Source: Isoetes taiwanensis (lineage: Eukaryota; Streptophyta; Lycopodiopsida; Isoetales; Isoetaceae). Taken from it: a stretch of 64,000 nt of DNA. The stretch covers positions 15,003,760 to 15,067,759 of the forward strand of contig JAJEKV010000021.1 of NCBI GenBank assembly GCA_021234155.1, read 5' to 3'. The notes below the pieces were generated by a model, which worked only from the letters and a program-made list of their open reading frames with translations, ran no database searches and had not been told where the DNA came from. Below are positions 1 to 64,000 of this stretch, piece after piece. Both the position numbers and the translations under genes were made by a program. Position 1 is the stretch's first letter; each line of letters begins with the position of its first letter.

Positions 1-399
1 CCTACTGATGAAACCGGAAGCAACCCCCTTTTCACCACGCAGTGCCAATGCGATCCTGCTATATGCTCCAACCTCCCGCATTACCATTGCCCGTGATAAT
101 CAAGTAATACCCCATATTCGTGACTGTAAGTCGAGATTGTGATTTTCAACAATCAACCCGTCTCAAGATTGGCCAAAATCTTCCCGCCTCCTTATCGTGA
201 ATAGGCCGGTTACTCAAAAATTCAAACACATTTTCACTGAGTCGGCGAGATCTTCGAATCAACAAAGCTTGGGGAACTCACCATTCCTACCAAAATCCGA
301 TGCACGCACCGCTGTAAAGAACGACAACACTCCACTAACCCTAATTACCGTGGATCGCCATTACATGAAAACTTACAAAACTCCTCGGTTTGTGTTTGA

Positions 400-860
400 T
401 CTATGAGGTCAACATTCAATGGGTGAGCCCCATCGCCATCACTTCAAACACAATGGTAAGATCCTCAAGGCCTGTAGTGGGACTACTTCCGAACTCAACC
501 AAAGCCACTTGAAAGCGCGATCATTTTCCACTTCCAGCCGCACTGTGTTCGAAGAGGTGGTCGGACATGAGATGTACCTTCATGGATGGTTTTCTCGGCT
601 ACAATCGATCTCAATCAAAGAATCCGATCAACTCAAGACTACTTTCACCACCTCGTGGGCACTTTGGCCACAAGGTGGTTCCCTCCCTTTGATTATCAAA
701 CTCTCCATCAACGCCTTCAACGACATCATGCCCCGCCATGATTTCCGCGCAGCTGAAAATCCCTTCTTGCAAAATTTTCAGCGATATTCTCTCGCTTCTA
801 CGCTTCCATAATGTAATTACTGGATAAATTGGAACTCGCCTTCCGTAAATGATGAGTCCG
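400..860 (+). pseudogene. gypsy A reverse transcriptase domain (frameshifted)
   Basis: The stretch encodes, in shifting frames, the finger and palm blocks of a gypsy RT. Visible pieces are a KHNGKI block near 450, EEVVGHEM near 550, KTTFTTSW near 634-657, a damaged 'P-F-G-L-S-N' box near 675-710 and FNDIM at 716-730. A displaced DIL remnant of the catalytic aspartate region follows near 785-795. In the family these blocks make the fingers, the substrate-binding loop and the YxDD active site that copies element RNA into cDNA in cytoplasmic particles. The single-base shifts around 660-720 break the most conserved box, so the domain is not translatable as written. It leads directly into the RNase H remnant. 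Confidence 0.75.
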
Positions 861-1299
861 CATTTAGCCCCAATCCCGAAATGCACCTTTAAGGCCACCT
901 CCGTGTCTGTTAGGCCATGTTACAAGAAAGGTGTATCACCACGATCCCGCCATAAATCGGGCCAGGTGTCTAAGGCTCAAGTACCAAACAATATCAAGGA
1001 GACACTTTTCCGTGTAAGGTAAATTATTACCCACCTTCATACCGGACTAGCACTATCAAGTAGATCCCATTCATAAACTCATCGGGTGATCTAATCCACT
1101 GGGCTTGAATTCCTGTATGATGTCGCTTCAATAATAGCTTTTGCTTACTCGTGCACCTGCCTGTTCTCCTCAATGGGACAAGCCCTTTCACGCTCATGTA
1201 GATGTCCCCTGCCGCTTAGTTATTGAGCCGTTTCTTTCTCAAGAATATGATGCGACACCGACAAACTGAAATCGCCACGCTGCAAATTTAAAACTCCAC

Positions 1300-1500
1300 T
1301 TCACGAGTTTAACTATTCTCGCTTACCTGAGCGAAGCTTTGGGTCTCATTTTCAGGTCCAACGCCTGGCCATATTCCGCTACCAACCGTTCTTTGTGGAC
1401 CACCAAGCACTCTCTATTTGATCAATAAGTCCACGCCACGCCAGACAGTTTTCGCTGGGTCCTTCTTCTCCAAGAATTTGCCTTTTGAAATCGCTCATAT
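1300..1500 (+). pseudogene. gypsy A RNase H C-terminal block
   Basis: FVDHQAL is readable at 1392-1412. It is followed, in shifted frames, by an L-I-N-K-S-T-P-R-Q like segment and then F-A-W-V-L-L-L-Q-E-F near 1450-1480. This matches the last conserved block of gypsy RNase H, where the hybrid-degrading domain ends in a 'TDHQALxxL ... R..RW...L.EF' pattern. Its place between RT and integrase supports the call. The earlier catalytic D-E-D portion (about 870-1300) is too damaged to read. Confidence 0.6.
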
Positions 1501-1759
1501 GCTTAAATCTCATGTCAGTCCTCGGGATTATCTTTCACGATCCACACAGTAGGCGATCCTCAACCGAGTCTCAAAGACGCCTTTCCCGATGCCTACTTTT
1601 TAAAGAATCTACAACACCACATTGGTTCCATGATTTTCGCCGCCAGCATCTACCACAGTGCTCTTCCACCCTAAGACGCAGACGCTTCCTCGCGCCAGTT
1701 TACAATCCCGCCGCCATCAATTTCTCCGAGAGGTCCGTGACTACACCATGGTCAGCAGG

Positions 1760-2510
1760 ATATCTCTACAAAGGGTAAGGACACCATCCTTCTCACCGTG
1801 GTTCTACCTCATGAAGTTCCGATATTGTTCGAGAAGTCATCAAGGGCTGTGGTGGTCATTTTCATGGTGACCACAAAGACGCAGTCCTTCTCACCGGGTA
1901 TTATTGGCCCATTTTTCAAAGATGCTCACGCCCACGCCCCTCGCGACGTGCAGACGCTTGCCGGGTGGGGACTTCACCTACCAAGTGACGTTTCCTTGAC
2001 TTACCGCCAATGCTACTTCCCTTCAAAGAAATGGGGAATGGACTTGTGGACCTAGATCCTCCCCGCCGCGACACCCGCGTCTGCTACATTCCCGTTCTCA
2101 CCGACCACGCTTACCAAATGTATGGCTTGTGCACTTCCGCATAACACCGCAGCGAAGTACGCCTAGGGTCCCCATCAACAAATTATCACGCTGATTCGCT
2201 GCCCCACCTGAGCTGGCTCGACCGGTGTTCATTTCATCAATCATACTATCAAGGAGCCGACTTCATTATCTCCTCGATACATCATCACAAGAGCACACCT
2301 ACTATCCTCAAGGTAATGGTTTGGCGTAAAGCACCAACAAAACTCGGGTCACCATTCTCAAGAAAAATTTCAGGACGCTTTCCCGCCAAGCATTGCATTA
2401 AGGCACAAAACTTCCTATCAAGCTCTTGGGCCTACAATACTTGTTTCAAGATCATACCGGCCACACTCCTTTTAAATTGGTTTATGTCAGAGTTTCATGC
2501 CGCTTGAATA
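1760..2510 (+). pseudogene. gypsy A integrase: zinc-binding domain and DDE core
   Basis: A glycine/histidine-rich stretch near 1840-1880 (GGHFHGD-like) followed by GYYWP near 1897-1911 is the HHCC zinc-binding module seen at the start of gypsy integrases. The KKWGMDL block near 2025-2045 leads into the catalytic core, with a VLTDH block near 2095-2110. YYPQGNG is in frame at 2301-2321, immediately before the position where the third acidic residue of the DDE triad should lie. W-A-Y-N-T-C-F-K follows at about 2430-2455. Together these identify the enzyme that inserts the cDNA. Several stops and shifts interrupt it, and the first two catalytic aspartates cannot be read securely. Confidence 0.75.
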
Positions 2511-2870
2511 CATCCTTCCAACACTGCTTTCAACCGAAGCACGCTTCATAATCCACCACAAGACTCAAAGAAAGGGTCTATCAATTAGAATCAGCTTGGA
2601 TGAACTTCGGCTGGCTGCTTATATTCGTGTTCTTCTTGCTGGCCAACAGCTTGCAAAATCTTTTACATGATTAAACGCCCTCAAGACCAAAACATTCAAA
2701 GAAGGCGCATTTGGTTCTTTCTTTATGATTCCGTGTGTACAAAATTTCCTGCAAACTCAAGTTTCGCTGGGCTTGGCCCTTATCAAATTATTGTTCAAGT
2801 GTTAGATCTGCCGCTTTTCCAATCAAGTGTGAGTTGATGGCACCCGCCACCTACATTCGCTAATGGTTTT
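2510..2870 (+). pseudogene. gypsy A integrase C-terminal region
   Basis: In changing frames the sequence gives PLEYILPTLL near 2499-2527, SLDELRLAA near 2590-2620, LAKSF near 2652-2666 and a KLKFRW block followed by GPYQIIxV near 2750-2800. This matches the segment after the integrase core in plant gypsy elements, where a KFRWxGPY motif precedes the C-terminal fold. No chromodomain is recognisable afterwards. The coding signal ends by about 2870. Confidence 0.65.
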
Positions 2871-2880
2871 CGCCTCTAAA

Positions 2881-5800
2881 GCATTTCACCGCCACTGCAG
2901 TTTAAAATCAACAAACAGATACGCTCAAGAAGCAAACACTACGTAAAGTGACTAGAAAGGCGATATTATATTATAGTGGAGATTTTTACAAAATGAGGGC
3001 GCAGCCTCAAATATTTCGCTTATGGGCACCGCCTATACAAAAATCCGCTCAGAGCCCCATCTACTAAGTCCTATAGGAACCCCCATCTCTGCCCGAGCAG
3101 AGGTGATGGAGTGAGATGGTAGAGGTTCTCGTGATCCCAAATGGGTTGTGTAGAACCACCTTCCATCCCGCTGGTCTTCTGTCAGATGTTCGTACCATCC
3201 CTAAGACACCACCGCTCCATTCAATGCGCCACTCGCTGTGGCAACCCGCCAGTAGATCCGCATAATTCATCTTGCGGTGTAATCCACCCTCGCATAGCCT
3301 GCGGGCATAGTGCACCCGTTCAAACCAGCTGTACCATAATCGAGCTTTACCTGATGCCTTCGCTACTCCCGCTCGTCTTATATAGCCAACCGAGGAACTC
3401 GCCGACGCGGGACCAATCACACAAATCGCCAACGCATTTGCAATGCAAGGTCATTTTAAATGAGAATCTTTTCCCCGGCCAGATATCCAGCCGGTACCTT
3501 CCGACACATTCCTTTAATGATATCCCACTTCGAGTTGCCAAAGATTGAATGCAATTTCTTCTTTCACGCTCACGAACATTAGCCGTGTGTGTCCTTGCTC
3601 CAATTGGCTACATCCGGACCCTTCTTTCACGCCCATCCACCGCTCATTGCTTCTCCCCACGCTTTTTGGGACTTTAGCCAAATTTTGCCTCTCAATCCAC
3701 TTCTTGGATATCTTTCGACACCGCACCATCAACGGCCCAGCTTCGCTTCTTCATACCTCTTCGCTTCCAACAGCCTCTAAAAAAACCTTTCGCTCTTCAC
3801 AGCTTTGTCCTCCTGTGGCTCGACTTTCGCCCTCCGGGCCAATCACTCTTCATTTCAAGAAATCGCTACCATGGTTGCCCCAAGATTTTCTACACTCTGC
3901 TACCGCCTCCCAAGGATCCCATTTTTGCATCTCAGATCCTTCTTGACTTCCACTTTCCGCAGGAAGCCCTTTGTTGGCCCAAATAAAGAAGTCATTAACC
4001 ATTGGCCAAGCTTTACTTAATTCCTCTCAAATGGAACTTCCTACCCAACTCACTCAGCTTGACGCAGCTTCATCGCCAATATCGCGCAAGGCTGGCTACA
4101 ATTTACCTGCGGGTTTATGGCACCCATTTCACACTCAACATTTGATTTCTGAGGTATTTATATTCCTTGCAATTTCGCTTATCATGGTCTCGCCATACGT
4201 GATCTCGATGTCACAGAGTTTGGTGCACTACTATCATGCCAACCATCGTCTAATTAATATCGCATGTGCTTTTCCCTACTCTAAACCTTTTGTTAAATTT
4301 CGCGGGCGCAAGTTCCTTGGTATTCTATCAAGAACACCCATATCAATAAGCCTTCTGAATCTCGGTCCTCACCGCTACACACACTCCAACCACCACATAG
4401 ATTTCATTGGCCCTAAATGATGTTCTATCGCTCTTTCTCCAAGATGGACCGCCTGGTGCCACTTCCATTTCAAGTTTCGCGGGGAGGCCACTTTCAAGCC
4501 TCTCATCCGGCCATTACTTCCTCCCACACCACAAAAATTCTCATATAATTCCACTCACAATATCCCTTCCAATGACTAACCGAAATGGCACTTTACGTTC
4601 TTCTTCCCCGGTCACAAACCAAAGTCCGCACACCCATGTCATCGGTTTCCTCCTCCGCTTACACCATCCAGCCACACCATCTTTCCCAAACATCACAAAC
4701 TGTGCAACAAACCGGGTTTCCACCACCACAACACCCTCACGCTTGTCAGGGATTTCCATCGTTAGATGCTCAAGCCGCCGCTTCCCGCTAAGAATCCCAA
4801 GACGCCTTTTATGAGCGTGGGTTCAACGCACTAGAGGCCTCCTCATGCGGCATACCGTGACCTTCTAAACCGCCACGCCTGCTGCGTAACTTTGGTGCCA
4901 AATCCTCAAGACAAGCATCTAAGCCTCTTGCTGTGCCTGCTATACCGATCTCAAAAGTGCACAAGATCAAGTCACCAACTCATAGACAATGTGCCTCGCC
5001 CAATCGAATCGTGAATTTATTGGGAGCACACAAGTCCAAAGCCTCCCGAGTACCAAGGACGCCAGATATTGCTAAGCTCAACGCCTTTGTACCCTAACTT
5101 TGTGAAAATTTCAGCACTCAAGTTCAAAACCTTACAGAATCCGATGCCTGGGTTGCCTCCTCGACGGGCCAAATTTCTACACACGACCTCTCTCACCTCT
5201 TCAAGATCAGCCATAGAGGTGCGTGTAAACAAAAGATAACAGATGACGAGATTGCCGTGGCTTCGCCTCAATACTCCTGGGAAATCCTCCTCCCAGCGTC
5301 AACACTTCGTAACGGCCCCAGGACTACCACGCTCGCCGCTAGAACGGGACAGGGATACGTGATCTTGAATAAATGTTTACAAAGAAGTTGTCAGCTTCAT
5401 TGGATGAGGCCTGGGCAAAACTTGATTTGGCCATACCGCCATTCTACCGTAATGCCTTTGACTTCCCGCCTTCCTCGCTATCACGCATTATGTGGTTGCT
5501 CGCCGCCACCTCTTCCTCTTTCGGCGGCATGCTACCATGGACCTGCGGATATTCCCCCAGCGCGCATTTCTTGATGGCCAACTCTCCATTGAAGACAAGG
5601 GTTGTGCTGTGCCCTTGTGGTCTTTGATCTCATACACCGTGTCGATCCGCACTTTATCACCTTCGAGTTGTTCAAACCCCATGGCTTATATTTTGGCGAT
5701 TTTATCCGGGTGATAATAGAACACTTCTGGAATGGGCTAATGCTTTCGTGGTGACCCCATCAAAATGGTAAGCTTCACAGATAACAATCCATATCTTATG

Positions 5801-6600
5801 ATCCCGCCGCATCTAAACTCTTCATCGTGATACGCCCGAAGCTTAAGCAATCATTTATCTCTCTCGTGTTTTGCTCATAATATGGCAAGCATTTGTACAT
5901 CCCTTATATCTTCCTATGCAATAAATTTATATGTGCACCTCGATACAATCAATTACGAAGCTCATGGATGAGCCGACTGCCCCCACCTTTAATGGGATAG
6001 TCCTCCCACAACTCTCAACCTCAGTTTCTGGGACGCTGGTGTCAAGCTTCATCCTGATCTTGTCACTAATCTAGGGAGACCAGCAAACCCACGCTCACCG
6101 CATGGTTCCTTCTCCCTATGCTTCCCTGGGCGCACTCTCCACGCCTGTGTTCCCCGACTCGACAGCCCCTTGGGGAATCAGCGGTCGATGGTCATGCCAC
6201 GACTCCACCAGATCTCATCATTCCGGGGATCCACGCTTTGTTCGGGCCACATTGGGAAGAAGGTTACCTGGATACCACTAATTGATCTACACGAGCGTCA
6301 GTAACTACCACGGGATGCCTATGACCGACCTTCTCAGCACGCCACCACCTCACCGATCCTTCACCATCTTCGCCAGGATTTTGTGTCATTTCAAACGTAC
6401 TAAGCCCCAAATCGGCAAATATTCCATTTTTCATCGCATCCTAATGCCAAGAAGTCGCTGCCTTGGCCTCCGGGGACTGGCTTCCTAAGGGAACGCGATT
6501 TCTTCCGTGACGCTCTACGTCAGCCTTTAGTTATGTTTCGCTTATGATGCATCCCGCTTCTGCCAAACACTCCTCCTCGCCTTCAAACACGCCAGACTCA
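2881..6600. other. Unassigned GC-rich sequence, possibly degraded retroelement
   Basis: I cannot assign a gene here. Base use resembles the neighbouring gypsy A coding region (many 'cc', 'ca' and 'tc' words on the plus strand). Open frames reach only 149 codons, overlap on both strands and contain no motif I can defend. The stretch around 4400-4800 is rich in S, T, P, H and Q in the plus frames, as linker parts of retroelement gag proteins can be, but no zinc knuckle is visible. Candidates are gypsy A's LTR and flank or another damaged element in either orientation. Confidence 0.3.
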
Positions 6601-9112
6601 TTAGCCAAGCACTATATCGAGTTCAACTCACTCCCTCGTGAGGATCACTTTCGCACAGACGGGCCTCACCGTAAACACTTCCCATGACCCCAGTGTCGCT
6701 GCGGGAGGCATCCCGTGCCTCCCCGTACAGGACTATTCCATGCATGCCAACAGACCAGGTCAAGCCTGAAGGGGATCTCACTACCGCCAGCCACGCCCAG
6801 GCGACTAAGCAGTTGCATCTACGGGGCCAAAGCCTCAGGTCAGCCAACAAGAGGCGCCTGGCTGCATATGATGGCCTCACATCAGTCACAATAAGTGGCT
6901 CAGGCATCTCCACAGGTACCATGATTCTCAAGAAATCAGCCTTCTTCCAGAGCCTCAAGACTAAGATCAATGTGAGTGTCTATATTAAATGCAAGGCCAT
7001 TGTACTATAAGGACATGGAGTGAGCTAGCACATGAGTTTTTGAAGAGTTTTGAGTCTTGTCTTTCAGCTTTTTTCTCTGGCCATGGTAGCTCGTATACCA
7101 TCATTGATATCAAGGAAGCGTATCATTTTCCTCTCATTTGTTCCTGCTTTTCTTCTTCTTCTTCTTGCAACTCAAGGCATATAGTCCCCTGCACTCTCCC
7201 TGCATCCACGTCCTCACAGAGGGTCGCTCTTCCGTGAGTTCCCTTTAACCTGCACTCCCAAACACCGTCAGTACTGATTCACATGCCCCTCACGTGCTTA
7301 TCAGCTGTCATGAAAATACCTTTGTCCTTTTATGCCCAAAATCACATGGCATGGTATTTTCAATGAGCACAAGATAAAATAGGGCCATGGAGTCGAATGT
7401 CCCACGAATTCATGAATTGGCACGGTGCATAGGGCTCTATCTTTTATGTTTTTAGCAAATGCTTAGGCCTAAACCACCTCAAGAAATTGTAAATCTTTTG
7501 TTGTGGTTGTTTAATGGTAGATGATGTGTTTTTGGCTTAAAAATAAAAATTCAGAATTTCAACCAATCATGCCTACGCCTCCCAGCAGTTTGAGTCTTTA
7601 TCCTGCCCCCGTGATGTTAATCCTTTTCCACGGGCCGTCAAGCAGATGGTTGCTCGCTCAGGCCCCTCGACTGAAGCGTGACTAGTCGGGGATTCGCCAG
7701 GCTACCGCTCTCCATGGTATGTCGCTTCTAACAACGGTACGCACGTGAATGCTATTCCGGCCAGATTTAGGTTCTGGAGTTGGTTGATGAGGTACTTCTC
7801 TCCGCTTCCTCATAAGCCGCTGCACTACCATACGTATGGTTCTAAGGCCGGGCCAGCTTCTCCTGGAATCCTTTTGAGGTGGTTGCTCGCGTTGTCGCCG
7901 CAGATAAGAATAAGCTTGGTAAAGCAAAAGGGCGTGGATTGTATGTGCCAGTGTGTGGCATGGGTCGCTGGGCATGTAGCCTGTAGGCCGCCTGCCGGCG
8001 CCTGGCAGGCCAAGGGGTATTTGATCTCGCTATGTCCCTGTGTTGTGGCCTCTCGCTTCTATAGTTCTGGAGCTCACCTCGCGAATTGATGCGCCCAATT
8101 CATGTGTGCATTGCCGCGAATTGTTCATGGGCTTCTCGTGATGAAGGTCTTGCCTCACAAGCACGGCCTGAGCTCCCCGCAGAATCCCCGGTTCGCATTC
8201 TACTCTTCCTTTCAAGTGCGTTTCAACTCCGACCGCTCGCCTTCAAAGGCGCCCGCAGCACTGTGAGGGCGCTTCCCGCGAATTTGTGGTTGAGGCCGGA
8301 GATGGTCAAGCATTGTCTCCCCGATCCGCGACGCCGCCTATCTTGTGGCCGGTCTCTACGATGGTGGAGAGGGAGTCCACACGAGCCCACGATCACCAAG
8401 ATTCTTGCTTCTACTGTCTTTCGGCGCCAAATGATGCGCCATGTGCAAGGGTTCCATTTCAGAATTCAAGGCCTCTCTAATGCTACTTGTCTTCTATACA
8501 TAGGGCGCAGAGGCCCGGATCTCTTTCCGCTACCAATTCGGGTCCCGCATGCCATTTCGCTTCCAAATTGTTTAAGGCCGCTTCTGCTGTAATGTACCGA
8601 TCACATCTGCCTAAATAAAGAATCAATCTCTCGCCTATCTTGAGCCGATTGGGCTCACGCCATGCATCCTCCCGCGGGGCGGCCTTCCATTGTTCTCGCC
8701 GCCTGGTTGGGCCGCCTTCATGGGGAACCATTCGCTGATTCTCCTAGGTCTGCCCGGGCCCCCTCGCTCAGACCATTGAAGCTTGGGGGTAAGGCCTCTG
8801 CGATGAATGGACCTAACTTGGCCCTGGCTTGGGCCGTGGGTTTGAGAGGTGTCTCGATCCAAAGGTTCTGGTGGTGTATACAAGTGTCTATTATTGATTG
8901 GAGGAAGTAAGAATGCGCTCCTATAGAAAAAACGGTGCCTTTAGGTAATCTGAACTCTGCATAGCGTGCTGTGGTGCACTCAAAAGAGAGAGCTGTACCG
9001 TGAGCGCAAAGAAGGCAGGCAAAAGAAGCGCAAAGCAACGTGATTCGAGAAGCAAAATTTAAATGTAATAAGCTGATTTGAAATAAGGGAAAATCAACCT
9101 AGGTACGCATCA
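6601..9112. other. Unassigned region left of the copia element
   Basis: Overlapping short frames occur on both strands at 6620-7010 and 7680-8900, none with a recognised domain. A short (TTC)n run lies near 7150-7168. The 7260-7560 interval is AT-rich without long frames. The 7680-8900 stretch is GC-richer and could be an old coding relic. No promoter, RNA gene or terminal repeat can be supported. Confidence 0.3.
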
Positions 9113-9293
9113 TGGGAATATTCTCAGAGTTAAATGAACTAAAGTAGACGCTTGTAAATATTTAAGGTGCTAGTGGCCTTTAAGGCATTCTGCTGTAACC
9201 ATCGACATCTTTGCAAATATAGAGATGGCCAAAGTGAACCCGGGCCGACCAACTTATTCTCCTGAGCTACCGAGTGTTCTTTGATTTGCTTCA
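9113..9293 (+). repeat. Copia 5' LTR
   Basis: The sequence begins TGGGAATATTC, shares the block CTAAAGTAGACG near its start and GCTGTAACCATCGACATCTT in its middle with the right LTR, and ends TTCA just before the primer-binding site. The first three bases seen in the right copy (TGT) are missing or altered. The short length suits plant copia elements. Confidence 0.85.
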
Positions 9294-9305
9294 TGGTATC
9301 AGAAA
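9294..9305 (+). other. Copia primer-binding site, initiator tRNA-Met type
   Basis: TGGTATCAGAAA follows the 5' LTR with no gap. TGGTATCAGAGC is the complement of the 3' end of plant initiator tRNA-Met and is the usual minus-strand primer site of copia elements. The last bases deviate here. Confidence 0.85.
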
Positions 9306-9359
9306 GAATCGGGCGTAAGAAAAGAGGTGTCAAGATCAAAGTACACTGAAAGCAAGATG

Positions 9360-10100
9360 GCAAAGCTTCAATGGATTTGAAGCACTGTTCGTATTGCATA
9401 CGCTACTGCTTTGGTTCGAAAAATGCAAGCTATCTTGGAGGAGAGAGACGTTTGGGATGTTGTGAGTGGGTAGCCGAATCACAAGAGAAAAGATCCAAAT
9501 TGAGGGGTTGAGGAAAAGGGACAGCCAAAACATCTATGATATTTGGACCGAAGATGGACAGATTCCTTTGGTGAGGCCTAAGAAAATCAGAAAGGAAGGG
9601 TGGGATTGCTCAAGAGAACATTCAAAACCCACGCATTCTTCAAAAGTCGCTTTTGTGGCAAACTTCTTTGGTACAAAAATGAAGGAAGGAGATGAAGACG
9701 ATCATATTAGTCACATGGAAAGCCCGGTAGATCAATTGGTCGCACTCAATCACACAATCAAGTGATGAGGATTTGGCAATGGTTTTGAAGCACGTCAGTT
9801 CCTACCATCTCATAAAAACAGCGGGATGCGCTTAATAAGTCCCAAAAGAGCCGTGATTGAGCTGGGTATTGCAAGCCAAGCTTGATCAAGAAAGATGAGG
9901 AGGATTCGCTTGTCATACGGGCAGATCAAAGAAAGAAGGAATTTGAGTAAGCTGGGAAGAAAGGACACTTGGCCGTAAATTGCCTGGCAAGATGGGAAGA
10001 AAGAGGAAGAAAAAAGGCCCTCGGGCAAGAGAAAAGAAGAAGAAATAAAGAGGGCAAAGAATACGTGAAAAGGTGGAGAATGGAGGTAACCTCCAAAGGT
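9360..10100 (+). pseudogene. Copia gag (UBN2-type) with zinc knuckle
   Basis: MQAILEERDVWDVVS is in frame at 9423-9467 and is the typical N-terminal alpha-helical block of plant copia gag. Further on, K-M-x-E-G-D and a P-V-D-Q-L-V-A-L segment (about 9675-9750) match the helical gag core that packages element RNA. A CCHC zinc knuckle remnant lies at about 9943-9983: G-K-K-G-H-L-A-V-N-C is intact at 9954-9983, but the first cysteines fall in a stretch with a stop codon. Lysine/glutamate-rich sequence follows to about 10.1 kb. A protease active site (D-S/T-G) should come next, but I cannot read one. Confidence 0.75.
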
Positions 10101-10739
10101 TTGCATGGAAATACACAAGCAGTTTCACGATCTATGATTTATATGGACGCCTACAACCGTGGGAGGTCAATGATGAGAAGCAAGAAAGAATCGCAAAGTA
10201 CAAGTTTTTTCTTGAATCATGTGTTTGATTGCCTATCCAAAGGACAGTTGAAGAGAGCAATTCTGACCGTATGTCATCATGGATGGTTGCTAAGGCAAGA
10301 CTAAGTGAAAAAGAAAGGAGGCAAAGGGTCTTAATAGCTTCGAACAAAAGCAGAGCACATGGTTCTGAGATTCCAAAGAAAGAACCCCATGATGATAAAC
10401 CTATGGATGGCCCTAAGGACTTCAAAGAAGAAACAATGGAAGAAGTGTGGAGTGGTATAGCCTTTACCAAGTGATTTATGAACTGAAACTACAAGCCTTT
10501 TACATTCTCCTCGGCGGATGCAGAGAATCAAGGAGGTCCTATATGCCAAACTTTATCTAAATCTGATCTCACTAGCACTAAGTATTCATGGTGGAATTTC
10601 TCATCAGCATTAAAGAAAACTGAAATGTCAAGCCACGAGAAACACACAAGAGGGCAAAGGAATTCGTAAGGGATTCCTCTATAGACTACTGAAGAAAGGA
10701 GAGGAAATGCCTAAGCACCCCAGGGCTACAAACGTATCA

Positions 10740-11570
10740 TGATGCTGATGTATGGCATCGCAGTGTCGCAAAGCACATAAATCAAGTGAAGATCGAGAAA
10801 TTGCAAAGAAGAAAAACTTGGTTGCTGTATGGATTCACAAGTTCCGGTACCACAATTATGCCGATGTATCAAGGGAAAACATCAAGAAAGTAAAAAGACA
10901 AGGCATTAAGGGCGCTGAAAGCTTGTTGCACCATACACACGCATCTCAAAGTGGAAAAAATGCCAAGTGGAGCACATTTGGGAATGCAAACCATTTCTTG
11001 GTACTGTTGATGATTGGTCAAGAAAGGCTTTTTGTGTTTCCTCTCGTGAAAAGAAGGTCTGAGGTACTTGAAAAATTTCAAAATGGATGAAGTAAAGGTA
11101 AAGAGAGACAGATGTAAGATTTGGGGCTATCGGGCGACAATGGCAATGTAATTTGTGTCAAGGGCATTTAACGACACTACAAGAAGAAGGAATCAAAGGC
11201 AACTTTTCAAACCATATGAGCATTCCCAAAACTGCAGGCGTAATCTAAAATGCTGTATAATTAAAGAATGTGCTTTAAGTATGATGAAAGGAGCCAAAAT
11301 AGCAGCATTCGTTGGGGAGAAGCTATTCTGCACAAGATGTGCTACCTCTGCAATAGGGGCTCAACAATAAATGTGAAAAGGGAAGACTCAAGAAGCGTGG
11401 AGTGGAAGCAAGCCCAACATGAGTCATTTATAACCTTGCTGCATGGCATATGCATTTGTTCCTAAGTGAACATGACAGTACAAGCTATCCTGGACAAATC
11501 CGTAAATGCATTTTTCTTGGGTATTGTCAAGAAGGAAGGGATAATTTACTCTTAGATGTGCATAAGAAAA
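10740..11570 (+). pseudogene. Copia GAG-pre-integrase and integrase
   Basis: A tryptophan-histidine pair at 10753 (tggcat) begins the 'WHxRLGH' zinc-binding module, followed by K-N-L-V-A and a damaged Cys-rich box to about 10.9 kb. The core gives F-L-V-L-L near 11000, F-V-F-P-L-V-K-R-R-S-E-V near 11030-11066 and S-R-A-F-N-D near 11159-11176. Reading on through shifts, W-G-E-A-I-L appears near 11310-11328 and the hallmark KCIFLGY at 11504-11524. This last motif closes copia integrases. The domain inserts cDNA into the host genome. The D-D-E residues cannot all be placed because of shifts. Confidence 0.8.
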
Positions 11571-12089
11571 TAATTCGTGAAAGAATGTCACGCTTGAAGG
11601 AGCATGGAAATGGCAAGTAAGCCCTACAAGACAAAGAGACTCATCTCTACCAAGAATCCAACTATGGTTGGAAATTCAAGAAGAAGAGCAAAGCAAAGAG
11701 CCACAAGTTGAGGTGGGTCCCAAGTGGTCATCTAGGGATGAAGATGGCGAAGCGTGGAGCCCTAGTCGATCCTACCAAATATTAGAGTTAGGGATGCCGT
11801 GAGCAATGTGAGCCACCACGAGGAGTACTGTTCAAGGAGTGCAAGAGGTCATAATCCCACATTAAGTGTTGGTTGAGGAAAGATTCCAAAATTCTCAGCA
11901 GCTCTAGCTCACGCCAGCACCATGAATTGTGCTAGAACTTGTAAAGGACCTTGGTGGAAGGGAAGACATGGAAGAAAATGTGCCTCTTTGTGGTTTCAAA
12001 GCTGAATTTGAACCTCGGTCTCGTCAAAAAGGAAGCGGCACTAGCGTGGCCTCTAATGAAAAAACAATGGATGGCAAATTTATGCAGAA

Positions 12090-12780
12090 GAGATGGATGC
12101 AATGCATCTTACACAAGCCCGGGATTTAGCTATAAAATGCCAAAAAGGAAGAAACAGAGGTGTAAATGGGTCTTTAAGCTTCCGCTGTGCAAACGATGGG
12201 TCAGCTTGAGAGGTATCTGCAAGATTAGTAAAACGCGTTTCTAGCTACTGTGAATAGATTTTGATGAGACGCCTTCTCAGAAGCCAAAATGACATCCATC
12301 CTATGTTTCCCTGGCCGGCAGCACAGATATTATGGAGATGGCATCAAATGGATAAAACAGCTGCTTTGGAACTGGGTGGTTCTAGAGGAAGAGATATACA
12401 TGAGGCAACCCAAGGTTTTGATCATGATAAGGGAAAATGTTGAAAGTTGAATCGCGGCTTTGTATGGACTAAAAACAGAGCCCACCTGACATGGTACAAT
12501 TGTCTTGATAGGTTCCCAGATAGGATTCCGGCAGTAAAACAGAGGAATGTATATTACAAATGGGATGCAATAAAGAATTGTTCTACCCAGTCTATGTGGA
12601 TGATCTCGCTAATCAAGAAAGGATGGAAGGAGTGCAAGGGGTTAAGCAAGCTTTTGTTTAAAGAGTTCTCAGATGACGATTTAGGGATGGCCAAAACATG
12701 CTCGACCCATCGCTCGATAGAGAAGAAGGGTCCTCTGGGATACACCAAGAAGTACCATTAAAAATTGAGTGTAGCAGTTT
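12090..12780 (+). pseudogene. Copia reverse transcriptase (RVT_2 type)
   Basis: Classic copia RT blocks occur in order: CKWVFKL at 12161-12181, a D-F-D-E-T box at about 12257-12272, QPKGFDHDKGK at about 12406-12437, LNRG followed by a shifted Y-G-L-K-Q box near 12447-12475, and W-Y-N-C-L-D near 12493-12510. The catalytic Y-V-D-D-L is intact at 12593-12607. Downstream, L-L-F-K-E-F followed by D-D-L-G-M-A-K and K-G-P-L-G-Y-T-K-K-Y (to about 12758) match the thumb region. The core motifs are readable, but at least five frame changes and in-frame stops separate them. Confidence 0.9.
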
Positions 12781-12869
12781 GGAATGGAATGGATTCATAC
12801 CAAAGGAGACTCGCTTATGAGTGTCCGCTGGAGCAAGGAAATGGAACCTACAAATCGTAAGAAGAAATG

Positions 12870-13545
12870 ATCAAAATGAATGATATTCCCTATAGAAGTG
12901 CAAAGGGGATGCCCCATGCACATTATGGTTAGTACAAGGCCGATATTGCACACCGCTGGGAGCCGCCACAGATTTATGCAAAACCCCGCATGGGCAATCG
13001 GAAGGCGCTGAAAAGAATCATAAGGTACTTGCAAGGACATCAAATCCGGGATTGAAGTACAGGCCTGATTCTAATGATCCACTAGTCAAACCAGTGTCAT
13101 TCGCAGAGCGCCGACATTACCGGAGATCGATACAAGGAGATCTACTACGTTTTGCGTCATGTTGGGCATGAGCAAGCTTGGCTAACTTCTGGATGAAGTT
13201 CAAAAGCGTAATCTCCTCAGAGCATTGTCATCGCGCTGGTGCGGTATATGGCAAACATCGCAGAAGTTAGAGAGATCCGTATGGTTGGCGCGCTTGTTAA
13301 TGGAATCTGGATATGCTCAAAAGGAAGCAACCGGGCTACTTACAATGACAACAAGAGTAGTATTGCCTTTAACTGCGAACCCCATACATCATAGGAGATC
13401 CAGCGGCCATTTCTATCCATCATCATTTTGCCAAGGGGAGAGAGTGGTGGAGAAGACAATCAAAATGGAGTATATATCCACGTATCTAAAATGCCGCCAG
13501 CATATCTTGACCAAACCATTGTATAAGGGAGAGATTTCCTGACTG
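12870..13545 (+). pseudogene. Copia RNase H and polyprotein C-terminus
   Basis: I-P-Y-R-S-A near 12880 and an S-T-R-P-(D)-I-A-H box near 12930-12955 open the RNase H region, followed by A-L-K-R-I-I-R-Y-L near 13006-13033. A degraded E-A-x-Y-M-A block near 13240 precedes D-N-K-S-S-I-A near 13347-13370, the 'D-N/S-x-S-A-I' catalytic block. The polyprotein ends with K-T-I-K-M-E-Y near 13455-13475 and H-I-L-T-K-P-L at 13501-13521, which is the standard copia C-terminal motif. This sits about 75 bases before the 3' LTR, as expected. Confidence 0.85.
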
Positions 13546-13588
13546 CCGTAAATAATCTTGAGTAGACCTGCTCATTCTCCCAAATGTA

Positions 13589-13596
13589 ATGGGGGC
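13589..13596 (+). other. Copia polypurine tract
   Basis: ATGGGGGC directly abuts the TGTTGGG start of the 3' LTR. Plus-strand priming tracts in copia elements sit exactly here. It is shorter and less purine-pure than usual, possibly through a read error. Confidence 0.6.
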
Positions 13597-13771
13597 TGTT
13601 GGGAATATTCGAAGCTGTCGAACTAAAGTAGACGTTGTAACATGAAGAAAGTAGTACTTAAGGCATTCTCGCTGTAACCATCGACATCTTATAAAATATA
13701 GAGATGGGCCAAAGTGAACGGGCTGGTCTAACTTATTCTTGAGCTGCTCAGAGGTTCTTGATTTTGTTTCA
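13597..13771 (+). repeat. Copia 3' LTR
   Basis: It begins TGTTGGGAATATTC and shares the CTAAAGTAGACG block, the TAACCATCGACATCTT block and the CCAAAGTGAAC block with the 5' LTR. It ends TTTCA at 13771. The sequence after it is unrelated to that left of the 5' copy. Confidence 0.85.
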
Positions 13772-16070
13772 CAGACCCACCTGAGCCGGGCACACGATAT
13801 CGCCTTACCTAAGAGGCTTACGCGATCGTAAATTCCTCAGTGTGGCAGAGGATGCCCGCATTAGCAAGCAACCAGAGATCATGGCGAAAGGTCAAGAACG
13901 TTAGTGTTCCTGAGCTGGCAAATCTCCGCCTTCACGGCTGAACTAATCTAGAGCTTGGGCTGAGACTAGGAAACCGGGTGTAACTAGGGCTGAAAACTGG
14001 AGCTGGGGCGTGATGGTAGAGCTGGGCAACTGAGTCATCAAGTGGCACCGTGGTTCTGCTGGTCTAACCCTTTGCATGAAATACGAGTTTGGGGCAGAAT
14101 CCAGAGCTTGGGCAAATTGGCTTGGGCAAATCTAATTGCCATTTTAACTCCATCTCTAAGTAGTGAAAGCCGATGTCGATGAGTGTTAGGCTCCTTGTAG
14201 GGCTTAGTCAGTTTTAGAGAGAAAAATCAAGAAAATAACAATATTAATAAGAATACTAAAGTAGTCTTTGTATCCTCTAAAGCTCGCCTACACCTCTTTT
14301 GGGCATTAACAGTCATGGAAAAGGCTTCCAATTTGTGCGATATGTGATTTAATCCCATCTTGCATGCCAATTTGCATTTTCCACCAAATACTTCAGCTTT
14401 CATTATGAAGAATAAATTGTCTGTTAACAACAGTGAGTCGACCAATTTAAGCAGAGAGAGGACACAAAGCAAAGGGAATCTTTTAAGGTAAACTTTTTTC
14501 CTTTTTTCTCGGGAAATGGCATCTATTGCTTTAGCGTAACACCTTTCCTTCTTTTTATGCCCTCACTGTGGACTATGCAGCAGTAGCTTTTGTTGCCAAA
14601 ATAGCTTTGGATTTGTGTTTTAACTATTGCAAAAGCTGGCCCCTGATTATACACAAGGGGTCTTCTTCACCTTTGTGGTTCTTCAAATTCCCATAGGTAT
14701 TGCAAATCCAGTAACATATGCCAAAAGCCATAGTCTTTTGGTCTGATTTTTAGTTCATACATGGATAACCACCACTCATTTATATCAAATCTCTTTATTT
14801 GGTAAAAGTAGAAGACCCTTTTCCGGCCCAAATTTAACTCTATAATGCATTCAAACTCTTCCTCTAGCTAGATATTTTTCCGGGTGGCTTTATACTATAT
14901 TCCCAATCATGGTGGGTTTTCTGCTTGGCCGCTCGGCATTTGTATGTGATGAAGCCATTTGCGGCTTTCAAGAAGACGAGAGAGATGCATTCGCATGTAA
15001 GGTTGTTGCATTCGAAGTTGAATTAGTTGGTGATTACAGGGCGGTTATGCGTATCAAATGACACTTCTGCCATATTGTTTTCCTCGGGCGCATTGCCAGT
15101 GATCAATACCTAGACCCTCGTTGAGAACCATCGCAGTTTTTATCCCCGCCCAAACACAAGTGCTATTTTCTTGAGGTAAGGAGAGATAAACTCCGCGGCG
15201 CTTATTTTCTCGAGGTAAGTGAGATAAATTTAACATATTTACATTTTTGTTTCCTCGCTTCATTTGTGCAGCTACATGCTTTTGTTCCCATTATTTTTAC
15301 ATTTCTCCTGTGTCTTGTCAGCTTTGTTTTGATGATTGTGCCTTTTCAATAAACACTATCCTGAGGTGTTTTATAAGCAAATTCCTTTAAGGTCCTTAGT
15401 TGACAATTGATAGATTTGTATATTTTTGCTGTTCCCCATGGGGCAAGCCCTTGTTGGCTTGTGGCATATCTTGTGCATATGCCAAGATATGCCTAGAATA
15501 TGTCAATGATCGCCTAAATCCATAATAGGTCAGAACTCTACAAGTTCTCGTTTAGACCCATAAGTCAGAACTCTGCTGCCCCTCGCGTTTCTAGACAAAC
15601 ACTCCGAAACGCTAACCTAAGCTTCGACACAAAAAGGTCCCGCTATAATCCGGGCCAGATTCAACAAGGTCACATCACTCCGCCAAGTCATAGCTCAAAC
15701 AAATTGTGGCTCTACTTCTGCTTCTATACAACCTCTACGTGCCTGCCTCTCCAAGCAGATTGCTCTTGTGACACGAACATAGGAATTCCGGGACCTGCAA
15801 TATTAAAGCACGCTAAGATGCCACATTTTGGCAAAGAACGCTCTTCTCCATGTGTACGCCCTAATTTAACATAAAACCCCTGCATTACGTACCTACAAAT
15901 GTACCATCTCATTGGCTTTTCTTTCTACTCATTTACTCAAAGGGTAGGTTTTCAATTCTATGGTCTTGCCTCGCGATCGGGAAATGGTATGGTCCAAGCC
16001 GCACTCATCATCCTTTGCCAGAAGGTTCTATTATTTTGTTAGTTCTCCACATTGCTTTTCATGTTTCATT
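13772..16070. other. No gene identified between copia element and PPR fragment
   Basis: 13.78-14.2 kb is GC-moderate sequence with repeated 'gagctggg/gagcttggg' words near 13,950-14,110. 14.2-15.4 kb is AT-rich with no long frame. 15.5-15.9 kb is mixed and could be the 5' part of the PPR-like sequence that follows, but no motif is legible. No RNA gene or promoter can be supported. Confidence 0.4.
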
Positions 16071-16262
16071 GATTCATGGAATGCTATGATATTTGGATAT
16101 GTTGAGATGTGAAAGGAGATTTTGCTCTCTAATTCTTTACACATGCAAGATGAAGATATCACAAAGATGCACTAGCTTATATTGTCACACTAAAGCATGT
16201 AGAAGCTGTGTAAAGGAAGTAGCTCAAGCAATGGAAGGAAAAATAGGAGAAATGCATAACTT
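16071..16262 (+). pseudogene. PPR-protein fragment (PLS-class repeat), frameshifted
   Basis: In two or three frames the plus strand reads D-S-W-N-A-M-I-F-G-Y-V-E (about 16071-16107), then F-A-L and a T-H-M-Q-D-E-D-I-T-K block (about 16138-16165). An A-L-A-Y-I-V-T-L-K block follows at about 16168-16195, then A-Q-A-M-E-G-K with an M-H shortly after (to about 16262). This is the consecutive wording of a plant pentatricopeptide repeat ('SWNAMI.GY', 'MQ.EGI.PD...YI..LKAC', 'GK.IH'). Such proteins bind organelle RNA for editing or processing in chloroplasts and mitochondria. Only about one and a half repeats are recognisable, against ten or more in a whole protein. The 'VTLKAC...GK' wording recalls moss and lycophyte members, from memory and not from a search. 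Confidence 0.6.
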
Positions 16263-18340
16263 TGGAAAAGTTATGCATAATGTGAAACGTAAGATTTTAT
16301 ATGTCTTCCAGTTATTGAGAGTGTTGGGCGAAGGCATGTGAGAATCTTCAACTAGGCTTACCATGTTCTAACATTGTACACCGGGAGCCAACAATGCAAG
16401 AAGTGCACCGGACCGCTAACCTTTGCTCCAAACTTAGGCCGAATCCCATTTCGAGGTGTGATGCAACCGGATGGAAGGACAATGCTTCAAAAGATGGAAT
16501 GCCTATACCACTTCCCTTGGAACATCCACATTCAAAGGAATATACCGGCTCTTAGACTACATACCGTGTTGTGAAGTAGATCCACCGCCTCCAATGGAGA
16601 AAATTTGCGCAGTGTTAAGTTATGGGTTGTTGCGGAGGTATGTTCCGTGTAACATTGAGTATAGCATTACCTTCGTAACTTGTTATATGAAATGTACAGA
16701 GAATGTCATGAAACATTCCCTTTGTGTATGTGTTAGGACTTGAGCCGCTTCGAACACCGCAAAAGTGAAGCAAGGATCTAGTGTGGCAATATTTGATTAG
16801 GAACCGCTTGGAATGGCGTGAAGGAGATTGGTTATTGCTGTTTGACTCTTCATTTTTCCACCACCTTGGCGCGAGATGCAGCAAAGCTTTGCCGCAAAAA
16901 TGGTCGGGAGACAACAATAATCGCATTGATATAAATTTCGCCAAATTTAAAATTGGTATGCCATTTATCGAAATAACATTTTGCAACATAATATTTCCGC
17001 TATTCCTCTTCACCTTATCAGAATAGTTTTTCAAAATCATTTGCGTTTTAACAATTTTGGTATCACACATAGTATCAATCCAATCAATGTGACAAACCCA
17101 TCGAATCGTGTCCGCGAAGTAACCTCTAATACCCTTTAAGATAGGAAAATCAAATAGTAATAATATGTCTATGATTTAAGTAAAGTTTCTAACTTTTGGT
17201 GTAATGTTTATATATTCATTGATATTACTTGATTTTTAGATTCCAAGATTACACAATCCCCTTCAGAGGACAGCCTTCCTTTTACATGAGCACATAATTT
17301 CCAAGAAATCAGCACTCTCAATTGTGTAGTTATTGATAATTCCGTGAGGGACTCAGATAGATCGCACTAAAACCAACCGTGGTCATTCCTTTTGTACCAT
17401 TTTTGCAGATACAACCTAAAAGACTTCAAGAACTATTTTCCACTTACTCAATCATCATACCAAGCAGGATACAAGAGATGACTGATGGTGGGGTGGACTT
17501 CAGCCTTTGAGTGTGCTCTGTGGAGCCACGACGCTATGCTCTCTCAGCTTTTACAAAGTTGTCATGATGTATGCCATCTAGGCTTATTTGACACGAATCT
17601 AAATGCTCAGAGTTAAAACTTATTCTTATTGATTGGCAAAGTGGTGGAGGAATGTACGCCTTAGGAGTTGTTACAAAAATCAAGTAATATTTCTATCCAT
17701 CCAAGGCTCTTCCGAGGGGCGATACTAAGAGGGTGCATGCTTGGAGACTTTAAAACCACGTAATTCACCGATTTATCAAGAGATATATGCATGGGGTACT
17801 AGACATCTTAACAAATCAGACTTTCTTTCTCTCAACATTACCTCAAGGTTTTTCGTAGAAATTAATGCTTAATAAATTTATTACACATCTAGCCTCCATT
17901 TTCTAGCATCAATGAAGCGCTTTAGGCTTATGTTAGAGGGAGAGAGTCCGTGATGCAAGTCCTTTTTGTTAAGGAGTTAATAACTTAGTTGCTTCCTAGC
18001 TGCTTTTGGTCGGGTTCAAAGCTACAAAACATTACCATTTAAAATGAAGATGTGATTTTGAAATGGTCTTTGTACAGCCACATTAAACTACCACCAAGAT
18101 GACATTAGCGCAATCCTTTATATAACAAATATTATGTTGCTAAACAACCTCACCGGCAACCTTCTATTTTGATGCTAAAATTTGCAAAGAAATGCTTCCA
18201 CTTGCAGATGCATTGCTTAAAGGAAAAGAGAGGAAGGATAAAAGAGGAGTTCCAGTCATTTAATGTAGAGCCAAGACCGTTTGCCAAGAATTTGTTTCAG
18301 GTTTGTAATCATGACAATGACTTTCTATTTCATAACTCTA
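16263..18340. other. Unassigned sequence right of PPR fragment
   Basis: 16.3-16.75 kb could be a continuation of the PPR-like coding relic, but no repeat motif is legible. The long minus-strand frame at 16,615-17,070 has no recognisable domain. 17.1-18.3 kb is AT-rich and mostly without frames. Nothing else can be supported. Confidence 0.35.
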
Positions 18341-18345
18341 AAATC

Positions 18346-18678
18346 ATATCTTCCAAATCATTATTATCGATGGTTGGACTATATCTTCCAAATCATTATT
18401 ATCGATGGTTGAGGAGGTATATTCACAAAAATTTATTTCAAAGGTACAATGCGTAAAATGGTCGATGTTTTTATTTCAAAGGTATAATGCGTAAAATGGT
18501 CGTGACAACAATATTAAATAATTTGAGACGCCTTAGCATGCTCAAAATGCGCTGATTCAAAATGATCAGATACCAATATTAACATTACATGATCTAAAAT
18601 GATCAGACAGCTTCAATATTAAGGATGTAGCTCAATATTAAATAATTTGAGATCAGCCTTTAGCATGCTCAAAATGCG
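18346..18678 (+). repeat. Cluster of three short tandem duplications
   Basis: Three unrelated units are each present twice within 333 bases. A 31-base unit (ATATCTTCCAAATC...GGTTG) occurs at 18,346-18,376 and 18,381-18,411. A unit of about 30 bases (ATTTCAAAGGTA...GGTCG) occurs at 18,435-18,464 and 18,473-18,502. A unit of about 43-47 bases (CAATATTAAATAATTTGAGA...) occurs at 18,509-18,551 and 18,632-18,678. Successive local duplications may be genuine replication slippage or stuttering in the read. Confidence 0.8.
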
Positions 18679-20479
18679 GGATCTGGCTGCTTTCTCTCAG
18701 CCTGTGTTAGTCCTTTCCCATCCTCACCTTATTCCAAAAGCACATTCAAAACTTTCAAGCCCATACTCAAAATATCCGACAGAGTTTTAATCTAACCCCC
18801 CAAACTCCGTACAACCAATCGAGGGCGCATCGCTTATACTTTTAAACATCTTCCACCAGCACTTTAGTTCTTAACCCCCATCCATACCATACAACTTCAT
18901 GGCCGCTTGTAGCCCCTTGCCTGCACTCCCCATTTGGAGGAGACATTCCCCAACCCCAAATTTCAAATTTCCAAATTTCACCACCTCGGGAGAATCCGGG
19001 AGGCCGGCTAAAACGCCCCGGCCAGATAACAAAGACAGGGAGAAACTCCTCTCTTCCATGAGGAGGGAAGCCCTACTAAGGCCCAATGTAACATAAGGTT
19101 GGCTCTGAGATGGATGAAGGTCGCCGTGCCTCGCATTATCAAAGCAGACGGGCCATGAAACAAGATGGAGGAAACAGACGAGAATAACGGTAACCCTGAC
19201 AGTGTGGGATTGACAGCCAGAGATACAATCCTCAAAGATCCCATGTGCTCAAAAAGACAGCTTGGCGCGGAAAGGCAACGTTACGCATATGGAGACCCCG
19301 CGATAAAGCAGTTTAGAAGATTCAAGCCATACCCACTTTGAGAGGCAATAGATAAGGTGGCCTTGCCGACTTGCGAAGCTCAAGGCGGATTCCCTCCCTC
19401 ACGATCGCGGAGATCTATGGCATGCATAAGCAGTGTTGAGCAGATACGCAGTAACTATTTCCCGCCCCAAGCCTGGCCGAGGGTATGCCACCGCGATACA
19501 AAACGTCCGGAAAGCCATCGTCAAGCCAACCAAAGGTGAGCTAAGAACCCCGGCAGAGAAAATGAGACACAAGATCGAGATCCAGGAGCTCAAAGCAACC
19601 ATTGCCCAAAGAAGGCAGCCGCCTCCATGCTCAAATTTGAGGAACACCGCAGCATCGCACAAATGAGTTGGGCTGTGCAGCAGAGATTCCAACAGAGCTA
19701 GGCTCCCGACACCTGTGCAAAGAGGTCGCGAACATTGTGGATGTACTTGCCAAGACGCAGTTCCCCATGCCACCTTACTGTGTCTAAACAGTGACAGACG
19801 CCACCTCCATCTCGCGACACCACACCACAGAGCTGCCCATTGACACCCGTACCTAACAGCGCCACTGGGCCGGGACAAATTTACCGTTGCCTCACTCAAG
19901 GAGCGCCAGGAGCAGTGGCCGGGCCGACGCCATAATGTGGTGGTGCTGACTTCGTATAGTGCGGTGAGAAGATCTCTACAACAAGCTTATCTCGTGGATG
20001 AGATCCTATCTCAATGGCATTCCCGACCGCAGATATTACTGCTGTGAGCGGCCGCTCTTGGGGCTCAACGCATGACGCTTCCGGCTGTCACTCTCACTGC
20101 GGGCGCATACGCTATACCGAGGCCATCCTCGCTACGTGAGTAGAGACAATCAAGGGGATCGGCCTCAGATGTTGACCAAAGATCTCACCGATGTAACAGA
20201 GTCCTGGCCGCAAGCAAAGAAATTCGCCTGTGCCGGACGCCCGCCGAGAGGGGGCCGGTGCCTTGTCCGGGGTAAGCCAGATTTTCGTGCCGGGCCGAGG
20301 TAGCCGCAGGCAATGCGCGCCGCCGCCGCCACTTCGCCGCCGGGCCGCTGCCGCTGCCAAGACTCTATCGCACCTTCCCGCCTCCCCGGGCCATCTGACA
20401 CAAGCCAGCGCCGTGACACCGCTTCCCCGCAAATCAAGCGCATCATCGAGCCCACATCATCGCCGCGAATAGAACTGTG

Positions 20480-21870
20480 TCCGGATGGTGTCTTGGAACC
20501 GCCGGGCTCGGCAGAAAAGTACAGAGTCTCAACCTATTGCACCTGATATGGATCTCTCATTTTCTCATGGAAACATGGAGCATGCAGGTACGTGACTCAC
20601 CGTGACTCCTCCCAGTTATCTGCGATTTCTGTTCAATGAGTGCACAGTGCTGCAGGGCATGGGCTGGGTTGCCCGCTACTACCGCAACCTGAGGCACCCG
20701 GCCTCGCACAAAATGCATTGTGTACAATCGCTACTTGTGGGTGTATGCGGCAAAGATGACAAAGGGCTTACACTCTCTCATAGCAAAGATACATTTCCAC
20801 ATGCCCAGAGCAACTTTTTATAACACTCATTCAGATGTGGATCGATTGAGCCTTATGTCGATCTATATGATGACATATAGCAGCACAAACACAAGTGTAT
20901 ATGTTGTTTCATGACTTTAATGCACGCACAGAGCCGAAAGCAAGTTCCAAAAATTTGAGCCCCGCAGAGGACGCCTTGCAGCTTGAACCCCACAGAGGTG
21001 GGCTGGTCAAGGATATCGATGATAGCCATATTTTGGCGCCATGGCGTGCGCTTTGCCGCGGCCGGGTAGTATCTTGACCTCGGGTTATCCGTGAATGGTT
21101 GGTGCAATGGCCGCCTTCCAAATGGCCGCGACTTCAGAGACGTGGAGAACCAAGGGGCCTGGGCAGGTGGATTATCTCGCCGGTTGAGGAATCCGGTCCG
21201 CGACCAATACTCATTTTCCATCTGGATGTGGCGACTCCTGACGCAGGAAGTAGACTCACCACCTACTCGCTCGCATCTCCAAAGGAAGCTCCCCTGCACC
21301 TACCGCCAACACACCGTGCCCCCAGCCTCGCCTCGACTACGCACTGCAGGACCTAATATGCCCACCGCTGAGCATGATCTCAAGGATCAGCTTAACTCCC
21401 CACACTTCAAGAACACCGGCCACCTGACTCCACCGCTTTCCTCGACGCAATAAGCAGAAAAGATGCTTGGGAGATACTGCCACCAAGAAGCCTCGCATAA
21501 CTACCACCTTCCCCAGATTAGATGATGATGATGAGTGCTCGAGCTCAAACGCGATACCCGCAAGTCATCGATCCCATCTCTCCATACGTGTCAGCTTACC
21601 AATACCGTTTCCTTTCAAGAACAAGAAGGCCGATACCTCGCAGAGCATCAAGAATAGATAAGCTTCTGGTCTCCGGACCTACACCCCAGACATTCCCCGA
21701 GAAGGGTTCTTGAGCAAGCCCGCATGTGCCCCACAGGAACATCACCTCGAGCAATGGGTACAAGATTGCAATGTACCAGAGGACCCGGCCGGGGGTTTCC
21801 GTGCGCAACTGCCCTCCACAGATATGTGGCATGGCTCGGGTTATCGCTGCAGGGGATGTCATCATGGGCC
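20480..21870 (+). pseudogene. LINE ORF2 N-terminal region: probable endonuclease and linker
   Basis: M-V-S-W-N at 20,485-20,499, followed by an R/G-rich segment, resembles the 'LSWNVRGLG' start of AP-type endonucleases of plant LINEs. That enzyme nicks target DNA to start target-primed reverse transcription. The later catalytic residues cannot be read. At 21,621-21,660 the frame gives K-K-A-D-T-S-Q-S-I-K-N-R, and the mirrored copy at 63,497-63,545 reads K-K-A-D plus K-N-R on the opposite strand. Two noisy readings agreeing on a frame supports real coding here. The stretch leads directly into the RT domain. Confidence 0.5.
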
Positions 21871-22700
21871 TACAAATTTAGCTAATGGGAAGGCAAGCAG
21901 ATTTAGATGGCATGCAGCAGAGTTTTCTCCAATGGCTGGCTTCTCCATCGTGCCCGTTTCACGCATTGTTCAATAAAAGCATTGGCGGTAGCTTCCCTAC
22001 GCAATGGACCACTAGTAGAGTAAAGGCCTATATACAAAGCGGGACCCTCAATAAACCGCCAACTAATGCGACTACATATTATGGTCAGCCTTCTTTGCAA
22101 AACTGCTATCGCATCCTTTGAGCAAATGGCTACTGGCGGGGCAAGAGGAAACGAGGTGCGAGTTTCACACAGGCGGTGTTTTCGCCCGCATTATCTCCAC
22201 TATTGATCATATCTTCACTCGCATTACATTGATTGAAGATAGCAGAATTGCCGCAGAACCTGCATTGTTGTTTCGCGGATTTTGCAAAGGCATTCGACAC
22301 AGCATCTCCGCAATAAGCTATGGACAGATTATAAGCACCTGGGACTTCGATTCTGCGGTAATGCAGTATATAGGCCGTGACGAGGGGCTGCCTGTGCCGT
22401 GACACATCAAGCAGCAGACAAAATGGGCCACCAAGAGGGCATTGAGTGCGCCGTGGTTGCCTCCCTTCCCCACACCTTTGGCCCAGACATTGATTGAAGA
22501 TTGGCTCTTCAGCATGGAGGTGCGCAGCATATATCATGCATCACACAATCCGCAAGAACTCATATATGCTGACGATGTCAACCTCAAGGGCCTATAATTC
22601 GCAGGACATGCAACGCCACCGATGCTCTTGACACTTTTGCCAATTCACCGCATGCGAAGTTAACTTGGCCAAAACTAGGTGCCGCTTAGTTGCATCATCC
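21870..22700 (+). pseudogene. LINE reverse transcriptase domain
   Basis: N-G-K-A-S near 21,884 starts the RT-0/RT-1 region ('GKAxGxDGIPAEF' in the family). F-P-T-Q-W lies near 21,990, S-T-I-D-H-I-F-T near 22,198-22,222, and D-F-A-K-A-F-D-T in frame at 22,278-22,301, the block holding the first catalytic aspartate. P-P-R-G near 22,430 is a damaged substrate-loop box. L-I-Y-A-D-D-V-N-L contains the catalytic YADD at 22,565-22,576. The order and spacing are those of LINE ORF2 reverse transcriptases. Frame changes lie between almost every block. Confidence 0.85.
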
Positions 22701-23790
22701 CGGGCCACCAAGGCTTCCCACATTCACTTATGTGGGCAAGAGGTAGAGGTGGTCTGACCTACAAGTACTTGGGGATTGAGTTCTCAACTACTACACCCAT
22801 TGGGATGCGGCTATCGCTGCGTCATCATGTTGGAGTTAATTATATGCCATGCAAAACAATGTCTACAAGGCAGAGTTGTATGCCCGGGGTCACCAAATAC
22901 ATTTGTTTCGCCTTGCTGACCGCCCTTTGTATAGCGGTTTGGGGTCCGTGATATCCTTCAACACTGAATGACCTCGGCGCGTGTGTGCATGGGGCCTTCT
23001 TGGCACCGGCCCCCGTGAAGTCCACAGCTCTCGCACTTCAGACCCCCTACTCCAGGAGACAGGCTTTCTACCCCCCCTTCAACGCTGCATTGGAACGCCA
23101 TATCAAGCATTTCCAAAAGGTGGTCGCTATGGTTGATAAGACGCTGTTCTCGCCTTTGCTTTGGCTACTCTTGCTAATGGTCCCCTAACGCCGAAATCCT
23201 CAGCCGAAAGACAAGCAGCTCAAGTGGGTTCTCACGTCAGTGTGTGCGGTGCAAACAGATGTGTCCGTGTCAGACAAAGAAAGATCATGGTAAGCAATTC
23301 TAACCATACCTTGATGCTACTTTCCTTCGCAGTCGCGGGATGCAGGCCTCACATGTTGTCAGCACACTCATCACAGCTAAGTCAATCCTAGGCTCACAAG
23401 AGTGTCTCTCACCAAGATTTCTGTACACCCAAATTTACCTATGAAGAAACGCAGCTTATAAATTTTATTCAAGACGGGGCACATCAGCCCGCCAAGATTG
23501 AAATGTATGCTTGGGCTCAGAAGCACGGAGCAAAGGCTTGCCAAGTTGCCAAATTGCATGATTGAGGATGAATGTCATGCCTCCGGTGACCGCTTCCTGC
23601 AAAGATTTGCCCATATCCCAGAATCCATATGTTCGACATTAGTGGCCCCGCCAGCCGCTGCATCGCTTATTAGCTACTTGCCACAAGGTTGTCAGTCATA
23701 CTCAGGAGGTTATGGATGCACGGACTCGCTTTGTGTCCTACGACGTATTGAACGTCTCTATGCAATTGTATAGGTACAAGAAGCTATTAC
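22700..23790 (+). pseudogene. LINE ORF2 C-terminal region
   Basis: Shifted frames give V-E-V-V followed by Y-K-Y-L-G-I-E-F (about 22,745-22,782), the conserved 'YLGI' thumb block after the YADD motif. Further on, a G-A-H-Q-P-A-K-I-E-M-Y-A-W-A-Q segment (about 23,477-23,521) and an E-C-H-A element (about 23,570) sit where LINEs carry a Cys/His-rich C-terminal motif. The full zinc-binding set cannot be read. The coding signal stops near 23.79 kb, leaving a 3' UTR of about 110 bases before the tail. Confidence 0.65.
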
Positions 23791-23900
23791 CTAAGGTTTT
23801 TCTCAAACCTCTTCTAAGGGGTTTTTAATCCCGCCGCATATGCTACGTTTCTTTTTTGTTTGGGTCCTATAGGCCAATTATTCCGTGGACGCTTAAAAAC

Positions 23901-23922
23901 CTATTCTATTCTATTCTATTCT
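23901..23922 (+). repeat. (TTCTA)n LINE 3' tail
   Basis: CTATTCTATTCTATTCTATTC is a pentanucleotide array of about four units, directly after the conserved GGTCCTATAGG...GTGGACG 3' UTR segment. Microsatellite tails in place of poly(A) occur in several LINE clades. The same tail appears on the minus strand at 30,244-30,263 and in mirrored form at 61,842-61,860. Confidence 0.85.
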
Positions 23923-26900
23923 TAACAGCTTTCCCTACTTTCAAGGATTGTTTGGAGCGATATTACAAACACAAGCAAAATGACTAGAATTACTTTTGGA
24001 CCACCCAATTTCAATAGAAGACCTTCTATCACAATTACAGACAATCCCACTAAAGCATAAAGCTTCTAAGTCTAAAATTGAACGTAAGATGTATAACTTG
24101 ACCTCAAGGAATTGACGAGCCCAATTCGGCCAATCCTAGCTCGGCTCGCCTACACTTGAATCATCTGAGTCAAGCTTCAACTCTGGCCTGGATAAATGTT
24201 CTACCCGCTGGAAAAATCAAGATACAATGAAAAAGACGCTAAGGGTTCCGCTTTTCTCAAGACCTCGACAAACGCCATCTCTTGCCCATTCCGAAAGCTT
24301 AGATCCCTTAGCCTTAAATATGCTTGAGGTAAAAACATGTAAAACTATATGTTGAAAAGTCCTCCTATAAAAAGAAAACACCTAACTTTAGCTACCGAGC
24401 CTCTACAAATGCTTCTATAACCTAGGTTGGATTCTCGGCACTATCGCCTCTGCTGCTAATGGTCCGCAAGATTGAGCATTACAGATCAACTCATTGTCAT
24501 GGCGCCAGCCTCCACTCAACTCTAGGATTTTCAACTTTCCAATGTAATCGCGAAATCAACATCGACTACATCAAGCTTATGATTTAATTACCCTATGAAC
24601 AAACAAAAGGACCCGATGAAATGATGAAACAGAAACTATGGAAACACACTTTTATGTGACCGAAGGTAACCCTCGTGGCAAGCAAAGACCTTGTTTTGTT
24701 AGTTTTGGATGAGTTTAAGAATTTAGTGCATGCATTGGAGATCAAAGACGCGTATAAGAGGAAGGCAGCTTGCTCCTCGCTTTTGTGTTAAAGTTAGGAG
24801 TAACTGAGGTGGAGTTGAAGGAAGAACATTAGCAATTTAGATGCGCTACTGGCTAAATCATACGACTCCAAATCCGCCATCTATGCAAGGCATTTGATTT
24901 TCAAGTTGTCAAAGATAAACCAGGTTGTAATTGCCTATTATTTTCTAGTTTGTGACCTCATTTTGAAAACGTGCAAATGATTGATCGTAAAGGGAAAATT
25001 CTGTTACAATCTGCAAAAATAAATTGGAAACAATTTTCATCTGCTTTAAGTCTTTACTTTTATGAATACATGTAAAGGACAGATTCGCTTGAGAGAAACT
25101 CATTAATATATGTCTTGATTTTATTTCTAAAACAAGTTGTCATGTTATTATATAGATTAATATAATGTGCTGCTACTTCTTAATTGCTATTCAGAGATAA
25201 TTGTAGATTTTATTCCTGCTTATTCCTTTTACATTATTAAGGTTTTTTGTAAAATGAATATGCTCGTTAGAGCATGAAAATGCCGTGTCAATAAAGTTCA
25301 TACAGGACTAAAAGATTTACATACTCTTTGCTACATTGATGGTGCTCGGCCTAGTTTTCATATACAGATTTCTTAATGGTTAAACCACATATTTCTGATT
25401 CTGTCTCATTCTATGTGTGGCAAAGTCCCAGCGCCACGTAATTCCTGCCTGTAAAAATGATTTTCCGACGGTTTGAAATATAGTAGGATATACCACATCA
25501 AAAAAGAGGCTTATAAGGATTTTTTCCGATTCATTTTATATAGGTAGGATTTTTTCCGTATAAAAAATAAGTTATAGGAGTTTTTAATATGGTTGGTTAG
25601 TAAAGAATAAGTTCAGAATCAAGGAACAAGTCTCCACATGGACACTTCATCTCATTAGAAGGCTGAGCTAATATGGAAGACTTTTAACTTTACTGTAGTG
25701 TTATTCATTAACGAAATATTACCTATTAGAGGCACATTTTCCTAGGAACATGACGATTTATATTATTTTGCTACAATTCTAATACTATATTGTGCCTCTT
25801 TGTAGGCCAAGCAAATTTGTTTTAGTGTCCTTTTGTTTATGAGATCTGAAGGCAATTTTCCGAACCAAAATTTTATTAGTAGGATAAGTCCCATTCAAAT
25901 CTGCAGATGCCCGTTCATCCTAAGACTAGAAGGACTAGATAATTATGTGCCTTGTGCAAACGAAAATAGTGATTGAATCATATAAAAATAATAGTATCTT
26001 GAATTCTCAATGTCATTATAATGCTGCTACATAGTCTATATGGCACAAATACTAGCAGCTTGGCTCTAATCACGTGTCTTCATAGACTCTGTTCAATATT
26101 GTATAACTAGCATGGCTAAAGACTATTCCATGCAAAAAATATTTTGGGAAAAGGTTGATATGGAGCTTAACCCAAGGATTGATTTTGATTATTAGACAAG
26201 CAGGGTGCTAGGTGCTTACTGGTCCTTTTTCCCTTTTAAATAAAAGGAGCTGTCAAGATCATTTTGGACATGTAAATAAATGAAATGCTTATAGGCTTTT
26301 GCTAACATTATATGAAAACATAAGTATGCATTTCTTCTAAATGCATGTTGGCCATGTGGAGGTCAACATGCAAGTGTTGCATGCAACTTTTCTATTGCAT
26401 ATTGATCTTACGAGAGTATGCATTGGCTTTGTGAAATGTGGATTTCTATTTACCAGCAATCTTAAGGTGTATGTGTATTTTATTGCACGCTCATATGACA
26501 TTGAAAAGTAGACGCAGTGATACTACTCTTTTTAAGCTCGCCTATGGTTTGAAATACAAATATGACCATTGTATCAAGGAAATACAAGAAAAAGGTTTTA
26601 GGCGGTGTGGGTATATCGCTCATAAAACATGCTACTGTAAGTAGAAATCATGGCGAGTTTACCTTGAGTGAATAATATCAAGCACTAGCAATGTGATTTA
26701 TAGATGGGATATCTTAAGCCAAGGCTATGGAAACATCAGCTTTTCTGGCTCTAAAAGTAAGGTGCTTCAATGCCTTAGAAACTTAAGTTGGGATGTATAA
26801 TCATTTGCCGTATCTTTAGCAAGTTCTCGTCTCCATTTTCTCCTACAATGGAGAAGCCTCGATAAGCCGCGTATTTTTGCCATTAGACTCGCTTGTCGCC

Positions 26901-29900
26901 TGGGCCAGAGAGCCGGATTTTTTAGATGGTGTTTCTTCATCATTCAAAGGACCCAAGGCTTAAAGCTTGGAGGACTGCGGTGACGCCATATGTAGCTTAG
27001 CTCCTCGTCAAAATGCCTCGAGAATTTTGGTACCGCCAAGTCATTCACAACTTCCAGAAATCATCTGTGCTTTTATGAGATATTATTGATCTCAATCTTC
27101 TAAAAATCTATAGAGAATGCTTTGATATGCTAAATAGAACTTCTAGCTTCTTACTTCTAGAGCCGGGTAAATAAACTTGGACCTTGACATTCGCTTGGAG
27201 CCTCTATACATGAGTATGATGGTGTTTTAAGTTCTTATTGCACATAATATTTCTTATTATAGCATGTAAAAGTATTCTACCACCTATACTTCAAGAGAAT
27301 CTTAAAATTGTATAGATAAATATGTCGGTTTTTGCTTATTCTATCCAACTAGAATCTTAAATTGTATAGATAAATATGTTTCTGTTTTTGCTTATTCTAT
27401 CCGTAGATCCTTTTTGTTGGGGTTTCTAGAGAACATAGCTTTTGTATTACATGAATGCAAAGATATGCTTTTGATAATTCTCACAAACACTTAATCTACT
27501 TTAGGTCAGTTGATATGTACGCCAGGACTTTGCATTATTGACATCAGCAAAAAGAATAATATTAATTTAGCAAGATCACAATGTACTATATATAATGCAT
27601 AGAGACATGGATAATGGCAAATAAGTTAATATATTCTCCTTTCATTTCTTTTCATAGTTCTAATCAGTATAAAAGGCAATGGGTAATCGTTGATTTAACC
27701 GAAAATCCCAATGTACCTTTTTAGCCCTTGCCCCATACCGCTTTCACGCCAACAGGTAATCGACGGTCAAGTAGGTACTGGATTTCTTTCCTATCAGGAC
27801 TTTTGCTTTGTAGGTTGGATTTGAAGGAAGAATGATGGAGCAATGGAAGAGAGTACACTACCATGATACTTTCTCAAGATGGTTGCAAAAGGGAATGAAA
27901 ATGACCAATACAATGTCAAGACATAACTAGCCATGATGGCTAGTTTACTTTTTGAATACTTCTACTTTGAATATTTAGGATTGAACATAAATAAAAGATG
28001 AAACCTGACTGACCGATTGAAAACAACTAACAGCTTATTAGCTGGAAACTTGAAATAATATGCTTTGTTGCATGCATAAGATATAATTAATAAGTCATTC
28101 TTATGTACGATTATGGAATTATAAGAATATAGTTTATTTTAGTTACATGATAACATTGATGCAAAGACACCGTGAAAGGATGGTACCATCTAGGACTTAA
28201 CGGTTCTTGGTAGGTACGTATAAGACAACAAAGGGATTGACCAATGCTGATGTTTGTGCTAGTATAGACTAGTTCGCTCTGCTTTTTTAAGGATGACAAC
28301 TAGTTCATGCAACAACCCTACTAGCAATTCTAGCAATATCTGGCCTAATCCTCAAGTGAGCCTTATCATTCCATACAATAACCGAAATAGTTATATGTAT
28401 TATCTTACTAAGGTGGAAAAAAAAAGTCACATGACTTTTAGTTTTACAATGTCTTTTATTTCCAAACTAAGAGGTTGTTCAAAACTCCCGTGATTCGTAA
28501 AACTTAATATAAAGTTTGCATGACATGCATGAATGCCAAATTGTACCATTTGTACTTTGTTTTCTCAAGGGACTCCATTAATAATACAATACTAAGGAGA
28601 GAAATACCATCTGGTTCTACATGGAAAGCAAAGAAAACATACATCTATGTTTAAATTCTGGTTTTTCCATCTAGAGGAAAACTTTCGATTTTTTTTAAGT
28701 TACTTCCTAAGGTTTTAAGGGCTTCATTGCCGAAAATTTTCAGATTTTCAAGATCTAAGAAGGTTTTCATAAGATAGTTTATGGGGGTTTTTTGGCTTCC
28801 GTGATATGGGAGGCATGACTTTAATGAAATTTCAGATTAGGATGATGGAGAACGCACCGCGATGAGAGACGCGGTGGAGTAAGGAAATAGGAGGTTCTTT
28901 CCGATGCACAAGCACCGGTTCAAATATAAGCATATTTTGCCCTGGATATTATTTGCGCATACCGATCGGCTTCTAGATGTTCCATGTTTATCTAATAGTA
29001 TGGTTAGTCCCAAGAAATAGATTTTGTGGCATCCTCGAATTTTAATGCACAAAAATAAGTATGGCTTAAGCATCCTCTGACTTATTGTCTCTGACAAATT
29101 TCAGGTATTCCATGTATCTTACCCCAAATTTTTTCTTCTAAAATTATGTCTGGCCAATCTTCCTAATCTGGCGGAAGGACACCTAAATTGCTTCCTTAGA
29201 GCATATTTTCGGCGTGCATCCTATTTTTAATTTCTTCGCTTCTTCATAGGTTTTAATCAAGATACATGAATGGATATGCCTGATATCCTTCTATGTAAGC
29301 ATCATGTTCCATATTTTCAATCATAATTTTCATATTGAAGTAAACTGAGACCTTGGGGATCCAAAAATGCGCACATTAGAACGGCGAACATGATGAGCTA
29401 GCTCGAGGGCTGTAAAAGAAACCGATGTAAATGGAAAAGGAGACATAGGACAAAGGATCCGGCTTCGTTTACTCTCCAGCAAATTTTCACATTGCACTCT
29501 AGGATGTAATTTGATAAGGGCCTCAGCCATATACACTGCTTGTCTTGTACAAGGTGGATCTCACAAGGTAGATGAATGTGGGATGCCTTATATGACATAA
29601 TGATGCAAAGACATCTGCATTAGAGTGTCCAATATGTTGACCATAACTAGAAGTTGCAATTCAAGCGCTTAAGGGAGAAGTTGGAAGATTTTGACAAGAA
29701 CTATAGTTGTGTTTATATTCCGCTACACATACATATCCTCAATTCAGTTACAATTGCCTAGATTGTATATAATATACTTAATGATTTTTTTTGTTCTATT
29801 GTATCATGTGCGAGACCACAATTGCTATTTTCTTTTATGGAACAACACTTTCACTACATGAGTTCCATATTTTGCTGTATATATGTGAAGTTACTTATAG

Positions 29901-29917
29901 TTTTCTCGTTGTATATG
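23923..29917. other. AT-rich intergenic DNA, no gene identified
   Basis: Six kilobases with no frame longer than about 90 codons, many homopolymer A/T runs and no recognised motif. 24.1-24.5 kb and 26.8-27.1 kb are slightly richer in GC but not legible. A near-duplicate phrase containing GGATTTTTTCCG occurs twice near 25,516-25,560. No RNA gene, LTR or promoter can be supported. Confidence 0.5.
27296..27402 (+). repeat. 55-bp tandem duplication
   Basis: AGAATCTTAAAATTGTATAG... through TGCTTATTCTATCC occurs at 27,296-27,346 and again at 27,351-27,402, with one or two small indels. The copies are almost identical, so the event is recent or a read artefact. Confidence 0.85.
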
Positions 29918-30805
29918 TGTGTTGTGGGCTCTAAGTAGGTAATATACGCTATGCAAGTTGAATAGCTTAGAGTGTTGGTCTCGAGCTCCCACTCATCAAG
30001 ATGCAAAGATATGGAATCAAGAAAAATTATATAATACATTGTCATTCCTCAAACTGAAAGTATTCATCAGACTTTTAGTCCTTAGCCGTTGTGTGATTAG
30101 AGAACATGGATTATTAGCTGCTAGGGATTAGGAAAACATGGATTATTAGCTATTTTATGTTGATATCCTATGCGCCGCTCGTATTAGCATCTATTTTTAC
30201 TAGTTTCATAGCTTCACTATTATGACCAAGCTTTCTCTAATCCAGAATAGAATAGAATAGAATAATATGATTTTTATCGTCCACTCTTGGTACCAACTGC
30301 CTAGGACCCAAGTAGAGATCTACATTCCAAATGACTCAAGAAGACTATATGCACCAACACATGAAAAGACTCTCTACCATTTCTAGATAATGTGATTGTG
30401 GGCTCTACAAGAGGGTATATGCTTCTATATGCAAGTTGAATAGTTGAGAGTGTTGGTTTGAGTTCCGAATTTTAACAAGATGCAAAAGATATGAATTCAA
30501 AAAGAATATATAATACATTTGTCATTCCTCAAATCCGAAAGTGTTTATCGTGATCTTTTAGTCCTAGTCAAGGTACTAGGAGAACATGGATAATTAGTCA
30601 GTTGTGATTAGAGAACATGGATTATTAGCTATTTTATGTTGATATCCTATGCTCGTATCATCTATCTATTTTAATAAAAGCTCTCAAGTAGCTTCACCAT
30701 ATGAAAGTGACCAAGCTTTTTCTAGTTCGAGAGATTTATATCCCAAATGACAAGCAAAGAAGACTATGTGCACCAACACATGTAAGACCTTTTCAACATT
30801 TCTAA
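29918..30805 (+). repeat. Tandem segmental duplication (about 0.4 kb unit)
   Basis: Two copies lie head to tail: about 29,918-30,390 and 30,391-30,805. Shared landmarks in order are TTGTGGGCTCT, ATGCAAGTTGAATAG, TAATACATTGTCATTCCTCAAA, GAGAACATGGATTATTAGC, TTTTATGTTGATATCCTATG, GACCAAGCTTT and GCACCAACACATG. The first copy is longer because it holds a 66-bp LINE-end insertion and an extra 'AACATGGATTATTAGCT' repeat. It is non-coding as far as can be seen. Confidence 0.85.
30244..30309 (-). mobile_element. 5'-truncated LINE 3' end (66 bp)
   Basis: On the minus strand this reads GGGTCCTAGG..., then GAGTGGACG, and ends in a (TTCTA)n-type tail. It matches the last 70 bases of the LINE at 23,854-23,922, which has GGGTCCTATAGG, CGTGGACG and the same tail. 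It interrupts the first copy of the tandem duplication between 'GCTTTCTCTA' and 'GAGATCTACATTCC', which are nearly adjacent in the second copy. That gives an empty site and shows a genuine insertion. Extreme 5' truncation is typical of target-primed insertion. Confidence 0.75.
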
Positions 30806-30946
30806 CCTTGGTCTAGAAATCCCAAAAAGTTGTATTGTCACATGTAAAGCTTTTATTTGATGCAACAATGACGTAGCTTCTAGGATCATATTTTCATTTT
30901 GTAGAGCTTACTTATTGTTTAATTGATGAGTATATTTAGGACAAAC

Positions 30947-31228
30947 AATGTGTATAACTAGGGGAAATAACCTTGCAATACCAATCATCAAGAAAACAAC
31001 CTTGCAACGATGACATTGCTTCAACTATAACGTTGCTTCTATGATCACATTTTCCATTTTGTTCACATGGTGTGTATAACTAGGGGAAGAGAATGTGCAT
31101 AACTAGGGAGAAACAACCATGCAACAACAATAAAAATAATCGAATGTGTATAACTAGGGGAATATAATGTGTATAACTAGGGAGAAACAACCCTACAACA
31201 ATAGTAAAAATAACCAAATGTGTATAAC
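30947..31228 (+). repeat. Irregular minisatellite with TGTGTATAACTAGGG core
   Basis: The core TGTGTATAACTAGGG (one variant TGTGCATAACTAGGG) starts at about 30,949, 31,071, 31,093, 31,144, 31,168 and 31,219. Spacers of 22 to 120 bases contain repeated 'GAAACAACC' and 'CAACAATA' words. The mirrored copy at about 56,045-56,092 retains two cores. Confidence 0.8.
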
Positions 31229-31619
31229 TAGGGAAAATGACCTTGCAACAATGATTACATTCCCATTCTATGTAGTTACGCTTATAGTTCAGATGATGTA
31301 CAAGCTAAAAACCTCAACAACATAGTCACGCCTCCCTCTTTCACTTAGAAGTGCTGAAAAGTTGCTTCAGTGCCGTCCTTGAAGTTACATGGCAAATGTC
31401 TCTCAAGGCAAATACGTATGGGGAAATAGAAAAAATGCATGAAAATAATTGCATAATGTATCATAATAGAATAGTTTTTTAACGCCCACTTTATATCTCA
31501 CTAATATCATGGACCCATACATACAAGCATAATCATTTCACTTTTACTAGATTAAAACTCCTTTGCCTCGAAGGTTTTCTGCGGAAAACTTTGCAAAGAA
31601 TGATGATACTAAATAAGCA

Positions 31620-33800
31620 GTAGATAATGACTACCGAGGGCTCAAGAATTGCAGAGTTTATCTATAACCTCAAGTATGTACAATGCCAAGTCATGCATAG
31701 ATGGTGCTCTAAGAAGTTGTGGAAGCGCGGAAATGGAACCGCGGTCAAAAATGATTCCTACTATCTCAAAAGGTGGCAACTCAAGAGTATGGCTTTCATC
31801 TCCTTCAGCCAACCTGTGAATCGCACAAAGTACATAGTCCTTCGCTTCTCGCTGCAATCATACCGCCCCCATCTACCTCAACTGTGAGACCGGGTGGGAC
31901 CCCGTATGTATCTGATGCAATAGCTACAAGCTTGTTCCCGGACAATGAAGCAAGTAACAAGCTGGGGCCCCGTGCCAAGGTGTGGGATTTATGTGTGCAT
32001 GATAATGACCTCGCCACATGGGCCAAAGTAACTGCCCCATATCTGACGAAAACTACTCATTGAGATATTGCTGCAAAGCCGTGATCGAATCGCAAGCTAA
32101 TCAGTAGTTGCTCAAGGTAATGTTCTGCAATCCGCAAACCATGTAGTGTAATGCTCTTCCACATCGCTTCAAACGCCGAGGAGATTCAAATGGCGGTAAG
32201 TGTAAGAACATGATACCTAACATCATCCATGTGGTGCACCTTGCAAATATATTGAGATGGCGCCGCGTAATGTTGAAGAGGCCAAAACTCCGCTCTCAGA
32301 AAAGAATAAAGATAGGCACCGCTGTTTTAACTCCGGCGGGCCGAAGTGAGAAAGGATCTTTTGCACTCCGCCTCCAAGCTCTCCAAGCACTAGCACTAAT
32401 GGCGTGCCCCACACTTCGTAACTATACAAAGAAACAAAGCTCTTACTCAAAGTCCTCAAACAAGTGGGCTTTCCGTATAATCACTTAATTCTCATACAAA
32501 AATAATTATGTTGTTTTGTATTGTATAGAGTGTTTCCATCCAAAGAGCCACCCGCTTGGTAATACATTGTTCCCAAAGTGTACTCTACTTTATCTCTACA
32601 CTAAGCATACTGCATATCACAACTTCCAACTTCTCATGGGCTTATCATAGTAGGTATATTGTGACGAGAAGATTGAACCGCCAAAAGCCGTCTTTTGAGA
32701 TTAAATACGTTGCACTGTTCCCTTACACAAAACTAATATGCAAGAGCATGTAAATGAAAGAAATTGCATTACTAGCAAATGCAGATAAAAGCTGAAGTGA
32801 AACATCATCAAAGATACATAAGTTGCCTAATGATATACAGCTAAAATGTGGACCCCCTCACCGCCATATGAGATTATCAAGCCATTCTTCCAATTGATCA
32901 ATGTACAAGCCAAAGTATGTAGGATAAGGGCAATCCTCGACGTAACTCCACATCATGAAGTGATTTGAGTACCCGATGCTGGAAATTTAGCAAAACTCCT
33001 TTTCATAGAAATGATAAAATCGTGATTTTGAAGATCTTAGGAACCCCAAGTGTCCGCAGAAGCTGCCAAAGGAAGCTCGCTATGGTAATGATCATCAAAA
33101 GCGTATGCAAAATCCACAAAGTATATATAGAGGTCTTGCTTTCCAAACTTCTAATTATGTTCAATAAGCATGCCGATGTGAATATGGTCTATTGTAATGG
33201 CATGGATCTAAAAGCCTCAAGGCCCCTATAAAGACGCATACCAAGATGTTCTCACTTCATGATGTCAACTTCTTCTCAAGAAGATCGGGCTAAGAGCTTG
33301 AAAATATGGATCCTACTCATGATCATGCGCGATAATTAAGGGTCATGCTTATCACATGCTTTGTAAATTGGTACCACTCCTTACCGACAAACAAGTTTCG
33401 CAAGCCTTCTTGCAAAGCTTCTCTTGATTTTAAAAGAGTAGTGATGATTGAAGCAATAGCGGACCCCCCATTTAAGCAATCTCCGCTTGCAAACCTTGAA
33501 GATCAGAGATTCTGCCATTAGATAGGATGCCACAGCCTCTTTGACTTCCCTCCTCTCGCGGAATTGAAGAATATCACCTACCAAAGGAGGCACAAAATTA
33601 AGGACCCTGTGATGATCATATAAGTGGGACCAATCGCCATCCCATTGCCGTGACATAGAAATATGTCCAAAGGTAGGAGGTGGTCGACATAATATTTTTG
33701 GCCGTAATGAGGGCTCATGTAGCAAAGTAATTCAAACATTTGCTTCTCGGCGTCAAAGAACAAAGCTGCCTCTTTAAGTGCTTCACAAAACAATTTATAA
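31620..33800 (-). pseudogene. Frameshifted protein-coding locus, ARM/HEAT-repeat-like
   Basis: On the minus strand several blocks read as helical protein. Near 33,800-33,700 lies E-A-L-K-E-A-A-L-F-F. Near 33,560 is L-V-G-D-I-L-Q-F followed by E-V-K-E-A-V-A-S, and near 33,470-33,390 A-I-A-S-I-I-T-T-L-L-K-S-R-E-A-L-Q-E-G-L-R. Near 32,975-32,870 is D-Q-L-E-E-W-L-D-N-L, and near 31,735-31,640 A-L-P-Q-L-L-R-A-P-S-M-H-D-L-A-L with V-I-D-K-L-C. The 'LxxLLxx...EVxEAxAxxL' rhythm resembles armadillo repeats, but I cannot name the protein. The mirrored copy at about 53.95-55.65 kb retains A-P-S-M-H-D-L-A-L (55,559-55,585), supporting a real sequence. It may be a gene broken only by read errors; intron structure cannot be judged. 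Confidence 0.45.
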
Positions 33801-34133
33801 TTCGAATGGCATTATGTCACAGGACCGCTCAACTATCGCTCGCAATTGTTTTTAAGCCGCCATAGCCTTCATCAAACTGTGCATTTCTAGGAAAGGATTT
33901 CCTACCAAATATGAGCAACAATGTATGCGTGTATCAAAGCAAGAGACATCATAAGTAAGCAAAGCATCAGCCAGGAAATGTCGTGATTACGCCTTGAAGA
34001 GTTGGGTAATCCAAAATACCGCAAGCCGCTAGGAGCTAATGTCCTGGTTCACATATTCAAAAGATCTAGAATAAGTCGTTTAATGCGAGGGCAGAGCCCG
34101 GATAGCAATGGGTTGAAGAGGTGGAAGTCGCTT

Positions 34134-34138
34134 ACTTT
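34134..34138. repeat. Candidate target-site duplication ACTTT (pair at 43,459-43,463)
   Basis: ACTTT abuts the outer border of the left LTR of gypsy B and again follows the right LTR at 43,459-43,463. Five bases is the normal duplication length for Ty3/gypsy integration. The left LTR border is somewhat uncertain because its last bases are noisy, so the match could be chance. Confidence 0.55.
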
Positions 34139-35946
34139 TAGCTACTTAACCAAAATTTATACCAAAATTTCCTTTATTTGTATCTGCCACATCAAACCAT
34201 CGAGTATTACGTAACAAGTAATCGGGCCCCACGAGGCTATATACATGAAAGCCACGATACAGATAACAAGATGACAACATAAGATAACTATACATTACTA
34301 ATTTATGCCCCGCCTATCACATAGCCCTCAAGACAAGCTTCCACGTGTTAATAATATGCATAAGAGTTATCCAAAGATGTCAACATCGGCAATGACCGAC
34401 GCAGTCGCGTGCGACACACACATATGGAATCCACTTCACACGCGACTCATAGCATCTCACAGCAAACACATCCCTGGCCATATCTAGACAAGATTGCCTA
34501 GAACACCACAATGTGGATCCAAAGGTAAGGGAGAAACTACAGCATCATAAGAACTTAGGTCATCGTGATCACGCATACATCCATCACCGCCCCATACCTC
34601 GCTGACGGCTTCACCTCACCGACACCAACAGCTTCTTAACTAAACGAGACCCACTCGTCTCATCATATGCATGCTTAACTCCCTTGAATAAGTACGCATT
34701 GTACTTATCCCACTATCCTAAGATACTTCACAATGGAGCACAGCTCCATAGAACTTCCGAATAAAACTACTATGGCCTGTTGACAAATACATGACCTCGT
34801 CCCATACCAAGGCCATATCCTTGTCTCACCATTATTAAATCCGAGTTCTTAGGAAAACATTTACTTGTCATATGTTCTACTCAAGAACACATCAAGAAGC
34901 TTGGTGAGGTTGCCATTTAGGCTTTATAGCTTGCTTGTTTCATCGCGAAGGCCCATACTGCCTTTAAGGTGACAACAATGAAATCCATCGCTATCCAAGC
35001 TGCTTCTGGCCTTGCCAAGTAGTACATACGTACCAAGCTTTAGAAACCAACCGGCAACAAGGAGGCCCTTATGCTTTCCAGCATCAATTAAGAACTCTCT
35101 AGCAATCCCGATGCCCTCAGATAAGTTTTATTATTTACAGTGGAATTATTCTTCGAATACCAAGTCTTCCTTCCTAAGACAAATTCCATTATGGTTAAGC
35201 ATCCTTTCCAAAGATGAAGGCTTACTACATTCCCACTCCACCAATCAATCGCTCTTCCACGTAATCCCAAACACCTCCTGAAATTGCCCGTGCTTCCTCC
35301 TTGTCCTTTTTCTAATAGCCTTTCACCGCTGGCCCACCTCTCTCTGGCCATCGTAGTCTTCTCTCACTTCCTTTCCTCAGAGTAATTCCGCCTCTCTCAG
35401 AACAAAGCCAATCTCTTAATCCACGTACCGGTGGCCTTTACACGCGGGCTTACTCACCCAAAGGGTCGTAGGTTTCTGCTTGATATGTCCGCCAGCCAAG
35501 GCCTTCCTCAGCTGCTATTGAGCAAAGAATGGTGGCATCCCCGGATGAGTGGGTGCTCACCCTTTAAAAGGTCAATGGTTTTAAACCACATTATGCTCCT
35601 TTTTACACAATGGTCATTTAACCCTTTTATAACAATGTTATAACTTTAAGAGTTATTTGACCCTAAGGCCCAATGGTAATTTACCATCCTAAATCCATTC
35701 AAGTACTGTTCTTTACATTATTTTCTATAACGTATTTAGAGCAACTACGCAACTAAATCTATCATCCATAATAGTTGCACCCCTAGTCTAGGATCTACTA
35801 GGTGCAATCTATACCCTAGGCTGTGAGAACAAATATGACTATTGCACATCTATGGCCCAAATACTATAGAATACTTATATTATGCCCAAACATTAGCATG
35901 CATGCAAAATATCCAAATGGTCTCAGAAAAATATTTAGGCATAACA
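34139..35946 (-). repeat. Gypsy B 3' LTR
   Basis: On the minus strand it begins TGTTATGCCTA at 35,946 and matches the other LTR throughout. Landmarks on the plus strand are CATCAAACCATCGAGTATTACG, GCATAAGAGTTATCCAAAG, GCAACAAGGAGGCCCTTATG, CCCAAAGGGTCGTAGG and GCCCAAACATTAGCATGCAT. Length is about 1.8 kb without the insertion seen in the 5' copy. Confidence 0.9.
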
Positions 35947-35950
35947 TTAC

Positions 35951-35958
35951 TTCCCCTC
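35951..35958 (-). other. Gypsy B polypurine tract
   Basis: GAGGGGAA on the minus strand lies four bases before the TGTTATG start of the 3' LTR, the position and composition expected of the plus-strand primer tract. Confidence 0.75.
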
Positions 35959-36019
35959 GATTCTTGTCTCAAGAATCGCCTGCACCATTGAGCCATAATA
36001 TCCTGGATATTGAGTCATG

Positions 36020-37480
36020 AACGACGACTCCCTTAATGCTCCCCGAGATGTGCCCATGTTTCCACTTCACCGTAAATTTATCCGGTCTCTTTACGGATCC
36101 GACTATCCGAATTCAATATTCTTTCAGTGGGTAGGAAATTCTATCCAACTCCGTAACATGTGTTCCCCGAAGGCAATAATATTCGCTAGCCTTTTCCCCA
36201 GAGTCGGTCGCGAATCGCTCACATGGAAAACTGGATGAATGTCCACATTCTATGGGAAGTTGCAACTTGAAGGCAACATCACTATATTTCTTCAAAATTT
36301 TGTATGACCCCTCAGATTCTTGGGGAGAGCTTGGTTTCTTTCCCCGCAAGCAATGGCAATATTGCTTTTCTTTCAGATTTGAGGGAAGACCTCAATAATT
36401 TTAAGGTACACCATCCGACCTTCGCGGTAACTCCTCGACGGGGTTTCATTAAATTAAGGCTACGCTCTGTCTGATCCTCGGCCTGTCTCATATATGCAAT
36501 TGACATAACCCAAGTGTCACATCCATGCCTTCAAGCATACTTATACAAAGATCGGGCCAGCCCTTCAAAGCCGTTTACGGCTGTGTCCTTCCTCGATTTT
36601 CTCCCAAACATAGCTACAAACGCTAGTTTTTGATGCTCATGGAACCCATTATTGTAAGTAACCTACACCGCAAATAGTCCTCCCATCTCGGATTGCCGAG
36701 AGGGCCACATAGATCTCAAGATATCCCCTCCGTAATCTGATTCACTCTCACCGCTTCATCCGCTTCCTGATGATCTCCACTAGAGAATCAAGAGTGCATT
36801 TCCAATGCAGAATAACTCCACGCCAGAATTCCTGCTGAATTTCTACATCCATCAAGCAATAGCTTTGGGTAATCCAAAAATAGGAAATATATGTTGCATA
36901 TAAGCCTTGGCCACCGCCAAGCCATCAGCATTCTTGTCGAGGTATAAAGCGCGGTATACTTGGCCAACCTATCCACAATGACAAGTATCTCGAGTAAAAG
37001 TGATGCACAAGATGAGGCACTTCACAATGAAATCCATAGAGATTTACTACATCTTCCGCACAAAAGTGTAGGTTGCAATAGTCCCCGAGTCTTGCCTCGA
37101 CCCGCTTTAACCTCACACATAAGTCTCATACAACTTTGTTATATTCCCTCAGACATCCTTTTTTCAAGCTAGCCAATAAAACATTCTCTTCGGTGCCATC
37201 TATATATTTCCATTCACTTCCATGCCCAAAGATAAGGTGCATCATGGAATTCGCTTCAATAATTGCTTTCAAGGTGTCAATATGTGAACATAACACGCCC
37301 CTTTATGATACTGCAGAGTCCATTCCGATATCCCAAGCATCGTGTAATCCTGATGATGCCGTGATACTCAAGATATAGGCATCCAAGTCATATGCTTGCT
37401 TAATATGTGACACCAAAGCAATTTCACATTGAACCATCACATTCACTTCCTAACCCTAGAAAGAGACATTACAATGTGGT
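36020..37480 (-). pseudogene. Gypsy B integrase
   Basis: From high to low coordinates, V-D-R-L-A-K-Y-T-A-L-Y lies near 36,976-36,940, the block after the first catalytic aspartate. F-L-D-Y-P-K near 36,885-36,865 replaces the usual 'FG(L/V)P' box. Q-T-E-R-S-L-N near 36,475-36,455 and K-L-S-P-R near 36,325-36,311 follow, then F-K-L-Q-L-P at about 36,254-36,276, part of the typical 'VAYKLxLP...HPVFHVS' C-terminal block. A zinc-binding region should lie between about 37,050 and 37,450, but its HHCC residues are not legible. The domain integrates element cDNA. Frame shifts occur between all blocks. Confidence 0.75.
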
Positions 37481-37559
37481 TCTTTTTCCCCTGTGAAGAT
37501 GTTCAACATGAAAAATGAAATTGAGAAAGAAAGTCCAACCATATCTGCTTGTCTTGACT

Positions 37560-37870
37560 TACTCGCCCGGCTTTGCAGAATTTCAAAGGCTTGTGATCTA
37601 GATAGACTACAAACTCTCAAGACTTATTAAGTGAGATAATGTTTCCACTTTGAGCGCATGAACCATTGCCAGAATCCCGCCATAGGTGGAATAATTCTTC
37701 TCACAAAGATTGAGTTGGCTTACTTTCATACCTACCACCCTACCATCCCATGAGAACAACACCAATGGCATAACCACATGCACTGTAAATCCTCCATAAG
37801 GTTTACTCATGTCCGAATCAATGTATCAGGCACCGAGGTTAGCAAACCCTTCAAAGATATCCATTGCCCG
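37560..37870 (-). pseudogene. Gypsy B RNase H
   Basis: The minus-strand frame reads D-S-D-M-S-K (about 37,820), then a G-G-F-T-V segment, V-L-F-S-W-D-G-R-V-V-G and Q-L-N-L-C-E-K-N-Y-S-T-Y. I-L-A-M-V-H-A-L-K-V follows to about 37,640. This corresponds to the family pattern 'CDAS..GIGAVL.Q.G.P....SRKL...E.NY.TY.KE.LA.V.ALK.W'. The catalytic glutamate of the KE pair is replaced here (G-G), which may be a read error. It lies directly after RT, as in all gypsy elements. Confidence 0.75.
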
Positions 37871-37949
37871 CCGCCGCTTCACCGGCCCATTGCCATCGAC
37901 ATTAGTTTTCAACAACATAGTTAAAGCAAATGCAATCTTTAGCAACTTC

Positions 37950-38600
37950 CGACAAATCATGATAATCGCTAATCCTTAAAGAAATCCACGAATCCTCGGG
38001 ATACATTTTTTGGCACAGCTAAGACCGAATTGCCTCCGCTTTCTTGGGATCTACAAATACTCCCTTCCAAGCAGCATACAATGTGGCCCAAATATCTCCA
38101 CTGTAAGCCAAAAATTCACACTTCACATTTTTACAACTTATGCCGTCTGAAAGCAGAGTTAACACGTAACGCTAAATGATCTAAATGCTCATCCAAGGTT
38201 TCTGTTTCATATACCGTGATATCATCTAAAATATCAACAAAAGCATCAAGACATCCCGCAAAACCTCATTCATCATTCTCGAAAAAGTAGCAGGAGCATT
38301 CGCTAGTCCAAAAGGCATCACCAAAAACTCAAAATGACCAAAGGTGGTGTCCCAAGGCGCTCTATGTACATCCCACTCCTTCACCCTTAATATCCGGGTG
38401 ATAACCATCACAAGTGAAATCCAACTTGTAGAGAAAAATACTTAGCTCCTCGTTAATCTATCCATGATCTCATCAATCCTAGGCAAGGGGTAAATTCTTA
38501 TTCTTGATCGCGGATCTTATTCATAAGTACTATAATCAATGCACATCCGCATTGATCCGGCCTCCTTTTTCCCCGACTAGAATGACAGAGCACTATAAGG
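37950..38600 (-). pseudogene. Gypsy B reverse transcriptase
   Basis: The best-preserved domain of the window. An M-R-M-C-I-D-Y block lies near 38,560-38,540, L-P-R-I-D-E-I-M-D-R-L near 38,485-38,450, and T-F-G-H-F-E-F-L-V near 38,346-38,320. [12 protein letters not shown] lies near 38,319-38,284, followed by [11 protein letters not shown]. The catalytic Y/F-x-D-D box appears as I-L-D-D-I-T-V-Y at about 38,233-38,210, in a frame shifted from the preceding block. D-E-H-L-D-H-L follows at about 38,200-38,180. The same blocks are recognisable in mirrored form near 50.36-50.55 kb. Confidence 0.9.
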
Positions 38601-39229
38601 ATTGCTAGGGTCTCACAAACCCTTGCTAAATGGAAATTTCATGAACTCAGCTTTTACCTCCTCTCTTGTCTCCAATTATGCATTTTATAAGGGCTACTTA
38701 AACATGTGTTTGGATCACTCTAAATCAACTTTCTATGTTCAATCTCTCATTAGGTGGAAGACTCTCAGCAGCCTCAACACATCCCTAAATCTTCGATATA
38801 AATTGCATCCTCGAACTCTTTTTGGCCTTTTTAATTTCTATGATCACTATCTCATATGACAAAGAGACTCTCAAAAAGCAGGATAATATCTTACTTCAAT
38901 AAAATAGAAGAAAAGCATTGATTGGAAGATTTACGCATCGCATTCTGACTGCTTTACCTATCGACTAAGCTCCCTGCCAAAGGACTCCCCGCTAGTATAT
39001 AGATCTCTACGCCCATCGCGGCTTCCAGCATCACCGGGTGATGTTCCAATCTATTGCAGAGGTTTAACCTGGCCGCGAACCATGTTACCCCAGCACTACA
39101 TCATACCGGCCAACATCTAAGAGGTCAGCCGTTTTCTCGTATCCTTGAATACACAAGGCACCTCTAATGCCTTTTACGATCCTCCACCTCGAATCATTCA
39201 CAAAAGGCCCATCTACCTTGTACTTATTA

Positions 39230-39330
39230 GTCTTACCAAAGGTAGGTGTAGTTCTTCACCAACTTAGAAGATATAAACATGTCAAGAGCCACAATCCAAT
39301 AACACAACTACGCTTTCTACCATGATTTTG
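39230..39330 (-). pseudogene. Gypsy B aspartic protease active-site region
   Basis: The minus strand gives V-V-V-L-L-D-C-G-S across about 39,311-39,285, then a frame slip and K-L-V/E-E-L-H-L-P-L. 'LLD(S/C)GS(T/S)HNFIS..LV..L.LP' is the conserved core of plant gypsy proteases, which cleave the polyprotein in the virus-like particle. Its position between the zinc knuckle and RT agrees. Confidence 0.75.
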
Positions 39331-39499
39331 CCTAAGAATCTAATACAACTGGCCCAGCCAGAAATATATCCATGATGTCCTTTGCTTAAGGGGCTTATCC
39401 AACAAGGCACAACTCTTCCATGGCAAATACGACACCTGCCTTAGATTCCAATACTTCTTCTGCTTCCTTTCTACCACGTGCTATTTTCTCATATCACTT

Positions 39500-40600
39500 T
39501 CTTGTTCCCGTGTGTGGGTCATAGAGCATTCACGACTAATGTGCCCAGTTCTACATCTATAAAAATACTCCTTCCTCGACTAATTTGATTTCCTAGAGTC
39601 CGCTTTACGCTTCTTAGACTCTCTCCACTCAAGCAGATTTAGACTTAGGGTCAGCTCTTTACTTTTCGCATTCCTTTTTTCTTCTTGAAAACCTCGCTTC
39701 TTTTCTTTGAGAACTTTCTGATCGCCCTCTTTAAAGGACCGATCCTCTTTTCCAAGCCGACGAAAGAACATCGCTAAGTTCTCTCAAAATCCTCTGCTTC
39801 AACCCGACATTCCGCTTTGCATAAACACGATGGTAATCACTTGAAAGCAAATCAACCTCACAGCCTCTGGCCAAGTCTCCAACCCTCGTGGATATAACCC
39901 GCACCTTATTGATATAAGCACCGAGAGAACTCCGTTCAAGCATAGCATCAAGAATCCTCAAGCATCACGCAGCATCATGCCGAAGCATACCCTCAATAAA
40001 GTATCGAATCAGACCAGTATTCCTACCTCTTTCTTCCTATAGTAGGAATTATTCCACAACTTATGTAGCGGCCCCATTTTGTGCTCGTGCGTGACCGGCA
40101 AGAATAAACAATCGCTACTTATCACCTTTATCGTAGCCTGGCCCTGCTTATCAACCGCCATGGCCTCTCAAGAAGCAGTTTTCCCATCCTAACCGATCTT
40201 TGTGCGCCCCAGATCATGGATGTCCTCCTCCTGCTCCGCTAATCCGGAACTCTTCGTTGTTCCGCCTACGCTAAAGACTAGCCTGTACATCCGTCCACTA
40301 CCACAACGCCGACTTCTTCTCCACGTGACTTCCTAGGCCATTCGTATGCTAGGTTGGCCCCCAAAACAGCCTCATAGCAAATTGAAAGATCCACATGCCT
40401 TTGAGGCTCTCGGCCAAGCATTAATTCCAAATAAATCCTCGCCTCCCCACTCTGGCTCAAGATGGTCTCCGTGTTCTTCTGCTCTCTGCGACAACGTAAA
40501 TGCCTAGCCTCAGACGCCGTGCTCCTCTCCATAGGAGTCAGTCTCGCTACAAGATAAAGGCCAAGAATTAGTCTCCGGCCAAGGCTCCATCTCAAATTTA
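39500..40600 (-). pseudogene. Gypsy B gag with zinc knuckle
   Basis: The zinc knuckle reads C-R-T-G-H-I-S-R-E-C at 39,555-39,526. A second cysteine expected two residues upstream is phenylalanine, and the C-to-H spacing is one residue short, so CCHC is degraded. Upstream (about 39,580-39,770) is a lysine/glutamate/arginine-rich basic segment, typical of the C-terminal part of gag. The frames at 39,730-39,960 and 40,278-40,595 lie where the gag capsid core should be, just after the primer-binding site, but no capsid motif is certain. Gag forms the particle that packages element RNA. Confidence 0.65.
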
Positions 40601-40624
40601 CTCAAGGTCCAAGCCGTTAAATCT

Positions 40625-40637
40625 AGGCTCGATACCA
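40625..40637 (-). other. Gypsy B primer-binding site, initiator tRNA-Met type
   Basis: TGGTATCGAGCCT on the minus strand lies a few bases inside the 5' LTR border. TGGTATC plus (A/G)GAGCC matches the complement of the initiator tRNA-Met 3' end used by many gypsy elements. Confidence 0.85.
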
Positions 40638-42027
40638 TCATATGAACCAAAATTTCAGTACCAAAATTTCCAATTTGTATTCACATCAAACCATCGAGTA
40701 TTACGTGAATAAGTACCGCTTCTCCTCCACGCAGGCTATATACATGAAAAGCCATGCATACATAACAAGATGATAAACATAAGATAACTATACATTATCA
40801 TCAGATGCCCCACCATCATTATAGCTTCCACAAGTCAACAATGTGTTAGTAACATGCATAAGAGTTATCCAAAGATGTCAACACGGCACACCGACGCAAC
40901 AGAAGGACACACATATGGAATCCACCACATGCACTATAGCATCTCGCTGCATACACCCCTACCATGGTTCAGAGACAAAGACGTCAGTTTCCAGAACCTC
41001 CCCGCTACCGGTGGATCCAAAGGTAAGTGAGAAACTACGTGCATCATAAGAATTTAGGGAACATCTGGCCAGTTTGCCATGCACCCCATCACCGCCCCAC
41101 ACCTCGTGACTCCGGGTTTCACCTCACCGGCCACCAACAGCTCTTAACTAAACGAATTCCACTCGCCTCCTCATATGCATTGTGCTTAACTCCCTGAATA
41201 AGCACGCGACAGGCCTTGTCCCAAAGATCCTAAGATACTTCACAATGGAGCACGCCCAGAACTCCGAACAAAACTACTATGGCCTCGCTGACAAATACAT
41301 GACCTCGCCCCATACCAAGGCCATATCCTTGTCTCACCACTATTAAACGAGTCTTTAGGAACATTTTACTTGCCGCTATGTTCTAACAAGAAATATTATC
41401 AAGAAGCTTAGAGGTTGCTACAGGCTTAAGTAGTTTGTTTCGCTTACCGCAAGACCCATATCAGCTTCCTATGCATAACAAATAAATCCATCGCCATCCA
41501 AGCTGCTCTCCACTTGCCAAGTAGTACATACGTACCTGCTTAGAAACCGGCAACAAGGAGGCCCTTATGCTTTCCAGCATCGTTCAAGAATCCCTGCAAC
41601 CCCATGATGCCTCAAGATGCAGTTTTGTATTATTTACAGGAATTATTCTTCGAATCCGTCTTCCTTCCCAAGACAAATTCCGTTATGGCTAAGCATCCTT
41701 CCAGATGAAGGCTTACCACTAATTCCCCACTCCACCAATCAATGTGGTTTCTTCCACAGTAACCTAAACACTTAAATGCCCGTGCTTCCTCCTTGTCCCT
41801 TTTTCTAATAGCCTTTCAAACAAGGCCCACCCTACCACAGAAATCTCAGCCCTTCTTCAGAAAGCAATCTCAAATTTTCCCTCTGTGAATGTCAGCCAAT
41901 CTCTTAATCTAGCTCGCCAGCGTGGCCTTTGCCATCGGCTTACCACCCAAAGGGTCGTAGGTTTGCCTGGATAGCGTGTCCTACCGCCGCCAAGGCCTCT
42001 CAGCGTCACAAGCATAAAGAATGTGGC

Positions 42028-43068
42028 GGCATCCCCTCATTTAAGAGGAGGTTAACTTCCTTGAGGGGATTATGGAATAAACCTCGAGGCCGGAGGCCGA
42101 GTGGCTATTTCCCATGATCCTCGAGAGGAGGGTTGACTCCCTTAAACCTAGGTCCCAGCACCCTGCCTAACCCGGCTAATGCAAAAAGAAGGATGATCCT
42201 ACTGGTAAATCTTAAGTCATAACTACTTACGAGCTAAAAGAGGATGATCCCTATGAATAATGCACAATGTGAACTTTTTGTGTGGATCACCTCGCTCAAA
42301 AAGACGTAAGAAAGAATGCTCAAATTTACTAGGAGTTTGCCAGAGACCTTTACCAATGGCCGGTATATAGCCTATATCATCCATTCGCATAAACACTTGC
42401 CCCGTTATGTCATTATCGCGCCTCGCTCTTAACGTACCAACAATCTCCACCCGCAAAATTTATCTCAAGTAAAACGAAACTTAAAACAGAACATCTTCCG
42501 ACCGATGTGGCGATGTGCGAACCGGTAACCGGATGTATCCGACAAAAGATTGAAAATCCTAATGTATGAAGAGAAATCAGTGGGACCCAAGAATCAAGAT
42601 CATGGATTTATACCTTTAGGTCAGCAGTAAATAAGCATCTCAAGAGACACTTAATCGGCAAGAACAAAAATTCTCGAGGCGTGAGATTTGGAAGTTTTTG
42701 TGCTTAACGGTATTGTACGTCGTTTACAAAAGTCGACCGAAGTTTCCATCCCGTATTCGCTGCGGCAAAAGTTGATGGACATATACAAACACCGCTATGG
42801 CAAAGATATATACCGCGATCCGCCGCCAGCTAAATACAAGCAACGGGCGATGGCGGTACAATCACGCTATGGTAAAGGCACACCTCATCCAAGCGCAGTT
42901 TTATGGCTTAAAGGCATATTCTTCCTACAAGGAATATCCCGTGGTAGATTATTAGGATAATCCATAGGATATTGGCCGAAGAGGAATACCGGGAGGTTAC
43001 ATGAAATAACCTGCTAGATCCACCCGTTGTGAATCCGCTCGACCTTAGAATTTGCAAGGACTCCAGTT
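42028..43068. mobile_element. Sequence of about 1.04 kb inside gypsy B 5' LTR, unidentified
   Basis: Both LTR copies read GGCATCCCC and later TGGGTGCTCACCC. In the 3' LTR these are separated by only seven bases, in the 5' LTR by about 1.04 kb. The extra block starts with a GC-rich imperfect hairpin (about 42,060-42,125) and holds a plus-strand frame at 42,688-42,960 (90 codons, basic, no recognised domain). No terminal inverted repeats, poly(A) or clear target duplication are visible, so the class is unknown. The block is also present in the mirrored arm (about 46,780-47,600), so it was in the molecule read. The alternative, a deletion from the 3' LTR, cannot be excluded. Confidence 0.6.
42060..42125. 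repeat. GC-rich imperfect hairpin
   Basis: GGGGATTATGG-AATA...CCTCGAGGCC on the left pairs imperfectly with GGCCGAGTGGCTATTTCCC ATGATCC on the right. The mirrored counterpart lies at about 47,512-47,590 with ATCATGGGAAATA and TTTCCCATAATCCCC both legible. Confidence 0.6.
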
Positions 43069-43463
43069 TATGGGTGCTCACCCTTTAAAAGGTCAATGGT
43101 TTTTAAACCATTACTATGCCCTTTTTACACAATGGTCATTTAACCCTTTATAACAATGTTATAACTTTAAGAGTTATTTGACCCTAAGGCCCAATGGTAA
43201 TTTACCATCCTAACCATTCAAGCATTGCCCTTTACATTATATTCATAACGTATTTAGAGCAACCACGCAACTAAATCTATCATCCATAAATAGTTGCGCC
43301 CCTAGTTCAGACTTGGTGCAATTCATACTTAGGCTAGAGAACAACATGCGACCATTACACATCTATGGCCCAAATACCATAGAACATTTCATTATGCCCA
43401 AACATTAGCATGCATGCAAAATATCCAACAATGGTCTGTAAAATATTTAGGCATAACAACTTT

Positions 43464-45059
43464 AATGACAAATAAAGTGGATAGTGATCAGATTTTATCT
43501 CCTCATCTCTATGCCTTGTATACAGTGAGAAAGTAGGAATGAGATCAAGGCTTGCATAAGATGACATATACAATCAATTCAGAAGGTGCTTAACCAGCCA
43601 AATGCATGATGCAAGGTAACTAATCTAAACAATAAACAAATGCATGAAAATAATTACATAAGATAAGATAGACAATGAATTGTAAAGGTAACTAATCTGA
43701 GCAGTCTTTATTGAAATCCAAGTGTATGCATAGCAAGTGTTTAATGTATTAAATTTACGTAATCCAACTAAATACCTTAAGTTAACTTACGCTTGTACTT
43801 ATGCCCGGCAACGCCGGGGCAATCATTACTAGTTTGCTTAACATCAAAATGTTTTGTAATCCACCCGTTTCCACATTTTCTAATCCTTTAATGTTTTTGG
43901 ATTTCATTGAATCACAAGGACGTATCTTTTTCTTTAAAAGAAACCAGTGCCATTTTTAGCTGTCCAAAGGTCTAAGACATTTGCTATATGCACTGAAAAA
44001 CAATAGTCAAAAAGCTATGGTCAATCTATAACAAAAAACTTTTGTATTACATATTTATGATGTCATCTTACATCCTTTCTTATACTCAACAGTCAAAGCA
44101 CATCCCAAATTTTAATGTTCAGACCTAGTTGTGATATTTTCCTTTGGGATCAAAGCACGTTGTAGTAGATCACTTGGCGTGTCCCCCCATCCCCCCCTTT
44201 TGTGGTGCACGGCTGGCACCAAATTGTGCCGTGAGTGTAATGATTGCCAAGAATATTATTTAAGTGCCAAAAATAGTATAACAACTGCCAAATTTAGTTT
44301 CGGTGACTCAATTCAAATTCCAAGCAAACAAATGGGAAGGATTTATTATGGCTGACCTCAGTCGTTATTCAGCGATATGAGTCTTTTCCTACCTAAAGAT
44401 ATTGGATCTTTGCATTAGAAAGAAATCAGAATAAGTTTTCTCCTTATTTTCAGATTTCTTCATGTTCTAATTTCTTTGAGCTGTGGATATTTATGCGAGA
44501 ATCACACAGCGATTTTGAGCTAGTTATGGCAAGCAAATTTTGAATCCTTTGATGCTCTTTGTACGAGTTTACCAGCGAAGAACCATGCATTAAAAAAATA
44601 ATGGGTTCTTGGGGTTCCTTCGACTGGCGTGGAATTTATCAAAGGTTTTCCAATGTTATTTCCTCCATGATTCTTTGGTCATGGGTTCATTACCTTACTT
44701 GTTTTATTGTCATAGCAAAATAGGCTTGCCTTTGTACTTCATACCTATTGATTTATTAATATCAAGGCGTTTTAATTCTCCTCTCTCTTCTTTTTTCCCC
44801 GATTTGCAAATCCCTCCCTCCTTTTTTCTTTTCCCGGCTTGAAATGTTCATCTGTGGTGACAATATATTTGATATTGATGCACATATTACACGTGGTGCC
44901 AACATGGTACATGAGTGCTAGCAGTTCATATGATGCCAACTTGGGTGCATATTGTCGGGATGATCATGTATGATGGCAGCATATGGTTATCTTATAATGC
45001 AAATTGTGTTGCCAAATGTGTGGTCTTATTTCAATTCACTCGCGGATGCATGGATTAAT
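43464..45059. other. AT-rich flank between gypsy B and the turn point
   Basis: No gene is recognisable. Short frames at 44,131-44,355 and 44,609-44,842 have no motif. A C-run near 44,184-44,199 and pyrimidine-rich stretches near 44,780-44,830 are the only low-complexity features. The segment is mirrored at 45,094-46,429. Confidence 0.5.
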
Positions 45060-45093
45060 GGGTTCTTCTTCTTCTTCGCCAAGAGAAGAACCC
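45060..45093. other. Fold-back apex (hairpin turn)
   Basis: GGGTTCTTCT at 45,060-45,069 is the exact reverse complement of AGAAGAACCC at 45,084-45,093, leaving a 14-base TTC-rich loop. Outward, GGATGCATGGATTAAT pairs with ACCAATCCATGCATC, TGTGGTCTTATTTCA with GAAATAAAGACCACA, and GATCATGTATGATGG with CCATCATACATGATC. Confidence 0.95.
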
Positions 45094-46429
45094 GACCAAT
45101 CCATGCATCAGAGAGAGATGAAATAAAGACCACACGGCGCTGGCTGGTTTACCGACCATAAAATGCACCGTAGCACCATCATACATGATCGTAATATGCA
45201 CCAAGTTAAGCATCATGAACAGAGATTATATATGTTGACACCGTACAATATATTGCATCACATTTCAAACATTGTTCACCACAGATAACATTCAACTGAG
45301 GAGAGGAAGACTGAAATTCTGAAACGAAAGGTAAATTTTAAATGCTCTTATTAACTTTAAATCAATAGGTATAATGCGATTATAGCTTCTTTGCTATGAC
45401 AATAAACAAGTAAAAACAATAATTTCATGCATCTGAAATACATGGAGAAAACAACATTAGCTGCACGATGTTCCGCGCCGGGTATCTTAACGGCCAGAAG
45501 CGCGATATGGTTGAAACTCGAGTCAAAACTGCCCGGCGTCATAATAACTCAAAATAGATGTGAACATCGCGACGATTCAAAACCAGAACATGAAAATGCG
45601 AAAATAGCGCTGCTCATTTCTTTGCAATGCGGCATCCATCAGGCCAGGAAAACTGCCATTGCTGACCAGTGCGCGGCACGGAAATAGCGCTCATAATCGC
45701 TTCCCGTGACGCCCCGGAGATTGGTGAGTCGCAGGTTATTTTGGCGCGCTTAAGCAATATTTAGCAATCATTACACTCGCGACTTTAATTGAGTCGCGAC
45801 GATGCCTGAGGATGAGGATTACGCTGAAATCGATCTACTACAGCGTCAGCACGATCCCCAGGGAAAAATGCAACTGGTACGGGCTGATGGAAATTTGAGG
45901 ATGTTAGCACCCGGCACGGTGACCGAAAGGATGGCAAAGACCTGACCATCGCTAAGCCAATAACAATGCAAAAGTTTTCTTTGAGCTATTGTTTAGGTCA
46001 TGTAACAATGTGGGCGGGCGACGTAACGGCATTTCTTTGAAAGATAGACTGTGGTGAAAACGACAGAACCAGAAAAATGAAGCAGTGGATACAAACTGTT
46101 ACGATGTTAGCTAAACAGCTAATGTTGCCCGGCGTTAGCATAAGCGCCTGGCGTAGATAGCAAAACCATTTGAACCCAGTGCATAAATTTATACATTAAA
46201 CGCTATGCGCTCACTTGAATTTCGGCGCTGCTCAGGTAATTGCCTGATAGGTATTATCATGACACTGTTAAAATTTATTGATTTGAATTGATTACGCTGC
46301 ATCGTACATTTAACTGGTTAAGCTGACATCGAAATAAATCTTATGCCGAAGCGATCATTTCATTTGAGCAACACAGGCATGAAGATGAGGAGATCTGATC
46401 GCCTATCGCACATTTGTCATTAAAAATGA

Positions 46430-48685
46430 CGTAACAAACTATTTTGGAACCATTGTTGAATGTACGTGCATCTTATGTTTGAGCATAATGGCTATGGTAT
46501 TTGAGCATGGAAATGTGTGATATTAGCATCTTTCACAGCACAAGTATGTTGCGCAATGGAAATCTAGGCGAGAGCGCAACGACATGGATGACAATTGCTA
46601 AGCCGTTAGCCGTCATAATGTAAAGAGCATTAACTGAATGGTAGAGATGATGAAACCCACCATTGAACGCGAAGTCAAGCCAACTGTAGAGACCCACTGT
46701 TTTTGATGTTATAAAGGAGTTGAAGCCATTGTGTAAAAATATGGTTTAAAACCATTGACACAAGGTGACGCGCCAAACCTGGTCGCGCAGATTCACAAGG
46801 ATCGGGAAAGGATTCACCAACTGGACCGGATCTAACGGTATTTCATCAAACACTCGAATATTCCTCTTACGGCTGAGCTGTCTATGGTTAGCTCAACCAT
46901 CTACGGGATCACATGAAAATAACCTTTGGCGTTGCGAAGACGGTAACGCTGCCGCTGGCGAACTAAGCATTAACTACTGGCGGCGAATGCGTGTCTTTGC
47001 CATGGCGTGTTTATGTCGCTCACCCCGCGGGCTCTGGATAAACGTCGCACCTGTAAACGGCATGCCGTTAAGCGCAGCGATGCCAGTGGGCTAACTGGCG
47101 ATGGAGTGTCACTGAATAACGCTGGAGCTAAGTATAAATCATCGATCTTGATAACAGTCCTGTTCTCTTGATAGGGCCTGTCTTTTGTGTCGGTCTACAG
47201 CTCGTTGATTCTACGCATCATACATGCGAACCGAGAAAGATAATTGCTGATTTTTGCGGATAAACTGGGGTAAATAGCCGTTAAGCAGAACGATGACGGG
47301 GAGCAGTATTTATGTGCAGAGCCGGATGACTGGCTGCATACCAGCGCGGCAAAGATGCGGCAAAACTCTGTGCGTGAGCATTCTTCTGCGTCTTTGAAAG
47401 CGGCGTCACCTGCGTCGCATTGTCGATACTAGGGATATGCGTAAACAGTGCTGGCAGGTACTGCGGCGATCATCCTTCTTTTACATATTAAACTGGCAGG
47501 ACAAGAGGTCAGCCTCTCCTGGAGATCATGGGAAATAACTCTGGCCTCGCGACGCCGACATTTCCCATAATCCCCACTCGAGAGGTTAACCTCACCGAGG
47601 ATGCCCTGCGGCGACACGGGCTGCCCAGCGTATAAACAGTATTTAGTGAAATATGGCAAGCCGCGAACAGATAAGATGGCGGCTTTGTTTGAAGAAGGCT
47701 GGTATCTGAAGAGAACTCGGCAGCCGGCGTTATTATTGAAGGGACGGGGAAGGAAGCAGACAGTAGGAGGTGTTGTGTGGAAAACGATGATTATTAGTCG
47801 AATTGAGTGTTAGCTAAATATGGAGAAGAATGGCAACTACGCTAGCGAATTTGTCACGGTTTAGTTGAATATTACCTTCAATAAAACCATAAGCGAGGGC
47901 ATCGTGAAGACGCGGTCTGGGAAGACGTGCTGGGCAGAGGCATACGCGTTTCGGCGGTATGTGCTGCGGCGAGCATTGGATGGCGATGAATGACGACGTA
48001 TGGCGGCGTATGAATGCTTGCGATGAAACAAGCGGAAAACTTCAAGTAACCTCTGCCAAACTTCTGATAGTTAACTGATGAGGCACAGCATTTTAATGCT
48101 CATAAGAAACTAAGGATTTGGCTAATGAGGCCAGTTGAGATATGACGCTGTTGAAGATATTGGGAGCACCATGTAATTTTATTAGAGCTAACTCGTGCTC
48201 CGACGTAATCTTAGAGATATTTGGGATGAAAACACAATAGTACTTCCGAAAGGAGTTAAGCACATGCATGAGAGCAGTGGTCGTTTGAATAAGCTGACAG
48301 TGGCGCGTCTTACGGTGACAGGGCATTGATGAATAGCGGCGGCAATGACGACTAACGACCGCGTGAACTTCCCGCAGCGGATCCCGGCGGCGGTAGCGCG
48401 GCGTGCTGTCAGGTATGGCGGTGTGCTGGCGATGTATGGTGCATGTTGGTCCCATATGTGTCGCGTCGTCTGTGCCCGTGTTGACATCTTTGGTGCTGTA
48501 TGCATGTTGCAACTGCGTGGAAGCTTGTGCGGCATATTGACGAGCTGGCGGCTGTGTTGTCATGCTTGTTATCCCCGATACGTAACTTCGTAATATGTAC
48601 TAGGTGGGAAGAAGCGATACTTGATTACGTAATATACGTTGGTTTGATGTGAATACAAGGCCTGATATAAATTTGATTCTGCACG
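46430..48685 (+). repeat. Mirrored gypsy B 5' LTR
   Basis: Recognisable pieces in order: GAACCATTGTTG and TTTGAGCATAATGG near 46,446-46,495, CATAATGTAAAGA near 46,614, CCATTGTGTAAAAA and GGTTTAAAACCATTGAC near 46,726-46,760, the extra block with its hairpin to about 47,600, and ACGTTGGTTTGATGTGAATACAA near 48,636-48,658. Confidence 0.85.
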
Positions 48686-48700
48686 ATGATATCGGCAACT
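48686..48700 (+). other. Mirrored gypsy B primer-binding site remnant
   Basis: GATGATATCGGCA at about 48,685-48,697 corresponds to GATGGTATCGAGCC on the minus strand at 40,625-40,639, with one substitution and one deletion. Confidence 0.6.
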
Positions 48701-50339
48701 GAGCTGCTGGTAGGCGCGAGATGAAGCGCGGCATCGCGGCGCGCATAACGCTGGCGAGCGGCGTCTATGAGAGAGAGCGACGTCTGACTGGCTGACTGCG
48801 AACCGAAGCTGCAGTCGCGACAGTGGCGAAGGGCTGGCAGGTGCGGCGGCCTGAAATTTAACCATTGAATACTCGGGCGCTGTAATTTGTTTTGGGGGCC
48901 ATATTTGTTTGCGATAACACAGAAGAGCTCGTGGAAAGGAAGATAGCGGTCTGACCGTGAACGGATATACGAATCTTCTTTATTGAAGCATTTTGAAGTT
49001 GAGACCAGCTGGAAATCGCGATCTCGGCACCGTCGGTTGAGGTAAGGAAAATTGCTGAAGACGCTGAATGACAGCTTGAACGCACAGCTACGATAAGAGT
49101 GATAGCGCGATTGGCAGTCGCGGCTGAAACTCGAACAGTGAGTGTCTACTATGAAGAAGAGGTGAATACGGTGCGATTTAAATGGTATGCCCTGCGTGAT
49201 GCTTTGAGAACTAGCGACTGCTGGCGAACATCAGCAGATGCGGTTACCGCGGTTTTGGCAGAAGGCTTTCCGGCGGCCTAACAGGTATTCTCGATATTTG
49301 CTGCAGCGATGTCGGTGAAGACTGAACAGCGATGACAGCTGTCGGCAGAAAAGAGGTCGTCGCACAGGCGTCAAAGACCTCAAAAGCGTTTTTCAGAAAG
49401 TGCGGCGGTAAGTCGGTGAAACTCTGGCGTGGAACTCTAAATGCGATGATCCGAGGAAAAGTATTAATGGGCATTAGTAAAGTGAATATACCGACCGCAG
49501 TGCTGGCATTATTTGGCATGAAAATGACGGAATCTGGTGTCGCCATGCCATGGAAAGTTATTGGCGGCCCGGCTGGAATCTTTCGCGAAGCAGAACATCG
49601 TAATTATGGCGGGCGAGGGCAACAGCGGGCAAAATGAACCTGTTGACAGTTATTGACTGTGTTTATATCTTCTGAAGTTGGTGGAAGTGTTAAAACAGCG
49701 AAAATTACGAAAGGTGAATGAACGCTTTGTGAATGATACCGGTGGTGCGTAAAAGCTGTTGAAGTGCTTATTGCATTCAGGCATACCGGGCACGACTTTG
49801 ATAACGGAAAATGTTGGCGGCCTGGTCTTTGAAGAGGCCAGCGCGGCGGTGGCTTCTTTGCGCTCAGATTGGAGACATCGCCGGGAGCGATGGCGGCTGC
49901 GTGAACTGCTGATGCTGACGAATACTTCAGACTAAGATAGTAAACGGTCGAAATACGTGCGTCGTCTTCAATCAATAACTGTTTATTGATGAATGTTATC
50001 TTTTGCACGGTAAACTCTGCTGAAGGCTGATAGTGAAGATGTAAGAAATTCCGAAAGGCCGAAATTACGACCGCACGAGCTGTCCCACTAACAAATTGAG
50101 CATGAACGATTTGAAACGGTCAAACATGTTTCATTAGCCTGGCTTGTCATGGGCTGGAAGGCGGTTCATGAGCACTGTTAGCGAAAAGGGCTGTGAACAG
50201 CAAGCGCTATGGCCTGTCATTCACCAGTAGAGGAGCGGTCGGCGGTGTGCGACCAGCGAACAAGATTTTTGATCGAAATAAACGCACTGCTAGAGATTGA
50301 TGAATCATCGAATAACGAAACTATGAATTTGCGCGATGA

Positions 50340-50560
50340 TGCCGGAACAAGAATGAAGGAAGCCGGATGTAGGCGCAGCCGAGGTTCCTGCTGATCATTT
50401 TGTGCGGTACGCGACAGCGAGGTATACGCTGCCGATGACTGAATGAATTTTCAGAGGATAAATATTGTTACTGTTAGTATTGCAAATGACTATCTTTACG
50501 TATATGGCTCAAAACGCGGATGAGCGCATTTGAATCATTTGAATACTGTGTGCTACGCAC
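50340..50560 (+). pseudogene. Mirrored gypsy B reverse transcriptase segment
   Basis: GGATGTAGGCGCAGCC (about 50,366), TGATCATTTTG (about 50,391), GACTGAATGAA (about 50,435), GACTATCTTTACGTATATGG (about 50,488) and GATGAGCGCATTTGAATCATTTGAA (about 50,519) follow the order of the RT sequence at 38,375-38,180 read on the minus strand. The catalytic box itself is not translatable. Confidence 0.75.
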
Positions 50561-52267
50561 CGGCGACTTGCAAGACAGCATGCAAAAAATGGCTCAGAAG
50601 TGTTCAATTTTGGCTTGCGGTGAGTATTTTGACCCTGAAGTAGGCTGTGAATCCCCGGCGAACGTAGATCTTGTTTTATTAACGCAAGAAATGTATGCAG
50701 TTAGCGCCAGTTTCTTTAATATGCTTGAACTGTGCGGAAGTTTGCTAAGACAGCTATGTTGATGAAAAACTTAATGTCGATAATGGAAAAGCGGCAATAG
50801 TATATTTGAAGGTGCCTTCGGTGCTTCAGCCTGACCGGTCGGTATGAAACATGAGATTTACGCGGTGCATACTGTTATGGTGTTATGCGAGGCTATTTGG
50901 TAGTAGCCGGCAATAACGGCATTATTCACTATGGCGGAGTGCGGCAATATTCATCATCAAAATACGGAAACACCGCAATAATGGCGGTTTATGATCTGCA
51001 TTTTAGCGGAAATTACGCAAAGCGGCAGATCAGACAAAAAGCAGATGGTGAACAACAATTTGACACTGCATGTTGAATAGAACGGGCTACATTTATAACT
51101 CTTTCTTTCAGGCCGAAATGAATAATGACAGTTCAATATTACTTTGGTGTCACATATTAAACAACGAATACCTACCAGCGGTATGCGTATCTATCCACGT
51201 TATCAGTGAACTTCACGATATCGCCAGGGCATTGTTATCGATTACGCTGTTATTTACCTTTGGCGATGTATTGGCGAATTCCATGATGCACCTTATGGCG
51301 GGCGAGAATGAAGAAAATACGCGAAGATGGCTCGAAAATGTTTTATTGACACAACGATATGTAAAGTTTGTGAAGACGACCGGCGGTTAAGCGGTGCGGC
51401 GAACTCATTGTACCGTACGCATTAGCGAGAAGGTGAAATATTCTGTAGTTGTGGCCGCGCAAATGCGCAGTGTCATTGTGAATAGGTTGACGTATGCAGC
51501 GCCTACTACGACGAAATGGCATTAACTTTGGCGTGGCTGGTACGGCATATATTTCCCTGACCGCAGTACCCAAACAGCGAATACGTATTAATTCAGCGAA
51601 GTACGTTGAAAACTGCGCTGTGATTCTCTGGTCATCACGACGAATAGGCGGCAGGTAGTCAGGTGGAGAATTATTTGAGATCTATCTCCGACGTCGGCTC
51701 GGAAGACGCCAGGCCAGCTGGGCTGCCCCACGGCTAATGAGTTCCCAACGGTACGGCAAAGTAGCGTTTGTAACTATCGACTGGGAAATCGAGACTTTGT
51801 AATAAACGTGAAGGCTATGTTACTACTATTGCTGCTTGAGCGTAGTGTTGTTTGCTGAGTTGTGTCAGTACGCTTATGGTGAGGCGAGGTCGGGCGAAAA
51901 TAAAGAGCGTCAGTACGCGAAGATGGAATATTCCGCCGACAATGATCTTCCACGCGAAAGCGGCTATTGCCGCCGTACTTCGCGAGCAAAACTCCCGAAT
52001 GCCGGTCGCAGGCTGAAATGTAGTGATGTTGCCTTCGGATGCAACTTCACCGAGGAATGTCGATTTTCCATGTGGCGATTTTGTTTGCTTCACGAGAAAA
52101 ACTGCGGTATTGTGCCTTCGAGGCTGTTAGTGAATGAAATTCTACCCTGGTATTGAATTCGGTCGTCTTGGTCGCCAAAGAGGGCTGAATGAAGGTAATG
52201 AAGCATGAACATGCCGGCGGCGTCAGCGGCCGATATTATGATGACCACGAGCGAGACGAAAATGATA

Positions 52268-53745
52268 TGTTATGCCTAAATACGGACGACTGACGGGCTA
52301 TTTTGCATGCGTATTTGGGCATAATGGGCTATGTATTTGAGCAAATAATGGCGTATTATTCACAGCACAGAGGCGTAGTGCGCCTGGCCGTCTGAGCAGA
52401 ATACAGCTTATTTATGAATGACAGGCTGGTGCGTGGTACTTTAAATAAGATTAATAATGTAAAGAGCAGCTCTTGAGCGCCCGTCAGCAACTCTTAAAAT
52501 TATAACATTGACCTCAAAGGAGTTAAAATGTTCATTGATGTACAAGGGCATGTATGGTTTAAAAACCGTGACGCACAAAGGAGTGAGCACCCCTTAGGCT
52601 CGAGGATACTCCCTGTTCTTGCAATGAGCTTTGAAACTGTGCTGGCGGCGACGTTTGCTGCCGTACAAACCTGACTTACAATTGACCAGCCGCGACTGGT
52701 ACGCTGGCACGGAAGCTGAACAAGCGTTGGCGACTGTCCCCAGAAGCGGCGCGGCGGCGAAAAAATTCGATGGCGAGGCAGCGGCTGAAAAGGGACGGAA
52801 AGGCACAGGCTTCAGGAGATATTTGGAACACGTGAAGCCGATGATGACGGTAGGAATGATCTTAACTGCTGTTGTCTTCACGACATTTGAAGAATCGTAC
52901 TGGCAAATAATAAAACTTCGAATCTGAGCATCGCGGTGCAGATTACTGAACGGATACTGGAAAAGCACTCAGAGCCTCGCTGTTGCCGATTTCTAAGCGG
53001 TACAGCCATGTACTGCGCCCCGGCGCGGCACTGAATGGCGATGATTTCGTGACGGCGCGCCCAGGCGCGTGTGGAAACTGCTGATGGCAAACAGCAAGCA
53101 ACCTGCAAAAGCGTGATATTGATTAACTTGTTTATAACAACAGTAAATGTTTCTGAAACTCCGGTTGTGGTGAAGACAGAGATATGACGCTGAGCGTGGA
53201 ACGTCATGTGTCAGCGACTCATAATGGTACGACCGAGGAAGTTCTGCTCAGGCGGTAACCATTGTGGTATCTTTAGAACCGTGCATTACAATGGCGTACT
53301 GACCAGGAGTGCTTCCGGCTGCGTATGACGGGCAGTGCGTTTGAATTGGCGGTGACAGCCGACAGTGGCCGTCGCTGTGGGCGACCAGGCAACATTCTAT
53401 TGTTTAAGTTCTTATGATACTGCTTCACTACCGGCGGTCTTCTAGGCGGCGTCTTTATCATGTCTTTGCTGGCGTCTTTGTTCAGCGTGTGACGAACCCT
53501 ATTGTGTCGCCGACGTCGATTCGGCCGCTGCGTGTTGACATCTTTATGCCAACCGCATGTTGTGGCCAACGCGTGGAAGCTGTGGAAACGCCAAGCGGCG
53601 GCGTGTATGTGAATTATCTTTATGTTGTCAATGTATACGCTATGCGTGACTTTCATATGCCAACACCGTGGAAGCGTGCTGTTGCAACCAGCTGCTCCCG
53701 ACTGATTTTGATAATGCAAATAAAATTTTGTGCTAAAACACGGTT
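52268..53745 (+). repeat. Mirrored gypsy B 3' LTR
   Basis: It starts TGTTATGCCTAAATA at 52,268, then TATTTTGCATGCG, TATTTGGGCATAAT, AATGTAAAGAGCAG, ATAACATTGACC, GGTTTAAAAACC and GAGTGAGCACCCC, all in the LTR order. It ends near 53,745; the sequence beyond it (CACCTCTTCAACCC, AACGACTTATTCT) matches the left-arm flank at 34,050-34,130. Confidence 0.85.
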
Positions 53746-53949
53746 GCGTAACTGGCGACTCACCTCTTCAACCCGACTCTGCCCCTGCGTAAACGACTTA
53801 TTCTGGGCTCTTTGAATATGAAACAGCGCAGACGCAACTCTTCAGGCGTAATGCGGCGACTGGCGATAACTGCCTTTATGATATGATACGCGCGCATGCG
53901 GTGTTGCATCGGCTGACCAGGAAAATCGCTGCAAAATGCGGTTTGATGA

Positions 53950-55650
53950 GCTGGCGACACTGGGCACAATTCGCGGCGATATTGACGCCGAATGCCGCGT
54001 AATGCCATTGAAAATTACTGAAATACGTTTTGGCGAAGGTAGCGGCGACGGCATCCGGTATTTGAATTCTTGCTTTGCATGACACCGACACCTTTGGTTT
54101 ATTTCATGAGATGACGACAATCCCGCCGTCTGAGGTCGCGCCAGTACGCCTCGCACTGGTAGTGACCATTAACTCATTCAGGAAAATCAAGAAGAACGTA
54201 TCTAATGGCAGAATAAGATTTGCAGCATTGCTGCCGCGTCATCACTATAACACAAATCAGCTTTGCAAAACTGCGGCAATGCCTGCAAAGCATGTGATAA
54301 ACATGTTCAGTATCGCATGATGCATGTTAAGTTCTCAAACTCTTAGCCCCGTCTTCTTTGAGAAAAGTTGACATCATGAAGGCACCCTCTTGTGCGTTAT
54401 GAACGACGACTTAGATAAATGCCGTTACGGTAGACCGCGCTCATGCACCAGCCAATTTATGGTCGAAGTTTGAAACAATTTCTATATATAACTTTGTGAA
54501 TTTTACGCCGCGATGCCGACTGGCGGCGCGGCGCAGGGGTTCCACAGACTCTTCAAAAATGCGTTTAAAACATGAAGAGTTTTTACTGAAATTTAGGCAT
54601 CGACCACTCAAGCTCACTTAGCGACGGCCGGTGCCCTTATCTCCGCTCTTTGGCAACACGTGATGTTGAAAATGGCGGCAATGGCGGCGTAACACTTAGG
54701 CCAGGCGACATACGCTCGTGTTTGCCCGGCATCGCTGTATCTGGCTGTTATTGCTACGCATGTTTTAATGAGGCTATCAAAAGACCAGCTGGCGATTCAA
54801 TAACTACCAAGGCAATATCCCCTATACACTGACCAGCGAAACGAAAGTTATACAAGCCAGTGTAGTAAAAGTAAATACACTTTAAGGAACAATATACCAG
54901 CGGTGGCACTCTATGCAATGCAAACAATTGGCAGCGGCGTCGTGGGCCGCGGCGAGCTTTGTAGAAGCTTTGTTTCGCTATGTTGAGAATGAGAACCTGC
55001 CGTGGCGCAGGTAACGGGGAAAACTTTGGCATCACTGCTCACTGCGACACCGGGCAAGCTGGCATTTATATTTGAAGGCGAGTTTTGGCATAACTGTGAC
55101 CGCCATGGCGCCGCTCTGTGCAGGTGCGCACCACGCTGAATGACTGTTATAACTGTTATTGCGCATGGCTCCGGCGTTTAACGATGTGAAAAACATTGCG
55201 CACCCATGTTGCCCGTTGGCTGGCGAGCACATTGCGCGATCTTTGGCTTTGCAATACTCAATGAACTGCTCGAATCGCCGGTGCGGCCCGTAATGATGCG
55301 TGTACGCGCATAAATCCGCAGCGGCACCGGGGCCCAGGCACAGCACAGCACAGAAGAATTTTAACTGGCAGCGGCTGCGTCAGTGCCCAGTCCCCAGGGC
55401 TTCACGGATGGCGCGGTGGAGTAAGGAAGCGGCACTACGGCGAACTTTATATTACTGCGATTACGGGGTATTGAATGACCATATAGCTACGAGTTGCCGC
55501 TTTGAGCTGAGTAGAAGTCATTTTGACGCCCAGCATTCCATTCGCGCTCGCAACTGCCGAGCACCATCTATGCATGACTTGGCATTGTGCGCGAGGTTAT
55601 AGACAAACATGCTGCATTCTTGAGCCTCGTCGAATCATTATCTGCCGCTT
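53950..55650 (+). pseudogene. Mirrored copy of the ARM-like locus
   Basis: CTCAAACTCTTAGCCCCGTC near 54,333 and GTTGACATCATGAAG near 54,368 match the left arm at 33,255-33,300. GCACCATCTATGCATGACTTGGCATTG at 55,560-55,586 matches 31,682-31,708 almost exactly and preserves A-P-S-M-H-D-L-A-L. Between these the sequence is too noisy to read. It is useful only as a check on the left-arm reading. Confidence 0.75.
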
Positions 55651-56044
55651 GTTGTAATAAGTTTCCTTGGCGGGCAATGCTGGTATTGAGGTGGCCGCTG
55701 GCCATTACGTATGGAATACGCCCGACTATTGATATAAGGTGAATAAAAACTGATACATTATTATGCAATTGTTACTACTCTATTTCACGCAACCATTTGC
55801 CGCTGAAGAAGACATTTGCCAGCCGCAACTTCAGGGCGGCAGCTTTTCTTGCTTCTAAGTGAGAAAGAGAGGCGGCGACTATATTGTGCAATTTTCCCAA
55901 CTTGTACACATCATCACAGGCACTATAGCATGGCCCGAATGTATCATTGTTGCAGGTCACCATTTGGTGTTGTTATGAAATTGTTCTCTAATTATACACG
56001 ACCCTGATGCCGCATTCATTATTTTATTGACCGTGCATATTGTT

Positions 56045-56092
56045 TACTTCTAGTTATGCATTCTCTTCCCCTGATTATACACCATGTGGTAA
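56045..56092 (-). repeat. Mirrored minisatellite cores
   Basis: CTAGTTATGCATTCTCTTCCCC followed by TGATTATACACCATGTGG is the reverse complement of two adjacent cores at 31,071-31,108, including the rare TGTGCATAAC variant. Confidence 0.8.
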
Positions 56093-56756
56093 AATAAATG
56101 GCGCAACGTTATGAACGAAAGCGTGTCCAGACATTTTCTTGATGATTGGCGGCCGCGGAATTACAATTCCCGCCACGCATTGTTGTCTAAATCATCAGTA
56201 AACACAATAAGTAGCTCACAAAAATAATATGATCTAAACACCGATGCATCCAATAAAAACTTTTACATATGCCTGCTGGGACTTGCACTGGGCAGGATTG
56301 AAATGTTGAGTAACACATATGGTGGTGCGCAATCTTCTTTGCTTGTCATTTGAGATAAATAGAACTAGAAAAAGCGGTCATGTTATTGCCGAAGCTTAAA
56401 AATAGATAGTATTGCGAGCGCGCAAGCCCAGCTCGGCATAAAATATCCATGTTTGCTCTGTCACAACGACTGATATCCATGTTCTCCCCAATCACAGCGA
56501 CCAAGGACTGAAAAGATGCGACAAACGCAATTTGAAAGGTATTAAACCAACGACCCCATATATTGGCACGAATTTATGCTCTTTAACAATGCGACCAAGC
56601 CAGCACTCTCACTTTATTCAACTTTTGCATAGCGACATATGCCTAACGACAAACCCTGTCGCTAAAATGTTGAGAAGCTGTGTTGATTACGCCTTTGCTT
56701 GGTCATTTGGAGATGTGGATGCTACCTTTGGTCCCCGTAACGGTTAAGGTGAAGAC

Positions 56757-56800
56757 GATAAATCATATTTTATTATTCTGTCTGATGCCGGTTGAAGCTT
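56757..56800 (+). mobile_element. Mirrored truncated LINE 3' end
   Basis: AAATCATATTTTATTATTCTGTC followed by GGTTGAAGCTTG corresponds to the minus-strand reading of 30,270-30,223: AAATCATATTATTCTATTC..., then the AAGCTTGGTC flank. Most tail units are lost. Confidence 0.7.
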
Positions 56801-59800
56801 GATGCGTATTGGCTGAAACGGCAAAACCAGATACTTTGTTACGGCATCGCCAAGGTATCGGCAGCAAAACCAGCTGGTAATCATGTTTTCTGTCTGGCGA
56901 CTAATATTTTGCTCATCGCAGCGACTGAAGTTTAAGATACGGTAGTGCACCGATTTGAGAATGACAATATGACTATATAATTTTTCTTGAATTACGCTAT
57001 GGCGCGTCTTGTTCCGAATAGGCTGTATTCAGCACTGCGTAACATATACACTGCGGCCACGGCACGCCCGAGAAAAACATAAACTTCACGCCACCTGTAG
57101 CAAAGCCTATGGAGACCGTAGCTGTCGAGAAGATGATTCCGCAAAGAGCCAGCGCGGTGTATTCACTGCACGTAAATACAACAAAAAATAAGTGAAAACA
57201 TGACCATATACAGTCTGAACGAGGCCAACAACCAGTAGGAAGTAACCGTAAAACAGCGATATGAAACACCACGGCGTCATCTTCAACTTTACCCCTTAGC
57301 GCTGGTGCAGCTTCAGTTATGATCAGCATGTTGGTTGCTCAATGCGTCTTTACGTCGATATGTCGTATGGTACATCCCGGCCATCTACCTTGTGGACTCC
57401 GCAGCGTACGAAGACTGGCGATGTATAGCGGGCCGCATCGAAGTACGGTATTGGTAGCAGATAACGGCGATCGCGTCTGTCTCCTTTCCGACTACGCCGA
57501 TTTTCTTTGCGGCCACCGGCAACCGCTCATGCCTTCGTTCTATGCTCTGCACATTTGAATCCCCAGATATCGATTTACTAATGTAGTATGGTGAAAATAT
57601 GGAACATGTTCTTACATAGAAGGACATCGGTACGCTCCGACCGTTAAAACCTATGAAACGAAGGTAAAATAAGGATGCGCATGTATCTGAAGCAATTTGT
57701 CAGCTGACCAGGAAGATTGGCCGTATAACAGAAGAAAAACTGGGGTAAAAAATCTATGGAATACCTGTGTCGGAGACAACCAGAAGGAGATGTAAGCCAC
57801 CGCATGCTTATTTTTGTGCGTGCATTCGAGGATATGCCGCAAATCCGGACCTTCGCCCGCGACCGATAAACATCACAATTAGAAAGCGTCGGTATACGAA
57901 GCAATGTTGAGCATTAACGGCTGCACATCGAAAAACATATTTCGCCGCCGATATAAGTGCATTACTCGCTCATCTAATCTGAATTTCCGATAAGTCCCAT
58001 GCTGCCTCCCATATGCAAGCAAAACATTAGGCGCTATACTATGAAAACCTTTGCGTCGCCGAAAATAAATTTCGTGTCGAAGCTGCAGAAACACCCAAAA
58101 ATCCCAAAAAACCATAGCGTCCGGAAAAACTAATTTAAACAGCAAATGTATGTTTTTCTTTTGCTTTCCGTGAACCAGATATTATTTCATAGTATTAAGC
58201 GTCGGCACAAAGGCCATGCATGTCATCAAGTATTGGTGGTGATTTGAAGCAAAAACATTGTAAACAAGTCGACTTTTAACAGTAAATGTCCATCGCTATT
58301 TGTCGATTATTGTATGGAGATGACTAATAACGGCCCGGTATTTATTACTGAGCAAGGCGATTACATGAGCTAATTGTCATCGCAAAAAAAGCGACTTCAG
58401 GCACGAGAATACTACTGCTAGCACAAACATGCGACGTGTCTTATACTGACATGCAAGCGTTAAATTTAGATATTGCCGTCTGCTGGTATGCTGCATCAAT
58501 ATTATCTGCGGCAAACCAAGCTATGTTGCTGCTAATTTCCGTATCGCGTGACATTGAAACCATAACATGCGTGCAACAACATATTGTAAATTTAAAACCA
58601 ACGCCATTTTGTATTGTTCCAGCTCGGTCGGTCGATTTTCATCACGATACATGTTCATCACAAATATTCGAAATGAAAAGAAACATTCAAAAAACAAACG
58701 CTTAAATGTGGCCGTTATATCTTGACATTGGTACAGCCCGCGCGGCAGCTATCGTAGCGTGCTCTCCATTACTCCGTCTTAACCAAATCAATGAAAAAAA
58801 GAAATGAAGAAAATCACTGGAAACCAATCGGCCAGTATGGCGATATGTCGAGCAAAATTAAAGGTACGTTGAGTTTTGGGTTAAATCATGATACCCATTG
58901 TGCTACATACTGGTAGGAAACTGGCAAAGAATGAGAGGAGAATATGATAACAGCCGTATCCAGCTGTTTCTTATGCGACCAACATAGTGCATTTGTGTTC
59001 TTCAAATTATATTACAGTCTTTGCTGATGTCGAAAACTCTGCGTCCCTGACGTCCCCTGTCGGCTAAAGCCAGGTGAGTGTTTGACGGTATCAAAAGCAT
59101 AATATTTACATTCATACCGGCTCACAAAAGCTATGTTGAAACGGCAAAAGTCTACGGGTAAACGAAACGACACCATACGGTAGACTACAGTTGAACAAAT
59201 GGCAAAAGCGACATATCTGCAATTTAATTCTCTTTGGAAGTGATGAAATCTGCAATACCTCAGCAGAAACTGACCATGTGCGGTAAGGCAAGGCACAAAT
59301 CTGCTGTGGCAAACAACTTTGATCGAGATCGAAGTTTGCTTGCGTTTCTGGAACTGAAATTATTTAACATCGCGTGCCGGAGATTGATCGGCAATAAAGC
59401 TGGATATTCTGGAAGTTATTGATGACTTATTTAGCGGGCATTTGACGTATGGCGTGCGATCTCCGAAGCGCTGGTCGGCGAAGGCGATGAAGAAACGCCA
59501 TCAAAATCCTTCTCTGGCGACAGCAGTCAACGAAATAGCGGCTTATCGACTGAAAATGAACGGCGCTAAAGATACGGCGAAGCTGTTATGCATCCCAACA
59601 AAGGCGTGAAACGCACGGAGGCGAAGAGGTGTTTCCATAACGGCCCAAAACGCTCCGTCATGTCTGTGGCTGGTGTGATATTCACTCCGTGACACCACGG
59701 CATGAGCGATCGCTAAGGCATTTCGCTCCGGCCGATGATTCGCTGTTTATGACACCGACCGTAGGCGACTTGAAATGAGCAACTGCGTCTGCTGTCGCTA

Positions 59801-61841
59801 TGAGCATTACTTGACGGCCGCAGCGCGGGTTAACTGGTAAAACCAATCCACGTTTCTGAAAGCCAATGCATATAAACCGAAGATATTATGCTGAAAAGTT
59901 GCGTACCTTTGCTGCATAATTGACACTCACATATTTGGCATGCATTTGAAATGCATAACATGTTTCATGCCAATGACCAGCAAGAAATATATAAGCATTT
60001 CGTTATTTACATGTCCCAAAATATTAATGACAACAACATTTAAAAGAAGAACGTCTTTCTAGCACCGCGGCGTCACAGCCAATCGGAAATCAATCGCGGA
60101 GTTAACACGCTCCATCAACTTTTCAAAATATTTTTGCGTAGGCCCAGCCATGCTAACATACAATATTGAGCAAATCTATGGCGACCGTAAACAGGCCTGC
60201 CCCATTGCCGCCTGGAAACAATGTAACGGCGTTATAATGACATTGAATTCAGATACTATTGTACCGCTGATTCAATCACTGACACTGGTTTAACAGGCTG
60301 CATATTAGCCTGATGGCAGGATGAGCTGGCGTACTGGCAAAGTTCGAATAAATAGTGAAAGGACACTGGCTGGTACAGCGGCCTGGCGCGATATTGACGG
60401 AATTGGCAAATGCGTCATGTTCACAGGAAATGTTAGCATATTGGATTGATAATGGCGGCGGTAAAGTCTCATATTGCTCGCTACAATGAGACGTCCCGTG
60501 AAGGCGTTCATACTGAACATTCTTTGCAACCGGCCATATTAAAACTCTGCCGCTTTACGCATGCCGGCCTAAAAATGAATGGGCACTTATGCGCGTCGAC
60601 GTATATCTTCAGCAAACTCGAAAATCATTTTGGCAATGCAATGAAGCGCCAGAACACGCACATAAACTGAGCGAGAAATGAAAATATGATTCGACCAAGA
60701 AAATGCAGCGAAGCTGAAGCGCGACACATCAATAACCCAACAGTAGCAGTCTGTATGGCTATTGTTTGACGCTAAAATAACAACGACATATTCACGCAAA
60801 AACGCAACAAAGAGATAGCGGGAATAAATACATTATCTCGAATAACAGTAAGCCAGCGACACGTCTATATAACATGACACATTTAGAAAACCAAAATAAA
60901 GACATGTGAAGTTTCTCGCCAGCGATACGTCGCTACATGTATTCGCAAAGTAAGGCAAAGCGGGCGAAAGTATTTCCAGCTATTTTAGAGCCTTCAGCAA
61001 TTTTCCCTTTCGACTGATCGCGGTTTTCAAAATGCATGGGCGATTACTGGCACGGTTTATCTTTGACAACGAAATCAAATGCTGGCAAATGGCGGTGTGT
61101 GTGGGCAACAGTAACACATCTGAAACCAGCTAATGTTCTTCAACTCCGCCTCGGTACTCAGCTTTAACACCAGCGGTATATTATACGCACGATCTTGTGC
61201 TCCAGTAAATACGCTAAATTTAAACACAAATAAAACTTTAACAAAAGCTGGAATTGCTAACGCAATGTTTCATCATTTAGCGCCAGTCACATTCTCAGGA
61301 AGCAATTAAATCGCCAAGCCAGTAGCAGTCAATATGTTGACTGCGACATTTGAAAAGTCAGAAAATACAGGTTAGTGCGGCGCTCCTGACTGTAAAGTTG
61401 ATACGCAATAACGCAATGGCGTGGTGCAATCAACACAAATTTACTAAACTTTGTAAACTTTCGGCCAGCAAAGACCGTGTTTTCACATGGGAGGACTTTC
61501 AACATATGGTGCCTCGAAGCATATTTGGCTAAAAGAGACTCTGGCTGAGGGATGGTGAAGCGATGGCTTTATTAAGTCTTGAAAGCAGACCCGTCTTTTC
61601 ATTGTCTTTGCGATTACTCAGCGAGGTAGAGGCCATATCCCGGAACAGTTGAAGCCTGGCTGGGTAGCCGAAGCGGCTTCGGCCAGAAGGTGAAGCGCGA
61701 ACTACCGGTCCAGTGCTTCCGTCTGCGTTAATTTACGACGGCTTTAACAGTGAGGATGACTACGACAGTGGTGTAATTCTGGTCATTTTGCTTATTATTG
61801 TAACTCTCTCCCAAACAATCGCTTGAAAATGAGAGAAAGCT
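56801..61841 (-). other. Mirrored AT-rich block, no genes
   Basis: By position this is the counterpart of 23.9-30.2 kb. The frames seen here are short and share no motif with known families. I found no feature that is absent from the left arm. Confidence 0.6.
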
Positions 61842-64000
61842 GGAATAGAGATAGAGATGGATTTTAATCATGATAAGATTTAAACAAAGAGAGCAACAAG
61901 CTATTAACGGCGAGGATAAAACCCCGCCACGGCGGCGGCACCAGCGATAACTGGCGGCACTATGCAATTGCATGGGGCGATTAATACGCTGCGTGGACAC
62001 AAGCGGTGCGTCCCAGCAACACACGGAGGCAACAGGCCAGCGGCGCGCCGTGACCCAATAGCGATACGCGGCGGTACCCAGCTGTGAACATATGCGTTAC
62101 CAGAATATGTTGAAGCGTCTAAAACATTCATCTGTCGTAATGGCTGGCACTTGCTCCGACTTCCGCGCCATTTCAATAGCGGCGATATGCCCCGTGCTGA
62201 AATAAACATAACGCGTTAACTATTAGTAGCGCGAGCACCTTGTGGCTGGCGATGAAGACGGCAGCGTAATGTCGACCTGCGCATCCCGTAGCGAAAATCA
62301 GGTAGTTTAAGGGTGCTGGCGATCTTTCTTTGATCGACACGGTTTATTTGCGCGCGGCGTGAGCTGTGAGCTGTCTTCGGCGGATTTCGGCGTTGAAGGC
62401 CGACTAGCATTGACGCTGAGCGGACGGCGTATCGGCCATGGCGGGCTGAAGGTAAAGCGATATGGCGTTCAATAACATGGTAAGCGATATACAGCCAGAA
62501 GATGCAGTAACGGCGAACTTTCACCGAGCCGACGGGCGCTGCGTGCGTCGGTGTTGAAAAATTCGCGGACTAAGCTCTGCCCCATACAAAATTTGTCGAT
62601 AACCCCGAAAATTTAAACTGTTGACGGGCATACAACTACACTTGCTTATTAGCTGACCATTTTGCATGGCATATAATCTTTCAGCGCGTGGCTGGCTGAT
62701 AACGCATCTAATGGTGATTGAGGCTCAATCTGAAGTGCACTGACAGGTGAGGCACCTCTGCAGTGAAACAGTGAAGGAAGAGCGAGCTGACGAGGACTGA
62801 TACGACACTGGCGGGATTGTCGCGTGCCCTGACCCAAAGCCCGCTCTGGAAGTATGAGCCGTAGTTGACATCGTCGTGCGCCTCGGTGCGGTTGTGTGAT
62901 GCGTGACATGTCTTCCAGAGAACGTCAGTAATACTTGACGAAATATTGAGGAAGAACGTACTGGCGCACTCCGGTGACGTATGCGACGAGCATACCGTCA
63001 TTGCCTCTTTACGTTACTGTCGGTGCGCGATATCCCCGCTGTGCGGTAACTTCCAGCTGGTAAATTCTTACTTTGCAAATCGCAGTACAACAATACGATT
63101 ACTGTAGGCAATTCTGCCCATCTTCCCAATCGATATTGATGGCGATGAATATGATCAATGAGATATGCGGGCGAAAACTGCGTGCGCCTCGCCCAATGAG
63201 CCCGAAGATGCCGGCTGCTGGAGAAGGCGACCATATCATGCGGTAGTTGGCGGACATGTGAGCACTCACAGTAAACTGGCGCATGCTGACGGGCTGAAAT
63301 AACGGCGAGCACCGACAGAGGCCGACATTTCAGCTTTGCGCCATCTTCTGTTGCCTTCCCGTAGCGGCGGCCAAGCCCATGTTATTTACGACAACGGCCG
63401 CTGCCCCGTGAGGCTGTGCCCGGCTGGCGAGCCATGCATCTTGTACCCTTTCGAGCGATATTCCTGTGGCTGTCGCAGCCCTTCTCCCGAAATGCTGAGA
63501 TACCCGGTCGAAGACAAACGCTCTATTCTTGACTGCTGCGGCGATATCGGCCTTCTTCGATAACGAAGAGCGGTGACAATGACGACTTTGTGGGCGAAGG
63601 ATCGATGATGGCATTTGGCTCGACGCCATCATCAACCGGCGTGAAAATGATGCGGCTTTTGAAGCGTCGGCGATGTCCGGCTGGCAGTATTCTTGAAGTG
63701 TGAGGGAAACTGGCGATCGCCGGTCATGCTCCAGCGGCTGAACCGTCACGATAGTAATCGGCGGCGAAGCTTTACGTGACCAGCGACCAGGTGGGGCTTC
63801 CGCTGAAGGCATGAGCGAGGGCGTGGTGGAGATGCCGTCGGTAATACTGTCGCGATGAAAATGTGTCAGTGCGGTCCCGGCGATAATCCACCGCAGCACT
63901 TATTCTCTGTCTGCAAATCGGCGGTGGAAAACCGGCACAATAACAGTCCAGATACTACCGACAACGGCTAACGCACTGCTGCGCAAATGTAACCTCATCG
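61842..64000 (-). mobile_element. Mirrored LINE 3' portion
   Basis: GGAATAGAGATAGAGATGG at 61,842-61,860 is the reverse of the (TTCTA)n tail at 23,901-23,922. GCAATTCTGC...ATGATCAATGAGATATGCGGGCGAAAAC at about 63,110-63,175 matches the reverse complement of 22,170-22,260, next to the D-F-A-K-A-F-D-T block of the RT. The window ends inside the ORF2 N-terminal part. Confidence 0.85.
63330..63899 (-). pseudogene. Mirrored LINE ORF2 segment open for 189 codons
   Basis: The longest open frame of the whole window. It is on the strand that corresponds to the LINE sense strand and covers the counterpart of about 21.15-21.9 kb, between endonuclease and RT. Its K-K-A-D and K-N-R residues (63,497-63,545) coincide with K-K-A-D...K-N-R at 21,621-21,660. 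Its E-H-D-x-x-x-x-x-S and L-Q-E-Y segment coincides with E-H-D-L-K-D-Q-L-N-S and H-F-K-N-T near 21,370-21,420. Much of the remaining sequence is probably distorted, so it should not be used as a protein sequence. Confidence 0.6.

Follow-up and report, generated by a model that had tools for sequence, protein, structure and literature searches.

A fold-back in a 64-kb window of putatively eukaryotic DNA and its probable origin in a nanopore read

The window, meaning the whole 64-kb stretch of DNA that was analyzed, contains an element with features of a Ty3/gypsy retrotransposon. A reverse transcriptase piece of the Ty3/gypsy type on the minus strand (38,229 to 38,441) lies between presumed LTRs and matched Pfam RVT_1 with an E value of 4.9e-7 and 30.1 bits (cut-off, 29.6), as well as the PDB entries 4ol8 (E value, 8.1e-7) and 7q5b, the Ty3 Gag-Pol (E value, 3.3e-6). 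As far as sequence likeness goes, a reverse transcriptase in this setting points to eukaryotic DNA. From its general appearance, the source may be a plant. A second piece on the minus strand (37,610 to 37,825) resembles by eye a Ty3/gypsy RNase H, and Pfam returned no match for it. The presumed LTR copies were recognized as a pair of direct repeats at 34,148 to 35,946 and 40,645 to 43,458, both placed on the minus strand, with the strand of the first assigned from the reverse transcriptase piece. The second copy includes a segment of about 1 kb (42,037 to 43,070) that has no match in the first and could be a nested insertion. Elsewhere in the window, a stretch of 4.6 kb in total (9,136 to 13,764) is flanked by direct repeats of about 150 bases that are 77% identical. 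Plus-strand pieces within this stretch resemble Ty1/copia, with a weak match to copia gag (PF14223; E value, 0.078) that falls below the cut-off and with putative reverse transcriptase-like motifs.

Few other coding features were detected. None of the five open reading frames of at least 150 amino acids matched Pfam at an E value of 0.001. Thirty further stop-free pieces were picked by eye from two lists, one of 231 pieces of at least 70 amino acids and one of 118 pieces of at least 60 amino acids in the 19.4- to 45.1-kb region; a single piece, the reverse transcriptase, reached the Pfam cut-off, and five others fell below it with E values of 0.05 to 0.1. Two of these thirty pieces contain, and one repeats, an open reading frame of at least 150 amino acids that had already been scanned, and none comes from positions 1 to 8,000. 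Neither ARAGORN nor Rfam, at its gathering threshold, identified RNA genes in the window. A blastn search of positions 30,001 to 38,000 against phage and plasmid collections gave no match, nor did one 30-base exact pattern searched against viral and prokaryote contigs.

The right-hand part of the window is a mirror copy of the sequence that precedes it. Seed chaining identified 121 exact matches of at least 11 bases that stand in strict mirror order from 21,166/63,892 inward to an apex at 45,056/45,098, with a chain score of 1476 and a total of 1594 exact bases in the 121 runs. The search used 11-base exact seeds and compared arm 1, begun either at 18,001 or at base 1, with the reverse complement of 45,076 to 64,000. 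Control chains in forward, reverse-only, and complement-only orientations scored 21 to 26, and bases 1 to 21,000 scored 34 against arm 2 and 56 against their own reverse complement. With a score of 1476 against a maximum of 44 in 20 shuffles of arm 2 (3-base blocks), the chain confirms the fold-back that an earlier note on this DNA had described, and the continuous anti-diagonal expected from that description is present, far above chance, when the window is compared with its own reverse complement. The limits of the two arms, which had been given as 21.0 to 45.07 kb and 45.08 to 64.0 kb, are corrected to 21,166 to 45,056 and 45,098 to 63,892; the share of the window accounted for in this way, put at 30%, holds (18.9 of 64 kb). 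The chain ends about 110 bases short of the window's right edge. The fold therefore reaches that edge, and its start near 21 kb is set by the window rather than by the feature, whose outer end would lie outside.

The chain scoring prefers an arm-2/arm-1 length ratio of 0.78, which was borrowed from the anchors of the earlier note. A list of exact 14-mers made without this preference extends from 22,178/63,165 to 44,962/45,176 and gives a ratio of 0.79. When bases 1 to 45,070 were compared with the reverse complement of the remaining window, 264 of 377 common 12-mers and all 16 common 20-mers fell within 150 bases of the anchor-derived line, against 0 or 1 of the 12-mers and none of the 20-mers for six control lines shifted by 1 to 3 kb. 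The 16 anchor pairs that had been reported in strict mirror order are all found no more than 19 bases from the chain. Scored singly against 200 random places in arm 2, 10 of the 16 beat all 200, and 3 were equaled or beaten by 1 or 2 places. The pairs at 40,625, 38,330, and 43,440 were weak (5, 19, and 123 random places equal or better, respectively) and, because of these poor single scores, count by position only. The chain has an anchor-free gap at 37.4 to 39.2 kb. The signal from the stretches between anchors is modest, and the case for the mirror rests on the order in which the anchors stand. Self-blastn at an E value of 1e-10 recovered the mirror only at 31.6/55.5 kb and 33.3/54.3 kb, as two short pieces, since the identity of the arms is so low that plain blastn is nearly blind to the mirror; the view that the mirror claim was mostly wrong, as blastn alone would suggest, was overturned by chaining short exact matches.

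Arm 1 (21,166 to 45,056, plus strand) is eukaryote-like, repeat-bearing, and of better quality, and arm 2 (45,098 to 63,892, minus strand) is a degraded, deletion-rich reverse complement of it. Arm 2 has about 79% of the length of arm 1 throughout, with a slope of -0.789 overall and slopes of 0.72 to 0.87 across 12 bins of 2 kb that hold 3 to 14 anchors each. The identity between arms is 0.598 overall, and the stretches between anchors agree at 0.571 versus 0.497 when shuffled. Bases without a partner number 6,503 in arm 1 and 1,407 in arm 2, and arm 2 has the higher GC content (0.469, against 0.409 in arm 1). Taken by base type, 24 to 31% of bases are unmatched in the reading direction of arm 2, with T highest and C lowest, these being rough figures from alignments of very low identity.

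The LTR copies reveal which of the arms is damaged. Within arm 1 they agree at 0.776 and 0.889 over two shared parts, with 117/114 and 18/9 one-sided bases, whereas the agreement between a copy and its mirror in arm 2 (about 52.27 to 53.74 kb for the first copy and about 46.43 to 48.68 kb for the second) is 0.589 to 0.648. Between the two mirrors, agreement is 0.574 to 0.596, versus 0.515 to 0.527 in one shuffle per part. Since the copies in arm 1 are 78 to 89% alike and their mirrors are not, the change lies nearly all on arm 2, and since the damage is not common to the two mirrors it is noise-like; an evolutionary cause would require that one arm escaped change. In comparisons of copy-specific variants between the copies (P and Q) and the mirrors (P' and Q'), P-P' scored 333.5 versus 339.0 for P-Q' and Q-Q' scored 318.5 versus 283.5 for Q-P' in the first shared part, and the corresponding values in the second part were 159.0 versus 155.5 and 188.5 versus 187.0, noise swamping the few differences in both. 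Evolutionary divergence between the arms of an old inverted duplication would account for an arm identity of just about 60%, but is highly improbable given this one-sided change beside well-matched LTR copies in the other arm. The shortening is also steady, no large insertion confined to one arm interrupts the chain across 24 kb, the unmatched share is 24 to 31% for each base type, and the collinearity of repeat DNA would be expected to be lost at such divergence.

The apex between the innermost exact anchors (45,057 to 45,097) is a TTC-rich hairpin, and its sequence at 45,060 to 45,093 is GGGTTCTTCTTCTTCTTCGCCAAGAGAAGAACCC. Folded with RNA parameters, it pairs almost up to its tip, where the predicted loop has 7 bases, and the pairing runs on into the arms. 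Template-then-complement reads are obtained from two types of library with a built-in hairpin, and the window could in principle be a PacBio read with an unrecognized SMRTbell adapter or an unsplit early nanopore 2D/1D2 read. No SMRTbell stem-loop, the mark of a missed PacBio adapter, was found at the apex: alignment with a SMRTbell adapter sequence scored 18 and 20, where its shuffles reached up to 29.5 and 30.5 and a perfect match would score 90. PacBio sequencing should not degrade one arm only. Pairing down to a predicted loop of just 7 bases likewise leaves small room for an ONT linker. A missed hairpin of either type is thus very unlikely, even though the available text of Spealman et al. 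2020 (PMC7229812) likens a loss of quality of this kind to the current uplift in 2D chemistry.

The mirror order, uniform shortening, error asymmetry, and tiny apex observed here make it probable that the window derives from a single, essentially unpolished fold-back read of eukaryotic DNA on a nanopore, or from a single-read contig. A fold-back long read had been named in the earlier note as the likeliest cause, and the asymmetry of the arms, the tiny adapter-less apex, and the published behavior of nanopores support it. At about 45,075 a tiny hairpin would connect the molecule with its own complement. This link most likely arose in library preparation, where an end may have folded back and primed itself or a hairpin may have joined the two strands. 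Arm 1, as the template half, would then have been read normally by the pore. The complement half came next; it may have paired with the strand that had already passed through and so have been drawn along more quickly, and this faster passage would have led to skipped and miscalled bases and so to the shorter, error-rich mirror copy that is arm 2. The contig was presumably never corrected by other reads, because ordinary coverage would have cleaned arm 2 under any explanation.

A long, perfect palindrome is unstable when its spacer is tiny. This bears on a further alternative, namely, that a real and recent giant palindrome exists in a eukaryotic genome and that its second arm was degraded in one nanopore read. 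Such a palindrome would have to be near-perfect, its arms at least 23.9 kb long and its loop about 7 bases, and each arm would carry a Ty3/gypsy element; we regard it as unlikely. An apex without a SMRTbell adapter is what it would produce, and the available text of PMC7229812 describes the same good-then-bad pattern at genuine inverted duplications, known as such from Illumina data, so the asymmetry of the arms cannot separate an artifact from a palindrome. However, if coverage were ordinary, reads entering from the opposite side should yield a clean arm 2, and arm 2 is unrepaired; the instability of such loci also contrasts with the regular occurrence of foldback artifacts in nanopore genomic data. 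The fold-back artifact is favored over the palindrome because arm 2 is uncorrected, foldback reads are prevalent, and near-perfect palindromes are unstable.

Two published nanopore phenomena resemble the window, each in part. According to the available text of Spealman et al. (PMC7229812), nanopore reads through inverted duplications have a low-quality region that begins at the inverted junction, the length of which correlates with that of the preceding part and is consistently shorter, and the proposed cause is re-pairing beyond the pore that pulls the strand faster. The window matches this description in that quality collapses at the junction and the second part is error-rich, lacks bases, and is shorter in step with the first, as expected of a self-complementary nanopore read. 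It differs in degree, as the preceding region is just slightly longer in a figure legend of that paper, whereas here arm 2 is 21% shorter, and in kind, as many of the duplications in that text are real and known from Illumina data, whereas nothing here supports a real locus. Fold-back reads are described by Heinz et al. 2026 (PMC12870357), in the text available from that paper, as a known nanopore artifact regularly seen in genomic data. As in those ONT foldback (duplicated inversion) reads, the second segment, here arm 2, repeats the first on the opposite strand, and little or nothing intervenes: the definition of a foldback calls for an opposite-strand segment that begins no more than 200 bases from the end of the first, and the innermost anchors are 41 bases apart, measured arm against arm rather than on a reference genome. 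Symmetry, with the apex at mid-read, also belongs to the foldback definition in this text, as does uniqueness. The available sections report no measurement of quality loss in the second half, whereas arm 2 is damaged here.

The window fits a combination of the fold-back geometry of PMC12870357 with the second-arm damage of PMC7229812, as both are represented in the text available. The raw signal of eight reads in Heinz et al. showed no notable change around the breakpoint, according to the same portion of PMC12870357, and this counts against simply merging the two phenomena. Palindromic (inverted chimeric) reads from whole-genome amplification, in the accessible part of PMC13265396, are likewise self-complementary long-read artifacts; they come from amplified DNA, whereas there is no sign of amplification for the present sample.

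The main value of the fold-back is for quality control, and its biological interest is low. About 18.8 kb of seemingly orphan sequence is accounted for as a damaged second copy, and anyone who took it for new DNA would be led to genes or organisms that do not exist; arm 2 is most likely best treated as an artifact. The statement that neither new genes nor a second organism are needed in arm 2 is supported as far as it was tested, in that 0 of 10 chosen reading-frame pieces from arm 2 reached the Pfam cut-off and two fell below it with E values of 0.051 and 0.093. The combination of one-sided loss, steady shortening, and well-matched repeats in one arm makes such contigs recognizable from sequence alone.

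Arm 1 also contains two short tandem arrays, one with a period of 56 and 5% indels (27,296 to 27,402) and one with a period of 74 and 0% indels (31,071 to 31,233), the latter of which fits fair template quality. Outside the arms, positions 1 to 8,000 have a strong negative GC skew of about -0.14 to -0.26 in 2-kb steps, and if the fold continues, the mirror of this region would fall past the window's right edge.
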